From a virus, in the IMG/VR virus record IMGVR_UViG_3300034190_003093, positions 1 through 64,000 of that record: a stretch of DNA of 64,000 nucleotides. The stretch is one strand, 5' to 3'. Under the pieces are notes generated by a model that was not told the DNA's origin, did no database searches, and saw only the letters and a program-made list of their open reading frames with translations. The translations under genes were made by a program, and so were the position numbers. This document shows positions 1-64,000 of this stretch, one piece after another (position 1 is the first letter of the stretch; every line of letters begins with the position of its first letter).

Positions 1-327
1 AAAGCTTATAAACCCGATGTTCCGTTTTGTATTGGCAGTTACAGCACATTAATTGGATGGTATGTAGAAGAACTCGGGCATAGTGTGGTTTACTTAGACC
101 CACTTGCTGATGATCAAACCAACGTAGTTGAAAGTATTGATGAAGCAAGTGTAGTGCTTATGGCACACAATAGATTCATTACATACGGCTATACCGGTGA
201 TGTTCGCGACGACAGTTTCTATTGCCCGCTTCCTAGTGGAAGCACAGTGGTTGATCCATGGAGACGCTTGCCTAAAACAATGAAAGATATAGAAGTAGTA
301 CATTATGGAAACACAAGACAAGCCTAG
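1..327 (+). CDS. C-terminal part of a nucleotide-sugar dehydrogenase-like protein (partial)
   Basis: The reading frame is open from the first base of the window and stops at 325-327, so only the last 108 residues are visible. A segment resembling the C-terminal UDP-binding domain of UDP-glucose/GDP-mannose dehydrogenases can be read: a Rossmann-like start (IGSYSTLIGWYVEELGH), then VVLMAHNRF, then VVDPWR near the end. Such enzymes oxidise nucleotide sugars for surface polysaccharides. The N-terminal NAD-binding domain and catalytic Cys lie outside the window, so the family call is moderate. It overlaps the next gene by 23 bases. Confidence 0.5.
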   Translation, partial: KAYKPDVPFCIGSYSTLIGWYVEELGHSVVYLDPLADDQTNVVESIDEASVVLMAHNRFITYGYTGDVRDDSFYCPLPSGSTVVDPWRRLPKTMKDIEVVHYGNTRQA

Positions 328-832
328 TAAAAAGTGGTGGCAGGGCAGCACAGCACCAGTCTGGCAAAATGCATTTGAAGACTTGCCTTATAGCAACGAG
401 CCTTTCAATGATCCTGTAAGCTTGGCTGAGTGGAGAGAGTTAGGTTATACACAAACCAAGTTTACAGGCGACATGTATGACATGCGTAATCCTGCACCCA
501 AATGGATGGATAAAATTCAAACTGTATTACCATGGAAACACTTTTCTTGGAGTGTATACCGCATGGGACCTGGTTGCTGTCTCCCTACACACAGTGACAC
601 TTATGCACGTTTTATCAAGTATCACAATATCAATGATGCTGATACTATACATAGAGCAATCTTCTTTATGAAAGACTGGGAAAGTGGACACGTGTTTGAA
701 ATAGATGGTGAACCACAAACAAAATGGCACGCTGGTGATTATTTTATATGGCAAAATGACACTGAACACCTAGCTGCTAACGTTGGTAAAACGCACAGAT
801 ACAGTTTGCAAATAACTGGAGTTATAGAATGA
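305..832 (+). CDS. 2OG-Fe(II) oxygenase-like protein (paralog 1)
   Basis: 175 aa. A double-stranded beta-helix dioxygenase is suggested by H96-x-D98 (THSD), a distal H155 (TEHLAANVG) and R165 as possible 2-oxoglutarate ligand. The C-terminal half aligns by eye with the oxygenase at 17161-17832: both carry DWE.GH, then an H, then AN.G...R then TG. Substrate unknown; relatives of this fold hydroxylate protein side chains, nucleotides or small molecules. The next gene starts in an ATGA overlap at 829-832, so it is probably co-translated with the amidinotransferase. Confidence 0.72.
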   Translation: METQDKPSKKWWQGSTAPVWQNAFEDLPYSNEPFNDPVSLAEWRELGYTQTKFTGDMYDMRNPAPKWMDKIQTVLPWKHFSWSVYRMGPGCCLPTHSDTYARFIKYHNINDADTIHRAIFFMKDWESGHVFEIDGEPQTKWHAGDYFIWQNDTEHLAANVGKTHRYSLQITGVIE

Positions 833-1749
833 AAATTCACAGTTACAATGAGTGGGATCAATTAAGAGAGATCTATGTTGGTGTGGCTACACATGCTAAC
901 TGGCCCAGTGATGATCCAGTGTTTGCCAACGAAAGTGAAAAAACACTATGGAAAGAAACGCCAGTTCCTGGTGGAGCAGTACCAGGCTGGATCATTGATG
1001 AAGCAAACGAAGATTTGGATGCTCTTACTAAATTACTTGAAGGCGAGAGTGTAAAGGTTAATCGCCCAACTGATCTTGATTTTCAAGAAATAGGGGGTAT
1101 GTATAATTATTGCCCACGTGATAGATTTCTAATTGCTGGAGACAAGATACTCGATCCAGCAATGATGTACCCTTGTAGAGATCTTGAGGAACAATGTTAC
1201 CTCCCGATGCTAAGTGATAACACTGTTGTTCACATGCCAAGGAACGAAGGCATGACATTAGATGCTGCAAACATATGCAGGCTAGGTGATACCTGGATTT
1301 ACCTTGAAAGCGAGTCAGGTAATAGATCTGCATACGATTGGTTGTGTGATCGCTTTCCGCACATCAACATTGAAAAAGTTAATTTCTACGCTGGTGTACA
1401 CATCGACAGTACTATTGTTCCGCTGCGTGAAGGACTCGTGGTTTGCAATCAGCCTCGCATAAAGTCAAAGGATAATTTGCCACCAAGTATCAGAAATTGG
1501 GACATTATTTGGGTCAACGACATGGTTCCACAAAGCTTTCATGAATATCCATATGCTAGCAAGTGGATTGGTCTTAACATGTTGGCCGTTAATAGCGATA
1601 CCGTAATAATGGATGCTGCCCAGACTGAACTTATAAATACATTAGAGAAACACAAGTTCACAGTTATACCACATACCCTACGACACAGTAGAACACTAGG
1701 CGGCGGACATCATTGTGTGACACTAGACACTTGGAGAGAAAATGATTGA
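829..1749 (+). CDS. Amidinotransferase-family protein (glycine amidinotransferase-like)
   Basis: 306 aa. Members of this family move an amidino group from arginine to an acceptor amine, or hydrolyse guanidino groups. The catalytic Cys is read at C296 in GGGHHCVTLDT, the catalytic His at H191 in YAGVHIDST, and PRD at 96-98. Amidinotransferases of this size are known in marine T4-like phages such as cyanophages, where their role is not settled. It starts with ATGA overlapping the stop of the upstream oxygenase and overlaps the next gene by 8 bases. The acceptor cannot be told from sequence. Confidence 0.85.
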   Translation: MKIHSYNEWDQLREIYVGVATHANWPSDDPVFANESEKTLWKETPVPGGAVPGWIIDEANEDLDALTKLLEGESVKVNRPTDLDFQEIGGMYNYCPRDRFLIAGDKILDPAMMYPCRDLEEQCYLPMLSDNTVVHMPRNEGMTLDAANICRLGDTWIYLESESGNRSAYDWLCDRFPHINIEKVNFYAGVHIDSTIVPLREGLVVCNQPRIKSKDNLPPSIRNWDIIWVNDMVPQSFHEYPYASKWIGLNMLAVNSDTVIMDAAQTELINTLEKHKFTVIPHTLRHSRTLGGGHHCVTLDTWREND

Positions 1750-2764
1750 CCAAAATGCAATCAACAGTTTAATTGAAGTTCAACTCAAGCAGTCTGTTGA
1801 CCAAGCAGTTGAACAATTAGTTGAGGACACTATTGAAAACTTGTTGTTCGATGAACAATGGTTAGCAAAAATCCAAACACACATTGCTCGTGAAATGAGT
1901 GATCGAATTACCAAAACAATTCGACAAGAAAACATCAAAGATGTATTGCGTGAAGTAGTTATTGAAAATGCAGGTATACTTACTAAAGACATTAACGGAG
2001 AGCTCACAGTCGAAGATGGTTTAGTTGTTGTAAGAAAACATCTAAGTGCAGACAGCATTGACGTAGGCGAACTAGATATTGCCCAAGATGCATACATGCA
2101 CGGGTCACTTACAATTGATGGCGATTTAGCAATCAAGGGTCGCATCAACGTAAACAACAGAAGTTTTGTAGAACTTGCCGAAACTATTGAAAAAAATGCG
2201 CTAGACAAACTTAAACATGATTTTGTTGAAACTATGAGTGACACACTTTTTGAACGCATGCAAAATGGCATTGATTTACAACAACTAAGCGTCGGCGGCG
2301 AGTTGCTAGTTGATAACGGCACTCTTAGTTCGCACGTTAAACGTACCAACATTACCGAAGTTGGCAAACTTGATGATTTGCAAGTAAACACTTATCTTAG
2401 TGTAAAGAACCATAGAGTGGGTATTAACACTCCAAATCCCGCTAGTGCACTAAGCATATGGGACAACGAAGTAAACATCGAAGTAGGCAAGCACAGTGCA
2501 AATACTGGGCAGATTGGTACAGCAAAACCACATAACCTAAGCCTGGTAACCAACAATCAACAGCAATTAACAATCAACAAAGATGGACTAACTTGGGTCA
2601 AACAATTACAAATTGGTCGCAATAAAATTTCTACATCGCCGGAAACTCCTGGGTACGAAGGTGCAAAAGGTGATCTAGTGTTTAATGCTAACTATAAACA
2701 AGGCGCACCGTTCGCCTGGTTATGTTTGGGTGCATTTAGATGGACGGAGTTGAAATCAGCATAA
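1742..2764 (+). CDS. Tail-fibre-like virion protein
   Basis: 340 aa. The N-terminal 70 residues are helical and charged and could form a trimeric coiled coil. Two beta-solenoid-like stretches follow (LTVEDGLVVVRKHLSADS and VGGELLVDNGTLSS), then a segment typical of phage fibres (VGINTPNPASALSIWDNE). The C-terminus is rich in aromatic residues. This resembles structural or fibre proteins of marine T4-like phages; it could be a short fibre or a fibre accessory. The following ORF starts in a TAATG overlap. Confidence 0.6.
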   Translation: MIDQNAINSLIEVQLKQSVDQAVEQLVEDTIENLLFDEQWLAKIQTHIAREMSDRITKTIRQENIKDVLREVVIENAGILTKDINGELTVEDGLVVVRKHLSADSIDVGELDIAQDAYMHGSLTIDGDLAIKGRINVNNRSFVELAETIEKNALDKLKHDFVETMSDTLFERMQNGIDLQQLSVGGELLVDNGTLSSHVKRTNITEVGKLDDLQVNTYLSVKNHRVGINTPNPASALSIWDNEVNIEVGKHSANTGQIGTAKPHNLSLVTNNQQQLTINKDGLTWVKQLQIGRNKISTSPETPGYEGAKGDLVFNANYKQGAPFAWLCLGAFRWTELKSA

Positions 2765-3327
2765 TGCAAGTTAGTTGGGTAATATCAGCAGAATACAAAG
2801 ATGACAAAGCAAAACCAGAGCAGCTAAAAGCCATTGGCAACACCTGGGGAAGCTGGAAAACCTGGCGGTTATACAATACTGCTAATGTATTGTGCGCCAA
2901 TGACGAAAAGGCACGTGAGCTAATTAAACGTGCCTTCCATGGCGTATGTAACTTTTACATACCACAACAGAGTTATGCAGCATTAGAAAGACCTCCTGGT
3001 GTAAATGTGTTTGATGGGAAATTTCCAACAGAGTTCGACAACCAAGAAGATATTGTTGCTATGCATCTTGTTAGCAAAAGCGACTTGGTGCTATTGCTAG
3101 GATTTGACTTGCAAGAAATAACAGACACTGATCCAACTGCTAGACATCTTAAAAAGAATTACCAGGCGGCCGCCAGCGGAGTAATTAAAAACAACGCAGA
3201 CACTACCTGGGTTGTGATTGATCATCTAGAAGATCTGGCTAAATCTTTTGCAAATATGGAAAATATCTCTTGCGATACTTACGAGAATGTGTTACAATTA
3301 TTAGGTAACTTAGACATAGATACCTAG
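2764..3327 (+). CDS. Hypothetical protein (187 aa)
   Basis: ATG at 2764 overlaps the upstream TAA by one base (TAATG) and is preferred over the in-frame ATG at 2740 because it keeps the coupled spacing. No signal peptide or membrane segment. Soluble mixed alpha/beta composition with a hydrophobic strand (LVLLLGFDLQ) followed by a charged helix. I do not recognise the family. Its place after a fibre-like gene allows a fibre accessory role, but this is only context. Confidence 0.6.
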   Translation: MQVSWVISAEYKDDKAKPEQLKAIGNTWGSWKTWRLYNTANVLCANDEKARELIKRAFHGVCNFYIPQQSYAALERPPGVNVFDGKFPTEFDNQEDIVAMHLVSKSDLVLLLGFDLQEITDTDPTARHLKKNYQAAASGVIKNNADTTWVVIDHLEDLAKSFANMENISCDTYENVLQLLGNLDIDT

Positions 3328-3335
3328 GAGGTTCC

Positions 3336-4376
3336 ATGGTTGCTCGTATAGGCTTTGCTTGCAAGTATTTGCACGAAGATCAAACACAAAAGAAAAAGAT
3401 CCTTGAAGAATTGCAACGCCCGTTAACGGAGCGCAGCACAACAGTTACTTGGTTAGGCAGACAAACACGTGAAGTAGCAGAAGAGCGTTTGTGGGATATA
3501 ATGATTCACAATGCTGCCGCAGCAAAACGATTGGTTGAGTATGTTGGTAGCCTCCCTGCAGAGTTACGCATGGTACGAATTGGTAGTAACCAGCTTCCTT
3601 GTGCTACTCACCCAGAATGGCGCTACTTCTGGCAACGTCCAGATGTGATTGCATACGGTGAAAAACACTATGGCATGGTAGGTGACACAGCACGAGCACT
3701 TGATGTTAGACTATCCATGCACCCAGGACAATTTGTTGTGCTTGCAAGTGATAATCCTGAAATTGTAGAACGGAGCATAGAAGAATTTGAATATCACGCC
3801 ACTCTCATACGGTGGATGGGTTACGGCAAGAAGTTCCAAGACTTCAAGTGCAACGTACACATCTCAGGCCGACAAGGTCCAGCCGGTATCAAAGACGCAA
3901 TTAAACGCTTCACGCCGGAAGCCAGAAACACTATTACAATCGAAAACGACGAAAACAGATGGGGAATCGACGACAGTCTTGAGCTTGCAAACGATCTCGC
4001 TTTGGTGCTAGATGTACATCACCATTGGGTACGTGAAGGTTCGTACATTGAAGCCAACGATGACCGTATTAAACGCATTGTAGACAGCTGGCGTGGCGAG
4101 CGACCAGCCATGCATTACAGCCAAAGCCAAGAACAAATCTTACTGCCACTTGATACCCACACACGCCCTGATCGTGCAGCACTGATGGAAAGTGGTATTG
4201 CCCGAGGTAAGCTACGAGCACATAGTGATTACCTTCCTAATGATGCATTGAATGATTATGTATTGTCACACTGGCACTGGGCAGACATTATGGTAGAAGC
4301 AAAGTGCAAAAATCTAGCAAGCGCAATGTTGTTACAACATTATTACAGCAACAACGAAGAAAAACTAGTTGCTTAA
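3336..4376 (+). CDS. uvdE: UV-damage endonuclease (UvdE/UVDE family)
   Basis: 346 aa, slightly longer than many UVDE proteins. These TIM-barrel enzymes nick DNA 5' of UV photoproducts and start alternative excision repair. Visible motifs: N-terminal RIGFACKY, RLSMHPGQFVVL at about 124-135, CNVHISGRQG, TIENDE (metal-binding Glu), LVLDVHHH and MHYSQS. The order and spacing of His/Glu/Asp ligands match the family. A strong ribosome-binding site (AGGAGG at about 3327) precedes the ATG. Useful to a virus of sunlit surface water. Confidence 0.9.
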   Translation: MVARIGFACKYLHEDQTQKKKILEELQRPLTERSTTVTWLGRQTREVAEERLWDIMIHNAAAAKRLVEYVGSLPAELRMVRIGSNQLPCATHPEWRYFWQRPDVIAYGEKHYGMVGDTARALDVRLSMHPGQFVVLASDNPEIVERSIEEFEYHATLIRWMGYGKKFQDFKCNVHISGRQGPAGIKDAIKRFTPEARNTITIENDENRWGIDDSLELANDLALVLDVHHHWVREGSYIEANDDRIKRIVDSWRGERPAMHYSQSQEQILLPLDTHTRPDRAALMESGIARGKLRAHSDYLPNDALNDYVLSHWHWADIMVEAKCKNLASAMLLQHYYSNNEEKLVA

Positions 4377-4398
4377 AATTTAATCAAAGGAGACTAAC

Positions 4399-4578
4399 AT
4401 GTACAAAGGTACTGGACACATTCACAAAGATAAATTTACTAAAGTAGGAGATTTTATGCACGGGTATGCACGGTCAAAAGGTGGTATCCGTCCTGCAGAA
4501 GAATATCGATCTGCTCGCCGTAATGCTGCTAGACTGAGTTACAGAATTGCAAAGTTAGCAGTTAAAGCTGAATCTTAA
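4399..4578 (+). CDS. Small basic hypothetical protein (59 aa)
   Basis: ATG at 4399 has an AAGGAGA ribosome-binding site 7 bases upstream. The product is basic (many Arg/Lys) with a helical C-terminal half containing RSARRNAARL, suggesting nucleic-acid contact, but no family is recognised. It ends convergent with the lipase gene, overlapping it by 4 bases. Confidence 0.55.
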   Translation: MYKGTGHIHKDKFTKVGDFMHGYARSKGGIRPAEEYRSARRNAARLSYRIAKLAVKAES

Positions 4579-5369
4579 TCATTTTTATTTGGTAACCATT
4601 CAATATGGCGTTGTATGTATTTGACGTACTCATCAATCGAATGATCACTAAAGTTGTCTATTTTACCTTGTTTTAGACCCATGCAAATGCCACGCCATTT
4701 GTCTTTGATTAATTGCCATCCAGTGGGTGTACGCACTCGTCCGTAGGCATTGAGATAATATAGATTACCATGATGCACATATCCCATAATAGCAAGAGGA
4801 ACAGTAGTGACAATGTCATTATTGTTCTTCCAGCGATGATGTACTACACCTAGACTCTTAACATACTTGCGCCAGCCTACTCGCGGGCTACCAAATGTGT
4901 GTAGTTCGGCTGGATCATTTAGTTCTATATTGTGCACACAACGGCTAGCCATGATAGTAGCCATTGCTGCTCCCAAACTATGTCCACAGAACCAAAGAGT
5001 TTTGTCTAAATTTGTTTTGCGCAACAAATCTTCTTGTATCATTGGCCAAAGGTCGTCGACTTCCTTTTTAAATCCTCTGTGCACCCTGCTAACTGTTTCT
5101 GCAAGAACCGGCATTGCTTTTAAGTCTGCTTTGATATCATTAAACTCGCTGGGTTGTGTACCTCGGCATGCAATAACCAGGTCCGTTTTATTCATAAAGC
5201 GATATGCTTGTGCTCCGTCTTTATCGTAAAACTCTACTGTAGTAAACCCCAATTTTCTTGCTTCCTTGGTTGCTGTTTTTACATCAAAGTAAGAAATACG
5301 AGACAACTTAGCCATTAACAAACTACGTTGTTTGCAATGCAATGCATTAATACTCGATGGGGTACTCAA
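4575..5369 (-). CDS. Class 3 lipase (alpha/beta hydrolase)
   Basis: 264 aa. A class 3 triacylglycerol lipase/phospholipase fold is shown by the oxyanion region ACRGTQ (68-72), the nucleophile elbow GHSLGAA with S131, D185 (NNND) and H199/H200 (YVHHG). No signal peptide, so it would act in the cytoplasm or be released at lysis. The start is TTG at 5369: AGGAG lies 7-8 bases upstream and no ATG fits as well. A late-type ATAAATA lies upstream on the same strand. A second lipase domain of the same type is embedded in the 1497-aa tail protein at 34413-38906. Confidence 0.85.
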   Translation of the reverse strand: MSTPSSINALHCKQRSLLMAKLSRISYFDVKTATKEARKLGFTTVEFYDKDGAQAYRFMNKTDLVIACRGTQPSEFNDIKADLKAMPVLAETVSRVHRGFKKEVDDLWPMIQEDLLRKTNLDKTLWFCGHSLGAAMATIMASRCVHNIELNDPAELHTFGSPRVGWRKYVKSLGVVHHRWKNNNDIVTTVPLAIMGYVHHGNLYYLNAYGRVRTPTGWQLIKDKWRGICMGLKQGKIDNFSDHSIDEYVKYIQRHIEWLPNKND

Positions 5370-5396
5370 AATAAAACTCCTATATTGTTATTATAT

Positions 5397-5403
5397 TATT
5401 TAT
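5397..5403 (-). promoter_or_regulatory. Late promoter, ATAAATA core, for the lipase
   Basis: On the minus strand GATAAATAA lies about 28 bases before the TTG start of the lipase and before its AGGAG site, matching the T4-type late core TATAAATA at 7 of 8 positions. Confidence 0.5.
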
Positions 5404-5441
5404 CGTATACCTTTCAGTAACATCCATAAGACATAATTCGG

Positions 5442-5469
5442 TTGACAATATTTTGATATATGCTATATT
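5442..5469 (+). promoter_or_regulatory. Sigma-70-like early promoter
   Basis: TTGACA at 5442-5447, 16-base spacer ending in ATGC, TATATT at 5464-5469. It reads into the 82-aa ORF at 5502. One of a family of near-consensus promoters in this window that share a GGTTGAC box. Confidence 0.75.
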
Positions 5470-5501
5470 AGTGGTGTAGTTAATATAATCAGGAGGTAAT
5501 C

Positions 5502-5750
5502 ATGTCAACCGCTACATTCATGTTGTTGTTTAGTCTTTCTATTACAGCACCCGACGGAGCACAGCTCGACGAAGTCGTTAACGTATACAGTAGGAGCTTC
5601 TCAACTGAAGCAAAATGCAACCGTTTCCTTAAAAACTATGGAGCATTGATTCGAGGAAAAGGTCTGCGCACATTTCAAGGCATGCTCAAAGATGAGTATA
5701 CAGTTGAACTAAACAGCGTGTCATGCAGCCAGATCGATAAAAACGGTTGA
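5502..5750 (+). CDS. Small hypothetical protein, possibly exported (82 aa)
   Basis: ATG preceded by AGGAGG. The first 17 residues are hydrophobic (MSTATFMLLFSLSIT) and may be a weak signal or anchor. Two Cys are present (residues 43 and 78 by count from the start). No family recognised. Its stop codon lies inside the next promoter's TTGACA box. Confidence 0.6.
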   Translation: MSTATFMLLFSLSITAPDGAQLDEVVNVYSRSFSTEAKCNRFLKNYGALIRGKGLRTFQGMLKDEYTVELNSVSCSQIDKNG

Positions 5751-5775
5751 CACTTGAATACAGTTGTGTTATATT
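5747..5775 (+). promoter_or_regulatory. Sigma-70-like early promoter
   Basis: TTGACA at 5747-5752 overlapping the upstream stop codon, 17-base spacer, TATATT at 5770-5775. Drives the small-ORF/lipoprotein operon from 5805. Confidence 0.75.
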
Positions 5776-5804
5776 GTATTGTAAGTTAAACGAAAGGATA
5801 TCCC

Positions 5805-5972
5805 ATGTGGGCAATTGAAGCAAGAAACTACGGTGAGAACAAAGACTACTTTTACATGTCAGGATTGACAGAAGAAGAGTCACGTGCTCGCCACGCTAAA
5901 CTTAGTAACAGTGGCGAGTGGGCTTTAGTGCGCAGTTGGGATAAGCGTCAAGAATTTGGAGGCAAATCATGA
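5805..5972 (+). CDS. Small hypothetical protein (55 aa)
   Basis: ATG preceded by GAAAGGA; stop TGA overlaps the next ATG (ATGA at 5969-5972). Reads as a compact soluble protein (MWAIEARNYG at the start, ARHAKLSNSGEWALVRSWD in the middle). Family unknown. Translational coupling to the lipoprotein gene suggests one operon. Confidence 0.6.
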   Translation: MWAIEARNYGENKDYFYMSGLTEEESRARHAKLSNSGEWALVRSWDKRQEFGGKS

Positions 5973-6607
5973 AGCGCACATTAATTACTATGATGTTGGC
6001 AGGTACATTGTTAAGTGCCTGTTCATCAAGTCCATTGGGCATGAGACAAGCTCAAGGCAACGAAACACCTGTTGCAGATCAAGTGATCACAACAGAATAC
6101 AAAGACCAGGGTGTTGTGTTGAACTACACAGTATTCGGCAATTTAAAAAGCATCGAAGTGTATGGAGTCGCAGCGGCTTGGAAATCAAATCCAGCTGTAC
6201 TTGCTGAAGCAGATGCTAAAGAAAAGTTGGTTAAGTTTGTGTTTGGCGAACAAATTGACAGCAATCGAAGTGTAAAGATTCTTGCTAAGAGTATTGAAAA
6301 CTCTCGAGACAATGCACTTAATGGTATCGAAAATAATTTTACCAGCGAACAACTAACAGCCGAAGTACAAGATGATGAAGCACACGGCACTAAAGAAGAC
6401 AACACAAGTCGACGTATTGCTACACGACTAGATGAAACTGTTGCTGATACAATTACTACTATTGTAGCATCTGGACGTTTAGTTGGTGTACGCAAAAAAA
6501 GTGATAAAGTCATCGACGATGGGCGCTTGTATGTTGCCAAGTATGTTTGGAGTGAAGATGACGCTGAAATAGCAGCGGACATTCGTAAAACTATGGCATT
6601 GTACTAG
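5969..6607 (+). CDS. Predicted lipoprotein (212 aa)
   Basis: Signal peptide with lipobox LLSAC (Cys18), so probable outer- or inner-membrane lipoprotein. The mature part is rich in charged residues, with Ala/Glu helices around 70-90 (VLAEADAKEKLVKF) that recall LPP20/FlgT-like lipoproteins, but I cannot assign a family. The next gene starts GTG in a TAGTG overlap, so the two exported proteins form a pair. Confidence 0.7.
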   Translation: MKRTLITMMLAGTLLSACSSSPLGMRQAQGNETPVADQVITTEYKDQGVVLNYTVFGNLKSIEVYGVAAAWKSNPAVLAEADAKEKLVKFVFGEQIDSNRSVKILAKSIENSRDNALNGIENNFTSEQLTAEVQDDEAHGTKEDNTSRRIATRLDETVADTITTIVASGRLVGVRKKSDKVIDDGRLYVAKYVWSEDDAEIAADIRKTMALY

Positions 6608-7665
6608 TGCAACGTGTGTTAACCACAATGGCATTACTGGGGTGTATTTTTACCACCCCAGTGACTGCTAATAGTGTTTCAATCCTGCTGCAACCAAGCC
6701 CTGCTGCAATTATACTTGTTGCAGGTAGATGGCTAACAACAAAACGTGAAAAAGTATACAAGGTGCGTGTGCAATGCACTGGTGTTGACGAACAAGCTGC
6801 TCGTAACAATTGTTTTGCAAAAGCAATCAATGACGCAGTTGGATCAATTGTTGTCAGTGATAGCGAAACATCTGGCACTGGCAAAGATAGAGATCTTAGC
6901 TATCATGAACTGCTTAATTACAGCTCAGGTTGGATACACGACTATGAGATAACAAGCAAAGAAAATACAACAAACAGCACACAACTGACTATGAATGTTA
7001 GTGTACAAGGTAATGCTGTTGCTGATCGTGCGTTTGGAAAATCTCGCAGCACTGGAGAGCTTGACGGCAATCGAATTTCTACTATGTTTGAAAGTTATCA
7101 AGAAGAAAATGCAGCCGGTGACAAGTTAATCGATCTGATATTAAGAGCATATCCTCAACGAGCATTTGATGTTGCAATAGGCAAAGCAGGCTACAATGTT
7201 GATGCTGATCGAAATATGATATTAAATGTAAATTTTTCTGTTAAGTGGAACAAAGACTATGTTGCTGCTATCGCAGAAGTATTAGAAACCACCGGTAGAA
7301 ATACAACAAATGCAACATACTGGGCACAGTTAAAAACTAGATCCAGCAACAAAAACGGAACTTATCATAGATTTGACAACATACGTGGTCAGCGTCTTGT
7401 GCAAGGGTTAACATCGCCAGGGCCACAATTGTTGCTAACATTTGGAAATCTTACTGCTGGGTGTTACAACATACCCGAATTGAGTGGACTCACCCAAGGT
7501 ACCAATATGCCCGCTACTAAAATGATTCAGCCAACTGGCCAAGGAGTTGTAATCAACAGTTGGCTAGAATTACAATCTAGCATTGCTGTCACAGTTAGTG
7601 CCGATCAACTCAACAATTTAGGAAATCCAAAACTACAGGTTGTGAACCAGAAACAATGCCTCTAA
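6607..7665 (+). CDS. Predicted secreted protein, FlgT-like N-terminal region (352 aa)
   Basis: Starts at GTG 6607 overlapping the upstream TAG. Signal peptide with likely cleavage after VTANS. Residues 50-140 (CTGVDEQAARNNCFAKAI then a beta-rich stretch) resemble the N-terminal domain of flagellar-assembly-like proteins of the FlgT type, by eye only. The C-terminal third is beta-rich. Coupled to the lipoprotein before it. Converges with the next gene with a 4-base overlap. Confidence 0.65.
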   Translation: MQRVLTTMALLGCIFTTPVTANSVSILLQPSPAAIILVAGRWLTTKREKVYKVRVQCTGVDEQAARNNCFAKAINDAVGSIVVSDSETSGTGKDRDLSYHELLNYSSGWIHDYEITSKENTTNSTQLTMNVSVQGNAVADRAFGKSRSTGELDGNRISTMFESYQEENAAGDKLIDLILRAYPQRAFDVAIGKAGYNVDADRNMILNVNFSVKWNKDYVAAIAEVLETTGRNTTNATYWAQLKTRSSNKNGTYHRFDNIRGQRLVQGLTSPGPQLLLTFGNLTAGCYNIPELSGLTQGTNMPATKMIQPTGQGVVINSWLELQSSIAVTVSADQLNNLGNPKLQVVNQKQCL

Positions 7666-9200
7666 GTTCTACGTTCACGCCCTAGGGACTTGTTATCCAG
7701 GTCCCCTCCCCGAGGCTGTGCTTTGACATTACTAGTAGTTTGTCCAGGCGCAGCCTTTTTCTTTACTGGCTGTGTATTTGGAATATCTGTGCTAACATCA
7801 GCAATTTCTGTTTCAGCATCACTGGCACCATTTTTGAGAATTTTAAACACAAAGTTTCCCTTGCCTTGTGTACTCATATATGTTTTATCAGCTCTCATAA
7901 GCACACCAGTAACTGTGTTACTTGGATACACACATTGGAAATCATTGACGTTAATAGTGTCGTCGCTATTACTACTCAGTGTGTACATCTGTACCAATGC
8001 ACTATGATTTAATATTGCACTTGCTGCTTCGCCAAAGTCTGTTTCGGTGTTTACAATTTCAGCAATTGGGTATGCAATAGAAGCCAACATGTGTTCGATT
8101 GGAATAATGCGGCTCATGTCGCGAGCATTACGACCATTGTATAGACCTTGTAGTTTATCGCTGGTAATCACACTCATTACATCGTCATCTGGTCCCATAC
8201 CGGCTAATGATTTTACTTGTTGCTTTTCTTCTGGCGAGATAAAGTCTAGTGCAATGGCAAGATTTAGGCATCCATCTGTGTGTCCGCCGTTCTTGATAAT
8301 TTCCATAATACTAACTGCTTCAGCATATTGTTTTAACAATTTCTGTCCAGCAGGTGCAGTGCGCATGTCTTGTACACTTTTCAGCAAGTTAACAATACTA
8401 GCATTTGCCCCGGCAGCGGCTTTACTTGATATCTTAATTTGTTTGCCTTGAGGGTTGACTAACAAGCTATCAAATAATCCATCTGTGGTTCCTGCATTAA
8501 AACTAATTGTGCAATCACTGTATCCAGATCCACCAAAGAAAATCTGTTCTGCTTCGTCTGCATTTCCGCCTACATTTTTGCCCATAATAAGTGCCATTGG
8601 CTGTAGTATTTCACAAAAGTAATTTGTAAATGCTTCGGCATTCATTTCGCCACGTGGAATGTTCATTGGAAAATCTTGTTCCATGAATGCATTAGTAGCA
8701 CGTACTTCGTCTGAGTCTGCGCCAAATTTTGCAACAATTTGTTTTACGATGCTAGCAGGTGTCTGATTCTGTAATTGTGTAAGAATTTCGGTAGGTTTGT
8801 ATCCAGAATTTTCTTTAACAGCCGCTTTACTTTGATATTTAAAACCGCCTGGCAAATCATTTGGAAATCTGTTTAATGTTTTGTTAGCATTAATTTTTTG
8901 AAACCATCTACCTACTAAGTAGTCCTTGCCTGCACCGTCTACAAACCTTGCTATACCAAACGCTTTGTTTGATCCTTGTGCATTTGCCCATTGTATTTCT
9001 TGAGGGTCAATTCCCAACTGTGCGCCCAAATCTAGTAGTGCAGTGTTGGTTGTTTCTTCATCCTCATATGAGTCTTTTCCAGGAAAAAAGTCTAAACTTT
9101 GGAACGTTAATATATCTCCCTGAGGATTTGCAAATTTTTCTCCCGGTTTACGGTTCGCTAGGCCCACCCCTTCGGTGATAATATCTAAATATTCTCGCAT
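7662..9200 (-). CDS. Large phage protein with T4-like capsid-targeting N-terminus (512 aa)
   Basis: The body is soluble and not recognised. The first ten residues, MREYLDIITE followed by G, look like the capsid-targeting sequence of T4 internal proteins, and I-T-E before G fits the T4 prohead-protease consensus (L/I)-x-E then A/G/S. The last 70 residues are low-complexity and basic (PVKKKAAPGQ). Inference: packaged in the prohead, processed and injected. Alternatively an abundant structural protein. Homologous-looking N-termini occur at 29884. Confidence 0.6.
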   Translation of the reverse strand: MREYLDIITEGVGLANRKPGEKFANPQGDILTFQSLDFFPGKDSYEDEETTNTALLDLGAQLGIDPQEIQWANAQGSNKAFGIARFVDGAGKDYLVGRWFQKINANKTLNRFPNDLPGGFKYQSKAAVKENSGYKPTEILTQLQNQTPASIVKQIVAKFGADSDEVRATNAFMEQDFPMNIPRGEMNAEAFTNYFCEILQPMALIMGKNVGGNADEAEQIFFGGSGYSDCTISFNAGTTDGLFDSLLVNPQGKQIKISSKAAAGANASIVNLLKSVQDMRTAPAGQKLLKQYAEAVSIMEIIKNGGHTDGCLNLAIALDFISPEEKQQVKSLAGMGPDDDVMSVITSDKLQGLYNGRNARDMSRIIPIEHMLASIAYPIAEIVNTETDFGEAASAILNHSALVQMYTLSSNSDDTINVNDFQCVYPSNTVTGVLMRADKTYMSTQGKGNFVFKILKNGASDAETEIADVSTDIPNTQPVKKKAAPGQTTSNVKAQPRGGDLDNKSLGRERRT

Positions 9201-9268
9201 AAAATGTCCAATTCTGTTAGCTTTGTATTACTTATCAAATACTCGTTATAATGTACATATTTTCGGAC

Positions 9269-9275
9269 CTAAATA
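9269..9275 (+). promoter_or_regulatory. Possible late promoter (CTAAATA)
   Basis: CTAAATA 66 bases upstream of the holin-like gene, in the 140-base divergent intergenic region. Weaker evidence than the sites with conserved spacing. Confidence 0.3.
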
Positions 9276-9340
9276 GCTTGCTAATCAAAAAAAAGTTATA
9301 CAAGTATGGTTAGTTAGTATAAACAGAAAGGAGATAAACA

Positions 9341-9574
9341 TTGGATATCTTAAATAAAGTAAAAGGCTGGGCAAATGGCTTAACTGAAGCAGCGGTGAGC
9401 TTGCTTGCACTAGGCATTGTACTTGAAGTACTAGTAGGCGGCGCAAATGTACCGTTCTGGCCAGATATCAACGTTATCGGAAACGTTCAAAGTATCATAG
9501 CAGGATTTTCTGCGCAAGGACTAGTTGGTCTAGTTGCTGTGTGGGTACTTTACTCAATCTATACTAAGCGATAA
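9341..9574 (+). CDS. Small two-helix membrane protein, holin-like (77 aa)
   Basis: TTG start with AAAGGAGA upstream. Two hydrophobic segments (about 15-33 and 52-72) and a basic end (YTKR), the size and shape of a class II holin. No lysis gene is adjacent, the endolysin being at 53470, so the role is uncertain. Followed by a 12-bp hairpin. Confidence 0.55.
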   Translation: MDILNKVKGWANGLTEAAVSLLALGIVLEVLVGGANVPFWPDINVIGNVQSIIAGFSAQGLVGLVAVWVLYSIYTKR

Positions 9575-9585
9575 TACTATAAGAA

Positions 9586-9621
9586 AGTGACGGAGCTTTT
9601 GTTCAGATCAGCTCCGTCACT
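9586..9621. terminator. 12-bp hairpin between convergent genes
   Basis: AGTGACGGAGCT at 9586-9597 and its perfect complement at 9610-9621 with a 12-base loop. It sits between the holin-like gene and the end of the minus-strand glyA operon. No clear U-tract on either strand, so it may be a processing or stability hairpin rather than an intrinsic terminator. Confidence 0.65.
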
Positions 9622-9829
9622 ACCACAATCCTAATGCTCGGCCATTACCTGCTATAATAGCACAACAAGTAACAACATGTAACACAATCCAAAAGGTTCT
9701 AAATGCTAATGCACGCCTTACATCAGTTTGTGTAATAGGCAAAAACTCTGGTTTATCATCATCGGTTATGCCTATTGGCATTCCGACTGTTCTTGCCCAC
9801 ATTTTTAAAAAACGCCGTTGCCCGCTCAT
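9620..9829 (-). CDS. Small membrane protein (69 aa)
   Basis: Basic N-terminal half and one C-terminal membrane helix (about 46-63, IVLHVVTCCAIIAG). Starts in an ATGA overlap with the 25-aa ORF. Last gene of the cytochrome c - DoxX - SufE - GlyA operon. Family unknown. Confidence 0.6.
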   Translation of the reverse strand: MSGQRRFLKMWARTVGMPIGITDDDKPEFLPITQTDVRRALAFRTFWIVLHVVTCCAIIAGNGRALGLW

Positions 9830-9903
9830 TTACTTTCACGGCCTTTAAACGGCCAGCCGTTAAATTCATCGTCGGGCTTGGTGTCTTTTTGTGTTTTGCT
9901 CAT
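9826..9903 (-). CDS. 25-aa microprotein in the glyA operon
   Basis: MSKTQKDTKPDDEFNG then WPFKGRESK. Its ATG overlaps the glyA stop (ATGA at 9900-9903) and its stop overlaps the next ATG (9826-9829). Both couplings and the tight fit argue it is translated. Function unknown; very hydrophilic. Confidence 0.5.
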   Translation of the reverse strand: MSKTQKDTKPDDEFNGWPFKGRESK

Positions 9904-11039
9904 TCTAGTATATCTGCAATCTTATGTGCTAATTTTCTAAACCACGTTTCATCATGCCCACGAGTAGTTTCGGCAGCTGTGCCAATACGAATGCCACTTG
10001 TTTCTACAAAGCTACGTGGATCATTTGGTATACCGTTCTTGTTTACTGTGATACCATTTTCTTCTAGTAAGTCTGCGGCTTGTCTGCCACTATACTTGCT
10101 GTTACTTAGATCCATAAGAATAATATGACTGTCAGTGCCGCCTGTTTGTACTGGCAAATCACGCTGTCTAAACACATCACACATAGCCTTAGCATTGCGT
10201 ACAACCGCCTGTGCGTAGTTTTTATAGTCTTGTGTGTCTGCTTCAATAAAGCACTGTGCCTTGGCAGCAATGATGTGCATAAGCGGGCCACCTTGTGTGC
10301 CAGGGAAGATAGCACTATTAATCTTACGTGTAAGTTCTTCGTTGTTCCATAAGATAATACCGCCACGTGGACCACGCAGTGTTTTATGTGTTGTACTAGT
10401 CACTACATCAGCATAGGGCACTGGATTTGGATACACTCCGCCTGCAATCAATCCTGAATAATGTGCCATGTCAACCAATAGATAAGCACCCACAGCGTTT
10501 GCAATATAGCGCATTTGTGCCCAGTCAACTTCACGTGGATAAGCACTAGCACCGGCAACAATCATTTTTGGTTTAACACGCTCGGCTATATCACGAATAT
10601 TTTCATAATCTAACCAACCTTCTTTGTTTACGCCATACGAATGAGCTTCATAAACTTTACCTGAAATATTAACAGGAGCACCGTGCGACAAATGGCCGCC
10701 GCTTGCTAGGTCCATACCAAGGATCTTATCACCTGGTTTCATTAGTGCTTGATATACTGCTGTGTTAGCATTAGCACCTGAGTGTGGCTGTACGTTTGCA
10801 AACTTTGCTCCGTACAGGTTACACAATGTGTCAATCGCAAGTGTTTCAATCTCATCCATATGCTCGCAACCGTTGTAGTAACGCTTGCCTGGATATCCTT
10901 CTGCATACTTGTTTGTAAATACACTGCCTGCTAAATCCATAACTGCTTGACTAGCAAAGTTTTCACTTGCAATAAGTTCTATTGTCGATTCTTGTCGTGC
11001 TGCTTCTCTATTTAAGATTTGATAAATTTTGTCATTCAT
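9900..11039 (-). CDS. glyA: Serine hydroxymethyltransferase
   Basis: 379 aa against about 417 in bacterial enzymes; the shortening is at the N-terminus and in loops. Converts serine plus tetrahydrofolate to glycine plus methylene-THF, feeding thymidylate synthesis. Motifs: ELIASENFAS near the start, YAEGYPGKRYYNGCE, PHSGANAN, LVDMAHYSGLIAGG and the PLP lysine K219 in STTHKTLRGPRGG. All core residues are present, so probably active. Starts one base inside the sufE stop (TAATG). A plausible aid to nucleotide synthesis during infection. Confidence 0.93.
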   Translation of the reverse strand: MNDKIYQILNREAARQESTIELIASENFASQAVMDLAGSVFTNKYAEGYPGKRYYNGCEHMDEIETLAIDTLCNLYGAKFANVQPHSGANANTAVYQALMKPGDKILGMDLASGGHLSHGAPVNISGKVYEAHSYGVNKEGWLDYENIRDIAERVKPKMIVAGASAYPREVDWAQMRYIANAVGAYLLVDMAHYSGLIAGGVYPNPVPYADVVTSTTHKTLRGPRGGIILWNNEELTRKINSAIFPGTQGGPLMHIIAAKAQCFIEADTQDYKNYAQAVVRNAKAMCDVFRQRDLPVQTGGTDSHIILMDLSNSKYSGRQAADLLEENGITVNKNGIPNDPRSFVETSGIRIGTAAETTRGHDETWFRKLAHKIADILE

Positions 11040-11437
11040 TATAATGCTGCTACCTTTGTTTGTAATGTGCTAATCAAACTTGCAAGTCCGTTGCGTCTGT
11101 TGCTGCTTAGGATGCCTTCTAATGATAATGCTTCAAAGTCACCACGCTGAATCTTTTTGGCTTCGTCTAGTGGCAAATCATTGAAACAATCACAGACAAC
11201 ATGTGTCACACCTTTTGTAATCATAGCATCACTGTCGTAATAAATTTTAGTTTTATTATCAACTGTGCCTACATCTACCCAAATACTGCTGATACACCCG
11301 CTTACAAGTTTATCATCTGTTCTCAGTTCCGCAGGCAGTGATGTAGGTTTTTTGGCCATGTCAATCAACAACTGATACTGATCCATTACATCGTCGAAGA
11401 TTGACAACTCGTCTGCCCATTGTTGAATTTTGTTCAA
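11039..11437 (-). CDS. sufE: SufE-like cysteine-desulfurase sulfur acceptor
   Basis: 132 aa, usual SufE length. SufE takes persulfide sulfur from the cysteine desulfurase SufS and passes it to the SufBCD scaffold. The acceptor C48 is in LVSGCISSIW, the family signature; CDCFNDLPL and the ending SNRRNGL..LI also match. Starts in an ATGA overlap with DoxX. No SufS is visible, so it would work with the host desulfurase. Linked in theme to IscA (31073) and ferredoxin (27301). Confidence 0.88.
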   Translation of the reverse strand: MNKIQQWADELSIFDDVMDQYQLLIDMAKKPTSLPAELRTDDKLVSGCISSIWVDVGTVDNKTKIYYDSDAMITKGVTHVVCDCFNDLPLDEAKKIQRGDFEALSLEGILSSNRRNGLASLISTLQTKVAAL

Positions 11438-11847
11438 GTTCTGTTGCCTCTAAGTGCAAAGAACATACCACCTACCCAAAGTAGAACGTGGAAATGGTCA
11501 TTTAGTAGCACTTCCGACACGCTTTCGGGTTCTGCCATCCAAATAACACCAGTCATAATACTAGCAATAGTGATGCCAGCAAATCGTGTTAACAGATCGC
11601 TGATTTCTTTAAGATACTTTATAAGTGCTCCGCTAACAAGTAACCCTACTCCAGCACCGAGTTCACCATAGGCAACAGTCCACCACACAAGATAAGGTAG
11701 GTCGTATGCTTCTGCTACTTCTATGTCAACTGGGATCTTGTCTAAGCCTTGTTGAATAAAAATGATTGCCAAGGGGATCCTCAGCAACCAATGTGACATA
11801 CAGAACTCTGGGATTTTATTGACAAGTGTTTTAATCAACTTGTTCAC
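11434..11847 (-). CDS. DoxX-like membrane protein
   Basis: 137 aa with about four membrane helices. N-terminal RIPLAIIFIQQGLDKIP matches the first helix of DoxX/MauE-type proteins (family pattern R...G..F...G..K). DoxX-type proteins are associated with quinone, thiosulfate or redox metabolism. Starts 17 bases inside the cytochrome c gene, so the two are translationally linked and may act together at the membrane. Confidence 0.7.
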   Translation of the reverse strand: MNKLIKTLVNKIPEFCMSHWLLRIPLAIIFIQQGLDKIPVDIEVAEAYDLPYLVWWTVAYGELGAGVGLLVSGALIKYLKEISDLLTRFAGITIASIMTGVIWMAEPESVSEVLLNDHFHVLLWVGGMFFALRGNRT

Positions 11848-12193
11848 CCATAGATGTCAGATAATCAATAATGTCAGCACGTTTGGCTTCTTTGCGCTCC
11901 TTGAAGTTCATCTTGGTGCCTTTAACTAATTTCTTAGAGTTAGTTAGCCACGCATCCATGAGCTCCGGGGTCCACTGTGGATTCTCTTCGGCCCAGGTAG
12001 CAAACTTTTTGCTGTATTTAAAGTCAGCAGTTCCGGTGCCGCGATTCATGATATTCCAAAGGTTTGGCCCAACTTTATTTTTGCCACCTTCTTCGATACT
12101 GTGACAAGAGACACATTTTTTAAATGCCTTGTCGGCTATAGCAGGTGTAGAAAATGTTGCTGCGATTGCAAGTGTTAATAATACGTTTTTCAT
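11831..12193 (-). CDS. Periplasmic class I cytochrome c
   Basis: 120 aa. Signal peptide of 20 residues (cleavage after PAIA), then haem-binding CVSCH at 27-31, VGPNLW, and an axial Met in KGTKMNF, followed by the usual C-terminal helix (RADIIDYLTSM). This is the full layout of a soluble cytochrome c550/c552 electron carrier that needs host haem ligation. First gene of the operon. Cytochromes c are rare in phages; all ligands are intact, so it is likely functional. Confidence 0.92.
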   Translation of the reverse strand: MKNVLLTLAIAATFSTPAIADKAFKKCVSCHSIEEGGKNKVGPNLWNIMNRGTGTADFKYSKKFATWAEENPQWTPELMDAWLTNSKKLVKGTKMNFKERKEAKRADIIDYLTSMGEQVD

Positions 12194-12234
12194 TTGTTTT
12201 CCTATTTTATAATGTACAAACTGGTAATTTATAG

Positions 12235-12241
12235 TATTTAA
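12235..12241 (-). promoter_or_regulatory. Possible late promoter (TTAAATA) for the cytochrome c operon
   Basis: Minus-strand TTAAATA followed by CTATAAATTACC, about 42 bases before the cytochrome c ATG. Fits the late core less well than TATAAATA. Confidence 0.4.
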
Positions 12242-12287
12242 CAGAAATTTGTGGTGCTAGGATATTCTTATTATGTATGCTACTTGA

Positions 12288-12422
12288 TTAGAAAGTTGGG
12301 TACATTGCATGTTTGTATTCGCTGATACGGTTTGCTTCGCTGTACAAACCTTTGTTGCGTAGTTCTCTAATTGCCATGCAGTATGAGCGATATTCCATTG
12401 CTTTGATAAAACGTTTAAACAT
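12288..12422 (-). CDS. Small DUF1127-neighbour protein (44 aa)
   Basis: Starts in a TAATG overlap with the upstream small membrane protein. Basic helical protein; MAIRELRNKGLYSEANRISE repeats the pattern of the upstream gene (A.EL...G...EA....E). Probably a divergent duplicate of that short helix-turn-helix unit. Function unknown. Confidence 0.55.
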   Translation of the reverse strand: MFKRFIKAMEYRSYCMAIRELRNKGLYSEANRISEYKHAMYPTF

Positions 12423-12610
12423 TATTTGCTCTCCAACATAAGTGCTTTTGCTTCTTCTGTGTAACCCAAACGGTGTAGTTCAGCAGCTGCTCTTGCTCTG
12501 CCTGCTGATTCACCAATGGCCCATACGCCCATTGCAAATGCTACTGCATACTTGCCAAGTGTTTTGATAAACTTGGGCGCTTGTACTGGTAGGTTTCCTA
12601 CTACTTCCAT
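12422..12610 (-). CDS. Small membrane protein with DUF1127-like tail (62 aa)
   Basis: ATG at 12610 overlaps the upstream stop (TAATG), preferred over the upstream in-frame ATG at 12619. One membrane-like helix (KYAVAFAMGVWAIGESAG) then RAAAELHRLGYTEEAKALM, a unit common beside DUF1127 in alphaproteobacteria. Function unknown. Confidence 0.6.
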   Translation of the reverse strand: MEVVGNLPVQAPKFIKTLGKYAVAFAMGVWAIGESAGRARAAAELHRLGYTEEAKALMLESK

Positions 12611-12864
12611 TATGCCCAACCTCTCACATTGCGTGTAACGCTAGAAACTGTTGTGCCTTTTGGATATGACGAATTAGCAATGTGCCAAATGTCGCAGCGA
12701 GTGAGACCAATGTCGTTTAGTTCGCGATTTGATAGTTGATTAAGTTCTTTGATTGTGAAACGGATCAATTTGCGTCTTTGATGCTCATTGATTGCTTTTT
12801 TGATCCAGTTAAAAACGCTAGCAATGCCAGCCTGGTTAAATGTGTTTGCTACTACTGTAGTCAT
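12610..12864 (-). CDS. DUF1127 (YjiS-like) small protein (84 aa)
   Basis: ATG at 12864 is chosen because GAGG lies 8-9 bases upstream; the longer frame from 12912 has no such site. The DUF1127 signature is at the C-terminus: L..LSNRELNDIGLTRCDIWHIA. DUF1127 proteins are small and typical of alphaproteobacteria; some bind RNA or act in phosphate and stress responses. First of a three-gene coupled cluster, which points to the host group. Confidence 0.8.
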   Translation of the reverse strand: MTTVVANTFNQAGIASVFNWIKKAINEHQRRKLIRFTIKELNQLSNRELNDIGLTRCDIWHIANSSYPKGTTVSSVTRNVRGWA

Positions 12865-12906
12865 TGTTCGTATCCTCAAGTATGTGTATGTGTTAAAAAA
12901 TGTATA

Positions 12907-12934
12907 TTGCAACCAACCCTATGCTGCGTTGCAA
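12907..12934 (-). promoter_or_regulatory. Leader hairpin upstream of DUF1127
   Basis: TTGCAAC at 12907-12913 pairs perfectly with GTTGCAA at 12928-12934 (14-base loop). It would lie in the roughly 80-base 5' leader made from the late promoter at 12941-12948. Confidence 0.4.
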
Positions 12935-12940
12935 CACATT

Positions 12941-12948
12941 TATTTATA
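12941..12948 (-). promoter_or_regulatory. Late promoter, exact TATAAATA
   Basis: Exact T4 late consensus TATAAATA on the minus strand, reading into the DUF1127 cluster. Divergent from the early promoter at 13036. Confidence 0.6.
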
Positions 12949-13035
12949 AAGTATAATACAGAAATTTGCTAAAAACAACTGTTTATAGCGCATACTCGAT
13001 ATGCAATACATGCAATGCTTTTAGATCTTTTCAGG

Positions 13036-13063
13036 TTGACAAGTGTGCAGTTGATGTTATAAT
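13036..13063 (+). promoter_or_regulatory. Sigma-70-like early promoter
   Basis: TTGACA at 13036-13041, 16-base spacer, TATAAT at 13058-13063. The -10 box is part of a perfect palindrome, TTATAATA-G-TATTATAA (13057-13073). Drives the eight-gene run from 13093 to 15215. Confidence 0.8.
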
Positions 13064-13092
13064 AGTATTATAAGTTAATTAGGAGAGCAACG

Positions 13093-13326
13093 ATGAAAGA
13101 AATGTTGATTGACAACAATACTACACTCAATTGTAGCATGAAAAAACAGTTGTTTAATGACTTAACATACGATTTAAAAAATTGGAAAGATCCAATTCGT
13201 GCAGTTATTCCGATTGTTGACTTTGCTGAATACAATGCTGCATGCCTTCACTTTACAGGAAAAGAACTAAAAATCATTGACTTTCAAGATCAACGAGTTG
13301 GAGTCGAATGTACCGATTATGAGTGA
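13093..13326 (+). CDS. Hypothetical protein (77 aa)
   Basis: ATG with TTAGGAGAG upstream. Soluble, with a hydrophobic core stretch (RAVIPIVDFAEYNAA). First gene of an early operon. Overlaps the next ORF by 8 bases. Family unknown. Confidence 0.6.
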   Translation: MKEMLIDNNTTLNCSMKKQLFNDLTYDLKNWKDPIRAVIPIVDFAEYNAACLHFTGKELKIIDFQDQRVGVECTDYE

Positions 13327-13573
13327 CGCAGAGAAAAGGCTTATCTTAATCACAGACTTTATTGAGCAACGTCTACGCAAAGAGCAAGAACTTGAGTATT
13401 ACCTCAAAGAGCTTGAAGAATTAAATCGAAAGATTGGATACTTGCGCACAGAAGTTGATCTCACTAATACAATTATCAAGATGATTAAGCACGAACAAGT
13501 GTACGATGTCCAGGATAACTTGATAGCAAACAATAAAAATTTGCTGATTAAAAACGACGGAGACGAAGAATGA
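13319..13573 (+). CDS. Coiled-coil hypothetical protein (84 aa)
   Basis: The start at 13319 (MSDAEKRL) keeps the usual short overlap with the upstream gene; an in-frame ATG at 13277 would overlap it by 50 bases. Almost entirely helical and charged with heptads (EQELEYYLKELEELNRKIGY), a likely dimeric coiled coil. Followed by an ATGA overlap. Confidence 0.55.
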   Translation: MSDAEKRLILITDFIEQRLRKEQELEYYLKELEELNRKIGYLRTEVDLTNTIIKMIKHEQVYDVQDNLIANNKNLLIKNDGDEE

Positions 13574-13731
13574 AACCAGTATTGATTGTTACAATGGTGC
13601 TATTATTAGGTGCTTGTTCCAACGTGCCAGGGTATCACGGTGTACAAAATGCACACGGTGCAAAAGAATTGTTTAACAACTGTCTGAGAGACATGTTGGA
13701 CACACGCAACAATAGAGGATCCGGATGTTAA
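13570..13731 (+). CDS. Small predicted lipoprotein (53 aa)
   Basis: Signal peptide with lipobox LLGAC (Cys16). Mature part about 37 residues, ending in Cys. ATG overlaps the upstream stop (ATGA at 13570-13573). Small phage lipoproteins can mediate superinfection immunity or act as o-spanins; neither is shown here. Confidence 0.6.
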   Translation: MKPVLIVTMVLLLGACSNVPGYHGVQNAHGAKELFNNCLRDMLDTRNNRGSGC

Positions 13732-13982
13732 ATATGCATATGACATCTCAAACAGTTGATACTATTTTAAAATGGATTGCAACATCGATATTATGTGTAG
13801 GTAGCTACATTGTGAGTGCACACCCAATGTCATATCCGCTTGGCCCACTGGTGCTGTTTTGTGGCGGATTTGTCTGGTTGATAGTTGCGGTTCGGTGGCA
13901 GGAACGTGCACTAATTATTACCAACGGTGTTATGTGCCTCATTACTGTTGTTGGCTTACTTAGATTTTACGAGTATATTTAA
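13725..13982 (+). CDS. Three-helix membrane protein, paralog A (85 aa)
   Basis: Three hydrophobic segments. The motif VAVRWQERALIITNG matches VGYRWKEKALILNF of the minus-strand protein at 16787-17011, so the two are paralogs. ATGs at 13725, 13734 and 13740 are all possible starts; 13725 overlaps the upstream stop. Function unknown. Confidence 0.6.
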   Translation: MLNMHMTSQTVDTILKWIATSILCVGSYIVSAHPMSYPLGPLVLFCGGFVWLIVAVRWQERALIITNGVMCLITVVGLLRFYEYI

Positions 13983-14218
13983 TGACACCTTTAGAAATAA
14001 GTGAATACAAAATGCGATGGATGAGTAACAATCCTCATTCAGTTCGTCTACACAGCGATCTTGACACACAAGGTAAAACATGGTGTAGACGTAACTTAGA
14101 GCGGCACCAATGGAAGATGGATACGTGGACTGATGTGTATGAACATACATTCTTTTTTGAATTGAACGAACATGCTGATCTATTTGCACAGCAATGGCCG
14201 GAGTTTGTAAATCAATGA
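13982..14218 (+). CDS. Hypothetical protein (78 aa)
   Basis: Starts in a TAATG overlap. Rich in Trp and His (RHQWKMDTWTDVYEH). Soluble, unknown family. Next gene starts in ATGA overlap at 14215. Confidence 0.55.
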   Translation: MTPLEISEYKMRWMSNNPHSVRLHSDLDTQGKTWCRRNLERHQWKMDTWTDVYEHTFFFELNEHADLFAQQWPEFVNQ

Positions 14219-14367
14219 AAGAACATCAAGAACGTTACCACAACTACATAGGTCGCAAATTGCGAGAAGAGGATGCTAAACTTGCAGAGCAATCTGAAGA
14301 CCGTATTGCCATGTTAGAAAAGAAGGTTGCAAAAATAGAACAGTTTATTAAGTCAATCGAGAACTAA
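14215..14367 (+). CDS. Small coiled-coil protein (50 aa)
   Basis: MKEHQERYHNYIGRKLREED followed by charged heptads ending EQFIKSIEN. ATG overlaps the upstream stop. Likely helical oligomer; function unknown. Confidence 0.5.
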   Translation: MKEHQERYHNYIGRKLREEDAKLAEQSEDRIAMLEKKVAKIEQFIKSIEN

Positions 14368-14370
14368 TAT

Positions 14371-15000
14371 ATGATTTATTGTTTTGGTGACAGTTTTACG
14401 TTTGGTGACGAGCTTGCAGACCGGAACGATGCATGGCCGGGTGTGCTAAATCAAATGACTGACCATATTGTAGTTAGCATTGCTAAACCAGGTGCTAGCA
14501 ACAGCTGGGTATGCAACAAAGTAATACAAAAATGTTTAGAACACAAGCCAGAATTGGCCATTATTGCTTGGACTACACCAGACCGCTACGAATTCTTTGA
14601 TGAAAATAATAATAGCTTGTGTATTAATATTAATGATAGTACCAATAATCCTTTTGTAAAACAGTTATACAGCGAGTATCACAACTCCACTGGAAAATTC
14701 TTAGAATGGATATGTCAAGCAATACTACTGCAAAATTTTTTAGAAAACCAAAGAATTCCGTATCGATTTGTGCATGCCTTTTCGTCGGGTATCAATGATA
14801 TAATAGATAAAAACAAAAATAGTCCTCATTTTAAAAAAATGTTGGGTTTTTTAAACACAGATTGTTTTATTGGTTGGCCCGGAGATGATTTTATTAAGTG
14901 GAGCCACGGTTCTCCTCTTGGACCAAACGGGCACTTCTTAGAACAAGGGCACAAACAAGTTGCCGAACACATGTATAAACAAATTAAAGATATATTGTAA
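14371..15000 (+). CDS. SGNH/GDSL-like hydrolase (paralog 1)
   Basis: 209 aa. Block I is FGDSFTFGDEL (catalytic Ser in GDS, residues 5-7), block II/III features AKPGASNSWV, and a C-terminal GPNGHFLEQGH with His candidate. The three SGNH-like proteins in this window (also 29151 and 52267) share the GDSF..G.EL start and a conserved D/E-G-H end. SGNH enzymes are esterases acting on lipids or acylated sugars. Substrate unknown; a role in modifying surface glycans is possible. Confidence 0.72.
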   Translation: MIYCFGDSFTFGDELADRNDAWPGVLNQMTDHIVVSIAKPGASNSWVCNKVIQKCLEHKPELAIIAWTTPDRYEFFDENNNSLCININDSTNNPFVKQLYSEYHNSTGKFLEWICQAILLQNFLENQRIPYRFVHAFSSGINDIIDKNKNSPHFKKMLGFLNTDCFIGWPGDDFIKWSHGSPLGPNGHFLEQGHKQVAEHMYKQIKDIL

Positions 15001-15002
15001 AG

Positions 15003-15215
15003 ATGCACGAATTGGCCACCACCTTTAATTACAGTGTTAACATTGAACGACCAGCTGGCGACATTGATGGTATAGTTCAATGGTGCAAGCTGAACTTTGA
15101 AGACGGCTGGCGCTGGCATATCAATTGTTTTAGTACCCCAACTACTCCTGGAAGCTATACTTTTTTTCTAAATAATAATGCTGATTATATGGCATTTGTG
15201 TTAAAATATGGTTGA
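15003..15215 (+). CDS. Hypothetical protein (70 aa)
   Basis: Soluble, Trp-rich middle (DGWRWHINCF). Its TGA lies inside the next promoter's TTGACA. Family unknown. Confidence 0.5.
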   Translation: MHELATTFNYSVNIERPAGDIDGIVQWCKLNFEDGWRWHINCFSTPTTPGSYTFFLNNNADYMAFVLKYG

Positions 15216-15240
15216 CAACAGCATTTAACTATGCTATAAC
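15212..15240 (+). promoter_or_regulatory. Sigma-70-like early promoter
   Basis: TTGACA at 15212-15217, 17-base spacer, TATAAC at 15235-15240. The 62-base leader carries a GTAGG/CCTAC hairpin. Drives the ParB-fold gene. Confidence 0.75.
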
Positions 15241-15302
15241 TTAATAGTAGGAAGCATAACAGCCCTACACTATTCTTAACTGAATCAAAATGGAGAAACA
15301 AA

Positions 15303-16469
15303 ATGACAGTTAAACTTGAAACACGGGCAATGCCCAAGCGCAACCCTTTTAGCGTTGCCAAAATTCAAAACTTGATGGAACGTAGCCAAGATAAAGATTT
15401 GTATGAAGATCTTGAAACACGCATTGATCCAACAAAAACCCTTCCAACACAAAAACTTATCTCAGATGCAATCAATAGTCTGCGTAATCGTTGCAATGGC
15501 ACTTATGCAACTAAAGACTTTGGCGGCGTTGAGTTTGTAGCATTTGAATTGCTGGATATCAACATTGACAACCAACGTGATGTTGATTGGGATCACGTAG
15601 CACACATCATTGAATCGTTTGATCCTCGAGCAGTGCAAGTTGTAAACACCATCAAGTTGCCCAATGGGCGTTACAGTATCCCAGAGGGTCAGCACACAGC
15701 CGTGGCACTGTACATCCTGTGGAAAGCCGGCATGATTGAAAAAGATTTCACAGTTGCATGTAAGGTAATTGATGCTCTTGCAGTAGTTCCGGGCAGCAAT
15801 ACCAAGGGCGAAGCATTTGGCAACTTCTTGTTCCGTTTGATCAACTATAAAGGTCGTAAAGCTGTTGAACCTTACTTTATGCACAAAAGCCGTGTAAGTG
15901 GTGTACGCAATTATGGTAGCACACTTACAGAAGACTTGCACGCCGAGCGTATCCAGGCTGTGGTTGAACAGGCAAATATGTACACACGCCCAGCAGTCGA
16001 AGCACGTGGGCACGGCGCAAAGCCAGGCATGGTGACATACATTTCAGGTCTCAACCGAGTTGCCGAAATGGAAGGTGAGAACTTTGATAGCGCAATCCAC
16101 GATCTTGAATTTGCATTGAGCTTGCACGATCGTTATTTTGCAAATGAAAAAGGTGTCGACGGTGGCTTTATCCTAGCACTAGGTCGCTATGCTAAACTTG
16201 CACGTAAAAACAAAACAACTATCACACGTGAGTGGCAGGATGCACTGATGCAGTTCTTTAAAACTACATATGCAAGTCCAAGCAAGTTTCATAAACAAGC
16301 AAAGAATCGTTTGGAAAAGTTTAATCGTTCACATGACTTGCCAGGTGGTTGGAGTGACAATTGTTTGTTGAGCATTTTGATCTTAGACTTCTATGCGTAC
16401 TGTGATGCAAACGACTTGGACTTTCCAATCTTGCCAGATCAACACATCAACAAGTACAACGGTATTTAA
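15303..16469 (+). CDS. ParB/Srx-fold protein (388 aa)
   Basis: Residues about 90-150 read as a ParB-like N-terminal domain: DVDWDHVAHIIESFDP then IKLPNGRYSIPEGQHTAVAL, where EGQHT replaces the G-E-R-R / DGQHR motif. ParB-fold domains bind CTP, or act as nucleases or kinases in phages. The remaining 230 residues are helical and unassigned. Strong early promoter, so probably expressed soon after infection. A host-takeover or DNA-handling role is inference. Confidence 0.62.
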   Translation: MTVKLETRAMPKRNPFSVAKIQNLMERSQDKDLYEDLETRIDPTKTLPTQKLISDAINSLRNRCNGTYATKDFGGVEFVAFELLDINIDNQRDVDWDHVAHIIESFDPRAVQVVNTIKLPNGRYSIPEGQHTAVALYILWKAGMIEKDFTVACKVIDALAVVPGSNTKGEAFGNFLFRLINYKGRKAVEPYFMHKSRVSGVRNYGSTLTEDLHAERIQAVVEQANMYTRPAVEARGHGAKPGMVTYISGLNRVAEMEGENFDSAIHDLEFALSLHDRYFANEKGVDGGFILALGRYAKLARKNKTTITREWQDALMQFFKTTYASPSKFHKQAKNRLEKFNRSHDLPGGWSDNCLLSILILDFYAYCDANDLDFPILPDQHINKYNGI

Positions 16470-16470
16470 G

Positions 16471-16803
16471 ATGCGTTACTTGTACATATGGTCAAATCAT
16501 TTGGGACGCACGTGTTTTGGTATTACAAGTAATCCCGACAATCGCAAACGCAAGTACGAAGGGCACACAGGCTTTGAAGTTAACTGGACAAAACTATATG
16601 CAGGTCCTAGCAATCACATCGAAGACTTAGAAGATCGTATTAAAAGCGAATTTTGGGATCACTTGTTCTACACTACCACTGGCAAGTACGAATGGATACG
16701 TGAAGACATCAACACTGATCAAATAATACAATGGTTAGAATGGGAAGTTGACAACACTTACGAAAATGTTATAAATGAAGTTGATGTTACAACCAATACA
16801 TAG
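16471..16803 (+). CDS. GIY-YIG-like nuclease domain protein (110 aa)
   Basis: ATG at 16471 directly follows the ParB-fold gene; the longer frame from 16393 would lie inside it. The N-terminus YLYIWSN..GRTCFGIT fits the YIG/GIT strands of the GIY-YIG fold, then N..R...Y. Could be a small homing-type or repair nuclease. No partner domain. Converges with the next gene. Confidence 0.55.
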   Translation: MRYLYIWSNHLGRTCFGITSNPDNRKRKYEGHTGFEVNWTKLYAGPSNHIEDLEDRIKSEFWDHLFYTTTGKYEWIREDINTDQIIQWLEWEVDNTYENVINEVDVTTNT

Positions 16804-17011
16804 CAACTAGCATCGGTATTATAATTGCAAATTGAGGGAGAAAGTTCAGTATAAGAGCTTTCTCCTTCCATCTATATCCAACATAGATCCATCCTGTGGC
16901 ACCCACCATCTGTAATAAACTGTTCCAAGGCGTGATGCCTGCTACATGCAACACCATAGCACACAATATAGTTACGGCGCTAGCATACTTTACAAAAACT
17001 ATATGATTCAT
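16787..17011 (-). CDS. Three-helix membrane protein, paralog B (74 aa)
   Basis: Paralog of 13725-13982 through VGYRWKEKALILNF. Starts in an ATGA overlap with the 34-aa ORF. Function unknown. Confidence 0.6.
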   Translation of the reverse strand: MNHIVFVKYASAVTILCAMVLHVAGITPWNSLLQMVGATGWIYVGYRWKEKALILNFLPQFAIIIPMLVAMYWL

Positions 17012-17112
17012 AGTGCACCCCTGTGTGAGCTAGCTAGTTTAATAAGATCATCTAACTCAGTGTGCTCTACATAATGCATATACATTTGGATTGCTTCCAA
17101 ATATTTTAGCAT
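17008..17112 (-). CDS. 34-aa small protein
   Basis: MLKYLEAIQMYMHYVEH then TELDDLIKLASSHRGAL. Amphipathic helical composition, and its stop overlaps the next ATG (17008-17011). It overlaps the P-loop remnant in another frame. Either a true tiny gene or the shifted tail of that remnant. Confidence 0.4.
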   Translation of the reverse strand: MLKYLEAIQMYMHYVEHTELDDLIKLASSHRGAL

Positions 17113-17164
17113 ATAAGTGGTTGCCGCTACCCTGTGGCCCAACTGCTATTGTTAGTTGTTTCAT
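17057..17164 (-). pseudogene. N-terminal remnant of a P-loop (sulfotransferase/kinase-like) gene
   Basis: ATG at 17164 overlaps the oxygenase stop (ATGA). The frame gives MKQLTIAVGPQGSGNHLYAK and stops after 35 residues. GPQGSGNH is a nucleotide/PAPS-binding loop of the kind that starts sulfotransferase-like phage proteins normally 150-250 aa long. The rest is missing and the downstream coding continues in another frame, so I read it as a truncated gene. An intact relative may be the protein at 21336-21881. Confidence 0.5.
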
Positions 17165-17832
17165 ACCTCAATTTGAAGATCATAGTGCGAGAACAGCATG
17201 TGCATTTCTGTTGTTGCTACACCTGTTACTAGTAAGGTACAACGTGGACTTCTGCCTGCGTTTGCTGTACAATGTGGCGAATTAAACCAATCAAAACTGT
17301 AAATCTCGCCTGCACGATACCCTGTGTGAACTTGGTTGCCGTACTGTAAGAAGTGACCGGGTTCCCAATCGTTTAACATAACCATAAATCGATAAACACT
17401 CTTAGGATCTGCTTTATTCCATTTTTCTAATTTATCAACATGCAAGTTCCACACTTGTCCGGGCATCTGCACATGGACTCGGCGCTGTACATCTCTATCA
17501 TCGCCTGGTAGTAAGTGTAGCGCATCAGTCATACGCTGGAAAACAGGTTCAATTGCATAGTCTAGTTTGGTTAAAACCAAGTCAGCAGGCGCACCAGTAT
17601 TGATCAAATCTAGTTCTTCTGCTTCAATGTCTTCACTGCCGTTTGGATTATCAATTGGATTGCGTGTGCGCCAAGTAATGTCGTTACTTTTTTCAACTGT
17701 TCTATCCAGTGCTTCTTTCCAATCACCTGTGAACTTGCCCACATAGCGCATACTGTCATAAGCAGGGTCATGCTTAAATGCATCATAGTGATAGTTGTTG
17801 CGTGGAGCAGTTTTTTCCCAATTGCTTTCCAT
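17161..17832 (-). CDS. 2OG-Fe(II) oxygenase (paralog 2)
   Basis: 223 aa. Iron ligands read as H131-x-D133 (LHVDKLEKW) and H187 (SPHCTAN), with R197 for 2-oxoglutarate. It shares the DWEPGH and H..AN.G..R......TG blocks with the oxygenase at 305-832 but has an extra 50-residue N-terminus. AAGGAATAAACAGCA precedes the ATG. Substrate unknown. Confidence 0.75.
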   Translation of the reverse strand: MESNWEKTAPRNNYHYDAFKHDPAYDSMRYVGKFTGDWKEALDRTVEKSNDITWRTRNPIDNPNGSEDIEAEELDLINTGAPADLVLTKLDYAIEPVFQRMTDALHLLPGDDRDVQRRVHVQMPGQVWNLHVDKLEKWNKADPKSVYRFMVMLNDWEPGHFLQYGNQVHTGYRAGEIYSFDWFNSPHCTANAGRSPRCTLLVTGVATTEMHMLFSHYDLQIEV

Positions 17833-17849
17833 TGCTGTTTATTCCTTTT

Positions 17850-17893
17850 AAAAATGTGTGTGTGTGTGGAAGAGCCAAATACCCTTCCACACA
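17850..17893 (-). terminator. Intrinsic terminator of the tct operon
   Basis: Minus strand: TGTGTGGAAG, 11-base loop, CTTCCACACA (perfect 10 bp, 17863-17893), then a CA repeat and TTTTT. Lies 25 bases after the tctC stop. Confidence 0.65.
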
Positions 17894-17917
17894 TTAGTCA
17901 TCTACTTATTAATAGCT

Positions 17918-18970
17918 TTACGGAAATAGATTTTCTTTGAGTATTGAGTTAAGTCCCAATGCTTCTTTGTTGAATTTTACCAAGTTGCGTAGTGCATCTT
18001 CTGTGATAAATGTCATTAGTGTGTCACGCATTTGGTCGCCACGCTCACCAATAAACCATTCGTACTTGCCGTTTTTAGCTTCAATAACTGCCATTGACTC
18101 TGGGTCGTTTGCCATTTTGTTCATTGCTGCTACCAAGCGATCACGCAATTCTGGATTACCTTTGTTGACCCAAATTGCTTTTTGTAGACCATCACGGAAT
18201 GATTTAACTAATACATACGCATCGTAAAACTCGCCGCTTGCTTCTACGCCCCAACGCTCTTTAAACTTGATTTCAAATTGGTAACCTGGGAAGTTTGGAT
18301 CATCTACGTGCTTGCCTGTAGCTGGATCAAGCAAACCATGGTGAAACCAAAGTTCTGCATTTTCGTCTGGTGCAATGTGGATTTGGTATGTAGCCGGATT
18401 TTCACGTGAACCTGTTAAGTCGCCACGTTTAAATGCAAGACGGCGTTCTCCGCCACTCATACCTTTAACCCATTTAAAGTTTTCACCAAAGCAAGTAATA
18501 TACTCATCAACGGATTTATCTGGGCCACATGTCATCATTGCCATAGCAAATGCTTCTGGGACAGCACCACTTGTGCCAGCAAAGATTGCTTTATCCATGT
18601 CTGCGCCTTTAACTTTGCCCATGATAATGTTCAAGTTCATAAGACCAATTGAATCATAGTCGGCATAGTTGTAGTCAACTTCTTCTTGCAAGAAGCTTAC
18701 ACCGTTACCGCCATGCGTAACAACAATTGTGTTTTCGTCAAAACGTAGATCGTTATGCCAAGCATTGATACCCGGAATGTCTCGTGCGCCCGGAATGTTG
18801 CGAAGAACAATACGCTCACCTAGATGCTTTGAAAGCTCTTTCATAATGATTTCAGTCCAAACAGTTGTGCCACCGCCTGGTTTTTGCGGGTTTACCACTG
18901 TAATATCAGCTGTTGCTGTGGTTGCTGCAAGTGCAAATACTGCGCCTGCTAGTAGTGTTTTAATTGGCAT
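17918..18970 (-). CDS. tctC: TctC-like periplasmic solute-binding protein
   Basis: 350 aa, slightly longer than usual. Signal peptide (MPIKTLLAGAVFALA..), cleavage after ATA, mature start DITVVNPQKPGGGT. TctC/Bug proteins capture carboxylates in the periplasm and hand them to TctA/TctB. The fold cues are the GGG loop after the first strand, RNIPGARDIPGINAW and later IWVNKGNPELRDRL. AGGAG precedes the ATG. It follows tctA by 9 bases. The ligand cannot be told. Confidence 0.82.
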   Translation of the reverse strand: MPIKTLLAGAVFALAATTATADITVVNPQKPGGGTTVWTEIIMKELSKHLGERIVLRNIPGARDIPGINAWHNDLRFDENTIVVTHGGNGVSFLQEEVDYNYADYDSIGLMNLNIIMGKVKGADMDKAIFAGTSGAVPEAFAMAMMTCGPDKSVDEYITCFGENFKWVKGMSGGERRLAFKRGDLTGSRENPATYQIHIAPDENAELWFHHGLLDPATGKHVDDPNFPGYQFEIKFKERWGVEASGEFYDAYVLVKSFRDGLQKAIWVNKGNPELRDRLVAAMNKMANDPESMAVIEAKNGKYEWFIGERGDQMRDTLMTFITEDALRNLVKFNKEALGLNSILKENLFP

Positions 18971-18979
18971 GTTTTTCTC

Positions 18980-20518
18980 CTATACGAAATCAATTTTTGC
19001 TTTGTTAAAAAATATTCCCCATATTGCAGCCGCTATTGCTAGTGCAATAAATGCTGCTGGGAAGGGTTCAAGTAATAAATCTTCCCATCCGTAACCGAAT
19101 GTGTTGAATTGTACCCAACTTGCTTCAAGTCTATGTGATAAGATAAATCCAATTAGGAAACTTATACGACTGAATTTAAAATACTTCATACCTAGTCCAG
19201 CCACGCAACACATAGCAAACATAAGATAATCATCAATGAATCCTGTGTACTGTGATGTAGTCCATACTAGACTTGCCATAATAGGCCAGAAGTAATATTT
19301 GAATGGAATATTGGTAATGTAAACTGCATAACGAATGAATCCGTAACTAATTGGCAGAATAATTATCAAGCTCCACAGATAACTGCTCAGTAAGTGGTCA
19401 AAGAACACGCCGTCTGCTAGCACTGCTGGGCTACCTAATTCAAGCCCAACATACATAAGCAAGCCCATTACAATAACTTCAAACGGTGCACCCGGAATAC
19501 CAAACAAAATAGTAGGAACATAACTGGTAGCCTTTTGTGCATTGTTGGCACCTTCGCATCCAATTACACCTTGTACATTACCTTGTCCTACTGGGTACCC
19601 TTCGCCATTGTAATCGTCAACCTCACCTTTTGTTTTTTTGCGTGACAGTGCAACTGTTTGACTATATGCAAACCAATCTGCAATGTTGCCGCCGATGCCA
19701 GGCACTAGTCCTACAAAACCGCCGATGAATCCACCACGCAGTCCGTCCCAACGATATTTCCAAGTGTCCTTGATACCTTGCCACAACTGGTTGAGAATAT
19801 CACCTTTAGTTAAACTAACCTTTGTGGCTTTCATTCTGTATGCACTTACTAGTTCTGGAAATGCTAGTACACCTGCCATCACTGGAATCATTTGAATTCC
19901 ATTTTCGATATAGTCCCAGTCAGTAAAGTAAACACGCCATGTGTCAAAGTCAAAGTTTGGTATTACTGTAATCCAACGCTGTGCTGCGGTGTCTGGGTCC
20001 ATACCCACTAGTCCTAACACAACCCCCGCTACAAGCGCAAAGATGCCACGGATCCAGTATTTGCTGCTAATAAAAATAACACATGTCATTGCAAACAACA
20101 AAAATGCAAACATTTCAGTAGTGCCAAAATACAGTACAATTTTAGTATAATATGGTAGAAACAAAAATACCAGCAATCCCCAAATCAAACCGTTTACCCA
20201 ACTTGTACTAATTGCTGCACTAAGTGCTCGTGCCGCTTGTCCCCGTCTACTCATTGGAAATCCATCCACCATAGTAGCCGCTGCGCCACCTGCTCCCGGA
20301 ACGTTCATTACAACACCGCAAAATGTATCACCGATGCTGCTAGTAACAACTACTGCGGTTGTAAACACTACTAGCATGTAAGGATCATGGAAATACGTAA
20401 CAAAACTGTACACAGCAATCAGCCCTGTGGTTGCACCAGCAACTGGTATTAATCCTACAAAAAATCCATAGAACACTCCTAACATTAATACTATAATATA
20501 TAAGTCAAGAAAATACAT
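18980..20518 (-). CDS. tctA: TctA-like large membrane subunit
   Basis: 512 aa, full family length, with about 11-12 hydrophobic segments. Family motifs: GLIPVAGATTGL near the N-terminus, VMNVPGAGGAA then GFPMSRRGQAARALSAA, and GLVPGIGGNIADW in the second half. TctA is the large subunit of tripartite tricarboxylate transporters. No TctB (four-helix small subunit) gene is nearby, so it would use a host TctB or work without it. Transcribed ahead of tctC. Confidence 0.88.
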   Translation of the reverse strand: MYFLDLYIIVLMLGVFYGFFVGLIPVAGATTGLIAVYSFVTYFHDPYMLVVFTTAVVVTSSIGDTFCGVVMNVPGAGGAAATMVDGFPMSRRGQAARALSAAISTSWVNGLIWGLLVFLFLPYYTKIVLYFGTTEMFAFLLFAMTCVIFISSKYWIRGIFALVAGVVLGLVGMDPDTAAQRWITVIPNFDFDTWRVYFTDWDYIENGIQMIPVMAGVLAFPELVSAYRMKATKVSLTKGDILNQLWQGIKDTWKYRWDGLRGGFIGGFVGLVPGIGGNIADWFAYSQTVALSRKKTKGEVDDYNGEGYPVGQGNVQGVIGCEGANNAQKATSYVPTILFGIPGAPFEVIVMGLLMYVGLELGSPAVLADGVFFDHLLSSYLWSLIIILPISYGFIRYAVYITNIPFKYYFWPIMASLVWTTSQYTGFIDDYLMFAMCCVAGLGMKYFKFSRISFLIGFILSHRLEASWVQFNTFGYGWEDLLLEPFPAAFIALAIAAAIWGIFFNKAKIDFV

Positions 20519-20535
20519 AGTGCAGCCTTCATAGG

Positions 20536-20568
20536 AAAAATCTGGCTAATCTCAATGAGACTAGTCAG
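20536..20568 (-). terminator. Intrinsic terminator/possible attenuator just upstream of tctA
   Basis: Minus strand: CTGACTAGTCTC, loop ATT, GAGATTAGCCAG (12 bp with one A/C mismatch and one G-U), then ATTTTT. It ends only 17 bases before the tctA ATG, so it either ends the upstream methyltransferase transcript or attenuates tctA. Confidence 0.6.
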
Positions 20569-20608
20569 AGACAGACGATTACTCGCCCGAGTTAAAAATT
20601 ATTGGGAT

Positions 20609-20650
20609 AGAAAAAGCTGAACTTCTTTACATTCGAGCGTTAGCTTTTCT
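20609..20650 (-). promoter_or_regulatory. Leader hairpin upstream of tctA
   Basis: Minus-strand AGAAAAGCT and AGCTTTTTCT pair across about 23 bases; a second mini-hairpin (ACTC-GGGC-GAGT) lies between it and the terminator. Together they make a structured 140-base leader. Confidence 0.4.
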
Positions 20651-20658
20651 TGTTAAAT

Positions 20659-21339
20659 TTATTTAGTACGCCAGACAAAGTACAGTCGATTTTTATGACT
20701 ATCGGTTCTTAAATCAAGAATATCAACGTTTAATTGTGTAGCACAGTTAACTACAAAGTTGCTATCCCATGGATAAAATGATATCCAGTTTGATTCATCC
20801 TTGTGGTGCGGCAAGCCAGGGTTTGCTCTAAAGAACATAATCGCACCTGGGTTGCACAAGTTTACTGCATGTTCTAGTTCTGCAAAAACTTTATCTGTGC
20901 TGCCAAAGTTGATTGATCCCAGTGCTAGCACTACATCATATTTTTCTTGCGGGTGATGATCCAGCAATTTAACAGTCAAATCAGCAGCATCATTGTAGGG
21001 GTCAATACCTATAATATTATCAATCTTGTGTTTGAACTCGTGATAGCCACATCCGATGTCTAGTACTTTGCGTGGTTTTAGTTTGTTAACTTCGTCAATT
21101 AATGCTGGGCCGCTGTACTTATATTTTGACATTTCGCCTTGCCAGTGATTTCTAAAGTATTCGTCCAGCACTTTGTCGTCAATTCGATCAACCAGCTCGC
21201 CGATATTATTATAATCTACACTGTCGAGTGAAACATTGAATGTACCCTGGATAGCCTGATGCAGTGTGTTTTTGTTGCGCAACAACTGCGGACTAGTATG
21301 CAGCATTTGCTCCAGTTTATTTAAGATTTTATGATTCAT
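20659..21339 (-). CDS. Class I SAM-dependent methyltransferase-like protein
   Basis: 226 aa. Motif I is VLDIGCGYHEF (about 91-101), motif II IIGIDPY, and a motif IV-like VVLALGSINFG. Starts in an ATGA overlap with the sulfotransferase-like gene. C-terminal half has FFRANPGLPHH. Target unknown: a small molecule, glycan or protein are all possible. Confidence 0.7.
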   Translation of the reverse strand: MNHKILNKLEQMLHTSPQLLRNKNTLHQAIQGTFNVSLDSVDYNNIGELVDRIDDKVLDEYFRNHWQGEMSKYKYSGPALIDEVNKLKPRKVLDIGCGYHEFKHKIDNIIGIDPYNDAADLTVKLLDHHPQEKYDVVLALGSINFGSTDKVFAELEHAVNLCNPGAIMFFRANPGLPHHKDESNWISFYPWDSNFVVNCATQLNVDILDLRTDSHKNRLYFVWRTK

Positions 21340-21881
21340 TGAATGCCTTTTAGCGTGGTCATGAGGATGTCGCTGTGTTTTTTATGTTGTGCCCATTGTA
21401 ACTTATGTTGGCGAGCAAAGTCAAGTATTAATTTGTTCTGTTGATGAATCTGAACAGCCATAGTTGATTCATTTTGGTACCAATCATAGTTTGGGTATGT
21501 GATATCAAATCCGCCGGCTTGTAACCACCATTGCATGCTAGCAGGACCTGGCCGATACACAAGTGTTATCCAAGCATCCGGGTAGCGTTCAACAATCTCG
21601 TCGAAATAATAAGGCCATTCGTGGCTCATTAATAACTTAATGCCGCCGGCTTTTGAAAATGGTGCATCCAAGTTATACTCATCTAAGTCGGTATTGAATT
21701 CCATGCCCGTGCCAAAGTATGCATCCTTGTGTCCAGAAAAGTCACCATGTGTGTACACACGATGTGGTGCCCTGTCTGATGTGTTGTATTCTGGATTTAG
21801 TTTGATTTCTTGTGCTATTCCACTCCAGCGACTGCCGGGCACACCTGTGAAAAACTCATACTTGGGTAAAGATGTTGTCAT
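21336..21881 (-). CDS. Sulfotransferase-like P-loop protein (181 aa)
   Basis: N-terminal FFTGVPGSRWSGIAQ reads as a 5'-PSB loop (PAPS-binding) of sulfotransferases; later ITLVYRPGP fits a 3'-PB region. Sulfotransferase-like proteins are frequent in marine phages and their substrates are unknown. Coupled to the methyltransferase by overlap, suggesting the two modify the same compound. Confidence 0.5.
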   Translation of the reverse strand: MTTSLPKYEFFTGVPGSRWSGIAQEIKLNPEYNTSDRAPHRVYTHGDFSGHKDAYFGTGMEFNTDLDEYNLDAPFSKAGGIKLLMSHEWPYYFDEIVERYPDAWITLVYRPGPASMQWWLQAGGFDITYPNYDWYQNESTMAVQIHQQNKLILDFARQHKLQWAQHKKHSDILMTTLKGIQ

Positions 21882-21938
21882 ACATTTAATTATCTGTAAA
21901 ATATACTCAAGAAAAATAAACTTTTTGGCATTTAGAGG

Positions 21939-21967
21939 TTGACCTTTTCTTTAGTTTCGGTTATAGT
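21939..21967 (+). promoter_or_regulatory. Sigma-70-like early promoter, TTGACC type
   Basis: TTGACC at 21939-21944, 17-base spacer with GTTTCGG, TATAGT at 21962-21967. Same GGTTGACCTTTT start as 23625, 24055 and 24352. Drives sleB and the beta-barrel gene. Confidence 0.75.
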
Positions 21968-22002
21968 ATAACTACAAAGAGAATAAAAAACAGGAGCAAA
22001 CA

Positions 22003-22470
22003 ATGTTAGCAGAAGCAATCATAAGTTTAACAGTAGCCTTTAGCAGCCCAGCAGAGCACGAGTGTCTTGCCAAGAATATTTACTTTGAAGCACGTAACCA
22101 AAGCGTGGCAGGAAAAGTAGCAGTATCACATGTGGTGTTTAATCGTGTCAACAGCAAGCGTTTTCCAGATACAATTTGCGGCGTGGTGTACCAAGGTGTA
22201 AAAAACAAAGACGGATCAATGAAACGCCATATGTGCCAGTTTAGTTGGTATTGCGATGGACTTAGTGATGCTCCTAAAGATCAAGAAGCATGGGAAGCTG
22301 CACAAGTGTTGGCATCAGAAGCATTGGTATTACACCAGCAAGGATACGATGGCACAGATGGGTCCATGTGGTATCATGCCAAGAATGTCAAACCAAACTG
22401 GCGCCCAGACTTTAACTTTGTTGGGCAAATTGATGACCACTTGTTTTATAGAGAGAAAAAACGCAAATGA
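22003..22470 (+). CDS. SleB/CwlJ-type cell-wall hydrolase
   Basis: 155 aa. The Hydrolase_2 domain fills the protein: catalytic Glu in NIYFEARNQ (E29), then GKVAVSHVVFNRV, C..QFSWYCDG and MWYHAKNVKPNW. The domain hydrolyses peptidoglycan. A hydrophobic N-terminus (MLAEAIISLTVAFSS) may be a signal peptide. Unlike the endolysin at 53470 it is behind an early-type promoter and overlaps a beta-barrel gene, which suggests envelope remodelling rather than final lysis. Confidence 0.85.
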   Translation: MLAEAIISLTVAFSSPAEHECLAKNIYFEARNQSVAGKVAVSHVVFNRVNSKRFPDTICGVVYQGVKNKDGSMKRHMCQFSWYCDGLSDAPKDQEAWEAAQVLASEALVLHQQGYDGTDGSMWYHAKNVKPNWRPDFNFVGQIDDHLFYREKKRK

Positions 22471-23156
22471 AATCGCACTTAACAGCCGTTGCACTAGCGT
22501 TTGGCACACCGAGTACCGCGGCTGATACTTCGCAGTACTTTGTTGAACTATACGATTACAAGTATACCGAGCCGGGTTTAATGTCCAAGGCTTCGTCATA
22601 CGGATTTGCTGGCATTGGATATCAAGATTACAAGTCTCGATATCAAAACGGATTTGTTGGCAATGCAAAGTATTTTGTCGGCACAACAGACTATACGTCG
22701 AGTAATACTGGCAAAACTAAAAATGACCTCACAACAGGTCTGTCGGGCGAAATATCATACAAATATAATTCTTTTTATATCGGGCTAGGCTTTCGGCAGC
22801 TAAATGATCGTTGGGGCGGCAAACAATCATCTACTGGACACTTCACATACAACAGAAGGTCGCAGTATCTATACGCACCGCTTGGCAATATAATATACAA
22901 CAACCGTGGTGGGTATTTCAAATATCAAGTTAACTATCTAATCAGTGGTAACCAAACTAGTTACATAACCCAAGCAGGCTATTCTCAAACAACTAATACC
23001 CAAGACAGTGGCTATGGAGTTGAATTAGAATGGTTGCCCAATCACAACTATGGTGTGTTTGCCACGCACTGGAACATTGCCGATTCATCTGTTAACAACG
23101 GATTGTATGAACCGCAAAACACTACCACCGAGTTTGGTTTTAAATTATTGTTCTAA
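22467..23156 (+). CDS. Outer-membrane beta-barrel protein
   Basis: 229 aa. Signal peptide (cleavage near TAADT). The body is alternating strands rich in Tyr/Gly (FVELYDYKY, GGYFKYQVNYLISG, AGYSQTTN), about 8-10 strands, and ends FGFKLLF with a terminal Phe, the BAM recognition signal. Starts in an ATGA overlap with sleB. Phage-encoded barrels such as Lom alter the cell surface; blocking superinfection is the likeliest role but is inference. Confidence 0.78.
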   Translation: MKSHLTAVALAFGTPSTAADTSQYFVELYDYKYTEPGLMSKASSYGFAGIGYQDYKSRYQNGFVGNAKYFVGTTDYTSSNTGKTKNDLTTGLSGEISYKYNSFYIGLGFRQLNDRWGGKQSSTGHFTYNRRSQYLYAPLGNIIYNNRGGYFKYQVNYLISGNQTSYITQAGYSQTTNTQDSGYGVELEWLPNHNYGVFATHWNIADSSVNNGLYEPQNTTTEFGFKLLF

Positions 23157-23186
23157 CCGAAATCATCAAAACGGACAATGTTGGGT

Positions 23187-23215
23187 TTGACAACTTGGTC
23201 GTTTGATGCTACACT
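23187..23215 (+). promoter_or_regulatory. Sigma-70-like promoter
   Basis: TTGACA at 23187-23192, 17-base spacer, TACACT at 23210-23215. The leader has GTTAG-AAAA-CTAAC. Drives the wHTH gene. Confidence 0.65.
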
Positions 23216-23269
23216 GTTTGCATGTTGTTAGAAAACTAACAGCGAAATCACAATTGGAGACAAATTAAT

Positions 23270-23548
23270 ATGACAACCACAACTACCACAACAAAGCAAG
23301 ATAAAGTACTTAATGCACTTATGGCTGGTGAGCAACTCACAGGCAAGCAAATTTCAGCACGCTTCGGCGTAGGTAATGCTCGTGCAACTGTATCAGCATT
23401 GCGCATGAAAGGCTTTGCTATCTATGCTAACGAGTCAACAGACACTAAGGGTCGTGTGAAAATCAAGTATCGCTTGGGTCGCCCATCTCGTGCTGTTGTT
23501 GCTGCTGGTTACAAAGCACTTGCGGCTGCATCACGTGCCGCAGCCTAA
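23270..23548 (+). CDS. Winged-helix DNA-binding protein (92 aa)
   Basis: After a run of seven Thr, residues 10-60 form a helix-turn-helix: VLNALMAGEQLTGKQISARF then GNARATVSALRMKGFAIY, where the second helix and wing are typical. The C-terminus is basic and Ala-rich. Own promoter and strong terminator make it a single-gene unit; an abundant early regulator or nucleoid protein is plausible. Confidence 0.75.
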   Translation: MTTTTTTTKQDKVLNALMAGEQLTGKQISARFGVGNARATVSALRMKGFAIYANESTDTKGRVKIKYRLGRPSRAVVAAGYKALAAASRAAA

Positions 23549-23573
23549 ACTTTAACAGTTTAAATTTACAACT

Positions 23574-23603
23574 AAAAAAGCTGCCCTAGGGTGGCTTTTT
23601 TTT
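23574..23603 (+). terminator. Intrinsic terminator
   Basis: AGCTGCCC-TA-GGGTGGCT stem (two G-U pairs) flanked by A-run and followed by eight T. Classic rho-independent terminator after the wHTH gene. Confidence 0.85.
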
Positions 23604-23624
23604 ACGATTAATGCAAAATACAGG

Positions 23625-23653
23625 TTGACCTTTTTATTGTTTTAGGCTATACT
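23625..23653 (+). promoter_or_regulatory. Early promoter, TTGACC type
   Basis: TTGACC at 23625-23630, 17-base spacer, TATACT at 23648-23653, then ATGTAACAG and AGGAGAAA before the gene, nearly the same cassette as at 24352. Confidence 0.75.
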
Positions 23654-23677
23654 ATATGTAACAGCTAGGAGAAAAAC

Positions 23678-23860
23678 ATGCTTATCGTAAATGACATCCA
23701 AGACACAATTACAATGAAAAACAAACTGTCTGGGTTGCTTCGTCGCTCCAACACATTTGATATGTCCAAGTCAGACATCCAAGTTGAACTTGATATGATC
23801 ATCGAAGATCTTATTAAAAATGAAGCCCGCATCGAAAGCAACATGCAGGAGACAGTGTAA
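23678..23860 (+). CDS. Hypothetical helical protein (60 aa)
   Basis: AGGAG upstream. Charged helical protein (DIQVELDMIIEDLIKNEARI). Next gene starts in TAATG overlap. Unknown. Confidence 0.55.
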   Translation: MLIVNDIQDTITMKNKLSGLLRRSNTFDMSKSDIQVELDMIIEDLIKNEARIESNMQETV

Positions 23861-24039
23861 TGCAAACATTTACTTTTGAAGCGTATGGTAAAACTTTTAA
23901 AGTACAAGGCAAGACTGCACTGTCTGTAATGGAAGATGCAAATCGTGAATTACTATGGGGAAATAAGCAATACAAACAGGGCGCCTGGAGTGATGGCCCA
24001 ACGAAATTCTGCTGGATTGAAGGAAACTTTTTTGATTAA
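23860..24039 (+). CDS. Small hypothetical protein (59 aa)
   Basis: MQTFTFEAYGKTFKVQGKTA then a Trp-containing C-terminus (FCWIEGNFFD). Starts at the upstream stop (TAATG). Unknown; beta-rich start. Confidence 0.55.
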   Translation: MQTFTFEAYGKTFKVQGKTALSVMEDANRELLWGNKQYKQGAWSDGPTKFCWIEGNFFD

Positions 24040-24054
24040 TTGATACGATTTAGG

Positions 24055-24083
24055 TTGACCTTTTTATCAAGATCGGCTATACT
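24055..24083 (+). promoter_or_regulatory. Early promoter, TTGACC type
   Basis: TTGACC at 24055-24060, 17-base spacer, TATACT at 24078-24083. Confidence 0.75.
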
Positions 24084-24130
24084 GTATATACTAGAACGGC
24101 AATCCACTGCCTTATCATCGGAGAAATATA

Positions 24131-24328
24131 ATGCACGATACAACAGATAACACTATTGGTCTTGTAATGATCACAATCATAAGCATAGTACTGGGATACT
24201 ATGCTGTTCAAACAATACAACACGATACTATGTTTGGTTCAACTGGTTCGGCGGCACACACTGTAACACAACAAGTTAATGAGCTGACAAAAGCAAAAAT
24301 ATACATTGCTACGTTAGGACTAAATTAA
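24131..24328 (+). CDS. Single-helix membrane protein (65 aa)
   Basis: One membrane helix (IGLVMITIISIVLGYYAV) after a short acidic N-terminus, then a soluble tail. CGGAGAAA upstream. Unknown. Confidence 0.55.
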   Translation: MHDTTDNTIGLVMITIISIVLGYYAVQTIQHDTMFGSTGSAAHTVTQQVNELTKAKIYIATLGLN

Positions 24329-24351
24329 TTCTCAAATATGCAAAATAAAGG

Positions 24352-24380
24352 TTGACCTTTTATTACATTTCGGTTATACT
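24352..24380 (+). promoter_or_regulatory. Early promoter, TTGACC type
   Basis: TTGACC at 24352-24357, 17-base spacer ending CGGT, TATACT at 24375-24380, then the GTAACAG.TAGGAGAAA leader shared with 23625. Confidence 0.75.
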
Positions 24381-24405
24381 GTATGTAACAGTTAGGAGAA
24401 ATACC

Positions 24406-24765
24406 ATGCAAATTCTTGTACAACACGCAAAAACAGATCGTAACACAGGTAATGTAGAAGGCTTCCGTGATGTAGCAATAGTTAGTGTTCCGGAAGAAAT
24501 TTCGGCATTTGGTACTACAACTGATTGCCTTGAGTATGCTTATCGTTGGACAAACAATGTATTGGGCTCCTGGAGTATTAAACAAAAAACTTTCGAAGAC
24601 GGTCTGGAAAACGGTGACTACAACGAAGACGTTACTGTGCTTTACACACGCCCAGATGGAATGGGTCAACGTTCAAGCATGATGGGTGACCGCTTTGTTG
24701 TAGACGGTGTTGTTTACAAATGTGCAGTGTTTGGCTTTAAAGTCGTGGAGCGTGAAAATGCCTAA
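24406..24765 (+). CDS. Hypothetical protein (119 aa)
   Basis: ATG at 24406 has AGGAG 8 bases upstream; a longer frame from 24352 overlaps the promoter. Soluble alpha/beta protein with DCLEYAYRWTNN and a C-terminal VDGVVYKCAVFGFK. First gene of a run to 26402. Unknown. Confidence 0.6.
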   Translation: MQILVQHAKTDRNTGNVEGFRDVAIVSVPEEISAFGTTTDCLEYAYRWTNNVLGSWSIKQKTFEDGLENGDYNEDVTVLYTRPDGMGQRSSMMGDRFVVDGVVYKCAVFGFKVVERENA

Positions 24766-25417
24766 AACAGATCCAGTGGCGTATTCAGCAGCTGACATAT
24801 GGGGCGCCGCAGTGCATGCAACCAATGTTAATGGCGGCTATATTAAAATGCCACAATATGCAATTGACGAAAATGATACGCATATTGTGGTTAAAATACC
24901 CAATCGAGATGTTGCAAAACAAGCTCTTGCTGATGGTGTTGTTACTGAGCAAGATCGCCAAACAGGCAAAGAAGCACAACAATACTTGTCCAGTCGCTTG
25001 GCAATGAAAGCATTGTCTGGTCGATTGTCAGACTTTGAAAGTGTGCTGGCTAGTACAATATCTTTGGAAGAGTTTATTGTGCCACAGGACAGAAGTAAAA
25101 TTGGTGTTGTTAACAGCCAAATTGCAAGTTATCAACGCCAAGTTCAAGAAGAGTCATTAACACAACATTCTGTGTGGGGCTATGTTAGCGAAGTTGGCAT
25201 GCGTGTTGACACACAAGTCACAGTAGCATCCTGCTACTATATCCAACAGTATGAAAAGTTTCGGTATGTTGCTATTACAAAAGAAGGACACAAAACCAGC
25301 TTTTATAACAGCAAAGAATACACACCGGGTACTACAGTGGAAATCCGCGGCACTGTTAAAAAACATGCGGAAAACGTAACTATTTTAAATAGAGTAAAGA
25401 TCAAGGAAACAATGTAA
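24758..25417 (+). CDS. Hypothetical protein with C-terminal OB-like domain (219 aa)
   Basis: ATG 24758 overlaps the upstream stop by 8 bases. N-terminal half helical. Residues about 140-219 (VWGYVSEVGMRVDTQVTV ... TTVEIRGTVKKHAENVTILN) have the strand pattern of an OB fold, suggesting nucleic-acid binding. The family is not certain. Confidence 0.55.
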   Translation: MPKTDPVAYSAADIWGAAVHATNVNGGYIKMPQYAIDENDTHIVVKIPNRDVAKQALADGVVTEQDRQTGKEAQQYLSSRLAMKALSGRLSDFESVLASTISLEEFIVPQDRSKIGVVNSQIASYQRQVQEESLTQHSVWGYVSEVGMRVDTQVTVASCYYIQQYEKFRYVAITKEGHKTSFYNSKEYTPGTTVEIRGTVKKHAENVTILNRVKIKETM

Positions 25418-25794
25418 TGGAAAAAACATTCACAGTTGCTGGTACAGCAACACAGCACGGTATTACTAAAGTTCGCTTTGCCAATGATTTTGTAAGCCGA
25501 TATAAAATTCTTCTAAAAAACGGCTGTGATCCAATTAATTTGATTGAGCTGCCAGAGCCAATGACTAAACTTGAAGCACTAAAGCATTTGGAAAGCCTCG
25601 ACTGGCCTGGTGATGACGGCTATGCTGTTACCAGCAAGCTTTATGAAATTATGAAGGAAGCCAAAAAAGGCGAATTCAAAAAAGAGTTTTCACTAAGTGA
25701 AATTCGTTCACGTAAAGTAGATGTATCTCCTATTGAGATTTTGCAACAAACTGGATTCATGGACGTTGATGTTTCGGAGCTTGAATTGGAATGA
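25417..25794 (+). CDS. Hypothetical protein (125 aa)
   Basis: Starts in TAATG overlap, ends in ATGA overlap with the methyltransferase. Soluble, acidic C-terminus (VDVSELELE). Unknown. Confidence 0.55.
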   Translation: MEKTFTVAGTATQHGITKVRFANDFVSRYKILLKNGCDPINLIELPEPMTKLEALKHLESLDWPGDDGYAVTSKLYEIMKEAKKGEFKKEFSLSEIRSRKVDVSPIEILQQTGFMDVDVSELELE

Positions 25795-26402
25795 CAACAC
25801 TGTCTGAACTCGACAAAAGAATGTTTGAGTATATCAATCATCTACACTTTGAAGATATAGATCCTGCAAACTTACCGTGGGAAGAATATATCCAACGACC
25901 GGTGTACACACCTTGGGAATTTCCTCAAGAACTAGAATTGATGTTCAAAACTATTTTTGTTGATAACAAAGACATTATTAATAATAAAAAAGTCCTAGAC
26001 ATTGGCTGCGAATACGGCACTAAAATACCTTGGTTTGCTAAACTGCAACCAAGCGAGTTGATATGTATAGATCCAGACAAATCACACTTTACTATTGCAA
26101 ATTATGTTAGTGACCTAATTGGCAGAACAACAACAACCAAAACTCATTGTGCAACCTCTAGAGCAGAAGATTTTGATCTAACTGCTGAAACAATATTTTT
26201 GTTAAGTGTGAATCATTATGTGGACGATCAATTTGAAATATACAAAAATCTTAACTGTACTCACTTGGTGATAGACACACACACCGACCATGAGATCTCA
26301 CTAGCAGATATTAACAATTTCTTAGGAAAAGAATATACCATCGAAAGTGAAGTATATATCAGAACAAACAGAGCTGTAGTAAGGTACAAAAAAAATGAAT
26401 AA
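25791..26402 (+). CDS. Class I SAM-dependent methyltransferase-like protein
   Basis: 203 aa. Motif I VLDIGCEYGTK (about 69-79), motif II LICIDPDKSH, then a post-II region FLLSVNHYVD. N-terminal 55 residues are acidic and aromatic. A second methyltransferase besides 20659; overall similarity between them is low outside motif I. Target unknown. Confidence 0.68.
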   Translation: MTTLSELDKRMFEYINHLHFEDIDPANLPWEEYIQRPVYTPWEFPQELELMFKTIFVDNKDIINNKKVLDIGCEYGTKIPWFAKLQPSELICIDPDKSHFTIANYVSDLIGRTTTTKTHCATSRAEDFDLTAETIFLLSVNHYVDDQFEIYKNLNCTHLVIDTHTDHEISLADINNFLGKEYTIESEVYIRTNRAVVRYKKNE

Positions 26403-26425
26403 CTTCGTACTAGGACAATCTGTGG

Positions 26426-26432
26426 CTAAATA
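26426..26432 (+). promoter_or_regulatory. Possible late promoter (CTAAATA)
   Basis: CTAAATA eight bases before the ATG at 26441. If used, the leader would be about three bases. Confidence 0.4.
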
Positions 26433-26440
26433 TCACTGTA

Positions 26441-26710
26441 ATGTTTAAAAGCTACGATAAACTCGAAGAGATATTTGGCAAAGATGACGCAGTTGCTGGA
26501 ATGGTACTGTCGTTGTGTGCAGCAATGTTTGACAACGGTGTGAAACTAGTACACATTGGTGGGCTCATGAGAATGCTGGGAGTACCCAATGATGTGGCTT
26601 GCGAACATGACGAAGAAGCAATAGAGTTACCAGATAACTTTTACGAACAATTAGAAGAAATGGAAACAGAGTTAGAAAGCTTTGTGCCTGCTTCAGCTAC
26701 CGTACATTAA
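26441..26710 (+). CDS. Hypothetical acidic protein (89 aa)
   Basis: Soluble, helical (AVAGMVLSLCAAMFDNG then GGLMRMLGVP), with an acidic C-terminus. No ribosome-binding site, in line with the adjacent CTAAATA. Unknown. Confidence 0.55.
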   Translation: MFKSYDKLEEIFGKDDAVAGMVLSLCAAMFDNGVKLVHIGGLMRMLGVPNDVACEHDEEAIELPDNFYEQLEEMETELESFVPASATVH

Positions 26711-26726
26711 TTAGGAGATAAAATTT

Positions 26727-26903
26727 ATGTCAGCCCATGATACACTTGTTGAACAATTTGAAACATACTTGTTAGAACATGCTAAATTTGAAGAAAAGGG
26801 TGTAAAAGCCTCTGCAACACGAGCTCGTGCTGCACTACAAGCAATTGGTGGAGCAGTCAAAGAGCGCCGCAAAGAAATCATTGAAAAGAAAAATTCACTT
26901 TAA
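26727..26903 (+). CDS. Small histone-like helical protein (58 aa)
   Basis: TTAGGAGA upstream. MSAHDTLVEQFETYLLEHAK then K.SATRARAALQAIGGAVKE with a basic end. Similar small Ala/Arg/Lys helical proteins are common in marine T4-like phages and may bind DNA. Family name not certain. Confidence 0.6.
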   Translation: MSAHDTLVEQFETYLLEHAKFEEKGVKASATRARAALQAIGGAVKERRKEIIEKKNSL

Positions 26904-26904
26904 T

Positions 26905-27084
26905 ATGCCAACTGTTGAACTTTCTGTTATCGCCGACCCCAACAACCCAGATGAGTTGTTACTGCAATTGCCTGATTCACTACTCGAATCACAAGATTGG
27001 AAGGTCGGCGATACACTACAATGGAACGAAACAGTCAACGGTGCCTGGACACTAACAAAAAATGATGAATCAAACAGGGATTGA
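26905..27084 (+). CDS. AbrB/MazE-like small protein (59 aa)
   Basis: ATG at 26905 follows the upstream stop; the longer frame from 26827 lies inside that gene. MPTVELSVI then LLLQLPDSLLESQDWKVGD and GAWTLTK resembles the swapped-hairpin fold of AbrB/MazE proteins. No toxin partner is evident. Confidence 0.5.
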   Translation: MPTVELSVIADPNNPDELLLQLPDSLLESQDWKVGDTLQWNETVNGAWTLTKNDESNRD

Positions 27085-27304
27085 CGGTAGACTTTCACTA
27101 ACCGGCGATCATGCAGACATCGAAATTAATGGCGTTAGCCTCAGCGACACACTCGCTGCTATCAACGAAAAACTAGCTATACTTGTGCCCAATCCAGCAT
27201 TGGAACAAGAAAGTGCGGAACTGGCTGCTATTCGGCGTGAGTACATAAAGCTGGAAAAGCAGTTAATCGAAAAAAAACTAGCCTGGGAATTACTAAACAA
27301 ATGA
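27062..27304 (+). CDS. Coiled-coil hypothetical protein (80 aa)
   Basis: Start at 27062 or 27065 (adjacent ATGs). Beta-rich start ([20 protein letters not shown]) then a coiled coil ([20 protein letters not shown]). Resembles a short phage coiled-coil protein. Ends in ATGA overlap with the ferredoxin. Confidence 0.55.
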
Positions 27305-27621
27305 CATATGTTGTAGAAGAAGAATGTATCAAATGCAAACACCAAGATTGTGTAGCAGTATGCCCAGTAGACTGTTTTTACGAAGGCGAAAACATGCTGG
27401 TAATTAATCCTGATGAGTGCATTGATTGTGCAGTGTGCGTACCTGAGTGCCCAGTTGATGCGATTGTAGCCGACGACGAAAGCACACCATTCTGGATCAA
27501 TTTAAATGCCGAACTTGCAGAAGCATGGAAAGACAATCAGATTACCGAAGTTGGAGAATCGCCAGCAGACGCTGCTGAATGGAAAGGCGTTCCAAATAAG
27601 ATTGAGCTACTAATACGATGA
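27301..27621 (+). CDS. fdxA: FdxA-type ferredoxin
   Basis: 106 aa, close to the bacterial FdxA length. Cysteines C9, C17, C21, C25 and C40, C43, C46, C50 match the [3Fe-4S][4Fe-4S] pattern ([18 protein letters not shown] and [16 protein letters not shown]), with the long C-terminal extension typical of alphaproteobacterial FdxA. A low-potential electron carrier; its redox partner in the phage is unknown. Overlaps both neighbours. Confidence 0.92.
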
Positions 27622-27779
27622 TACGCTGGTATGATTATGCTATAGCATTTGCGTTTGCAGATTTGATATGGACTGTGCTGTTTCTGCCTTATGTTGGATT
27701 CATAGTTGCATATGCTGCATACGAATATGGATGGAGTGCGTATTGTAACTATAGATTAAACCAAGAATATAGAGTATAA
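27618..27779 (+). CDS. Small membrane protein (53 aa)
   Basis: ATG overlaps the ferredoxin stop (ATGA). One or two hydrophobic segments ([20 protein letters not shown]), Tyr-rich end. Possibly anchors or partners the ferredoxin, by context only. Confidence 0.5.
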
Positions 27780-27838
27780 AGTTGAAAATGCAAGAACGTT
27801 ATCATGAATATATGTTACGAAGAATTAAGGAATATAGA

Positions 27839-28195
27839 ATGACAAACCCATTCAAAGACATTGATGAATTTGGTACAGCGTGTGATCAAGAACCTAGTGA
27901 AGAAAACTACAAAATGTATCTTAGTCTCATTGACGAAGAATATGATGAACTGTTAGATGCTGTAGTAGCACAAGACAAAGTAGAACAACTCGATGCACTA
28001 GTAGACATTCTGGTTGTTACTATGGGTGCTATTCGTGCCGCAGGCTGGGATGGCGAAGCGGCTTGGAAAGAAGTAATGGACACAAACTTTGCTAAGATTG
28101 ATCCAGTCACAGGCAAAGTACGCAAACGTGAAGACGGCAAAGTATTAAAACCAGAAGGATGGAAGGCTCCAGAACTTGCACAGTTTGTAAAATAA
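27839..28195 (+). CDS. mazG: MazG-like nucleotide pyrophosphohydrolase
   Basis: 118 aa from ATG 27839, chosen because AAGGA lies 8 bases upstream and homologs begin MTNPF; an in-frame TTG at 27782 is the alternative. The four-helix MazG motif is visible: SLIDEEYDELLDAV then DALVDILVVTMGAI. MazG removes pyrophosphate from (d)NTPs and has been linked to ppGpp control in marine phages. Last gene before the promoter/terminator at 28208. Confidence 0.85.
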   Translation: MTNPFKDIDEFGTACDQEPSEENYKMYLSLIDEEYDELLDAVVAQDKVEQLDALVDILVVTMGAIRAAGWDGEAAWKEVMDTNFAKIDPVTGKVRKREDGKVLKPEGWKAPELAQFVK

Positions 28196-28207
28196 TATAA
28201 AAAATAC

Positions 28208-28263
28208 TTGACATTCATTGAAACTCCTGCTATACTTGTTTTAAGTTAACCAAGCAGGAGTTT
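28208..28263 (+). promoter_or_regulatory. Early promoter nested in a terminator-like hairpin (copy 1)
   Basis: TTGACA 28208-28213, 17-base spacer, TATACT 28231-28236. AAACTCCTGCT (28221-28231) pairs perfectly with AGCAGGAGTTT (28253-28263), then a T-run and ATG at 28268. The right arm contains the GGAG ribosome-binding site. Upstream transcripts would form the 11-bp hairpin; transcripts started here lack the left arm. Confidence 0.75.
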
Positions 28264-28267
28264 TTTA

Positions 28268-28651
28268 ATGACTATGCAACTTGTTGGTCCTTATATGACC
28301 ACAACAAACTACAAGAAGCGTAAAGCTAAAAAGAAAACACAAAAGTTGCTTCAGGCAGAAGCTGAGCACGAAAAGTTTATGCGTAAGATGGGGGTAAGCC
28401 AAGAACAACTTGAGGGAAAGCTGTATGACAAGTATGGCAAACGCAAGAGTGTTAATGAGCGGCCAGACTACGATACCGGCCCACGTATGACAAGTGATAA
28501 AATTGCAGGGCATGGCGTGCGCAAAGAAAGTCACACATACAGCGGCGAGCGCCAACTGTTAGGTATTGCAACTATGCACAAAAGTAATATGGTACCTATT
28601 TTTGCTGATAAAAAAGAAGATGCTAAAGATATTGCAAGTATGAGGAGATAA
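28268..28651 (+). CDS. Lys-rich hypothetical protein (127 aa)
   Basis: GGAG site in the hairpin arm. Basic N-terminal half (KKRKAKKKTQKLLQ) followed by a hydrophilic tail. Probably binds nucleic acid; unknown family. Confidence 0.6.
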   Translation: MTMQLVGPYMTTTNYKKRKAKKKTQKLLQAEAEHEKFMRKMGVSQEQLEGKLYDKYGKRKSVNERPDYDTGPRMTSDKIAGHGVRKESHTYSGERQLLGIATMHKSNMVPIFADKKEDAKDIASMRR

Positions 28652-28654
28652 AAT

Positions 28655-28933
28655 ATGACCAAGTATTTAGAACAAACTGTACAAGACAGCGTAAAAGCTC
28701 AACTAGTTGATGGAATTGTAGAAATCAACTTTCTTAAATCAGATGGCACAACTCGCAAGATGAATGCAACATTAAATGAAAACGTTGTTCCTAAAGCAAA
28801 CAAAGAAGATCCACTTAGTACCAAGGCAGTGCGCAAAGTCAATCCAGAAGTTTGCGTAATATGGGATGTTGACGCTGCGGGTTGGAGAAGCTTTCGATGG
28901 GACCGGCTGCAAGAGATATCAACAACCACATGA
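28655..28933 (+). CDS. DUF2693-like small protein (92 aa)
   Basis: C-terminal CVIWDVDAAGWRSFRWDRL matches my memory of the SH3-like DUF2693 phage family. AGGAG upstream. The next gene starts in an ATGA overlap. Function unknown. Confidence 0.6.
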   Translation: MTKYLEQTVQDSVKAQLVDGIVEINFLKSDGTTRKMNATLNENVVPKANKEDPLSTKAVRKVNPEVCVIWDVDAAGWRSFRWDRLQEISTTT

Positions 28934-29142
28934 ATACCACAACCAACATGTATATCGTGCATACATATAACAAAATTAAACAAGGTTGCAATCGGTTTCA
29001 CGGCGTGTACAGTAGTAAAGAACTTGCCGACATAGCAGGTAAAGAATACTGCAAAACATGGGGAGAAGAAACTTTACACCACATAGTTACTATTGCTGCA
29101 CTAGATGATATTATTAATAGTGTGCAGAAACAATCAGAGTAA
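28930..29142 (+). CDS. Hypothetical protein (70 aa)
   Basis: ATG 28930 overlaps the upstream stop; the longer frame from 28882 does not. Soluble, mixed (MYIVHTYNKIKQGCNRFHGV). Unknown. Confidence 0.5.
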   Translation: MNTTTNMYIVHTYNKIKQGCNRFHGVYSSKELADIAGKEYCKTWGEETLHHIVTIAALDDIINSVQKQSE

Positions 29143-29145
29143 ATA
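29139..29145 (+). promoter_or_regulatory. Late promoter with leaderless start (GTAAATA-N5-ATG)
   Basis: GTAAATA followed by CTGCT and ATG at 29151. In T4 the core spans -13 to -6, so ATG is at +1. No ribosome-binding site is present. Confidence 0.6.
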
Positions 29146-29150
29146 CTGCT

Positions 29151-29861
29151 ATGCAACAAATTACAAACATGAAAAAAATAGTAGGATTCGGCGATAGCTT
29201 TGTGTATGGTTCTGAATTACAGCGTGAAGGTCATAGCTGGGTTTCACAATGTGCAGAAAAACTCGAAGTAGGTTACGAAACAACCAGTGTACCTGGCTGC
29301 GGCAACGAAAACATTTCGATGCAAATATTAACATATTTTGCAAATAACCCAAAAAAGAACACTCTGGCAGTTATTAACTGGACGTGGGGAGCTCGATGGG
29401 ATTTTTATGTTCCAGGGAAAGAACAATGGACCACATTAGGTTTATCGTGTGTGCCTAGTAAACTAGCACCATTAGTAGGACTCGAAGAAGCAACAAAGAT
29501 ACTCGAGTTTTACAACAAGTATCCAGGACATAGCACACTATGGGACAAGTTTAGATCACTGCAAACTATTCATTCAACTCAACAATTTCTAAAATTACAC
29601 AACATACCTAGTGTGCAAACATACATGGACTCTGAAATTTGGGATACAAAATGGCATGCACCGGACTATATTCGTACACTGCAAGACCTTACCAAAGAAC
29701 CATTACAAACATTTGAAGGTGAAAGTTTCTTAGATTGGAGTTACACCAATAAATTTGAAGTTACCCAACCATGGTTACATCCTCTTGAAGATGCTCATAA
29801 TGCTGCATGCGACTTATGGATTGATGTTTATAGACAGGCTCTAGCAAACATGCCTTCATAA
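29151..29861 (+). CDS. SGNH/GDSL-like hydrolase (paralog 2)
   Basis: 236 aa from ATG 29151; ATG 29169 is an alternative. FGDSFVYGSELQREGHSW is block I, then VPGCGNENIS (GxxN) and a late HPLEDAHNAACDLW. Same family as 14371 and 52267; closest to 52267, with shared HSTQQ/HSTIQ and HPLEDAH blocks. An esterase with unknown substrate. Confidence 0.72.
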   Translation: MQQITNMKKIVGFGDSFVYGSELQREGHSWVSQCAEKLEVGYETTSVPGCGNENISMQILTYFANNPKKNTLAVINWTWGARWDFYVPGKEQWTTLGLSCVPSKLAPLVGLEEATKILEFYNKYPGHSTLWDKFRSLQTIHSTQQFLKLHNIPSVQTYMDSEIWDTKWHAPDYIRTLQDLTKEPLQTFEGESFLDWSYTNKFEVTQPWLHPLEDAHNAACDLWIDVYRQALANMPS

Positions 29862-29871
29862 CACAATATCA

Positions 29872-29878
29872 ATAAATA
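29872..29878 (+). promoter_or_regulatory. Late promoter with leaderless start (ATAAATA-N5-ATG)
   Basis: ATAAATA then TGTAC then ATG at 29884, which decides the start over the ATG at 29878 that overlaps the promoter core. Confidence 0.6.
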
Positions 29879-29883
29879 TGTAC

Positions 29884-30441
29884 ATGCAACAAGAAATTAG
29901 AAAATACATTCAACTAACCGAAGACAAACAAGAAGAGAAATTAGCAGCCGATGCACTGCCGTACGACAGTGGTGCATTAGCTCCTGTGCTTTCTAAAGAA
30001 AATGTTGACTACCATTACAATGTGTTGACCAAAGGATATGTAAATCGTTACAACAACAACGAAGGCGATCCTAAATTTAATTACGGTGGAGCAAAACTTC
30101 ACAACTTATTTTGGCAACAGTTACAAGCACCCAAAGGCGCAAACAGACCTACCGGGACAATTAAAGAATTTATCGACGCACACCACGAAGACTACGACAA
30201 TTTTAAAAAAGAAATGTTGCGTGTTGCAATGACACTTCAAGGCAGCGGCTGGGTGTACCTTGCTAAGAATGGCAAGATTAAAACTACGCCTAACCAATCA
30301 TACAAAACAGATATACTATTACCAATCGACATGTGGGAGCATTCGTTTATGGATTATGTGCCTGCCAAAGACGCTAAGAAAAAGTATATAAACAATATGA
30401 TGAAGATCATCAATTGGAATGCAATCAACGGGAGATTATAA
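29884..30441 (+). CDS. Protein with T4-like capsid-targeting N-terminus (185 aa)
   Basis: The N-terminus MQQEIRKYIQLTE followed by D is a short amphipathic helix ending L-T-E, like T4 capsid-targeting sequences cleaved by the prohead protease. The body is soluble, helical and basic near the C-terminus. Late promoter immediately upstream. A capsid internal protein is the best guess; the fold is unknown. Confidence 0.55.
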   Translation: MQQEIRKYIQLTEDKQEEKLAADALPYDSGALAPVLSKENVDYHYNVLTKGYVNRYNNNEGDPKFNYGGAKLHNLFWQQLQAPKGANRPTGTIKEFIDAHHEDYDNFKKEMLRVAMTLQGSGWVYLAKNGKIKTTPNQSYKTDILLPIDMWEHSFMDYVPAKDAKKKYINNMMKIINWNAINGRL

Positions 30442-30608
30442 TGATTAGACGATGGATTAAAAGTAGAGTAGATGAGCGTACTTCTTGGGATGGTGCTGTA
30501 CTAATCGGAGTCGGCTTGGTCATTTTGATTGCAGGGCCATTTGCTAAATTAGCTGCATATGCTGCTATTGCATACGGTGCTTGGGCTATTTGGCAGAAAG
30601 AAGACTAA
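30441..30608 (+). CDS. Small membrane protein (55 aa)
   Basis: ATG 30441 overlaps the upstream stop. One or two membrane helices (AVLIGVGLVILIAGPFA and AAYAAIAYGAWAIW) with a basic N-terminus. Holin-like size but no lysis context. Confidence 0.55.
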   Translation: MIRRWIKSRVDERTSWDGAVLIGVGLVILIAGPFAKLAAYAAIAYGAWAIWQKED

Positions 30609-30609
30609 T

Positions 30610-31068
30610 ATGAAAAAAGTATTAATAGCAGCAACTATTAGTTTACTATTAAGCGGGTGTTTGAGTGCTAAACCTAAATGGACAGATCCAATTACTACAA
30701 TTAACAGCAAAGTGCCTCCGGGTGAACTATTACCTTTACAAGATACTGTAACAATGCTTGAAACAAAAACAAGCGACGGCAATAGATTACATGTTATAAA
30801 AGGCACACGCAAAGCAGGAACAAGAGTTGGTATCCATGTACACAAGTATGGAGGTCATACTTGTGTTCTTAGCGGAATCATGACTGATTTTGTAGAAGGT
30901 AGTGAACCATCGCATTACCCAGCAGGTACTTGTTATTATATGCCAGCAGATACACCAATGGCAGCGGCAAACTTAGGCGAAGAAGATGCTGTATTAATCG
31001 ATACATTCATCCTACCATACGGGGAAGATGAAATTACTATTTTAGAACCAAATTGGGAGTTTAAATAA
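30610..31068 (+). CDS. Predicted cupin lipoprotein (152 aa)
   Basis: ATG 30610; signal peptide with lipobox LLSGC. Cupin core is visible: RVGIHVHKYGGHTCVLSG (motif 1 with three His) and HYPAGTCYYMPADTP...AANLG (motif 2). An envelope-anchored metal-binding cupin. Substrate unknown. Confidence 0.72.
   Translation: MKKVLIAATISLLLSGCLSAKPKWTDPITTINSKVPPGELLPLQDTVTMLETKTSDGNRLHVIKGTRKAGTRVGIHVHKYGGHTCVLSGIMTDFVEGSEPSHYPAGTCYYMPADTPMAAANLGEEDAVLIDTFILPYGEDEITILEPNWEFK
31061..31067 (+). promoter_or_regulatory. Late promoter with leaderless start (TTAAATA-N5-ATG)
   Basis: TTAAATA, ACAAC, ATG at 31073. It overlaps the end of the cupin gene. Confidence 0.55.
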
Positions 31069-31072
31069 CAAC

Positions 31073-31357
31073 ATGGTGATAACTCTTACTGAATCCGCTA
31101 AACAATACATGAAAAAAGTTGGCAAACCAAATGTATCGCTGTCTGTGAAAGGTGGTGGGTGCAGTGGCTTTCAATACGAATGGGGTGTAACTAACAAGGA
31201 AGCAACAGTGGATCATCTATGGCTAGACCCAATGGCAGAAATGTTTGTGTTTGGTTGTACAGTAGATTATGTTGAAGAACTAGGTGGTAGTTATTTAAAA
31301 GTATCTAATCCAAATGCAACAGCCAGTTGCGGCTGCGGGGAAAGCTTTGCTGCTTGA
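31073..31357 (+). CDS. A-type Fe-S carrier (IscA/HesB family)
   Basis: 94 aa, slightly short for the family. Conserved Cys in KGGGCSGFQYEW (C30) and at the end SCGCGESF (C86, C88) form the Fe-S ligands. A-type carriers deliver clusters to apoproteins. With SufE and FdxA in this window it points to support of host Fe-S assembly. Known in cyanophages and other marine T4-like phages. Confidence 0.92.
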   Translation: MVITLTESAKQYMKKVGKPNVSLSVKGGGCSGFQYEWGVTNKEATVDHLWLDPMAEMFVFGCTVDYVEELGGSYLKVSNPNATASCGCGESFAA

Positions 31358-31360
31358 TCC

Positions 31361-31367
31361 ATAAATA
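31361..31367 (+). promoter_or_regulatory. Late promoter (ATAAATA)
   Basis: ATAAATACAC, with AAAGGA and ATG at 31391 downstream: a late promoter with an ordinary leader. Confidence 0.6.
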
Positions 31368-31390
31368 CACTAGTATTAAAGGATCGTTAG

Positions 31391-31846
31391 ATGGCACAAC
31401 AAATAATCAATTTAGGAACTTCAGCAAACGCAGGCGATGGTGATAATCTTCGCAGCGCAATGGATAAAACCAACGACAACTTCACAGAAGTTTACACTGC
31501 TGGTCCTGTTGGATCAAACATCACCATCGCAAACAACTCAATCACAAGCACAAACACAAATGGTAATATATCACTAGCCACAGATGGCACCGGTGTTATT
31601 CAAATTACTAATAACGTTATCCCCGATACCAACGATCTACGTTACATCGGCAGTGCAACCAATCGCCCACGTGGCATATATGCAGGCAGTGCTGGCATTA
31701 TTAGTTCTGGTCCACTAACACTTCCTGTTTATGCCGATACCGCAGCAAGAGATGCAGCAATTACTACGCCTGCAGCAGGCATGATTGTGCTTACCGGAAC
31801 AACATTTCAAGGTTACAACGGCAGTGCCTGGGTCAACATAAGCTAA
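31391..31846 (+). CDS. Short tail-fibre-like protein (151 aa)
   Basis: N-terminal attachment module MAQQIINLGTSANAGDGDNL ... KTNDNFTEVY, shared with the next gene. Beta-rich middle and a C-terminal piece ADTAARDAAITTPAAGM..GY.GSAW common at phage fibre ends. A short virion fibre or whisker. Confidence 0.75.
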   Translation: MAQQIINLGTSANAGDGDNLRSAMDKTNDNFTEVYTAGPVGSNITIANNSITSTNTNGNISLATDGTGVIQITNNVIPDTNDLRYIGSATNRPRGIYAGSAGIISSGPLTLPVYADTAARDAAITTPAAGMIVLTGTTFQGYNGSAWVNIS

Positions 31847-31864
31847 TATAACTTACTCCAAGCC

Positions 31865-31871
31865 ATAAATA
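31865..31871 (+). promoter_or_regulatory. Late promoter (ATAAATA)
   Basis: CATAAATACT 27 bases before ATG 31899, with GAGGA between. Confidence 0.6.
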
Positions 31872-31898
31872 CTCATAACAGCAAGTTAGAGGATTACA

Positions 31899-34412
31899 AT
31901 GGCAAGACAGATTATCAATGTAGGCGCAACAGCCAATGATGGAACAGGCGATGGTCTTAGAAACGCCTATATCAAGTGTAATGATAACTTTCAAGAACTG
32001 TACAACACTACAACCACACCTACTGAAATTATCAACGGCACATCAAATATAGCTGTTGCTGAAAATGCTAATGTTACAATTAGTATTGCCGGCAGTGCCA
32101 ATGTTGTCAACTTTTCAGGATCTTTAACTGAGTTTACTGGGAACGCTAATATCTCAGGCGATTTAGCAGTTGGTAACAGTTTCACAATTACGCAAGATGT
32201 AACAGTTGGTGACCAGCTTGTTATCAACGGAACACTAGGTAGTAATCTTATCCCAGACGGCAACAGCACTAGAGACTTAGGGTCGAGCAGTGCAAGATGG
32301 AAAGACATATATCTAAGTGGTAGCAGTATTGTACTCGGAGACATTGTATTAAAAGCAAGTGCTGGCAATGTGCTCAGTGTGTTTGGCGCAGATGGTACTA
32401 CACCCGGCAGTATTAATCCTACTATTAGCAATGGAACATCGTCGATTGCCATCCCAGCAACTGACGGTGATGTGCAAATAACTGCAAATGCAATAAACAC
32501 ACTCACAGTAAGCGATGCTGGTGCTAATATCACAGGATACATTGATGCAACCGGTAATATTACAGCAACCGGCAATATACAAGGTGGTAACCTAACAATT
32601 GGCGGATTATCAGCAAGTTCTGATGTTACTGCTACTGGAAACATTACTGGAGCGTATTTTATTGGCGATGGCGGATTTCTTTCAAACGTAACGGCTGCGT
32701 CCAACGTTGCTGTTACACAGATTGCAAATGGAACAAGTGTTGTCGGTATTAGTAGTTCTGGCGGTAATGTTGAACTAACATCTGGCGGTGTACTTGTATT
32801 TGAAACAAATGGCACAACTATAGATTTCCAAGTTCCACTTCTTGGCGATGGTAGTCAGCTAACAGGCATTGATGCTACACAGATTCAAAACGGCACTAGC
32901 AGTATCGAAGTTACTACAAGCGGTGGCAACATCGAAGGCAATGTAGGTGGTGCTACAATCTTTAATGTTGCAAGTACGGGACTAGAATTATCTGCTAATA
33001 TTGCAATGGGCAGCAACTACATTACAGGTCTCGCTGATCCTTCGGCTGCGCAAGACGCTGCTACTAAAACCTACGTTGACACAATTGCAGCCGCAGGCAT
33101 TCACTACCACGATCCAGTTAGAGTTGAACAAGAAGGCAACTTAAATGCTACGTACAACAATGGCGCAAGTGGTGTAGGTGCTACACTAACCAATGCCGGT
33201 ACACAGGCAGCTCTTGTTATTGATGGCGTTACAATGGTTGTTGCTGACAGAGTATTAGTATATGAACAAACAGATGCTAGTCAAAACGGTGTGTACACTG
33301 TTACCGATATTGGTAGTGTTAGTACAAACTGGGTATTAACACGTGCCGCAGACGCTGATTCATATTCGCCAAGTGATCCTGATTCACTAGGACAAGGTGA
33401 TGCTTTCTTTGTGCAAGAAGGTGCTGCGGGTGCCGGTGAAACATATGTAATGAACACAGTAGGTACAATTACATTCGGTACTACTGATATAACTTTTGTA
33501 CAAATTTCAAGTGCACAGATTTATAGTGCAGGCAACGGTATTGACTTAACCGGTGTTACCTTCTCATTAGACAGCACATATGACGCAACATTTAACTCAA
33601 TAGCTGGTTCAGGTACAAGCCTGACTGCATTAAATGCAACTCAATTAACCACAGGGACAGTACCAAGTGCTAGACTAAGCGGGACATACTCGATCACTGC
33701 GGCCAACGTTACAAGTCAATCAAATAGTGCAACTATTACCGCAGCAAGTACAAACACTGCTAACCAGATCGTGCTAAGGGACGGAAGTGGTGCATTTAGC
33801 GCAGGGGCAATTACAGCCACAGGCGCTGGAATCACCAATCTAAACGCAAGCAACTTAGCAAGCGGCACAGTACCAAGTGCTAGACTAAGTGGAACATATT
33901 CAATTACCGCTGCTAATATTACAAGCCAGTCAAACAGTGCAACTATTGCAGCAGCAAGTGCGAACACGTTTAACACAATCGTATTACGTGATGGCAGCGG
34001 TAACTTTAGTGCCAGTACAATGACAGCACAAGCTACATCAGCCCAATACGCCGACTTAGCAGAAATGTATTCAAGTGATGAAGATTATAAACCGGGTACA
34101 GTTTTGATGTTTGGCGGTGATGCTGAAGTAACAGTAAGCAACGAAGACGCTAGTCCGAGAGTAGCAGGTGTAGTTAGTACTAATCCTGCACATTTAATGA
34201 ACAGTGATGCAATAGGTGTTGCTGTTGCATTAACAGGCAGAGTACCAACTCATGTTGTTGGGCCAGTTCGCAAAGGAGACATGATGGTTTCCACTGCAAC
34301 TGGTAAAGCAAGGGCCGAAGCTAACCCAGCAATGGGCACAGTGATTGGTAAAGCGTTAGAAGATTTTGACGGAACTCACGGAACGATCGAAGTAGTAGTA
34401 GGAAGGCTCTAA
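31899..34412 (+). CDS. Long tail-fibre protein (837 aa)
   Basis: N-terminal module MARQIINVGATANDGTGDGL, then several hundred residues of short Gly/Asn/Ser/Thr-rich beta repeats (TGNI/SGNI type). Two near-identical 70-residue repeats occupy about 572-711. The C-terminal domain (ADLAEMYSSDEDYKPGTVLM ... GTVIGKALEDFDGTHGTIEV) is a widespread phage fibre terminal domain that can cleave itself in relatives. Probably a trimeric host-binding fibre. Confidence 0.82.
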   Translation: MARQIINVGATANDGTGDGLRNAYIKCNDNFQELYNTTTTPTEIINGTSNIAVAENANVTISIAGSANVVNFSGSLTEFTGNANISGDLAVGNSFTITQDVTVGDQLVINGTLGSNLIPDGNSTRDLGSSSARWKDIYLSGSSIVLGDIVLKASAGNVLSVFGADGTTPGSINPTISNGTSSIAIPATDGDVQITANAINTLTVSDAGANITGYIDATGNITATGNIQGGNLTIGGLSASSDVTATGNITGAYFIGDGGFLSNVTAASNVAVTQIANGTSVVGISSSGGNVELTSGGVLVFETNGTTIDFQVPLLGDGSQLTGIDATQIQNGTSSIEVTTSGGNIEGNVGGATIFNVASTGLELSANIAMGSNYITGLADPSAAQDAATKTYVDTIAAAGIHYHDPVRVEQEGNLNATYNNGASGVGATLTNAGTQAALVIDGVTMVVADRVLVYEQTDASQNGVYTVTDIGSVSTNWVLTRAADADSYSPSDPDSLGQGDAFFVQEGAAGAGETYVMNTVGTITFGTTDITFVQISSAQIYSAGNGIDLTGVTFSLDSTYDATFNSIAGSGTSLTALNATQLTTGTVPSARLSGTYSITAANVTSQSNSATITAASTNTANQIVLRDGSGAFSAGAITATGAGITNLNASNLASGTVPSARLSGTYSITAANITSQSNSATIAAASANTFNTIVLRDGSGNFSASTMTAQATSAQYADLAEMYSSDEDYKPGTVLMFGGDAEVTVSNEDASPRVAGVVSTNPAHLMNSDAIGVAVALTGRVPTHVVGPVRKGDMMVSTATGKARAEANPAMGTVIGKALEDFDGTHGTIEVVVGRL
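33612..34031 (+). repeat. Two 210-base repeats in the fibre gene
   Basis: The stretch from ACAGTACCAAGTGCTAGAC recurs at 33657 and 33867, 210 bases (70 codons) apart, and similarity extends over most of the unit with mainly synonymous differences. A domain duplication that can change fibre length by recombination. Confidence 0.75.
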
Positions 34413-37400
34413 ATGGCACAACCAGTCTGGGTAACACCTGCCGGCAATCTTGGAACCATAGCCGAGAGTCTATTTTTCCACCAGCCAATTGTGGCAACTG
34501 ATCCCGATGGCGGTGCTGTAACTTACTCACTAATTGCTGGACAATTGCCTGCAGGTGTACAAGTAACAACAAATGGAATTGTTGAAGGTGTGCCAACAGC
34601 ACAAGCAATGGTTAAAGGTGTACCAAGTGAAGTTGCCGAAAATGTAACATCAACTTTTGCAATTCGTGCAACAAGCACTGATGGACAGATTAATGATCGA
34701 ACATTTTCATTAACTGTTACAGGCCAAGATATTCCACAGTTTACTACACCATCTGGTTCATTGGGCACATTCTTTGATGGAGATACAGTTAACATTACCA
34801 TTGGTTTTAATGATCAAGATCCAGGCGATGTTGCGACTATTAGTGTTGACATTGGAACTCTTCCGCCAGGCTTGAGTTTAAATCCACTCACAGGTGCCAT
34901 CACTGGATACATTTTGCCAATTAGTAACTTGCCAAATGATGCCCAAGTTGGGTACGATGCTAGTGAATTTGATTTGTACCCATTTGCGTTTAGTACTCGC
35001 AGTATTAACCAAACATACGAATTTACAGTAAAAATTACCGATGGGAAAGATCAAAACCTAAGAACATTCTCGATGTATGTTGTTAGCCGAGATAGTTTAA
35101 CAGCAGACACAACAGACTTTACAGCTGATTCTGATGTACTTACAGCAGATCTTTCGCCATTCCGTACTCCTCTTATTATTAACTATCCGGATAACGGCAT
35201 TATAGGAACGTTTAGGCACGACAATTTCTTTGCATATCAAATCGAAGGATTGGATCTCGACGGTGATTTATTCGAGTTTGAAATTGAACAAGGCGACAGT
35301 AGTGATATTCCCCCGGGCATAACGTTTGATCGATTCACAGGATGGTTAACTGGATTCTTCCCAGATCAGGGTGCAACAGAACTTCAATACACATTTGCTA
35401 TTACTATTTACAAGAAAGACAACAACAGCATTGTAAGTGAACCTTACGAATACACAATGACTGTCATCGGTAACATCGAAAGTAGTGTCACATGGTTAAC
35501 TGGTACATTGATTCCAGGCAGAGATGTTAACGATCCTATATACAGTTTAGGCGAAATCAGCAACGGTGCAATCAGTATGTTTTCCGTTTTGGCAAGCAAC
35601 CCAAGTGACAGGTCGTTGCAATTTAAGTTAAAACAAGGTACATATCCTTCAACGCCAGGACAGTACAACTTGCTACCGCAAGGATTAAGTTTACTTGAAA
35701 GTGGGCATATTGCAGGTCGTGTTAGCTTTAATACATTTACGTTTGACGGCGGTACAACCACGTTTGACAAAGAAGCAAGCACTAGATTAACAACAACCGA
35801 AACTACATGGGATAAGAATTTTGATTTCACAGTAGTAGCATACAGCTCAGATGGATTGATTAGTGTTAGTAGGACTTTTCGGATCACTGTTGACAGAGAA
35901 TACAACAGCCCATACCAAGGATTGTATATCAAAGCAATGCCTGACCATGCAGACAGGAATCTTGTAGACAGTTTGTTACAAGATACTGATATCATTCCGC
36001 CTAGTAGAGTGTATAGAGCCGATGACCCATATTTTGGTATTGCAAAAAATGTAACTTACACACATGCATATAGCTTGGATACTGCTACACTTGACGAATA
36101 TTTGGTTGCACTGAGCAAAAATCACTTTCGAAAGAAGTTAATACTTGGCAACATAAAAACAGCACAAGCATTAAACAGTGACGGAACAGTTGCATACGAA
36201 GTTGTGTACAGTGACGTAATTGACACTGGCGTAAACAAACTCGGAGAATCGCCGCCGCAAAGTATTAATCTGCCGTATCCTGTTACAGTGCCGAATCAAG
36301 CAGCCACCGAAGCTCGAGAATTAGTTGATGAAAACTTTAGCAATGGCAGCATTGGAGATCCGAATGTAACTGCACTTAATCAAGTAAGCGAAGCATATTT
36401 AGAAGAAGCAAGAGATCTAAACCTTCTAACCAATGTCATGAGTCAACTAGCTAGAGATTGGGTTGGGCAAGGACAACCAGGAGATCCTGCAGAACGTTGG
36501 GATGGTAACAAATATATTCCAAATCCTAAAGCAAACGATACTTTTACTCCAGCACCAAGTAACCAATGTCCGGTAAACATCAACGAACCGTTACGATATG
36601 AGAAATTTAGGTCAGCACTCGAAGCACTCACAGCAGATGATATTATATGGTGTGACTATACAGTAACCATCAACAAGGATCCCAATGGTCAAAAACTAGA
36701 TCCGCCTAAGGTAGTTCGCAGTGTTGCACCGTTTGGCTTTTTAATAGAAGTAGGTGATACTGCATACATCACAATGCGTGGCACACAAACTTCATATGAT
36801 TTTACGTTAGACTTTATGAGTGGAAAAGTTATAAATCCAATTGCCGGCTTTGGTAAAGGTAAAACACAAAATGGATTTACTATGGCATACAAAGGTCTTG
36901 GTCCTGACCCTCTTGAAGTTCGAGCAGCAGATGTTCCAGGTAAGAGTTTGTACACTGTGTTAAACGACACCACTAAAACAAAAATCAAAATTGGAGGACA
37001 CAGTCTTGGAAGTTCGATCAGTACATTGATTGCCAACTATGCTCAAAGTTTGAACAAATTTAACCGCGTCGAAGGTTATGTGAGCGCATCACCAACAGTG
37101 GGTAACCAAATATACGCTGATTACTTTAATGCTCTTGAAGACAAAGACGGTAACACGCTGGGCAATAACTTTTACAGGCTTACAAATAAAAATGATCTCG
37201 TACCAACACTTCCTGGGCCATTATTGGGATTTATTCCAGTTGCTCAAGAAGTTTTGTTTGATACATTGTATACAGACTCTAATGGTAAAAAAGACATATC
37301 AAAGAATCATTCAATCTGTTGTTGTTACTCGTATGCACTTAGACATCCCCAGAATCCATACAATAATAAAAACGAAGATGGTGTGGAGAATCAGTGTGAG

Positions 37401-38906
37401 TTTCCTGTTGGGCCAACTAATTATTATGCGCCAATTGATCAACACTTTGACAACTTGATATTGTATTACAGTTCTTTTGTATACGACCCAACCACAGGCG
37501 AAGTTGATCAAACCATTAGCACTGTGTATCCGAATAGTTTGGTTAACATGCGAAATCAAGTTGTCGATGTTGTTGGACAAGAAAACACAGTGTTGCCATT
37601 GTGGATGACCACAAAACAAACAGATGGTAGAGTATTAGGCTTTACTAAAGCGTGGGTGATTTGTTATACCAATCCAGGTGAAAGTGATAGAATTAGTTAT
37701 AACATACGCACACAGTTTGGTGAAATACTAAATCGCGTGGACTTTATCAGTGATAGATATATACTAGACAACCAACTTACTGCAAACTGGATACCAAACG
37801 AAGATTCAACAGACGGTGGAGCATGGAACCCATCACCGCCACTTGGCACTACGTTTGATGTTGAATTTAATATAAGTGGTTTGTATGTTTCAACATCGTT
37901 GGTTGCTGACGCTACTAATAGTGAAATCTTTGACAGAAGCTTAACGGTTAACGGCATACTAGTTGTTGCAGCAGGAGCAGTTGGCGGGCAAGAGGCTGTA
38001 CCTGATGCCTGGGTCAAAAAGGTTGGTAGAAGTTATCAACTGTTAATGGACAAAGATGCAACGGGAATCAATACTACAGCACAACAACAAATGATCCGCA
38101 CACTAAATGGTGCAGCTGGAACTTGGCATGCTGGCTACCAAACTGCACAACGAATTGGGTATGGCGGCGGCAGTTCTTATTCTCCAAACTGGCTAACCGA
38201 TATAGGTGCAGCATCTTATGCTGGTTACACAGATTTTTTAGACCAGCATGCAGTTAACGACATGGTATGGTATAAAAACAACAACGGCTGGAACGGCACT
38301 GGAACTAAAGACATTGAAGAAGTGTTTGAACACATTATGCATACAATACATCTATATGGTGTACGTGGCGGTGTTCAAGGATCAGTTACTGAACTCAACT
38401 GGGACAGTGAAAATAACCCAGGAACATACACAGGCACTGAGTTATTTAAAGCAATGGAACAAGCAATTGACAATGGTATGTATGATGCTGGCGCAAGTGA
38501 CCCGTACGACCCACAGGAAGCAGGTGTACTAATGAAAGAGTACATGTATTTGCTAAATTGGGGCATGTGGGAGATGAGTGTTTTTTGGGCTGGCGAAAGT
38601 CTAGCACCGGAATGGAACGATCTAATGAGAACACCATCTGGCATATTAGCAAACAACCCATTAGGGCATGCACTGTTTGAGAAGTACTTTGCACCTGTAC
38701 TGAGCAAACCAAACTTTGCTACATTGAATAGCATCTTCCAAGACAACGATCAGGGAGAAGCAGGTTATGTTGCAACTAGTGCAGTTAACAATGCAACCAC
38801 ATTCGATGGCAATAGTTTGAGGTTTACTACACCCGTAGATATGTACGGTAAGACGGACAAATACGATAAATATCTTGTATTTCCGAAGACAACTATTTTA
38901 GGATAA
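34413..38906 (+). CDS. Giant tail protein with Ig-like repeats and internal class 3 lipase (1497 aa)
   Basis: Residues 1-500 hold several Ig/cadherin-like (He_PIG-type) repeats, e.g. VATDPDGGAVTYSLIAGQLP and DIGTLPPGLSLNPLTGAI. Residues about 720-980 form a class 3 lipase domain: MRGTQTS near 789, IGGHSLGSSI with S864 at the nucleophile elbow, then NKNDLVPTLPG supplying Asp. The C-terminal 450 residues include EHIMHTIHLYG (about 1305-1315), a His-rich helix that might bind metal. Likely a baseplate or tail adhesin that cuts lipid or ester groups on the host surface. Confidence 0.78.
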   Translation: MAQPVWVTPAGNLGTIAESLFFHQPIVATDPDGGAVTYSLIAGQLPAGVQVTTNGIVEGVPTAQAMVKGVPSEVAENVTSTFAIRATSTDGQINDRTFSLTVTGQDIPQFTTPSGSLGTFFDGDTVNITIGFNDQDPGDVATISVDIGTLPPGLSLNPLTGAITGYILPISNLPNDAQVGYDASEFDLYPFAFSTRSINQTYEFTVKITDGKDQNLRTFSMYVVSRDSLTADTTDFTADSDVLTADLSPFRTPLIINYPDNGIIGTFRHDNFFAYQIEGLDLDGDLFEFEIEQGDSSDIPPGITFDRFTGWLTGFFPDQGATELQYTFAITIYKKDNNSIVSEPYEYTMTVIGNIESSVTWLTGTLIPGRDVNDPIYSLGEISNGAISMFSVLASNPSDRSLQFKLKQGTYPSTPGQYNLLPQGLSLLESGHIAGRVSFNTFTFDGGTTTFDKEASTRLTTTETTWDKNFDFTVVAYSSDGLISVSRTFRITVDREYNSPYQGLYIKAMPDHADRNLVDSLLQDTDIIPPSRVYRADDPYFGIAKNVTYTHAYSLDTATLDEYLVALSKNHFRKKLILGNIKTAQALNSDGTVAYEVVYSDVIDTGVNKLGESPPQSINLPYPVTVPNQAATEARELVDENFSNGSIGDPNVTALNQVSEAYLEEARDLNLLTNVMSQLARDWVGQGQPGDPAERWDGNKYIPNPKANDTFTPAPSNQCPVNINEPLRYEKFRSALEALTADDIIWCDYTVTINKDPNGQKLDPPKVVRSVAPFGFLIEVGDTAYITMRGTQTSYDFTLDFMSGKVINPIAGFGKGKTQNGFTMAYKGLGPDPLEVRAADVPGKSLYTVLNDTTKTKIKIGGHSLGSSISTLIANYAQSLNKFNRVEGYVSASPTVGNQIYADYFNALEDKDGNTLGNNFYRLTNKNDLVPTLPGPLLGFIPVAQEVLFDTLYTDSNGKKDISKNHSICCCYSYALRHPQNPYNNKNEDGVENQCEFPVGPTNYYAPIDQHFDNLILYYSSFVYDPTTGEVDQTISTVYPNSLVNMRNQVVDVVGQENTVLPLWMTTKQTDGRVLGFTKAWVICYTNPGESDRISYNIRTQFGEILNRVDFISDRYILDNQLTANWIPNEDSTDGGAWNPSPPLGTTFDVEFNISGLYVSTSLVADATNSEIFDRSLTVNGILVVAAGAVGGQEAVPDAWVKKVGRSYQLLMDKDATGINTTAQQQMIRTLNGAAGTWHAGYQTAQRIGYGGGSSYSPNWLTDIGAASYAGYTDFLDQHAVNDMVWYKNNNGWNGTGTKDIEEVFEHIMHTIHLYGVRGGVQGSVTELNWDSENNPGTYTGTELFKAMEQAIDNGMYDAGASDPYDPQEAGVLMKEYMYLLNWGMWEMSVFWAGESLAPEWNDLMRTPSGILANNPLGHALFEKYFAPVLSKPNFATLNSIFQDNDQGEAGYVATSAVNNATTFDGNSLRFTTPVDMYGKTDKYDKYLVFPKTTILG

Positions 38907-38916
38907 GAAGAGAAAA

Positions 38917-39825
38917 ATGACAAGCAATATCAATCCCAACAATATAGATACCACCTACCCTATTGCTGGGCAGGATAACGACAGTCAGGGCTTTCGTGAT
39001 AACTTTACAAACATCAAAACAAACTTTGAATATGCAGAGACTGAAATTGATGATTTACAAGCAAAAGGTATCTTCAAAAGTGCACTAACAGGCACTACAC
39101 TAGACAACGACATGGCCGGTGCGCTAGTAGAAAATATGAAGACACAAGCATTCCGTGGCACTCGTATTGCATTACCTGCAACAACTGGTACAGCAACCAT
39201 TGATTATAGCGCAGGACAATGGTATACTGTTACAACCAGTGGCAGCATTTCATTAGCATTTACTAACATCCCAGCAAGCGGTAATGCAAGTTGGTTTAAT
39301 GTACGAATTACTGTTGCCAATGTTGCACACACCGTAACACTTCCGGCAGCCGTTGGTTCAGCTGGTTCAGCACAAAGCGTAGCAGGCATCCAGGGAATTA
39401 GTTCGAATGTTATTACATTCGCTGAAACTGGCACATATGAGTTCGAGTTCCACACAGATGATGGTGGTACAACAATTTACCTAAGTGAACTAACACGCCC
39501 ACGCAACAGACTTATGAACCCGTTAATTTTAGCAGGTAACGAAGACGTAGCAGATGCAGCAGCAATTAGTTTGGCAGTAACTGCAAGTTATTTCTCAACA
39601 GGTGGTGCAGAAACAGCAACTCTTGCAGCTGGTGTCGAAGGCCAAATTAAAACACTTATGATGGTAGCCGACAGCGGCGATATGGTAGTAACTGTTACTA
39701 ACTGCGGTTGGAAAGCAAGTGGCGACGGCACAATTACATTTAATGATGTTGGTGACGCATGCACCTTGCAATATGTAAACGACAAATGGTTTGCAGTTGG
39801 AATCAATGGCGTAACATTTGCCTAA
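38917..39825 (+). CDS. Fibre-like virion protein (302 aa)
   Basis: Short N-terminal module (DNDSQGFRDNFTNIKTNFEY) like the neighbouring fibre proteins, then beta-rich Gly/Ala/Thr sequence. AGAGAAAA upstream. Last gene of the adhesion module. Confidence 0.7.
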   Translation: MTSNINPNNIDTTYPIAGQDNDSQGFRDNFTNIKTNFEYAETEIDDLQAKGIFKSALTGTTLDNDMAGALVENMKTQAFRGTRIALPATTGTATIDYSAGQWYTVTTSGSISLAFTNIPASGNASWFNVRITVANVAHTVTLPAAVGSAGSAQSVAGIQGISSNVITFAETGTYEFEFHTDDGGTTIYLSELTRPRNRLMNPLILAGNEDVADAAAISLAVTASYFSTGGAETATLAAGVEGQIKTLMMVADSGDMVVTVTNCGWKASGDGTITFNDVGDACTLQYVNDKWFAVGINGVTFA

Positions 39826-39840
39826 TAGGCAAACAATTAA

Positions 39841-39885
39841 TTGACATATCAACTCCTCTGCGCTATAATTAAGTGTAGAGGAGTT
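39841..39885 (+). promoter_or_regulatory. Early promoter nested in a terminator-like hairpin (copy 2)
   Basis: TTGACA 39841-39846, 17-base spacer, TATAAT 39864-39869. AACTCCTCT (39851-39859) pairs with AGAGGAGTT (39877-39885), then TT, CA and ATG at 39890. Same architecture as 28208-28263 with a different arm sequence, so the design rather than the sequence is conserved. Confidence 0.75.
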
Positions 39886-39889
39886 TTCA

Positions 39890-40114
39890 ATGGAACATCC
39901 ATTAATTAGTAATATTGATCATCTAACCGAAGCAGAGTTAATTGAAAAAATTACCGAACTAAACAAAAAATATTATGCTAGTTCAAGCATGGGAAATTTC
40001 CAATTAACCAACCAAATTGGCATGGCGATTGAAACCTATCGAAACAAACTAATACAAAAACAAACAAAACAGAACCCTGACAATAATTTTGAGGATAAAA
40101 TAGATATATCATGA
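39890..40114 (+). CDS. Helical hypothetical protein (74 aa)
   Basis: GAGG ribosome-binding site in the hairpin arm. Helical, ending polar. The next gene overlaps by 4 bases. Unknown. Confidence 0.55.
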   Translation: MEHPLISNIDHLTEAELIEKITELNKKYYASSSMGNFQLTNQIGMAIETYRNKLIQKQTKQNPDNNFEDKIDIS

Positions 40115-40764
40115 GTTACTCACGTTTAAGCCTTAGTCCGCAATTTTATGCAGGCATACACACACCACACGGGATTGTAATGAATCGGTACTATGTGGAT
40201 ATACAGATGATGACAATGACCAACAGTTCTTTTGACCATAATATTGCAGTAGAACGAATTAGGTATATAGCAAATGATGAATTTGACAGTAGCATTTTAA
40301 TCAACGAAAAAGAAACAGAAGCAAAAGAATTATTAGAGACAGCAGGTTTTAAGTGCATTACATTCCCAACAAACCCAATTGATCAAGTAGTTGGTCTTTC
40401 GATATTCCACAAATTAAACAATGTAGTCGATCCTGTTGTACAAATTCTCGATGTTAACATACACAGCGATGTTGGCGGTGTTAATTATTTACACAACGAG
40501 GAAGAGGAATCGCCTCTGAGTGAATATGAGGGTTGGTGGCATAATGATGATCCTAGCTGCCACTCGTTAGGAGTTAACAGCAAAGTTGTTACCCTCAAGG
40601 TACCCACATGGAAGAAACTTGGTCTGGAGTGGGAAGACGAAGAAGAAGATTATGAAGATGACGACGAGTTCGAAATTGAATTCGAAGGCGAAGTACTAGA
40701 AGTAACACACCTTGCACCTTCAAACGAAAATGTTGTAGAATTTAAACCCAATGATAAAAAATAA
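40111..40764 (+). CDS. Acidic hypothetical protein (217 aa)
   Basis: ATGA overlap with the previous gene. Strongly acidic C-terminal segment (EWEDEEEDYEDDDEFEIEFE). Possibly a DNA mimic or chaperone, but no family is recognised. Confidence 0.6.
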   Translation: MSYSRLSLSPQFYAGIHTPHGIVMNRYYVDIQMMTMTNSSFDHNIAVERIRYIANDEFDSSILINEKETEAKELLETAGFKCITFPTNPIDQVVGLSIFHKLNNVVDPVVQILDVNIHSDVGGVNYLHNEEEESPLSEYEGWWHNDDPSCHSLGVNSKVVTLKVPTWKKLGLEWEDEEEDYEDDDEFEIEFEGEVLEVTHLAPSNENVVEFKPNDKK

Positions 40765-41233
40765 ATTTGGTGAACTGGTATATAACATCGATGATGTAGT
40801 AGATCTTGTTATGAGTGAACAAAACATCTCAGGTATTACTGTGGACCACACTGTGGATCATCCTGATGATGTTGAGTTTGTAAATGCAACTGACAACTCT
40901 ATTACCGTTGAAGAATACGATCGTGCAAATCAACAAAAATGGCTAATGCCAGATGAATACCACGACTTAGACATTGCAAAACATGTTATTGAGTGTTGTA
41001 AAACACCCGAAGAGTTACAAAGAGTTGGGCATGAATTATTGCTGTATCAAGAACGTGACTTGTTTAATTTGTTAAAATATCTCAAGTATCTTGTTGATAC
41101 ATTAAAAGACAATAATATCATATGGGGCGTCGGCCGTGGATCCAGTGTTGCTAGCTATGTTCTATACCTATTAGGTGTGCATAGAGTCAACAGTATGTAC
41201 TATGATTTGTCGCCTGAAGAATTTCTAAGATAA
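40751..41233 (+). CDS. Standalone DnaE/PolC-like palm fragment (160 aa)
   Basis: The C-terminal 50 residues (IIWGVGRGSSVASYVLYLLG then R.N.MYYDLSPEEFL) match the conserved GRGSxxGSxVAYLLGIT..DP..Y.LLFERFL block of bacterial DNA polymerase III alpha. The catalytic aspartates and the rest of the polymerase are absent. The N-terminal 100 residues are acidic. Either a degenerate remnant or a small protein that exploits this nucleotide/DNA-binding loop. Confidence 0.68.
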   Translation: MIKNKFGELVYNIDDVVDLVMSEQNISGITVDHTVDHPDDVEFVNATDNSITVEEYDRANQQKWLMPDEYHDLDIAKHVIECCKTPEELQRVGHELLLYQERDLFNLLKYLKYLVDTLKDNNIIWGVGRGSSVASYVLYLLGVHRVNSMYYDLSPEEFLR

Positions 41234-41236
41234 ATA
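41230..41236 (+). promoter_or_regulatory. Late promoter (ATAAATA)
   Basis: GATAAATATATACG with AGGAG and ATG 41262 downstream. Confidence 0.6.
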
Positions 41237-41261
41237 TATACGTAGTTAATAGGAGCCACCA

Positions 41262-41882
41262 ATGGCAGGAAAACGTACATACAGGTCATCGCAAGGCAAG
41301 GCAGTAGATTTAGGTGCTTTGTTATTGCAAAACGAAAACACCAGAGCAGTTGGTAACATGGGTGTAAATGCTCGTGGAGATCGAATCGATAATCGCGGCG
41401 GAGTTGTTGATAGCAAAGTAAAACAAACCAATAGGCAATATAATAAACAAATTGGCCCTGTTGATGATTTACCGGTTGCAAGTCGTCGAGCGGCTGCTGA
41501 CTTGGTTCCTGATCCAGTGGTCAATGAAGAAGTGCCTGTAACAGCAAAGACAGCAAAACCACGTAAAAGCAGTGCCGAAAAAGAGGCTACAAAAGTAGCC
41601 AAAGCAAGTACCAAGAAAAAACCAGCAGCTAAAAAACCAGCAGCTAAAAAACCAGCAGCTAAAAAAGCCGAACCAAAGATTAGGGAAGTATCGCCAACAG
41701 TACTTGACATAGAAGTTAAGGAAACTGTTGATACGCCAGAACCAGTAGCAGAAGCTGAGCCTGCACCGGTTGCACCTCGAGGACTTGCAGATGCTATTGC
41801 ACGTGCAAGATCTATTAAACAAGAACAAGCAAAAACCCCACGTCAACTTGCACAAGAAAAAGCCGGAGTAAGGAAAATATAA
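41262..41882 (+). CDS. Lys/Ala-rich histone H1-like protein (206 aa)
   Basis: The middle (about residues 87-145) is Lys/Ala/Pro-rich with the repeat KKPAA (KKKPAAKKPAAKKPAAKK), as in histone H1/Hc1-like DNA-compacting proteins. The flanks are ordinary. Late promoter with AGGAG. Stop overlaps the co-chaperonin start (TAATG), so they are co-translated. Confidence 0.6.
   Translation: MAGKRTYRSSQGKAVDLGALLLQNENTRAVGNMGVNARGDRIDNRGGVVDSKVKQTNRQYNKQIGPVDDLPVASRRAAADLVPDPVVNEEVPVTAKTAKPRKSSAEKEATKVAKASTKKKPAAKKPAAKKPAAKKAEPKIREVSPTVLDIEVKETVDTPEPVAEAEPAPVAPRGLADAIARARSIKQEQAKTPRQLAQEKAGVRKI
41619..41663 (+). repeat. Three 15-base tandem repeats coding for KKPAA
   Basis: Unit AAACCAGCAGCTAAA occurs three times in a row without mismatch, giving the lysine-rich repeat; copy number could vary by slippage. 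Confidence 0.8.
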
Positions 41883-42295
41883 TGGCCACTCAAAATATTA
41901 ACGCAATCAAGGTCGCCCAAAAAATTAAAGCACTACACGACGATGTCCTAGTAGAAGAAATGGAGTTCGGTGAACGTAGTCTAAGCGGCGGGTTGATCCT
42001 AATCAATGATGATGGCAAAGGTTACGGCATCCGCCCACGTTGGGGGAAAATTTACGCAGTTGGCCCAAAGCAACTTGATGTTGAAGAAGGACAATGGATT
42101 ATGGTAGACCACGGGCGCTGGAGTCGTGGGTATCTAATTGAGGACGCTAACGGAGAACAAACTACAATCCGCAAGGTTGACCCCAAAGATATGCTACTAG
42201 TTAGCAACGAAAAACCAAAAGATGATACTCAAAGTATGGCTACTAGCATTGCCGAAAATGCAATGCCTGAATCAAGTAAATTCTACAAAGGCTAA
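41882..42295 (+). CDS. GroES-like co-chaperonin (gp31-like)
   Basis: 137 aa, longer than GroES. N-terminal strand ALHDDVLVEEMEFGERSLSG with a mobile-loop-like segment GLILINDDGKGYG, then KIYAVGPKQLDVEEGQWIMV. In T4, gp31 replaces GroES so that GroEL folds the capsid protein. The C-terminal 35 residues are a polar extension. Starts in TAATG overlap. Confidence 0.85.
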   Translation: MATQNINAIKVAQKIKALHDDVLVEEMEFGERSLSGGLILINDDGKGYGIRPRWGKIYAVGPKQLDVEEGQWIMVDHGRWSRGYLIEDANGEQTTIRKVDPKDMLLVSNEKPKDDTQSMATSIAENAMPESSKFYKG

Positions 42296-42303
42296 TTAAC
42301 TTC

Positions 42304-42332
42304 TTTACAAATCAAATATAGTCGTGTATACT
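42304..42332 (+). promoter_or_regulatory. Sigma-70-like promoter with leaderless start
   Basis: TTTACA at 42304-42309, 17-base spacer, TATACT at 42327-42332; ATG at 42339 falls at the predicted +1 (hexamer at -12 to -7). Confidence 0.55.
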
Positions 42333-42338
42333 ATAGAT

Positions 42339-42452
42339 ATGTATTGGGCATGGTATCGCAAACTAAGAAAGCAAGGACACCCTTGGTGGAACAGTTTGGC
42401 ATGGGCCTATTATAACAACAATCATTATGACATAGATGGAAATTATAAATGA
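42339..42452 (+). CDS. Trp-rich 37-aa protein
   Basis: MYWAWYRKLRKQGHPWWNSL then AWAYYNNNHYD. Four Trp plus Tyr/Lys. ATGA overlap with the clamp-loader gene. Unknown; predicted leaderless mRNA. Confidence 0.55.
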   Translation: MYWAWYRKLRKQGHPWWNSLAWAYYNNNHYDIDGNYK

Positions 42453-43369
42453 AGCAACTATGGACTGAAAAGTACCGGCCAGCAGATGTTGACGGCTATG
42501 TGTTCCGAGACAACGACCAAAAAGCACAAGTGAAAAGTTGGATCAAAGATGGAGCTATTCCGCATTTGCTGTTTTCAGGTGCGCCAGGTGTTGGCAAAAC
42601 TACATTAGCAAAGATCTTAATTGCCCAACTAGATGTTAACGAGTATGATGTGCTAGAAATCAACGCTAGTCGCGAAAACAGTATTGATACCATCCGAGAC
42701 AAGATCACTGGATTTGTACAGACTATGCCGTTTGGTGACTTTAAAGTAGTGTTGTTAGATGAAGCTGATTATATTTCGCCAAATGGCCAAGCAGCACTGC
42801 GTGGCGTAATGGAAACATATCATGCAAGCGCAAGGTTCATCTTAACTTGTAACTATCCCAACAGAGTTATTCCGGCACTACATAGTCGTTGCCAAGGATT
42901 TCACATTGAAAAAGTAGATTTAACTGAATTTACTGCCCGTGTTGCAACTGTATTAGTAACAGAGGACGTTGAATTTGATCTTGACACGCTGGACACTTAT
43001 GTGAGAAGCACATATCCAGATTTGCGCAAGTGCTTAAACGTTTGTCAAATGAACAGCTCGGATGGTAAACTTACAAGTCCCAATGGCGATGAAGGCACAA
43101 CTAAGGAGTGGCGTATTAATGCTGTGGAATTGTTTAAAGCAGGTAAGATACACGAAGCACGAAAGCTGATGTGCAGCACAGTACGAGCAGAAGAAATGGA
43201 AGATGTATTCCGTTGGATGTACGACAATTTAGAACTGTTTAGCGACAGTGTACAAGGGCAAGATAGTGCTATTGTGATTATCAAGAATGGCTTGGTTAAC
43301 CATAGTTTTGTCGCAGATCCTGAAATTAATTTGAGTGCAACAATGGTAGAACTAGCGCAGATTTCATAG
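42449..43369 (+). CDS. Sliding-clamp loader large subunit (gp44-like AAA+ ATPase)
   Basis: 306 aa. Walker A GAPGVGKTT (about 44-52), Walker B VVLLDEAD (about 99-106), sensor 1 ILTCNY and HSRCQG (SRC). This matches T4 gp44/RFC small subunits that load the clamp gp45. The gp62 partner is not seen directly downstream. Central DNA-replication gene. Confidence 0.92.
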   Translation: MKQLWTEKYRPADVDGYVFRDNDQKAQVKSWIKDGAIPHLLFSGAPGVGKTTLAKILIAQLDVNEYDVLEINASRENSIDTIRDKITGFVQTMPFGDFKVVLLDEADYISPNGQAALRGVMETYHASARFILTCNYPNRVIPALHSRCQGFHIEKVDLTEFTARVATVLVTEDVEFDLDTLDTYVRSTYPDLRKCLNVCQMNSSDGKLTSPNGDEGTTKEWRINAVELFKAGKIHEARKLMCSTVRAEEMEDVFRWMYDNLELFSDSVQGQDSAIVIIKNGLVNHSFVADPEINLSATMVELAQIS

Positions 43370-43389
43370 TTTTCTTTGATAAGTAATCA

Positions 43390-43479
43390 ATGGAAGACTT
43401 AGATGATATTCACCAGTGGCAAACCACATGGATCGACGACCCTTGCGACGATTGTACACATTGGATAGGTATAATATAA
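43390..43479 (+). CDS. 29-aa acidic peptide
   Basis: MEDLDDIHQWQTTWIDDPCD then DCTHWIGII. Sits between the clamp loader and an early promoter. Trp/Cys/His pattern could bind a metal. Weak evidence. Confidence 0.35.
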   Translation: MEDLDDIHQWQTTWIDDPCDDCTHWIGII

Positions 43480-43482
43480 CGG

Positions 43483-43511
43483 TTGACTTATTTTATTTCC
43501 TGTGCTATATT
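43483..43511 (+). promoter_or_regulatory. Sigma-70-like early promoter
   Basis: TTGACT at 43483-43488, 17-base spacer, TATATT at 43506-43511. Confidence 0.7.
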
Positions 43512-43542
43512 AAAGCGTAATAATAATATAGGAGCATATTAG

Positions 43543-44151
43543 TTGACCAACCATGAAAAAATTATTGTAACAGACTGCGATGGCGTTTTGTTGAATTGGG
43601 AGTACGCATTTTGTGCTTGGATGACACAACATGGCTACACTGAAATTGAAAATGGCAATAAAGAATACAACATCGGTAAACGGTTTGGTGTTACATTAGA
43701 AGAAGCTGTTAAGCAAGTTGTGATATTCAACGAAAGTGCAGCAATGGCGTTCTTGCCAGCACTGCGTGATGCACGTTATTATGTCAAACGTTTACACGAA
43801 GAACATGGTTATGTGTTCCATTGTGTTACTAGTATGAGTCTTGATCCTAATGCCAAGAAGCTGCGCCAAATGAACTTGGACAAGTTGTTTGGTCCAACAG
43901 CATTTCCAGTACTAGAGTGTCTAGACACAGGTGCAGACAAAGAACAAGCACTCGAGAAATACCGCGATACCGGTTACTACTGGATCGAAGACAAATTTTC
44001 AAATGCAGTTGCAGGACAGAAAGTAGGTATGCGTCCAATCTTAATCGAACACGGTTGGAACATGAACGAAGTTGTGCCAGATGGTATGAAGAAAGTAGTC
44101 AACTGGAAAGAAATATACAAACATATTGTGGGTGAATATATTGGTGGATAA
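43543..44151 (+). CDS. HAD-like phosphatase (202 aa)
   Basis: Starts at TTG 43543 with TAGGAG 8-9 bases upstream. Motif I VTDCDGVLLNWE (DxD) near residue 10, motif II HCVTSMS, and motif IV IEDKFSNA. Resembles 5'-nucleotidase/phosphatase-type HAD proteins of phages. Substrate unknown; nucleotide salvage is possible. Confidence 0.75.
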   Translation: MTNHEKIIVTDCDGVLLNWEYAFCAWMTQHGYTEIENGNKEYNIGKRFGVTLEEAVKQVVIFNESAAMAFLPALRDARYYVKRLHEEHGYVFHCVTSMSLDPNAKKLRQMNLDKLFGPTAFPVLECLDTGADKEQALEKYRDTGYYWIEDKFSNAVAGQKVGMRPILIEHGWNMNEVVPDGMKKVVNWKEIYKHIVGEYIGG

Positions 44152-44335
44152 TGATAAAATACACGCACGTATGTTGGAATTGTGTGCACCAATTGAACAA
44201 CAAATTTTAATGTGCGACAGTCGAGAAGACGTACTAATGATGGCGTGTGTCATGTTGGATAGAGTAAAAACCATGCTCGACGGTCAAATTGGTCCAGAAG
44301 GTAGACGTGATATTATCAACGGAGTAAACACTTAA
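44144..44335 (+). CDS. Hypothetical helical protein (63 aa)
   Basis: No ATG fits; GTG 44144 (or TTG 44141) overlaps the upstream stop by a few bases and is the best start. Helical (EQQILMCDSREDVLMMACVM). Unknown. Confidence 0.45.
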   Translation: MDNDKIHARMLELCAPIEQQILMCDSREDVLMMACVMLDRVKTMLDGQIGPEGRRDIINGVNT

Positions 44336-44339
44336 ACAC

Positions 44340-44573
44340 ATGATGGGGCATGGATACTACGGTACAAAACTAGCCGATCAAGAAAAACATGAAGAAAAAT
44401 TTGCTTGGCTTCCAGTGTACAGCACATTTAGCAAGAAACGTATATGGCTAAAAAAGTATCACATTGTGCACATACTATACGATGACACCGGGAAGCCTCC
44501 TATCAAAGGGTCAAGTTGGCCGCTAACTTATACCAAACAAGAATACTTAATAATGTTGTTGAAATGGTCGTAA
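44340..44573 (+). CDS. Hypothetical protein (77 aa)
   Basis: ATG 44340 or 44343. Basic and aromatic (FSKKRIWLKKYHIVHILYDD). Unknown. Confidence 0.55.
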   Translation: MMGHGYYGTKLADQEKHEEKFAWLPVYSTFSKKRIWLKKYHIVHILYDDTGKPPIKGSSWPLTYTKQEYLIMLLKWS

Positions 44574-44577
44574 CAAA

Positions 44578-44793
44578 ATGAAACCTAATAATAACTTTGA
44601 ACTCACTATAAGAGACGTTGAAATCATCGAATCGGCACTAAGAGCAAAGGCCGGTCGTAGAGGTCTAGCCATTGCCGAAGGCACTGTATCAACACAACTC
44701 CACGAGGAGATGAGAGAGATACAAGAACTCCTAGGACGCATACATGAACAAAAAGTTTGGTATCGTCCCAAGGGGTTTGTGCCCGGTGGATAA
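44578..44793 (+). CDS. Hypothetical helical protein (71 aa)
   Basis: RDVEIIESALRAKAGRRGLA and a second helix EEMREIQELLGRIHEQK form a likely helical hairpin. Follows the previous ORF by 4 bases. Unknown. Confidence 0.55.
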   Translation: MKPNNNFELTIRDVEIIESALRAKAGRRGLAIAEGTVSTQLHEEMREIQELLGRIHEQKVWYRPKGFVPGG

Positions 44794-44811
44794 TCAACAA
44801 AGGAACTGAAT

Positions 44812-45150
44812 ATGAAATATGTAATCGACATTGACGGTACTATCTGCCAAGAAGTAATCATACCCAACAGCGGCGGAAAGAAAGACTATGCCAACCATAT
44901 CCCACTGCCAGCTCGCATTGCGAAAGTAAATGCATTATATAATGCAGGGCATACAATTAAATATATGACAGCACGTGGGTGTGTTAGCGGCGTGGATTAT
45001 TACGACCTTACCAAAAATCAATTAGACTTTTGGGGATGCAAGTATCACGAACTAAGTGTTGGTGAAAAAGAAAACTACGACATTTGGATTGACGACAAAG
45101 CATTTTGGAGTGAAAACTTCTTTAGAGAAACAGGAGAAAGTTATGAGTAG
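44812..45150 (+). CDS. Small HAD-superfamily phosphatase (112 aa)
   Basis: Motif I YVIDIDGTIC (DxDGT), motif II YMTARG and motif IV DIWIDDKAFW are present. Small phosphatases of this type act on sugar phosphates or capsule precursors. AAAGGA upstream. Second HAD gene of the cluster. Confidence 0.75.
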   Translation: MKYVIDIDGTICQEVIIPNSGGKKDYANHIPLPARIAKVNALYNAGHTIKYMTARGCVSGVDYYDLTKNQLDFWGCKYHELSVGEKENYDIWIDDKAFWSENFFRETGESYE

Positions 45151-45295
45151 GTTGAATAAAGATTTTAAATATTTGTCAGTTGCATTTCTTGTCATTACAA
45201 TTGGCATGGTGGGTATTCCTATTTTAGCCGCAGCTATTGCTTGGCCAGATAATTGTGCTCAATCTATTATTATTCCTTGCCTAGGCTTAGAATAA
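45143..45295 (+). CDS. Small membrane protein (50 aa)
   Basis: ATG 45143 overlaps the upstream stop by 8 bases. One membrane helix (YLSVAFLVITIGMVGIPILA) and two Cys near the C-terminus. Unknown. Confidence 0.55.
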   Translation: MSRLNKDFKYLSVAFLVITIGMVGIPILAAAIAWPDNCAQSIIIPCLGLE

Positions 45296-45296
45296 A

Positions 45297-45797
45297 ATGA
45301 GTAAAGTACAAAAGTTCAAGAGTAAAATTGACAACTTTTTTGGTTGGGTTAAAGTTACTGAATTAGTTGAACTTGACAATATTGATGTAAGCGAAGATCC
45401 TGTGCGTCCCGAACTTGATGTAGAATGGCGCACAAGTTACGGACGCAAAATCTACGGATTAAAGTACGAAGACGAGATTGAAGGCATTATCTGTATTGCT
45501 TACACCAATGATGTTCCTTCAAGTTTAAAAGAACTAGACTTGATGAGCCAAAATGCACATTTACAAAAAAATGCAGATACCGCAGTAGCATACACAGTGT
45601 GGAGCCGCAAGCGTGGTGCAGGCAAGGAAATCATTGGCAAGGTGGGTGATATGATGAAAAACTCTATCAACATTAAGACACTAGTGACACTATCGCCATT
45701 GACTCCAATGGCCACACACTTTCACATTCGAAATGGTGCTAAACAAATTGCTATTAACAGCACAACACAAAACTTTAAATACGATTTAAGCGAGTAA
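45297..45797 (+). CDS. GNAT-like acetyltransferase-fold protein (166 aa)
   Basis: The stretch AVAYTVWSRKRGAGKEIIGK resembles GNAT motif A (acyl-CoA pyrophosphate loop), followed by TLVTLSPLTPMATHFHIRNG. The N-terminal 60 residues are acidic. Possibly acylates host or phage proteins; moderate confidence. Confidence 0.5.
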   Translation: MSKVQKFKSKIDNFFGWVKVTELVELDNIDVSEDPVRPELDVEWRTSYGRKIYGLKYEDEIEGIICIAYTNDVPSSLKELDLMSQNAHLQKNADTAVAYTVWSRKRGAGKEIIGKVGDMMKNSINIKTLVTLSPLTPMATHFHIRNGAKQIAINSTTQNFKYDLSE

Positions 45798-45800
45798 AAA

Positions 45801-46097
45801 ATGAGTGAATTTATTGTAGAACAATGGAACTTGATTATGGATCACACTAGAAATCCGTTGCGCAACATTCCGTCACTGCCAGTACGTCATATGATTATGC
45901 AAGTTCTTGCCTGGATGTGGGTAATTGTATTCACTATTGCAAGTGGCACATGGGCATATGCAGGACTTAATGCAATTGTACACACAGCCTTGATTACCGG
46001 AATTGTAGTAACTGTTGCAGTATTCGAAACAGCAAAACGTAAGCCAAATTTGTTTAACAAATACAACGGGCGTGCCGCCGGCGGCGAACATGAGTAG
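45801..46097 (+). CDS. Two-helix membrane protein (98 aa)
   Basis: Two membrane helices (VLAWMWVIVFTIASGTWAYA and HTALITGIVVTVAVFETA) with basic C-terminus. Starts 3 bases after the previous stop and overlaps the aldolase start by 8 bases. Unknown. Confidence 0.6.
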   Translation: MSEFIVEQWNLIMDHTRNPLRNIPSLPVRHMIMQVLAWMWVIVFTIASGTWAYAGLNAIVHTALITGIVVTVAVFETAKRKPNLFNKYNGRAAGGEHE

Positions 46098-46893
46098 ATT
46101 TATTGCAGCAATGGATCACAGTGGTGGTTCAACCGGAGGTGTACTAGATCGCTACAAGGCACCTTGGAACGAACACAACAAAATGGAAACAGTGCATGCT
46201 ATGCGTCTTAGAATGGTCAACAGTCCTGACTTCAACGACAAAAACATCTGGGCAGCAATCCTCTACCAAGACACAGTCACACGTGGCATGGTTAACATCT
46301 TGGATGAAAAAGGTATCGACACGTTCCTAAAGATTGACAGTGGCTGCGATGCTGACGGGACACTCAAACAGTTTCCAGTAAAGCAGATGTTAGAGTTTGC
46401 TACAAATGGTATTGGTCCTCGAATCTACGGCACTAAGATGCGTAGCATTGTACATGGTACAGGTATGATTCATCCTGTGCTTAAACAACAATTTACACTT
46501 GCTCGTACTATTTGGGACTATGGCCTTGTACCAATTATTGAACCTGAAGTGCCTATTGACCATCCCATCAAAGGCGAAGTTGAAGATGCTCTTATGTTTC
46601 ATCTACAAGATTTCTTAGACGAGTTTCCAGGCAAATGTATTCTCAAACTAACACCACCGGAAGTACCCAACTTGTATCATAACCTTACAGTATTTCCTAA
46701 TGTAGAACGTGTTGTGTTCCTAAGTGGCGGATACAGCACAGCAGAAGCATGTAATAAGCTTGGCCTCAATGACAATGTAACTGCTAGTTTTAGTAGAGCA
46801 TTGTCAGAAGGGTTGTACGCACATCAAACCACTGAAGAATTTAACACCCAGATAAGTAACAACATCAGGGTGATAAAGGAAGCATGCCAATGA
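46090..46893 (+). CDS. Class I fructose-bisphosphate aldolase-like protein
   Basis: 267 aa, about 25-30 residues shorter than bacterial class I enzymes. Class I features: AAMDHSGGSTGG at the N-terminus, LKIDSGCD, GTKMRSIVH, PIIEPEVP, the Schiff-base Lys (about K185) in KCILKLTPPE, and VFLSGGYSTAEA. It would interconvert FBP and DHAP/G3P and could push carbon towards pentose and nucleotide synthesis. Starts inside the previous gene (8-base overlap). Confidence 0.85.
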   Translation: MSRFIAAMDHSGGSTGGVLDRYKAPWNEHNKMETVHAMRLRMVNSPDFNDKNIWAAILYQDTVTRGMVNILDEKGIDTFLKIDSGCDADGTLKQFPVKQMLEFATNGIGPRIYGTKMRSIVHGTGMIHPVLKQQFTLARTIWDYGLVPIIEPEVPIDHPIKGEVEDALMFHLQDFLDEFPGKCILKLTPPEVPNLYHNLTVFPNVERVVFLSGGYSTAEACNKLGLNDNVTASFSRALSEGLYAHQTTEEFNTQISNNIRVIKEACQ

Positions 46894-47300
46894 AACTTAT
46901 AGCAGTAACAGCACTAATTACATTATTTGCAAATGCATCGTTTGCAGAAACAGTTAGAGATCATTATAAAACTGTTATCGATCAAACTCCTTACAGCGTC
47001 GAGGTGTGCAAAGATGTAAGGCGCAACGGTGCCAGTGCAGCAGATACGCTGTTTGGTGCAATTATTGGCGGAACAATTGGCAATCAACTCGGCAATGGCA
47101 GCGGAAAAGATGCAATGACTGTTCTTGGTGCAATTGTTGGTGCCGAAGCTGTTACTAACAATTCCAACAAACAAGCCGGTGTACAACGTCAATGCCAAAC
47201 CGAAACACGTTACGAAGAACGCCGTCGTGAAGTGTACAGCCACAGTGTGGTAACATTTTATGCAGATGGCAAAAAATATTCACTTAAATTTCAAAAATAG
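46890..47300 (+). CDS. Exported glycine-zipper protein (136 aa)
   Basis: ATG 46890 overlaps the aldolase stop (ATGA), preferred over 46884. Signal peptide MKLIAVTALITLFANASFA, then a Gly-zipper (GAIIGGTIGNQLGNGSGK, LGAIVGAEA) like 17-kDa surface-antigen/outer-membrane proteins, and a Cys pair. Likely envelope-located; may alter the cell surface. Confidence 0.7.
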   Translation: MKLIAVTALITLFANASFAETVRDHYKTVIDQTPYSVEVCKDVRRNGASAADTLFGAIIGGTIGNQLGNGSGKDAMTVLGAIVGAEAVTNNSNKQAGVQRQCQTETRYEERRREVYSHSVVTFYADGKKYSLKFQK

Positions 47301-47311
47301 TAAAATAGTGG

Positions 47312-47340
47312 TTGACATTTAAATTACTACATGCTATAAA
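47312..47340 (+). promoter_or_regulatory. Sigma-70-like early promoter
   Basis: TTGACA at 47312-47317, 17-base spacer ending ATGC, TATAAA at 47335-47340. Confidence 0.75.
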
Positions 47341-47373
47341 CATGTATAGGTAGTAACAAAGAAGGTACACAAC

Positions 47374-47676
47374 ATGATTTACTCAATGCTTGAAATTGAT
47401 ATCCGTGATGCAGTTTTCAAAGCCGAAAACATGAATACAGACGGTACTATTAATTGGAATTTTGTAGATGCTGAGGTGTATGCATCCAATTTCAATCTCT
47501 GGAAAGACGAAGAGCAGTTTTACGAAGCATTTGACGAAATTGCAGATCAAGTTGCAAAAGAAATGACTCCTAAGTCAACTGCAACACAACTCGAGATGGA
47601 CTTCGATTTGCTTGCTCGTTATCCAAATGCTGTAGAGCAAGTAGAAGTTTTGAAAACAGATTTCTTGGGAATGTAA
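47374..47676 (+). CDS. Acidic hypothetical protein (100 aa)
   Basis: AAGG upstream. Acidic and soluble (WKDEEQFYEAFDEIADQV). First gene of a three-gene run. Unknown. Confidence 0.6.
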   Translation: MIYSMLEIDIRDAVFKAENMNTDGTINWNFVDAEVYASNFNLWKDEEQFYEAFDEIADQVAKEMTPKSTATQLEMDFDLLARYPNAVEQVEVLKTDFLGM

Positions 47677-47687
47677 GAGGTAAAATT

Positions 47688-47960
47688 ATGATGAATCTAA
47701 TAGATACAATGAACGATGTAATCTTTGTTGAAAAAGAAGTCGATCGCATCAATGCTGATACTGTACAAGGTGAACAATCTACTATGGTTCAATCAGATAT
47801 GCGAGATTGGGCGCTGGATAACGATATTTGGGACAGCAGCGATCACAAGTTTGTAGATTGGTTTGACATAGTTGAATCTTATGCGCAAGCTCGTGGCTGG
47901 TACCAAGAAGGCTTTAGTGGCATGGAAGTAATCGAAACAAGTGACTGCTATGAAAATTGA
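47688..47960 (+). CDS. Acidic hypothetical protein (90 aa)
   Basis: AAGAGG upstream. Acidic, Trp-rich C-terminal half (DWALDNDIWDSSDHKFVDWF). Unknown; composition recalls DNA-mimic or host-inhibitor proteins, not shown. Confidence 0.55.
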   Translation: MMNLIDTMNDVIFVEKEVDRINADTVQGEQSTMVQSDMRDWALDNDIWDSSDHKFVDWFDIVESYAQARGWYQEGFSGMEVIETSDCYEN

Positions 47961-48258
47961 AAATTTTACAATGGTACCACCTACAGTTGGGACTCACGGG
48001 CAAATCTTACTAGATTTTGGCAAATACCAGTTGAGCGTAATCAACAATGAATGTATGGCTAGTGGCGATCGCAATTTTTTTGAAATTGCAATACTAGAGA
48101 ACCCTGGAGGATTTGTAAGACTCCCGGGGATCACTGAGGATGATGTTAGGCCTTACATGACTTCAGTTGAAGTTAATTCAGTAATCAAAAAGCTGTACTA
48201 TATCACCAAACAAGCTCCTGTTCAAATTAATTTACACCAAAACACAGAATTCGGTTGA
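47950..48258 (+). CDS. Hypothetical protein (102 aa)
   Basis: ATG 47950 preferred over the GTG at 47941; both overlap the upstream stop. Beta-rich soluble protein. Stop lies within the next promoter's TTGACA. Unknown. Confidence 0.55.
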   Translation: MKIENFTMVPPTVGTHGQILLDFGKYQLSVINNECMASGDRNFFEIAILENPGGFVRLPGITEDDVRPYMTSVEVNSVIKKLYYITKQAPVQINLHQNTEFG

Positions 48259-48283
48259 CAACAGTAATCTCTGATGTTATAGT
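48255..48283 (+). promoter_or_regulatory. Sigma-70-like early promoter
   Basis: TTGACA at 48255-48260, 17-base spacer, TATAGT at 48278-48283. Confidence 0.75.
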
Positions 48284-48315
48284 ATATGTAACAGTTAAGC
48301 AAACGGAGAGCTACA

Positions 48316-48648
48316 ATGTTTTACATTTACGAACGTTCATCAACTTACATCATGGGCAAGCTTAATAAAGAGACTGGTATGGTTCGTCCAGATTATAACC
48401 ATTCATACAAGACTATGGCAGCTGCAAAAGCTGCGCTCACACGTATGAGCAAACGTTATCGTGCAGACATGCTAGAGTCAGTAAATGATCCATTGTACCG
48501 TTATGGTATTGCAGAAGCAGGATACTTTCACAAGGACATTGAAAAGTCACGCACAGTAAAGAGTATGATGAACGGTGAGAAGTTCTCACAACCAGTAAAT
48601 ACTCCAGCTCATATGAGCCCTGCAAGCGAAACTTATTGGAGCATGTGA
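48316..48648 (+). CDS. Hypothetical protein (110 aa)
   Basis: CGGAGAG upstream. Basic, N-terminal beta (MFYIYERSSTYIMGKLNKET) then helix KTMAAAKAALTRMSKRYRAD. Possibly nucleic-acid binding. Unknown. Confidence 0.6.
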   Translation: MFYIYERSSTYIMGKLNKETGMVRPDYNHSYKTMAAAKAALTRMSKRYRADMLESVNDPLYRYGIAEAGYFHKDIEKSRTVKSMMNGEKFSQPVNTPAHMSPASETYWSM

Positions 48649-48651
48649 GGT

Positions 48652-48930
48652 ATGGCATATTACACCTACACTAAAAATCCAATCGGGGCGTTTGTTGAAA
48701 AAAGCGCAGGCAACACATTTGAATATAGTGTGAATGATGAACCTTTGAACAGTCACTTAGGCGAGGACTTTCCGCACAAGGTCTGGGTCGGTGGAGCACA
48801 GATTAATGACAATGGTTGGAGATTTGCTAATGTTCGAAAAACTGTAGCAGCTATTGTAGTAGACGAGGACGAATATGGATTGCCTGTAATAGAGAAATGG
48901 TTTATCCGCAATCACAAGGAGTATGTATAA
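48652..48930 (+). CDS. Hypothetical protein (92 aa)
   Basis: GTGAGG just before ATG. Beta-rich with VWVGGAQINDNGWRFAN. Next gene starts in TAATG overlap. Unknown. Confidence 0.55.
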   Translation: MAYYTYTKNPIGAFVEKSAGNTFEYSVNDEPLNSHLGEDFPHKVWVGGAQINDNGWRFANVRKTVAAIVVDEDEYGLPVIEKWFIRNHKEYV

Positions 48931-49319
48931 TGGCAACACGTTCAGCAATTGGTTATAAAACAGCATCAGGCGAAGTTAACGCTATCTATTGCCACTGGGA
49001 CGGTGGGTTGGCACACAACGGTAAAATCTTGTTTTTCAACTATCAAAGCATTGAAAAGATCAAAGCACTAATTGCACTCGGTGACGTGAGTAGCTTAGGA
49101 AAAGAAATTGATAGTAGTGTATACTATGGTCGTGATACCGGCGAAACTGATATTGAACCTAAAACGTTTGACGATGTCGACGAATTTGTTACCAGGATGT
49201 CAGAACAAAACTGTGAATTATTCTACTTGTGGAACGGCAATGAATGGATTGTGAGTAATGGTACATTGCAGTTTGATCGTGTAGAAGACTTGATATTGCA
49301 CCCAATGTTTAACTTGTAA
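48930..49319 (+). CDS. Phage protein of the MATRS...HWDG type (129 aa)
   Basis: ATG 48930 overlaps the upstream stop. MATRSAIGYKTASGEVNAIY then CHWDGGLAHNGKIL is a signature seen in many phage small proteins of unknown function. The C-terminal half is acidic. No function claimed. Confidence 0.6.
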   Translation: MATRSAIGYKTASGEVNAIYCHWDGGLAHNGKILFFNYQSIEKIKALIALGDVSSLGKEIDSSVYYGRDTGETDIEPKTFDDVDEFVTRMSEQNCELFYLWNGNEWIVSNGTLQFDRVEDLILHPMFNL

Positions 49320-49328
49320 GGAATTATT

Positions 49329-49484
49329 ATGAGCAATTTAGCCAATGAAACTAGTGCAGCCGCAGCCGAACGTATTCGTAAGAGCGAAGCAGCCCGTGCA
49401 AAACGTAAGGCAGTAAAAGAAACTGTTACTACCAAGCTCGAAAACGAATACGCCAAAGCACGTCGATCTCGTAAAAATAAATAG
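49329..49484 (+). CDS. Small basic helical protein (51 aa)
   Basis: AAGGAATTATT upstream. MSNLANETSAAAAERIRKSE then KRKAVKETV..KLENEYAKARRSRK: an Arg/Lys/Ala helix, perhaps DNA- or RNA-binding. Unknown. Confidence 0.55.
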   Translation: MSNLANETSAAAAERIRKSEAARAKRKAVKETVTTKLENEYAKARRSRKNK

Positions 49485-49503
49485 TGTAATTTTGTAAAAT
49501 ACC

Positions 49504-49539
49504 GGTTGACAACTGATTTCTTATATGCTATAAAGTATG
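49504..49539 (+). repeat. 36-base promoter repeat, copy 1
   Basis: Identical to 49778-49813, including both promoter boxes, the whole spacer and AAGTATG after the -10. Confidence 0.85.
49506..49534 (+). promoter_or_regulatory. Sigma-70-like early promoter
   Basis: TTGACA at 49506-49511, 17-base spacer, TATAAA at 49529-49534. Confidence 0.8.
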
Positions 49540-49567
49540 CATAAGTTAAGCAAACGAGGGCTAGAAA

Positions 49568-49762
49568 ATGCAAGAATTGAATGTACACTTTGTAAACCGC
49601 GGATATAGTACAGATGACGGCATTAAATCTGTAAAGCTCGTTAAGCTTGATATCCATCCTGTTACTTCTAAGCCAATAGCAGCAATCCAAAGCCCGTTCT
49701 TTCCAGGAGATGTTCTTGTAGCACAGTTCGAAAATAACGAATGGGTTTGTGATTTAGATTAA
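49568..49762 (+). CDS. Hypothetical protein (64 aa)
   Basis: ACGAGGG upstream. Beta-rich soluble protein (MQELNVHFVNRGYSTDDG). Ends within a hairpin. Unknown. Confidence 0.55.
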   Translation: MQELNVHFVNRGYSTDDGIKSVKLVKLDIHPVTSKPIAAIQSPFFPGDVLVAQFENNEWVCDLD

Positions 49763-49773
49763 AAAATCTAAAT
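49752..49773 (+). terminator. AT-rich hairpin at gene end
   Basis: ATTTAGATT-AAAA-AATCTAAAT, 9 bp, covering the stop codon and just before the next promoter. Weak as a terminator because it lacks G+C. Confidence 0.4.
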
Positions 49774-49777
49774 TAGG

Positions 49778-49813
49778 GGTTGACAACTGATTTCTTATAT
49801 GCTATAAAGTATG
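49778..49813 (+). repeat. 36-base promoter repeat, copy 2
   Basis: Exact copy of 49504-49539, 274 bases apart. Confidence 0.85.
49780..49808 (+). promoter_or_regulatory. Sigma-70-like early promoter
   Basis: TTGACA at 49780-49785, 17-base spacer, TATAAA at 49803-49808. Confidence 0.8.
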
Positions 49814-49840
49814 TATAGCAAGCAACAAAGGTAGTAAACA

Positions 49841-50239
49841 ATGTTAGATCAAACTGTAAAATTCGAAAATGTTGACACTGACACACTAGTATGTGAGCAC
49901 TTTGCTGATTTGCAAACTGAGCTGGGTGTTGATTCAGTTTGGAGCATGTGGGATTTTGGCACAAAGGGTTTGGATTTTGAAGTGTTTGTTAAAAAGATGC
50001 GTAAAGTAACTTACGAATTTGTACGCCCTGACGCAACAAGTGAAGAGTTGATGGCCGACATGCGTGACGGTACTAACAACACAATGATGCAAGTTAGCTC
50101 GTGGGCAATCGACGGCACAGTTAAGTCGCTTTGGTTGGCTGCTGACAGCTGCATTAAGCAAAGCGGCACACATCACCGTTACATCGAAGACTTTGTATTC
50201 GGCGAAGACGGTACACTCGAACTATCCACTGGGAGCTAA
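49841..50239 (+). CDS. Hypothetical protein (132 aa)
   Basis: AAGG upstream. Soluble, acidic N-terminal half (VDTDTLVCEHFADLQTELGV) and a Trp-containing core. Own promoter and a terminator behind. Unknown. Confidence 0.6.
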   Translation: MLDQTVKFENVDTDTLVCEHFADLQTELGVDSVWSMWDFGTKGLDFEVFVKKMRKVTYEFVRPDATSEELMADMRDGTNNTMMQVSSWAIDGTVKSLWLAADSCIKQSGTHHRYIEDFVFGEDGTLELSTGS

Positions 50240-50246
50240 GAGTTAT

Positions 50247-50273
50247 GAAAGGGTGTAATTACTACACCCTTTC
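50247..50273. terminator. 11-bp hairpin between convergent genes
   Basis: GAAAGGGTGTA, loop ATTAC, perfect complement TACACCCTTTC. Lies between the end of the 132-aa gene and the end of phoH. Plus-strand tail CCTTTCG is a weak U-tract. Confidence 0.75.
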
Positions 50274-50286
50274 CCTTTCGTTAAGT

Positions 50287-51000
50287 TTAGTACAAAGATA
50301 GTACAGTGTCAATAATTGGATGGCGCTGTATATCTGTTTTAGTCATATAACACACAGCTAGCCCTGGGCTAGGTTTTGCGTTTAACTTTGAACACAAGTC
50401 AATTAATCCGTTGTCTGATGTTTTGCGATCTGCTTGTTCAACATCACCGGTGATTACAATTTTACTGTTTTCTCCTATGCGTGTCATCAACATTTTTGTT
50501 TGACTAGGCGTTGCGTTTTGCATTTCATCTGCAACAATGTATGCATTTTTAAACGTTCGTCCTCTCATAAATGCTAGTGGCGAAATTTCAATAGTTTGGG
50601 ACTCGAGCATGCGTTCAATGTCTTTGGTCGTGTAGTATTCACGTAACACATCAAATAATGGGCGTGTCCACGGTTCCATTTTACTGTTTAGATCTCCTGG
50701 AAGGAACCCGTGTTTTTCATCATCAACACCTACTGCCGGGCGTGTTAGTATAATACGCTCACACTCTTTTGCTTTAAAAGCTTTGATTGCTGCTAACATA
50801 GCCAGATAAGTTTTACCTGTGCCAGCTGGGCCAGTTGCAACCACAATTGACTGTGATTCGTCTAGTAGATTTAAGATGAGTTTTTCTTGATTGAGTGACT
50901 TAGGTCTGAGCTCAATGTTGCGATTTTTAATCGCTTGATTAAAGTTTATAGTGTTGTCTTCCCGCGGCTGATATTTTGCTTTGCGTTTGGCTCTCGACAT
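50287..51000 (-). CDS. phoH: PhoH-like ATPase
   Basis: 237 aa. Walker A GPAGTGKT (57-64) and Walker B/following motif VADEMQNATPSQTKMLMTRI, then KIVITGD. PhoH-like proteins are widespread in marine phages; RNA-helicase activity linked to RNA metabolism has been shown in cellular PhoH2. Basic N-terminus (MSRAKRKAKYQPR). GGAGATACA precedes the ATG. Phage role not established. Confidence 0.92.
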   Translation of the reverse strand: MSRAKRKAKYQPREDNTINFNQAIKNRNIELRPKSLNQEKLILNLLDESQSIVVATGPAGTGKTYLAMLAAIKAFKAKECERIILTRPAVGVDDEKHGFLPGDLNSKMEPWTRPLFDVLREYYTTKDIERMLESQTIEISPLAFMRGRTFKNAYIVADEMQNATPSQTKMLMTRIGENSKIVITGDVEQADRKTSDNGLIDLCSKLNAKPSPGLAVCYMTKTDIQRHPIIDTVLSLY

Positions 51001-51149
51001 TGTATCTCCTTTGTCTCAATGTTTGCTACCCTTACTAATACTTAAACCCGTGTGCCACTACAATATAACAGGACTGATAACAAATGCTGCGACACTAAAT
51101 AAAAGACGGACAAAAGCAATCCACAAATTTCCACATACTGCCAATTGTG

Positions 51150-51156
51150 CTAAATA
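51150..51156 (+). promoter_or_regulatory. Late promoter with leaderless start (CTAAATA-N5-ATG)
   Basis: CTAAATA, CAGTT, ATG at 51162; no ribosome-binding site. Decides 51162 over the ATG at 51147. Confidence 0.6.
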
Positions 51157-51161
51157 CAGTT

Positions 51162-51728
51162 ATGAAAACACTAGATTCAGATATTTTTAAAAACGACCAG
51201 GACTACTGGATGATTGCTGATAATATTAAAAGCATTTACATGAGTGACGGCAGTATGAACATACTGCTAGACTTTGAAAGAGTTCTCAATGAACTTGATA
51301 TTTTTGCTTTTCGTAATTGGGAGTTAGGTGAACTAGTTGCTGGACCAAACCAGGGTCCTTATAAAACTTCATGTACATTTTTGTGGCCATTAGCACTAAT
51401 GCCTGATCCACGTGGCGCAATGCGTTTGCTGCCGTTTGATTGCGAAGTATACTGGAAGAAAACTACAATGAAAGTTCCAGCGAAGATGAAAAGTGCCAGT
51501 GATTTTAAACCTGGTACAAAAGTTGCCAAACTCGTTGAGAAGCCTGTGTGGCTAGTAGAAGTTATCATGCCCAGAAGCCTAATGTCTGATATTAAAACTG
51601 GATCTGTTGAAATTGAAGATGAAACTGTAGACTTGCAGGATCTCGACGATGCGTACTCTCAAGATCTTGATCAGCAGCAAGTCATGGATCAAGATTCACA
51701 AGAAGAGATGGAGCAAGATAATGTCTAA
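51162..51728 (+). CDS. Conserved marine T4-like phage protein (188 aa)
   Basis: Contains FRNWELGELVAGPNQGPYKT ... LMPDPRGAMRLL and VWLVEVIMPRSLMSDI, a block I associate with conserved marine T4-like hypothetical proteins. The C-terminal 45 residues are acidic and Gln-rich. Overlaps the next gene by 8 bases. Late expression suggests a virion or assembly role. Confidence 0.65.
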   Translation: MKTLDSDIFKNDQDYWMIADNIKSIYMSDGSMNILLDFERVLNELDIFAFRNWELGELVAGPNQGPYKTSCTFLWPLALMPDPRGAMRLLPFDCEVYWKKTTMKVPAKMKSASDFKPGTKVAKLVEKPVWLVEVIMPRSLMSDIKTGSVEIEDETVDLQDLDDAYSQDLDQQQVMDQDSQEEMEQDNV

Positions 51729-52266
51729 ATTTAATCTCAATGAGGGGTTAGGATACAAAGATTTATGTGGCTTGATGAAAAACACAGTTTACATCGACGA
51801 ATTTTCATCTAAGATGGGCGACGATGACGAGATTGTTGTTGCTAGTTTTTATGTAAGAGATCGTCAAGCGGCTATGGACTTGGTCAACTGGTTTGAAAAA
51901 GGATATGATTTTGTGCTAGATGCCGATATGAGTCCAGGCGAAGTTAAACCAAACCGTTATTTAGTGTATATCGAAATGAAACGCAGAAGTTACACAGGCG
52001 ACAACTTAGAAACGTTGTTGTCTGATTTTAACACACTAACTGAATACGAAGGTGACAATTGGACTTTAGGATACAAAGGCGAAGAATATCCTTTTACAAT
52101 TGAAACCTACAACAACTTAGTGCCCCAGAGTCCGCAAGTATATAGAGAACGTGAGCAATTTGAGCTCAATGAAATGAGAATTGCATCAGGGCTTCCTCCT
52201 AAGACTATATACAACAAACGCAAAGCAAACGATATTAGAAACCTCTTAAACAACGCTGGAATTTAA
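51721..52266 (+). CDS. Conserved marine T4-like phage protein (181 aa)
   Basis: ATG 51721 gives MSKFNLNEGLGYKDLCGLMK, an N-terminus with clear counterparts in cyanophages as I recall. Middle YIDEFSSKMGDDDEIVVASF. Pairs with the preceding gene. Virion or morphogenesis role plausible. Confidence 0.65.
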   Translation: MSKFNLNEGLGYKDLCGLMKNTVYIDEFSSKMGDDDEIVVASFYVRDRQAAMDLVNWFEKGYDFVLDADMSPGEVKPNRYLVYIEMKRRSYTGDNLETLLSDFNTLTEYEGDNWTLGYKGEEYPFTIETYNNLVPQSPQVYREREQFELNEMRIASGLPPKTIYNKRKANDIRNLLNNAGI

Positions 52267-52971
52267 ATGCTTTATAAAGGTATTTTTGCTGTCGGTGATA
52301 GCTTCACTCGTGGCGACGAATTAGCAGATTGCCCGGAACAACAAGTAAGTCCATACCAAAGTAGTTTTAGTCAAAGCACTTGGCCGGCATTAATTGCAAA
52401 GTCATTAAATATTGATTATAATGCCGAAGCCATTGGTGGCAAAGGAAACCAATGGATAAGTTTTACAACTAATGGAAACATCAAACAAGATAATATTTTT
52501 ATCATAAACTGGACTTGGTTTGAAAGATTTGACTATGTTGGCACCGAAACTGATATTTGGGAAACAACTCACCCACGGCACGAAAATAAACTAGATCATT
52601 ATTTTTATAAAAATATTGACAACGATATTTGGAATTTATTTAGAAATTTACAACAAATGCACAGTACCATCCAACTACTAAAGCAACATAATATTAAATT
52701 TATCATGACATGCTTAGATCCAGAATATACTACTAAAGTTCTTGATATACGCCCTCATCCATACCCTCGGCCACCGGGCTTAGAGGCTTGGGACCCAGCA
52801 GTTGACCGGTTGCACGGCCAAGTAGTTCCACATATATTAGATTTTGAAGGTCAGACGTTTCTCGAATGGAGCCATTCTAACAATTTCAAATGCGGCCCAA
52901 ATGGGCACCCATTAGAAGATGCACATGCAGCCGCAGCAGATTATATAATAAAAAACAAATTACATCTTTAA
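52267..52971 (+). CDS. SGNH/GDSL-like hydrolase (paralog 3)
   Basis: 234 aa. Block I VGDSFTRGDELADC, then AIGGKGNQWISF (GxxN), NWTWFERFD and HPLEDAHAAAADY at the end. Starts directly after the upstream stop. Closest to the paralog at 29151 (NWTW, HST, HPLEDAH). Substrate unknown. Confidence 0.72.
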   Translation: MLYKGIFAVGDSFTRGDELADCPEQQVSPYQSSFSQSTWPALIAKSLNIDYNAEAIGGKGNQWISFTTNGNIKQDNIFIINWTWFERFDYVGTETDIWETTHPRHENKLDHYFYKNIDNDIWNLFRNLQQMHSTIQLLKQHNIKFIMTCLDPEYTTKVLDIRPHPYPRPPGLEAWDPAVDRLHGQVVPHILDFEGQTFLEWSHSNNFKCGPNGHPLEDAHAAAADYIIKNKLHL

Positions 52972-52984
52972 TAATCCAACACAC

Positions 52985-53433
52985 AAGGTTAGCGGGCCAG
53001 TTAGTAATTCCGCTGTGGAAAAGGCTACCGTATAGGAGCACACGTAACACGTTGATCAACACACCAGAGTGTGGAAGCCATCAAACAAATTGGGCTCACT
53101 GGTTGACGTAGATAGCATGTTGGCTGTCGAAAAACTGCACATTACACACAAAAACTCTTTGCACAGGAACGAAGCAAGAGGTAGCTGGAAACAGCGATGT
53201 CGATGTAGGTTGGGAAAGGTCAGAGCCCAGTGTGTAGCAGTATAATAAACACCTACTTCCAAGTTCTCGGCTGGATAAGACTCACATGAAGTTTATCTTT
53301 GAGATGATGGGGCCGTAACAGGTTCCGTCTGACTGAAATGATCTACATGAAATAAAACAATATTATTATCTTCTATTATTTTAAAACAAGAAGTTTGAGC
53401 GACAGCGATAACTTGTTTCGGTGCAAACGAAAC
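52985..53433 (+). ncRNA. Candidate large structured non-coding RNA or regulatory leader
   Basis: This is the only gene-free stretch over 300 bases (52972-53469). It looks richer in G+C than its flanks and holds many inverted repeats: AGCGG/CCGCT (52991-53014), CTCTTTGC/GCAAGAG (53155-53180), GCTG-GAAA-CAGC with a GNRA loop (53184-53195), GTAGGT/ACCTAC (53205-53256) enclosing TGGG/CCCA, GGGGCC/GGTTCC (53309-53326), and two mutually exclusive hairpins at 53384-53433. The GNRA loop and G-U pairs fit the plus strand. It resembles large phage RNAs in character only; no family is assigned. Confidence 0.55.
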
Positions 53434-53434
53434 A

Positions 53435-53442
53435 TATAAATA
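53435..53442 (+). promoter_or_regulatory. Late promoter, exact TATAAATA
   Basis: Exact T4 late consensus, 27 bases before the endolysin ATG. The 17-base extension TAAATACCTATATAATA (53437-53453) recurs exactly at 60888-60904. Confidence 0.75.
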
Positions 53443-53469
53443 CCTATATAATAGAGGTACATAAAAAAA

Positions 53470-54339
53470 ATGAGTTTTGAACTACAGAAAGATCATCTAG
53501 CTAAATTAATACCTGGTAATAAAGATGTAGATGCATGGCATGAAGCTCTGGTTGCAGTAATGCCTAAGTATGGTATCAACACTGCCAGAAGAGCAGCACA
53601 TTTTATTAGCCAATGTGCGCACGAATCAAACAACTTCCGTAGTTTATCGGAGAATTTAAACTACAGTGAAAAAGCACTCAATGCAGTGTTTGGTCGTTAC
53701 TTTGGTGCAGCACCTAAGCGTAATGCAGCAGAATATGCTCGTAACCCAGAGAAGATTGCAAACTATGTGTATATGGACGAGTTCCGTAAGTACAAGATGG
53801 GCAACGTAAATGAAGGTGACGGTTGGTTGTTCCGCGGGCGTGGACTAAAGCAATTAACAGGACGTGAAAACTACACACGTTTTGGTAATTCTATTAATAT
53901 TAGTGCAGAAGAAGCAGCAATATATGTTGCAACTCCAAAAGGTGCCGTTGAAAGTGCTTGCTGGTTCTGGGATGCAAACAAACTAAACACTATTGCTGAC
54001 ACAGATGATGTTGTAAAGATGACCAAGAAAATCAACGGTGGTAACATTGGGCTTGCAGACAGACAACAGCGTTATGCAAAAGCAATGCAAGTATTTGGTA
54101 GCCCAGTATCGCTATCAGAAGATGCTGGCGATGATGATTTTGACGTAGATGACATCGGTGTATTACGCAAAGGTTGCAAAGGCCAAGGTGTTAAAATGAT
54201 GCAAGAAGCATTGGGCATTGGAGCTGATGGTGCATTTGGACCAGGTACAGAACGTGCACTTAAAGCATGGCAAACAGCAAACAGTCTAGTAGCAGATGGT
54301 ATTGCAGGACCTGCAACACTAGAGAAACTACTAGGATAG
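53470..54339 (+). CDS. GH19 endolysin with peptidoglycan-binding domain
   Basis: 289 aa. Residues 1-205 read as a GH19 (chitinase-like lysozyme) domain: HFISQCAHESNNFRSLSEN with catalytic Glu, FRGRGLKQLTGRENY and ACWFWDANKLN. An acidic linker (about 215-228) leads to a PG_binding_1 domain (RKGCKGQGVKMMQEALGI ... GAFGPGTERALKAWQ). Typical phage lysozyme; no signal peptide, so it needs a holin. Confidence 0.9.
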   Translation: MSFELQKDHLAKLIPGNKDVDAWHEALVAVMPKYGINTARRAAHFISQCAHESNNFRSLSENLNYSEKALNAVFGRYFGAAPKRNAAEYARNPEKIANYVYMDEFRKYKMGNVNEGDGWLFRGRGLKQLTGRENYTRFGNSINISAEEAAIYVATPKGAVESACWFWDANKLNTIADTDDVVKMTKKINGGNIGLADRQQRYAKAMQVFGSPVSLSEDAGDDDFDVDDIGVLRKGCKGQGVKMMQEALGIGADGAFGPGTERALKAWQTANSLVADGIAGPATLEKLLG

Positions 54340-54341
54340 GC

Positions 54342-54761
54342 ATGTTTAGTGCTGTTCGCATAGGTTTGGTAATAAGTTTGATTGCAGGAATTGGTGTAGG
54401 CTATCTCTACATACAAAAACTACAAAACGATTTACAAACAGCACAAGAAAATGTTGCAAAAATGGAAGTAGCAATACAAATTAGCGAAGATAGTATTGCT
54501 ACTTTACAAGCCGAAGCTGTGCGCAACGCAGAGCTTAATGCAACACTACAAAAGAATTTACAATCAGCAGAACAGTACGGAGATGAACTTCGTGCAACTC
54601 TTAGAAAACACGACTTAACAGCATTGGCAGCAAGGAAACCTGGGCCAATTGAATTGAGGATGCAAAATGCAACTGATGAATTATGGAATGATTTCCGCAT
54701 TATTACTGACCCTGATGGGTTGCAGTTTGAGACCAGAACCGGAGATAGTAACAGTAACTAA
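54342..54761 (+). CDS. i-spanin-like (Rz-type) membrane protein
   Basis: 139 aa from ATG 54342. N-terminal membrane helix (IGLVISLIAGIGVGYLYI) followed by a long periplasmic coiled coil (KLQNDLQTAQENVAKME..). Directly after the endolysin with an embedded lipoprotein gene: the classic Rz layout for outer-membrane disruption. Confidence 0.75.
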   Translation: MFSAVRIGLVISLIAGIGVGYLYIQKLQNDLQTAQENVAKMEVAIQISEDSIATLQAEAVRNAELNATLQKNLQSAEQYGDELRATLRKHDLTALAARKPGPIELRMQNATDELWNDFRIITDPDGLQFETRTGDSNSN

Positions 54762-55035
54762 TACTGTGCGAACCACAGCGCCGATTGTAGCTCGCCCAAA
54801 ATCTACACAAATCAGTGATGTGAAAATCTATGTTGTTACAGCAGAAAACTATGACGAGTTTGTTGAAAAGTTTAAAGAAAAGAATGGTGACCTTGTGTAT
54901 GTGGCACTAAGTGTCAAGGATTACGAAAACATTGGTCTAAATTTTGCAGAACTAAAACGCTACATTGAACAGCAAAAACAAATTATTATTTACTACGAAG
55001 AATTTTATGCCGATCCAGAGTTAACTGTGGACTAA
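54667..55035 (+). CDS. o-spanin-like (Rz1-type) lipoprotein, overlapping
   Basis: 122 aa in a different frame, overlapping the i-spanin gene by 95 bases. Signal peptide with lipobox LLTLMGCS (Cys19), mature part starting with Pro/Val-rich sequence. Larger than many Rz1 proteins because it has a soluble C-terminal domain. Confidence 0.7.
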   Translation: MQLMNYGMISALLLTLMGCSLRPEPEIVTVTNTVRTTAPIVARPKSTQISDVKIYVVTAENYDEFVEKFKEKNGDLVYVALSVKDYENIGLNFAELKRYIEQQKQIIIYYEEFYADPELTVD

Positions 55036-55039
55036 TCAC

Positions 55040-55068
55040 TTGACATTGTCCAAACTTTAACGTAAAAT
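55040..55068 (+). promoter_or_regulatory. Sigma-70-like promoter with leaderless start
   Basis: TTGACA at 55040-55045, 17-base spacer, TAAAAT at 55063-55068; ATG 55075 is exactly at predicted +1. No ribosome-binding site. Confidence 0.65.
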
Positions 55069-55074
55069 AACATA

Positions 55075-55890
55075 ATGTCGGATCTTTACAAAACATTAGG
55101 TGTAACTAAAAACACCAATGAAGCTGAGCTTAAAAAAGCTTATCGTAAACTTGCGATGGAACATCACCCAGACAAAGGAGGTGATGCTGATAAATTTGCA
55201 CAAATTAATAATGCTTACGAAACATTAAAAGATCCTCAAAAACGTGCAGCATATGATCGTTACGGCACTGTTGATCCACAACAACAAAGACCGCAAGGAT
55301 TCAGGCAGCAAAGTACGCCGTTTGATTTTGATAGTATTTTTGAAATATTTGGACAACGTATGGGCGGCTTTGGAGCCAGGCAACAAAACACGCAAAGACC
55401 AATGGATGCACGAATGAGTATAACCATTGATTTGCCAACCGCTGTAGCAGGTGGAAAAAAGATATTTGCTGTGCAAACACACACAGGACCGCATAGTATC
55501 GAAATTAGCATACCCAAAGGCGTAGTCGATAACGAACATGTACGGTATCCCAAGTTAGGGCCTAATGGCTTAGACTTGGTTATGACTTTTAGAGTTCTTG
55601 GACATAAAAAATGGCATCGTGACGGGCTTGACTTGCACATTGAACAGCCTGTTGATTTTTGGCAGCTGATATTAGGATGCACGTTGACTATTACAGATAT
55701 ACTAGGGCGCACATATGGGTTAACTGTTCCGCCTAAAACCAAACCAGGATGTGTTATGCGAATGCACAACAAAGGTATCGAAAGAGAAGGTCACAACACA
55801 GGTGATATCTTTGTGAAATTAAAAGCAACACTACCGGACAACATACCTGACGAAGTAATAAGAATAATAAAAAACAACCAAAATAAATAA
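55075..55890 (+). CDS. DnaJ-like co-chaperone without zinc finger
   Basis: 271 aa. J domain 1-65 with HPD (HHPDKGG), Gly/Phe/Gln-rich linker (about 70-110), then two beta-sandwich substrate-binding domains (DLHIEQPVDFWQLILGC, GCVMRMHNKGI). The CXXCXGXG zinc repeats are missing, so it is a CbpA/type II-like J protein. Would recruit host DnaK. Followed by clpA. Confidence 0.88.
   Translation: MSDLYKTLGVTKNTNEAELKKAYRKLAMEHHPDKGGDADKFAQINNAYETLKDPQKRAAYDRYGTVDPQQQRPQGFRQQSTPFDFDSIFEIFGQRMGGFGARQQNTQRPMDARMSITIDLPTAVAGGKKIFAVQTHTGPHSIEISIPKGVVDNEHVRYPKLGPNGLDLVMTFRVLGHKKWHRDGLDLHIEQPVDFWQLILGCTLTITDILGRTYGLTVPPKTKPGCVMRMHNKGIEREGHNTGDIFVKLKATLPDNIPDEVIRIIKNNQNK
55882..55889 (+). promoter_or_regulatory. 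Late promoter (AATAAATA) for clpA
   Basis: AATAAATA at the dnaJ end, then AAAGGA and the clpA ATG at 55914. Confidence 0.5.
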
Positions 55891-55913
55891 CAGTATAAAA
55901 CTAAAGGAATATT

Positions 55914-58199
55914 ATGCAATTAAATCCAGAAATTGAGTCAATTCTCATTGATGCAACTAAACTTGCACACAACAAAGATCATGCATATGTAACAATTGAA
56001 CACTTGTGCCTGTCACTATTGCGTCATCCTCCTTTTTGGAAATGTATTGATAAGTTTGGTGTGAGTCCTGAGGGACTTGATGAAGATCTGGAGTTTCATC
56101 TAGACAGTCTTGAGTCATTGAAACACCCAGTTGTGTCCAAGGGCAGCGAACCTAAAAAAACCAATGCATTAGAACGAGTGTTTAATCGTGCATCAACACA
56201 GGTAATGTTCGGCGGTCGGCGCACTATGACTACAATTGACTTGTGGCTTTCTATCATGGGAGAAAACAACAGCCATGCACATTACTTCATGCTCAAGCAC
56301 GGTGTACTTAAAAAAGACTTTGTAAATTTTTGGCAAGAACATTACCAAGGAAAAGGGGAAAGTGGCATGGCGCACGAACAAGCCAATACTATCCTTAAAG
56401 AACACTGTACTAACATTACTGAATTAGCGAACAATGACAAGCTTGAACCAGTAATTGGACGTGACACAGAATTAAACGATATAATCACAGTATTAGCCAA
56501 GAAATTTAAAAGTAATGTGTTGATGGTAGGCGATCCAGGTGTAGGCAAGACTGCAATTGCCGAAGGACTAGCCACTATGATCAAAGACAATAGAACACCT
56601 GAATTTCTTCAAGGATTTGAAGTATGGGGATTGGAAATTGGTAGTTTGCTTGCTGGTTCGAAGTATCGAGGAGACTTTGAAGAAAAGCTGAAAGATGTTA
56701 TTGCTGCACTTGAATCAAAGAAAAACTGTATTTTGTTTATCGACGAAGCACACACTATGAAAGGTGCTGGTAGCGGCAGCGGTAGCAGTCTCGACTTTGC
56801 TAATATGATCAAGCCAGCAATTACTAAAGGTAATATTAAAGTGATTGCAAGTACTACCTGGGAAGAATTCTACGAAAGCTTTGAGCAAGATCGTGCACTG
56901 ATGCGAAGATTCTATAGAGTCAGCATCGACGAGCCAGACACAAAAACAACAATTAAAATCTTACAAGGGTTGCAGTCAAGGTTTGAAGACTTTCACAACG
57001 TAGCAATACACCCAGACGCAATTATTAAAGCTGTTGATTTGGCTACTCGCTACATGAATGATAAGAAAAATCCTGACAAAAGCATTGACTTGATTGATGC
57101 TGCATGTGCAGTTGAACGTGTAAAAGACATATCAGGACTTGTAGTAACCGAATCATCAATCGAAACGCAGGTAGCAAGAGTTGCTAATATACCAGAAACT
57201 AAAATTGCTGGCGATATGAGTAATAAAATTCTCGAACTTAATTCGCATATTAAACAAAAACTATTTGGCCAAGACCATGTAGTTGATGAAGTATTAGACA
57301 GGCTTTATGTTAACTATGCCGGAATCGGTGCACTTAATCGTCCAATGGGAGCATATTTGTTTCTAGGCCCAACCGGCACAGGTAAAACTGAGTTTGCTAA
57401 ATTAATTAGTAACAACCTAGACATGGAATTGTTGCGTTACGATATGAGTGAATACCAAGACAAGCACACAGTTAGTAGTTTACTTGGTGCACCTCCTGGC
57501 TTCGTTGGGTATGATGACAGCAATCTTGGTGGCGGAAAGCTCATTAGTGATGTGAGTAAGAATCCATACAGTGTGTTGTTGTTTGATGAAATCGAAAAGG
57601 CACACCCAGATGTGTCAAACATCTTCTTGCAAATGATGGACGAAGGTAAAATTTCAGGCGCTAATGGTAAAACTATTGATATTAAAAACTGCATTATCAT
57701 TATGACTTCGAACTTGGGTGCACGTGATAACGAAAACAACAACATTGGGTTTGGGCAAGACTTAAACAAAACAGGCAGTGAAGATAAAGCAGTCAAGGAC
57801 TATTTCAAGCCAGAACTAAGAAATAGGTTGGATCTTATTGTTAAATTCAAGCCATTGGAAAAACTAGCAATCAAGAAAATTGTTACCAAGTTTGCCAACG
57901 AGTTGCGAGTTAGCCTTAATGATAAAAACATCAACCTCATACTATCTGAACAATTAACCAATCACTTGGTAGAAGTTGGTTACGATCCATTAATGGGTGC
58001 TCGTCCACTAGGGCGTAAAATAGATGAACTGATCAAAGTACCATTGAGTAAGAAAATTTTGTTTCAAAAACTAAAAAATTGTCATGTCACAGCTGATTTA
58101 CTTGACGGCAAGGTTGTTCTTACCAGCAAACCTAAAACTAATGTCAGTGCTGAAGTAAATGAGAACGGTGTAGTAGTTGTAAAGGATGACGATGCTTGA
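55914..58199 (+). CDS. clpA: ClpA-like AAA+ unfoldase
   Basis: 761 aa, the size of ClpA. N-terminal Clp repeat region, first Walker A GDPGVGKTA (about 205) with Walker B FIDEAH, second Walker A GPTGTGKTE (about 484) with LFDEIEKAHP. No long M-domain coiled coil, so ClpA rather than ClpB/C. An IGFG segment after NNN may be the ClpP-binding loop. It could redirect host ClpP or remodel proteins alone. Late promoter. Confidence 0.92.
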   Translation: MQLNPEIESILIDATKLAHNKDHAYVTIEHLCLSLLRHPPFWKCIDKFGVSPEGLDEDLEFHLDSLESLKHPVVSKGSEPKKTNALERVFNRASTQVMFGGRRTMTTIDLWLSIMGENNSHAHYFMLKHGVLKKDFVNFWQEHYQGKGESGMAHEQANTILKEHCTNITELANNDKLEPVIGRDTELNDIITVLAKKFKSNVLMVGDPGVGKTAIAEGLATMIKDNRTPEFLQGFEVWGLEIGSLLAGSKYRGDFEEKLKDVIAALESKKNCILFIDEAHTMKGAGSGSGSSLDFANMIKPAITKGNIKVIASTTWEEFYESFEQDRALMRRFYRVSIDEPDTKTTIKILQGLQSRFEDFHNVAIHPDAIIKAVDLATRYMNDKKNPDKSIDLIDAACAVERVKDISGLVVTESSIETQVARVANIPETKIAGDMSNKILELNSHIKQKLFGQDHVVDEVLDRLYVNYAGIGALNRPMGAYLFLGPTGTGKTEFAKLISNNLDMELLRYDMSEYQDKHTVSSLLGAPPGFVGYDDSNLGGGKLISDVSKNPYSVLLFDEIEKAHPDVSNIFLQMMDEGKISGANGKTIDIKNCIIIMTSNLGARDNENNNIGFGQDLNKTGSEDKAVKDYFKPELRNRLDLIVKFKPLEKLAIKKIVTKFANELRVSLNDKNINLILSEQLTNHLVEVGYDPLMGARPLGRKIDELIKVPLSKKILFQKLKNCHVTADLLDGKVVLTSKPKTNVSAEVNENGVVVVKDDDA

Positions 58200-58869
58200 A
58201 TCTAACTTAGTTCCTCGTTCTAGTTTATACTACAGTAAATATGAGTATGCAATAGGGTTTTATATGCCCGATGTTCATATGGTACGCCACAAATCTCACA
58301 ATCAAATTGATTCAATTTTTAAGAATCGAGAAGACAGAGAATACAGGACAGATTTTCGTTCCTGGAAGTCGTTGTACAGTGCCGGTTTAGATTTGTACGG
58401 ACCCACTGGCGACATTTATCAACTACACGAATTCCTATACTTTATTGAAAATATAAACACAGAGTATAAAATAATAACACAGCGCCATCACGGGCACTTG
58501 TATACAAACGACACAAATCTTTTCCAAGAAGTTAGTGCACTAGAATATCTTAGAATAACAAGTTACAATAAAGTTGACCCAAGACCCGCAGGGACCCTTG
58601 AATTAAAAAATCCAAAACATGACTACAGAACTTATTTTAAAAACAAGCGTATAAGCAATGATGAAAAAGAACAACTAACTAAATTTCTTCTCAATCAAAG
58701 TGATATACGAATAGGCCCGGGGTTGCTGCATTTTATCACACAAATGCCAAATTATCGTTATGTACAATCAAACTATTTTATAGATCACAACAACATAGGA
58801 TTGTTGACTATGATACAAATGATTTGCCCAGCTATATTGAATGAACCTCTAATGTTAATCAAGCGATAA
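58192..58869 (+). CDS. Hypothetical protein (225 aa)
   Basis: ATG 58192 chosen because AAAGG fits it; ATG 58186 is possible. Starts inside the clpA gene. Tyr/His-rich soluble protein (YYSKYEYAIGFYMPD, QRHHGHLYTN). I do not recognise the family. Confidence 0.6.
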   Translation: MLESNLVPRSSLYYSKYEYAIGFYMPDVHMVRHKSHNQIDSIFKNREDREYRTDFRSWKSLYSAGLDLYGPTGDIYQLHEFLYFIENINTEYKIITQRHHGHLYTNDTNLFQEVSALEYLRITSYNKVDPRPAGTLELKNPKHDYRTYFKNKRISNDEKEQLTKFLLNQSDIRIGPGLLHFITQMPNYRYVQSNYFIDHNNIGLLTMIQMICPAILNEPLMLIKR

Positions 58870-58872
58870 ATA
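58866..58872 (+). promoter_or_regulatory. Late promoter with leaderless start (ATAAATA-N5-ATG)
   Basis: ATAAATA overlapping the upstream stop, ACATT, ATG at 58878. Confidence 0.6.
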
Positions 58873-58877
58873 ACATT

Positions 58878-59057
58878 ATGGCAAAGATAAACTCAACATC
58901 TATAGCAATCACAGTAAGCGAACTAGTCAAGGATGATTCACCTGCTACGGAACTTCTCAATGATGAAATTATTGCACAACTCGAGGCAGTAATTTCGCAA
59001 CTAGCAAACGAAAACTCGCAGAGTGGTGTGCTAGTAGAAGTAATCAAAGCAGAATAA
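58878..59057 (+). CDS. Small acidic protein (59 aa)
   Basis: Helical acidic protein (MAKINSTSIAITVSELVKDD then LLNDEIIAQLEAVISQL). Predicted leaderless. Its stop precedes the next ATG by one base. Unknown. Confidence 0.55.
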   Translation: MAKINSTSIAITVSELVKDDSPATELLNDEIIAQLEAVISQLANENSQSGVLVEVIKAE

Positions 59058-59058
59058 A

Positions 59059-59418
59059 ATGAAATCCAGTAACCTTGTACTAATTCCAGAAACAGTCCAC
59101 AGTGGCACTTCAGTTATAACTGGAGAGCGACAAAAAGCAGTGGGCTATTATCAAGGACAAGGTAACAGTCAGAGTGTAAGATTTATTGCTGACGATTTTC
59201 CTGGGTTGGTGACTATACAAGCAAGTTTAGACACAGACCCAACGGTGGACAGTGAATGGTTTAATGTGTATACCTTTCCCGGCGATAGTGCTGTTGACGG
59301 ATCAACTGCGATTACTACAGATTACAGTATTACAATTTACGGGAAGTTTACTTGGTTACGTGCAATTGTTAGTCAGTTTACTGATGGCGAAATTGGGCCT
59401 ATCACGCTAAGTTATTAG
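59059..59418 (+). CDS. Small virion-like beta protein (119 aa)
   Basis: Beta-rich, aromatic (VGYYQGQGNSQSVRFIADDF, YTFPGDSAVDGST, YGKFTWLRAIVSQF). Resembles head-decoration or tail-accessory proteins in composition. Unknown family. Confidence 0.5.
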   Translation: MKSSNLVLIPETVHSGTSVITGERQKAVGYYQGQGNSQSVRFIADDFPGLVTIQASLDTDPTVDSEWFNVYTFPGDSAVDGSTAITTDYSITIYGKFTWLRAIVSQFTDGEIGPITLSY

Positions 59419-59434
59419 GAAGAATAAGAATACT

Positions 59435-60862
59435 ATGTTAAAAAAATTAGTCGTCATTCCAGGAGGGTTTCATCCGTTCCACGCAGGGCACAAAGCACTG
59501 TACGATGCAGCCGTTGAAGCGTTTCCCCGTGCTGATGTGTATATTGCTGCAACTGATGATCAAGCTGCAAGACCTTTTCCGTTTAGGCTAAAACAGCAGC
59601 TAGCGCAAATTGCTGGAATACCAAAGCATAGATTTATTCAAGTTAAATCGCCCTTTCGTCCTCAAGAAATTACACAACATTATGATCCAGCAGATACACA
59701 ACTTATTTTTGTTAGATCTGATAAAGACAGCGGCGTAACACCTCTCCCGGGTGGTGTAAAGAAAGATGGTAGCAGATCTTATTTGCAACCACTTAATAGA
59801 CGCAATCCAGAACCAATGACACAACACGGGTTTATGACTTACTTGCCAACTGTAAGCTTTGGCCCAGGCATGAGTAGTGCTACTGAGATACGTGCTAAAT
59901 GGCCAACTATGAGCGACGGTGAGAGAACCAATCTTGTTAAAAGCTTGTATGGAGATTCAAGCCCAGCAATTGTTAATAAAGCCAAAGAAATTTTTTCAAC
60001 AGTACTCGGCGATAAAACGCTGGCAACAGTCGACGAGACAATTATTGTTAACAAAGGCGACACTGTTGATATCTTGCCAAAAGGCGGGATGGGTACACAC
60101 AGTGAAACTAGTTTACAAAATAATCTCGGTAACAAGCTACGCAGTCTAGCTGACATGTTGGATTCAGGCAAGTACGAAGAACTTGAATATCACATTTATC
60201 AAAGTGGTGTAATGCAATCAATGATTGAAGCACTTGCTCAGTACAAGCGTTTTAAAGACAAAAGAGGCAATCGCCCTGTTAAGCAAGATGTTGAAATTGA
60301 TATTTCAAACGAAGAACAGCAGGTTGATGAAAATCCACTTGCATATGCAGCTCTGCGTGGCGCAGGTCATATAGCATCTAAGATGAATCCTGCTAACACG
60401 GGCATGGTTGGATCAGCACTAAGTGGTGTAGCAGCTGGTATAGCGAAAGCCGCAGGAGCAGACAAGTCACCATCATCAAGCCACACTGTGGGATCTGCAA
60501 GAACAGGTAGTGGATATGTTTCTCCCGGCGATGAGAAAAACGCACTAGATGCAATGGCAGTAGAAGATTATCTACCAGAAGAAGAACTCGTAGAGTACGT
60601 ATATCAAAGCAAACCGCTGCGTGTACTAGACAACATTTCGAGTAGAAAAGACAAACAAGCGTTTCCAATTAAATTTGATGATGGTACTACAGTTGAAGTA
60701 ACTCCAAAAGTCGCTGAAAAATTTATGTCATTGTTCCTTAGACAAAGCCCAGAGGTGCAACAAGACATTGACAAAAGAATTACTCAAAAGCGTCACTTTC
60801 TTAAAACGTTTAACATGTTGATGAAAGATGGACCTAAGACTACTCTTGTTGTCAAAGATTAA
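59435..60862 (+). CDS. Nucleotidyltransferase-domain virion-type protein (475 aa)
   Basis: Residues 1-165 are a cytidylyltransferase-like fold: GGFHPFHAGHKALYDAA with HAGH (HxGH) and MSSATEIRAKW (the SxTxIR motif). Residues 200-475 are unassigned, with a Gly/Ala-rich segment and a charged C-terminus. Such fusions occur in marine T4-like phages. Possibly acts on NMN-, pantetheine- or glycerol-type nucleotides. Confidence 0.7.
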   Translation: MLKKLVVIPGGFHPFHAGHKALYDAAVEAFPRADVYIAATDDQAARPFPFRLKQQLAQIAGIPKHRFIQVKSPFRPQEITQHYDPADTQLIFVRSDKDSGVTPLPGGVKKDGSRSYLQPLNRRNPEPMTQHGFMTYLPTVSFGPGMSSATEIRAKWPTMSDGERTNLVKSLYGDSSPAIVNKAKEIFSTVLGDKTLATVDETIIVNKGDTVDILPKGGMGTHSETSLQNNLGNKLRSLADMLDSGKYEELEYHIYQSGVMQSMIEALAQYKRFKDKRGNRPVKQDVEIDISNEEQQVDENPLAYAALRGAGHIASKMNPANTGMVGSALSGVAAGIAKAAGADKSPSSSHTVGSARTGSGYVSPGDEKNALDAMAVEDYLPEEELVEYVYQSKPLRVLDNISSRKDKQAFPIKFDDGTTVEVTPKVAEKFMSLFLRQSPEVQQDIDKRITQKRHFLKTFNMLMKDGPKTTLVVKD

Positions 60863-60886
60863 TTTAGTACTGCCTACAACCTTCCG

Positions 60887-60893
60887 TTAAATA
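60887..60893 (+). promoter_or_regulatory. Late promoter (TTAAATA)
   Basis: TTAAATACCTATATAATA: 17 bases (60888-60904) identical to the promoter at 53437-53453. GAGGAACC precedes ATG 60922. Confidence 0.6.
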
Positions 60894-60921
60894 CCTATAT
60901 AATATAACCCATGAGGAACCA

Positions 60922-61833
60922 ATGGCCGAAGATAACAACGTAGAAGACAACAACACCGATATTCAAGTTGAAACAGTCGATCCCAACAAAGTGCAAGTAA
61001 ATATTGATTTTTTACGGCAGCAAAAAGTACATATATGTATGCCATGTTATGGAGGTATGCTAACTGAATCTACTTTTATGAGTTTTATTCGATTTAGTAA
61101 TACAGCAAGGCAACTTGGACTAGATTGGACTGTTGAAACACTTACAAACGAAAGTTTGATTAGTCGTGCCAGAAATACCATGACAGCAAAGTTTCTCAAT
61201 ACAGAAAAGTCAACACACTTGATGTTTATTGATGCTGACATTGGCTGGCAACCTTGGCACTTATTGCTGTTGTTGCATCAAGACAAAGATGTTATTGGCG
61301 GTATGTATCCTCTTAAATCTCTACCAGTTAAATGGTGCGTGAATGGATTCGAAGGTGCAAAAACAGAAGATGACGGAAGACTTCAGGAAGTAAGTAAAAC
61401 AGGAACAGGCTTTTTGTTGATCAAGCGTCATGTGTTTGAAAAACTCGACAACCATCCGTCAGTTGTTCCTTTTCAAAATGACATTGGCCTCGATCCTGCA
61501 CTAAACAAACACATGAAAACCTATTTTGACACTGATGTTCGCGAAGGACGTTACTACAGCGAAGACTGGACATTCTGCGAAAACTGGCGTGATCTAGGTG
61601 GTGAAGTGTGGGTCGACAAGCGTGTGCTGTTGCAACACAGTGGTAGTTTTGTTTTTGATCATAACGAGCAAGGCAACATTTTTAAAGCACTGCAAGCCGA
61701 GATAGAACGCAATGGCCCATTGGAAGCACAAGCTACTGACGTAGGCACTATCGAATTGCCAGGCCAAGCTCCAACAGCACCAAATGGTGCTAGACTTCTT
61801 GCTAAAAACCAACAAAAAAAGAAAGCTAGCTAA
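60922..61833 (+). CDS. GT-A-fold glycosyltransferase-like protein
   Basis: 303 aa. After an acidic N-terminus, VHICMPCYGGM and ESLISRARNTMTAKFL match the nucleotide-sugar binding start; FIDADIGWQPWHL contains the DxD-like metal motif and YSEDWTFCENWRDLGG the acceptor side. Phage glycosyltransferases of this type modify capsid or tail proteins or DNA bases. Late promoter suggests virion glycosylation. Confidence 0.75.
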   Translation: MAEDNNVEDNNTDIQVETVDPNKVQVNIDFLRQQKVHICMPCYGGMLTESTFMSFIRFSNTARQLGLDWTVETLTNESLISRARNTMTAKFLNTEKSTHLMFIDADIGWQPWHLLLLLHQDKDVIGGMYPLKSLPVKWCVNGFEGAKTEDDGRLQEVSKTGTGFLLIKRHVFEKLDNHPSVVPFQNDIGLDPALNKHMKTYFDTDVREGRYYSEDWTFCENWRDLGGEVWVDKRVLLQHSGSFVFDHNEQGNIFKALQAEIERNGPLEAQATDVGTIELPGQAPTAPNGARLLAKNQQKKKAS

Positions 61834-61836
61834 AGC

Positions 61837-61843
61837 ATAAATA
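61837..61843 (+). promoter_or_regulatory. Late promoter with leaderless start (ATAAATA-N5-ATG)
   Basis: ATAAATA, CTGAC, ATG at 61849; no ribosome-binding site. Confidence 0.6.
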
Positions 61844-61848
61844 CTGAC

Positions 61849-63999
61849 ATGCGAGCATCATGGTTTGAATCTAAAGAAAAAATAACATTATGGCACAACC
61901 CTGGTTACAGGGGTGCCGACATACCTGATGAATTTATGAAGCGTTCTGCTGACAAAGATATACCATTGTCTCAGTTATACGGATTTGAATCCACAGACAA
62001 GTTGAATGCCAAAGAGCATGGAGATCAAGTTTTAAGCATTGCTGTTAAAATGAAAGCAAACATGTGGAACGGTGATCCTATTGTTGTAACCCGTACCACT
62101 GATGGTTATATGATTCTTGACGGTCACCACAGATTTGCCGCTGCAAAAAAAGCTGGGCTTGAAAGTTTGCCAGCAATTGTAGTAGATGCTAGCGAACTTG
62201 AACATCGCAACGATATTCCCAAAGCTAAAGTTGAAGAAGCAAGTGGCTACATTCCAACTAAAGCACAAGCAAAAGATCCTCGATTTAGTAGTGCACTCAC
62301 TGTTGACGTTAAGCCAGGTGAAACACAGCGCCAGGCTGCTAAACTAGGTATGAAGATTGACAAAAAGGGCAGTCCTCCACTACTGCATGCAACAGCAGCT
62401 AAAAACACCAGTGCTAACAAGGCGTATAATCTAGGGTTAGTAGAAAGTTTACAAGCAAAGTATGATGCAATTAGATCTAGCAACGTAAACGAAGAAAGCA
62501 TTAATGAAAGTGTCAACGAAGTATCTAAAGAAGAATTTGACGCTATCCGAAATGGATACGTAGATATCGAATTTGATAAGAAATGGTGGCCATTAAATAA
62601 TGATTACCCATTAATCAAACATATCGGTAAAGCTATTGGTGCAACTAGTTGGACTAGTTGGGGTAAAGTTGGGGTCCCATGGTCAACAACAGAAATGATC
62701 GGTGGTGGTGGCACGTATATGCTTAAAGGGGACTTTGGACATATACTATTAGATGCAGCAAAGAGTTATCGCCCAGAAAAAATCTTAATGTCACAAATCT
62801 CAACGTCAGAACGAGGTGCGGGCATAGGCGGTAAAGTTATGAATGCAATAAAATCATATGCAGATCAAAACAAATTACCGTTGACAGTATATAAAGTAAC
62901 TAACCGGAAGTTTTTCGACAAGTTTGAATGGTTAGAAAAAACAGGCACTGATACATACGAATACAAACTTAATGAAAGTGTTAACGAAGGTTACAAGCTA
63001 CAACTAGAACGTGATGCTGATATGATGGTGTTAAACATTACTGATACCGCAACTGGCAAGCGTACAGAAGTTCGTGGTAAGAGTGGCTATGAAAGTGGTA
63101 ACTACGATGCGAATGACAAACTACATCAGCTATTAGATAGAATTAGCAAAGCATCAAACATCTCAGACTTAATCAATGGCGAAGTTGTAGGTATCAATCC
63201 TAAGCATCCTGACGGTAAGAGTGCAAAGACTGCAACAGATACAGCATTTAACGAAGATGTAAATATAGACAACAAAGAAGGTTGGGGTGCTGTTCCTAAC
63301 AACCAAGAAGTTGACTATTTTGGCATGCGTGTTAAGATGAAACCAAGTGTGTTTTTGAAATTAGCAGAAAGCAGACGTGGTGTTCCGGCAGTTGATAAAG
63401 TAGTTGATCATATCAAAAATGGTGGTGCAATTGGAGCACCTTTTCTTATTATTAGTTACACAGAAGGCAGTACAGCAGAAATCATTGGGCATGAAGGTCG
63501 CAGCAGAATGATTGCCATACAACAAGTATTTGGCGACATTCCTGTTGAAGTACATTTATTTTTTAACAGTAACACTGTTAACCGTGCAAGACATTTAACT
63601 CCAGACATTATTGCTGATATTAACAAAGCAATGTTAAGCCAGGATGACCAAGAACTTAGTGGCCCATTTTTCACAGAAAGCATTAATGAGAAGATTACAA
63701 AGCGTACCCCAATGGGTGATGTTATTGATGATTTCTACCAAAGTGATGCTCCGCAATTCAAAGGTAAAAGTAAAGCAAAGCGTAGACAAATGGCTATTGC
63801 TGCAAAATTAGCCAAAATGGATGAAAACTTTGCAGACGGTAAAGTAAAAGGCAAAAGCAAACCGGGTCGTGTAAAAGCAGCAGGTGCAAGTTGCAACGGT
63901 AGTGTAACTGATTTACGTGCTCGTGCAAAGAAATATTCAGGCGAGCGAGCTAAGATGTATCACTGGTGTGCCAATATGAAGAGTGGAAAAAAGAAATAA
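61849..63999 (+). CDS. Multidomain ParB-fold/GNAT protein with prohead-protease-like motifs (716 aa)
   Basis: Domains in order: ParB/Srx-like with MILDGHHRFAAAKKAG (88-103); a GNAT-like domain about 225-370 with STSERGAGIGGKVMNAI; a short domain 381-450; a second ParB-like domain about 480-610 with IGHEGRSRMIAIQQV; and a basic tail with RVKAAGASCNGS and MYHWCANMKSG, seen at the C-termini of other marine phage proteins. Linkers contain SINE-S (217-221), LNE-S (374-377) and SINE-K (611-615), close to the T4 prohead-protease consensus. Predicted leaderless and late. Possibly a packaged polyprotein. Confidence 0.65.
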   Translation: MRASWFESKEKITLWHNPGYRGADIPDEFMKRSADKDIPLSQLYGFESTDKLNAKEHGDQVLSIAVKMKANMWNGDPIVVTRTTDGYMILDGHHRFAAAKKAGLESLPAIVVDASELEHRNDIPKAKVEEASGYIPTKAQAKDPRFSSALTVDVKPGETQRQAAKLGMKIDKKGSPPLLHATAAKNTSANKAYNLGLVESLQAKYDAIRSSNVNEESINESVNEVSKEEFDAIRNGYVDIEFDKKWWPLNNDYPLIKHIGKAIGATSWTSWGKVGVPWSTTEMIGGGGTYMLKGDFGHILLDAAKSYRPEKILMSQISTSERGAGIGGKVMNAIKSYADQNKLPLTVYKVTNRKFFDKFEWLEKTGTDTYEYKLNESVNEGYKLQLERDADMMVLNITDTATGKRTEVRGKSGYESGNYDANDKLHQLLDRISKASNISDLINGEVVGINPKHPDGKSAKTATDTAFNEDVNIDNKEGWGAVPNNQEVDYFGMRVKMKPSVFLKLAESRRGVPAVDKVVDHIKNGGAIGAPFLIISYTEGSTAEIIGHEGRSRMIAIQQVFGDIPVEVHLFFNSNTVNRARHLTPDIIADINKAMLSQDDQELSGPFFTESINEKITKRTPMGDVIDDFYQSDAPQFKGKSKAKRRQMAIAAKLAKMDENFADGKVKGKSKPGRVKAAGASCNGSVTDLRARAKKYSGERAKMYHWCANMKSGKKK

Positions 64000-64000
64000 T

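Follow-up and report, generated by a model that had tools for sequence, protein, structure and literature searches.

The transcript of lambda cI is an example of a leaderless mRNA. Among bacteria, leaderless mRNAs of Mycobacterium, Deinococcus, and Sinorhizobium begin at the AUG or close to it, lack a Shine-Dalgarno (SD) sequence, and prefer AUG as start codon (available sections of PMC9031893 and PMC3616915). Late promoters of phage T4 carry a TATAAATA box and depend on gp55, gp33, and gp45, with the position of the box taken from the available part of PMC2988020, and the late-promoter box of cyanophage S-PM2 is given as NATAAATA in the available part of PMC2984593. For pelagimyophages, the prediction of late promoters was reported as unsuccessful in the accessible text of PMC7029224.

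Here, we analyzed a stretch of 64,000 nucleotides (the window) from a 137,542-bp record (G000) of a marine giant phage, the parent genome of which (G001) comprises about 300 kb. Judging from sequence, we consider it likely, with a probability of roughly 85%, that gp55-type late promoters yield leaderless or near-leaderless mRNAs (leader of 0-3 nt). These promoters resemble those of T4 in their TAAATA core, a predicted transcription start about one turn downstream, their association with structural genes, and an encoded gp55 homologue. In contrast to the marine phages studied here, gene-linked boxes in T4 (29), Syn9 (26), and S-PM2 (38) lie at a distance of 14 to 44 bases (N14-N44) from the start codon, and in T4 a leader with an SD-like site follows in 27 of 29 cases. 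Compared with bacterial leaderless mRNAs, the marine-phage starts are leaderless by prediction, and they are associated with late genes under a promoter type that a phage sigma factor would recognize.

TAAATA boxes in the window and in the source record

An earlier note on the window had described six genes with the pattern TAAATA-N5-ATG, and all six boxes and start codons were found in the sequence at the positions it had given (Table 1). Two further matches were present: the one at 58236 (ATG 58247) opens a frame of two codons within ORF 58186-58869 and was dismissed as chance, while the one at 13729 (ATG 13740) is ambiguous: an ATG at 13725 shares its reading frame and comes with a separate SD-like sequence. 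Among the six genes, 29884, listed in the earlier note as a capsid-targeted candidate, matches Fe/Mn superoxide dismutase (SOD), and 31073, listed there as IscA, matches an IscA-like Fe-S protein. SOD and IscA are not structural. Other leaderless genes were inspected in two batches of ten; in either batch, seven lacked a PHROG match. The box of the SOD gene is overlapped by an in-frame ATG at 29878, and the TAA of the box at 58867 doubles as the stop codon of ORF 58186-58869. Upstream of the box at 51151, a long ORF (50287-51000) lies divergently on the opposite strand. The leadered late promoters listed in the earlier note are real, although their boxes begin one base later than given there (two bases in the case of 53435).

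Table 1. Boxes, predicted leaderless genes, and leadered late promoters in the window
Feature	Positions	Strand	Remarks
TAAATA box	29140..29145	+	N5 = CTGCT before ATG 29151
Predicted leaderless gene	29151..29861	+	236 aa; called SGNH in the earlier note; no Pfam or PHROG match at E 0.001
TAAATA box	29873..29878	+	N5 = TGTAC before ATG 29884
Predicted leaderless gene	29884..30441	+	Fe/Mn superoxide dismutase; Sod_Fe_C E 1.5e-19
TAAATA box	31062..31067	+	N5 = ACAAC before ATG 31073
Predicted leaderless gene	31073..31357	+	IscA-like Fe-S protein; Fe-S_biosyn E 1.2e-11
Leadered late promoter	31362..31367	+	N23; AAAGGA before ATG 31391
Leadered late promoter	31866..31871	+	N27; AGAGGA before ATG 31899
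Leadered late promoter	41231..41236	+	N25; AGGAG before ATG 41262
TAAATA box	51151..51156	+	N5 = CAGTT before ATG 51162
Predicted leaderless gene	51162..51728	+	Virion structural protein; phrog_12928 E 3.4e-25
Leadered late promoter	53437..53442	+	N27; SD-like AGAGG unusually distant from ATG 53470
Leadered late promoter	55884..55889	+	N24; AAAGGA before ATG 55914; absent from the earlier note
TAAATA box	58867..58872	+	N5 = ACATT before ATG 58878
Predicted leaderless gene	58878..59057	+	59 aa
Leadered late promoter	60888..60893	+	N28; GAGGA before ATG 60922
TAAATA box	61838..61843	+	N5 = CTGAC before ATG 61849
Predicted leaderless gene	61849..63999	+	716 aa; ParB_N domain

A count of the TAAATA-to-ATG spacing over the whole record and in relatives, set against controls, revealed an excess of N5. 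In G000, the pattern occurred 11 times on the forward and not at all on the reverse strand (reversed-pattern control: 1 and 0), so that 11 of the 60 forward TAAATA sites have an ATG at N5 (binomial p 9e-8), while every other ATG offset from 0 to 59 reached at most five counts. TAAATA-N5 was the best of all forward-strand hexamers (offsets 0-39, at least 5 hits) and outranked SD motifs before ATGs. When only gene starts were considered, it ranked first, with 8 starts (p 1e-13), among all combinations of hexamer and offset (0-40) that had 4 or more hits. These eight are five of the six window genes plus 13740, 94026, and 112060; the sixth, 58878, was overlooked by our gene caller. It is a crude tool that takes the longest non-overlapping ORFs and, as candidate starts, ATGs at most 60 bases from the longest start; gene-start counts are therefore approximate, with some starts missed (58878, HTVC008M 75559).

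Recurrence in other phages and base context of the start codon

TAAATA-N5 also ranked first at gene starts in G001 (15 starts, p 1e-24), in the 344-kb relative G007 (14 starts, p 2e-25), and in the cultured 147-kb Pelagibacter phage HTVC008M (11 starts, p 2e-17), in line with the assertion of the earlier note that the spacing is unlikely to be fortuitous. It ranked fifth in G002 and eighth in Mosig, and only three N5 starts were found in Melnitz. In the 499.6-kb relative G011, which has a GC content of 57%, TAAATA-N4 ranked first (53 starts, p 7e-119) and N5 sixth; its 171 TAAATA sites include 53 N4 and 12 N5 gene starts (64 or 65 leaderless starts, depending on the count), among them terminase and tail sheath. 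Pattern matches numbered 18, 18, and 27 in G001, G007, and G011, compared to 0, 2, and 0 for the reversed-pattern controls, and other anagrams of TAAATA were far lower, except where they read the same sites, or the TATAAT-N6 sites of G007, in a shifted register. G007 additionally harbors six gene starts at N7 and candidate leaderless genes of the sigma70 type. HTVC008M shares the N5 architecture of the source phage, with annotated CDS starts at 12 of 14 N5 ATGs, including genes for head closure, baseplate, and a putative tape measure, and with two N5 starts arranged back to back, 18916 on the minus and 18943 on the plus strand. The 12 start codons lie at 6280, 7562, 11972, 16007 (minus), 18916 (minus), 18943, 19456, 31132, 49760, 75559, 75830, and 142360.

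No gene starts at N4-N8 of a TAAATA box were detected in T4, Syn9, and S-PM2. In T4 (35% GC), raw N5-ATG counts exceeded expectation (10 versus 4.6), but none was a gene start. N5-ATA was enriched as well (9 versus 1.9 expected in G000, 15 versus 4.3 in G001, 12 versus 5.8 in T4), and a preference for AT at +1/+2 may underlie some of the raw excess of N5-ATG. The nearest isolates, Phosso and Atu_ph07, showed no clear leaderless class among their 18 N5 sites: the frames opened there reached 74 aa or more in three cases (172, 74, and 285 aa), measured 73 and 42 aa in two, and were at most 24 aa long in the others. In ten isolates, the N4 count never surpassed the reversed control by more than one; for GAP32 and SCTP-2 the test covered N4 alone, and for P-SSM2 and KVP40 the pattern alone. 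GTG and TTG at N5 were about as frequent as expected in G000, G001, and HTVC008M, consistent with a preference for AUG, which is not strict, as G011 has 7 GTG at N4 versus 2.7 expected.

Of 71 N5 starts in seven genomes, 68 have a pyrimidine immediately before the ATG, compared to 1324 of 2908 (46%) other candidate ATG starts, a signature expected if the A of ATG is +1. In the N4 class of G011, the base before the ATG is not a pyrimidine but G in 63%. The claim of the earlier note that a ribosome-binding site is lacking held: an SD-like 4-mer at -16 to -5 occurred in 0 of 9 N4/N5 starts in G000 versus 97 of 253 others. Over seven genomes, the numbers were 2 of 140 versus 1101 of 2908. In both counts, the scarcity is in part a mechanical effect, as the region is taken up by the box itself. 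The set of SD words differs between counts, that for leadered promoters also taking GGTG. At leadered promoters, the purine expected at base six after the box is present in 73-76% of cases in G001, T4, S-PM2, and HTVC008M and in 92% in Syn9, but in no more than 66% (G007) and 56% (G011) in the two large relatives; adjacent bases are purine-rich too. The base preceding the box is A in 54% of leadered promoters in G001 and C in 67% of the N4 class in G011; the TA prefix of T4 is weaker in the marine phages, the TAAATA core being present by construction of the search.

The gp55 family phrog_234 was identified in 9 of 11 records, including G001 (E 2.7e-25), G002, G003, G007, G011, and HTVC008M, and not in the partial records G000 and G014. 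The T4 sliding clamp gp45 (phrog_223) was found in 2 of 11, T4 and HTVC008M, while none of the seven viral-contig records gave a match; these possibly have a divergent clamp. Both gp55 and the clamp of HTVC008M are much nearer to those of T4 than their jumbo-phage counterparts are. Ribosomal protein S21 is encoded in 7 of 16 records (G007, G011, G014, HTVC008M, Phosso, Atu_ph07, PA5oct) and absent from G000, G001, G002, G003, G018, T4, S-PM2, P-SSM2, and Syn9; this distribution does not follow the leaderless boxes, and phage-encoded S21 was rejected as their cause.

Comparison of orthologous genes further informs on the spacing. Across 44 loci of the 51162 structural-protein family, the box lies at N5 in 14, at N4 in one, and at N27-29 in 28, and is missing in one. 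The N5 cases share 35-100% protein identity with variable spacer bases, and the shift from N5 to N27-29 retains the box and the next bases (CTAAATACTGTT-A). In the SOD family, TAAATA is located at N4-N6 in 41 of 51 viral loci (own virus included), many of them near-identical; for five loci (L412-L416) the start is assumed, as the box there lies within sequence that aligns with query residues 2-6. Orthologues of 58878 show N5 in G002, N7 in G007, and a leader in G011, and those of 61849 examined in relatives show N7. The IscA relatives (80 loci kept of 239) proved uninformative: most begin right behind an upstream gene and have no box, and N5 was seen by eye in four, one being the same virus. 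The constant N5 spacing proposed in the earlier note thus stands as the modal value, not as a rigid one, given N4, N6, and N7 in orthologues, so that a leader of 0-3 nt describes the class better. The second class of late genes proposed there is at most a putative functional class: a gene of the 51162 family is N5 or leadered depending on the relative, and G007 also has the candidate leaderless genes of the sigma70 type.

Alternative explanations

Transcription might instead start further upstream and give rise to polycistronic mRNAs with translational coupling, the TAA of the box often being merely the stop codon of the preceding gene. Many sites indeed lie less than 30 bases from an upstream gene on the same strand, and besides the case at 58867 the TAA is the upstream stop at 2 of 19 sites in G001 and 11 of 65 in G011. 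However, a stop codon leaves the full hexamer, the spacing, and the -1 pyrimidine unexplained, and the TAA-starting anagrams TAATAA and TAAAAT show no comparable enrichment. The nearest upstream ORF is divergent at 5 of 19 sites in G001, 7 of 18 in G007, 7 of 16 in G002, and 21 of 65 in G011, some of these ORFs perhaps being spurious. Because of its divergent neighbor and the back-to-back arrangement, respectively, coupling cannot account for 51162 and the HTVC008M pair, and we regard it as improbable overall. Reinitiation via the box TAA suits some sites, but not those behind opposite-strand genes.

Still less probable is that TAAATA acts in the mRNA as an AU-rich translation-initiation element and not as a promoter. 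The box is near enough to the ATG to be covered by a ribosome, and the G011 flanks show mild self-complementarity; yet TAAATA also precedes long leaders in the same genomes, is retained when the distance changes in the 51162 family, and fits the known late-promoter core in the presence of a gp55 homologue. A real promoter whose transcripts begin some bases into the gene, with a later in-frame codon as the true start, would agree with the second in-frame ATG of 29151 at 29169 and with the differing N-termini of SOD among relatives. We give this variant slightly less credence again, as the alignments with relatives of 51162, 58878, and IscA in most cases begin within the first one to five residues and 12 of 14 HTVC008M sites coincide with annotated starts. 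Chance is the least credible explanation: TAAATA is common in AT-rich DNA, but a chance origin is ruled out by the hexamer ranks (N5 first in four records, N4 in G011 despite its GC content) and the control counts, and T4 has no N5 gene starts. Leaderless late mRNAs remain the best reading because the N5 spacing is non-random, recurrent, located at gene starts, and accompanied by a pyrimidine at -1 and A at +1.

Proposed mechanism and implications

We propose that TAAATA is a T4-type late-promoter core that would be read by the phage gp55-like sigma factor. With a box so near the start codon, most often five bases away, transcription would begin at the A of ATG or at most about three bases off, yielding an mRNA with neither leader nor SD site on which ribosomes would have to initiate at a 5'-terminal AUG, perhaps by a 70S or a specialised mechanism. 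At other genes, or at the same gene in some relatives, about 10-40 bases of leader come after the box, mostly with an SD-like sequence. A far-reaching extension, which we offer tentatively and consider rather doubtful, is that in marine T4-like phages across lineages a substantial part of the late program (the larger part in one 500-kb phage) is leaderless with promoter and start codon fused, and that late-infection ribosomes favor 5'-terminal AUGs over SD sites.

We found no earlier report of such an arrangement in the literature, nor a description of HTVC008M as leaderless. Fusion of the box to the start codon could account for the unsuccessful late-promoter prediction in pelagimyophages, as far as the accessible text of PMC7029224 describes it. 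As a cultured phage, HTVC008M permits a direct test, and start-codon calls in marine phage genomes would improve. Overall, the fusion of promoter and start appears to be conserved over deep divergence, while one and the same gene can alternate between the leadered and the leaderless state.

The TAAATA-N5-ATG pattern in G000 and related phages

All TAAATA boxes in the window were listed along with their downstream ATGs, and the box and start codon coordinates of the six TAAATA-N5-ATG sites (five bases between box and ATG) claimed in the earlier note were all exact. Two additional N5 matches were found, with ATGs at 58247, a chance match, and at 13740, which is ambiguous. The latter lies in a gene at 13725-13982 whose reading frame also offers ATGs at 13725, which has an SD-like site, and at 13734; the gene possibly has two start modes. 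In the complete 137,542-bp record, G000, an ATG stands at N5 in 11 of 60 forward TAAATA sites (p 9e-8) and 0 of 39 reverse sites, and the reversed-pattern control gave one forward and no reverse match. TAAATA-N5-ATG was the most extreme combination among forward-strand hexamers (offsets 0-39, at least 5 hits).

Because G000 is 99.96% identical to the 299,910-bp record G001 across 129,678 bp, it probably represents part of a jumbo phage genome of ~300 kb. The nearest isolate by DNA polymerase is Sinorhizobium phage Phosso (51.7%), followed by Agrobacterium phage Atu_ph07 (45.7%) and Vibrio phage 2.275.O (42.9%), with GAP32, CBB, and RaK2 among those ranking next. The gp55-family matches in Phosso (W07, 222719-223072) and Atu_ph07 (W08, 474414-474824) contain internal stop codons, and the gene may be interrupted in both phages.

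Counting across genomes revealed an excess of N5 spacing over the reversed-pattern control in, among others, G000, G001, the relatives G007 and G011, and the cultured Pelagibacter phage HTVC008M. Of the 20 viral records compared, 18 had at least one match. By these counts, some relatives have the trait and others do not.

TAAATA-N5-ATG matches and reversed-control matches in viral records (G000-G019) and isolates
Genome	TAAATA-N5-ATG	Reversed control
G000	11	1
G001	18	0
G002	13	1
G003	12	7
G004	5	1
G005	4	4
G006	2	2
G007	18	2
G008	1	2
G009	5	1
G010	2	5
G011	27	0
G012	2	1
G013	6	0
G014	6	2
G015	0	1
G016	0	2
G017	1	0
G018	9	4
G019	3	0
T4 (isolate)	10	5
S-PM2 (isolate)	5	3
P-SSM2 (isolate)	6	6
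Syn9 (isolate)	3	3
HTVC008M (isolate)	14	4
KVP40 (isolate)	2	2
Phosso (isolate)	3	2
Atu_ph07 (isolate)	15	9
PA5oct (isolate)	15	12
RaK2 (isolate)	5	17
XaC1 (isolate)	2	11
Vibrio phage 2.275.O (isolate)	3	3
Melnitz (isolate)	5	3
Mosig (isolate)	11	3
DLP6 (isolate)	0	0
S-SKS1 (isolate)	6	5

Gene starts and initiator bases

Among hexamer-spacing combinations with at least 4 hits at gene starts, TAAATA-N5 ranked first, above SD-type hexamers, in G000, G001, G007, and HTVC008M, fifth in G002, and eighth in Mosig; in G011, TAAATA-N4 ranked first (p 7e-119). The other anagrams of TAAATA at N5 peaked at 9/100 in G011, where ATAAAT is the N4 TAAATA site read with a one-base shift upstream, and did not exceed 6 in the other genomes, the highest being ATAATA in G007, identical to its TATAAT-N6 set. 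A variant box, TAAGTA, is enriched at N5 of gene starts in G002 (7/128). With a crude ORF caller, we counted 8 N5 gene starts in G000, 15 in G001, 14 in G007, 11 in HTVC008M, and 12 in G011, which has a further 53 at N4; the same caller placed none at N4-N8 in T4, Syn9, and S-PM2. In the independent annotation of HTVC008M, 12 of 14 N5 ATGs are CDS starts, including two that diverge from each other back to back (18916, minus; 18943, plus), while one of the remaining two lies within the DNA polymerase gene and one in an unannotated stretch.

The predicted leaderless genes of G011 include the terminase large subunit (N5, 467850) and the tail sheath (N4, 296363). PHROG hits were obtained for 3 of 10 such genes in G011 (ten of the eleven largest were searched) and for 3 of 10 searched in G001, G002, and G007 together. 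A phage adenylate/guanylate cyclase gene has the leaderless-type arrangement in three distant phages (G007 48460, N4; HTVC008M 11972, N5; Melnitz 54825, N5).

The T4 late-promoter box covers -13 to -6. A T4 review sets this 8-bp element roughly one helical turn before the start (PMC2988020). In seven genomes (G000 omitted as a duplicate of G001), a pyrimidine precedes the ATG in 68/71 N5 starts compared to 1324/2908 other candidate ATG starts (G001 15/15, G002 10/10, G007 14/14, G011 10/12, HTVC008M 10/11, Mosig 6/6, Melnitz 3/3). Leadered boxes, gene-linked at N14-N44, number 41 in G001, 39 in G007, 23 in G011, 12 in HTVC008M, 29 in T4, 26 in Syn9, and 38 in S-PM2. The sixth base after these boxes is a purine in 74% (G001), 75% (HTVC008M), 66% (G007), 56% (G011), 73% (T4), 92% (Syn9), and 76% (S-PM2); as neighbouring bases are likewise purine-rich, these shares support +1 at this base only loosely. 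N5-ATA is enriched as well (G001, 15 vs 4.3 expected), fitting an AT preference at +1/+2. Unlike the N5-class pyrimidine, G precedes the ATG in 63% of 76 G011 N4 sites, for which GAUG 5' ends are possible. In G011, the flanks of the box are self-complementary beyond shuffled pairings (N5, 57 pairs vs 37.7 expected; N4, 105 vs 86.4; example CCCCTAAATAGGGG-ATG), a property that five further genomes did not show.

Spacing across orthologues

For the structural protein at 51162, 44 viral loci comprise 14 with N5, 1 with N4, 28 with N27-29, and 1 truncated. The N5 set spans 35-100% protein identity with spacers CAGTT, CTGTT, TAGTT, CTGCT, CAATC, TAAGC, and AACAT; thus, length is conserved, not letters. 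Most leadered loci retain that promoter and have an A at position 6 after it (for example CTAAATACTGTT-AACGTAAAACAAAAGGCC...ATG); the family looks like a natural switch between leadered and leaderless forms of one gene. The gene at 29884-30441, earlier named a capsid-targeted candidate, turned out to encode an Fe/Mn superoxide dismutase according to Pfam. Its 51 viral-contig loci (L374-L424, many near-identical) show N5 in 25, N6 in 10, N4 in 6, N19 in 2, and no box in 8, with an in-frame ATG 4-6 bases after the box in 41/51. Relatives of 61849 have N7 in all four examined that reach the N-terminus, and likewise in G002; orthologues of 58878 have N5 in G002, N7 in G007, and a leader in G011; IscA has N5 in 4/80 loci, judged by eye. 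N5 is therefore the mode, but the proposed constancy does not extend to orthologues, where N4, N6, N7, and leadered forms occur. What these spacings predict to be constrained is a leader length of 0-3 nt.

Translation signals and relation to known systems

Consistent with the proposed lack of ribosome-binding sites, an SD-like 4-mer is absent before 138/140 N4/N5 starts, partly because the box occupies that space. Leadered promoters carry one in 32/41 (G001), 32/39 (G007), and 27/29 (T4) cases, and less often in Syn9 (8/26) and S-PM2 (12/38). GTG and TTG at N5 are near expectation in G000, G001, and HTVC008M; G011 has 7 GTG at N4 vs 2.7 expected. Leaderless mRNAs begin at a 5'-terminal AUG according to a review and to a map of start sites in Sinorhizobium, with initiation, per the review, mainly by 70S particles (PMC9031893, PMC3616915); we infer that these phage mRNAs might be translated likewise. 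Seven further gene starts in G007 follow a TATAAT-N6-ATG pattern (e.g. 205807, 88522, 75907), five of them with a TTGAC-type hexamer 17 bases upstream. Since these are candidate sigma70-type leaderless genes, tolerance of leaderless mRNAs may be general in the G007 system.

Full-text searches of open-licence PMC papers turned up, among the matches listed, no account of late mRNAs without leaders in T4-type phages. The AR9 paper remarks in passing that phage transcripts are 'often leaderless', AR9's own UTRs being 26-491 nt (PMC5312081). The architecture described here is best read as a T4-type late promoter fused to the start codon; the promoter type itself is known from T4. In pelagimyophages, late-promoter prediction was described as unsuccessful (PMC7029224), and a box placed so close to the start codon may explain this failure.
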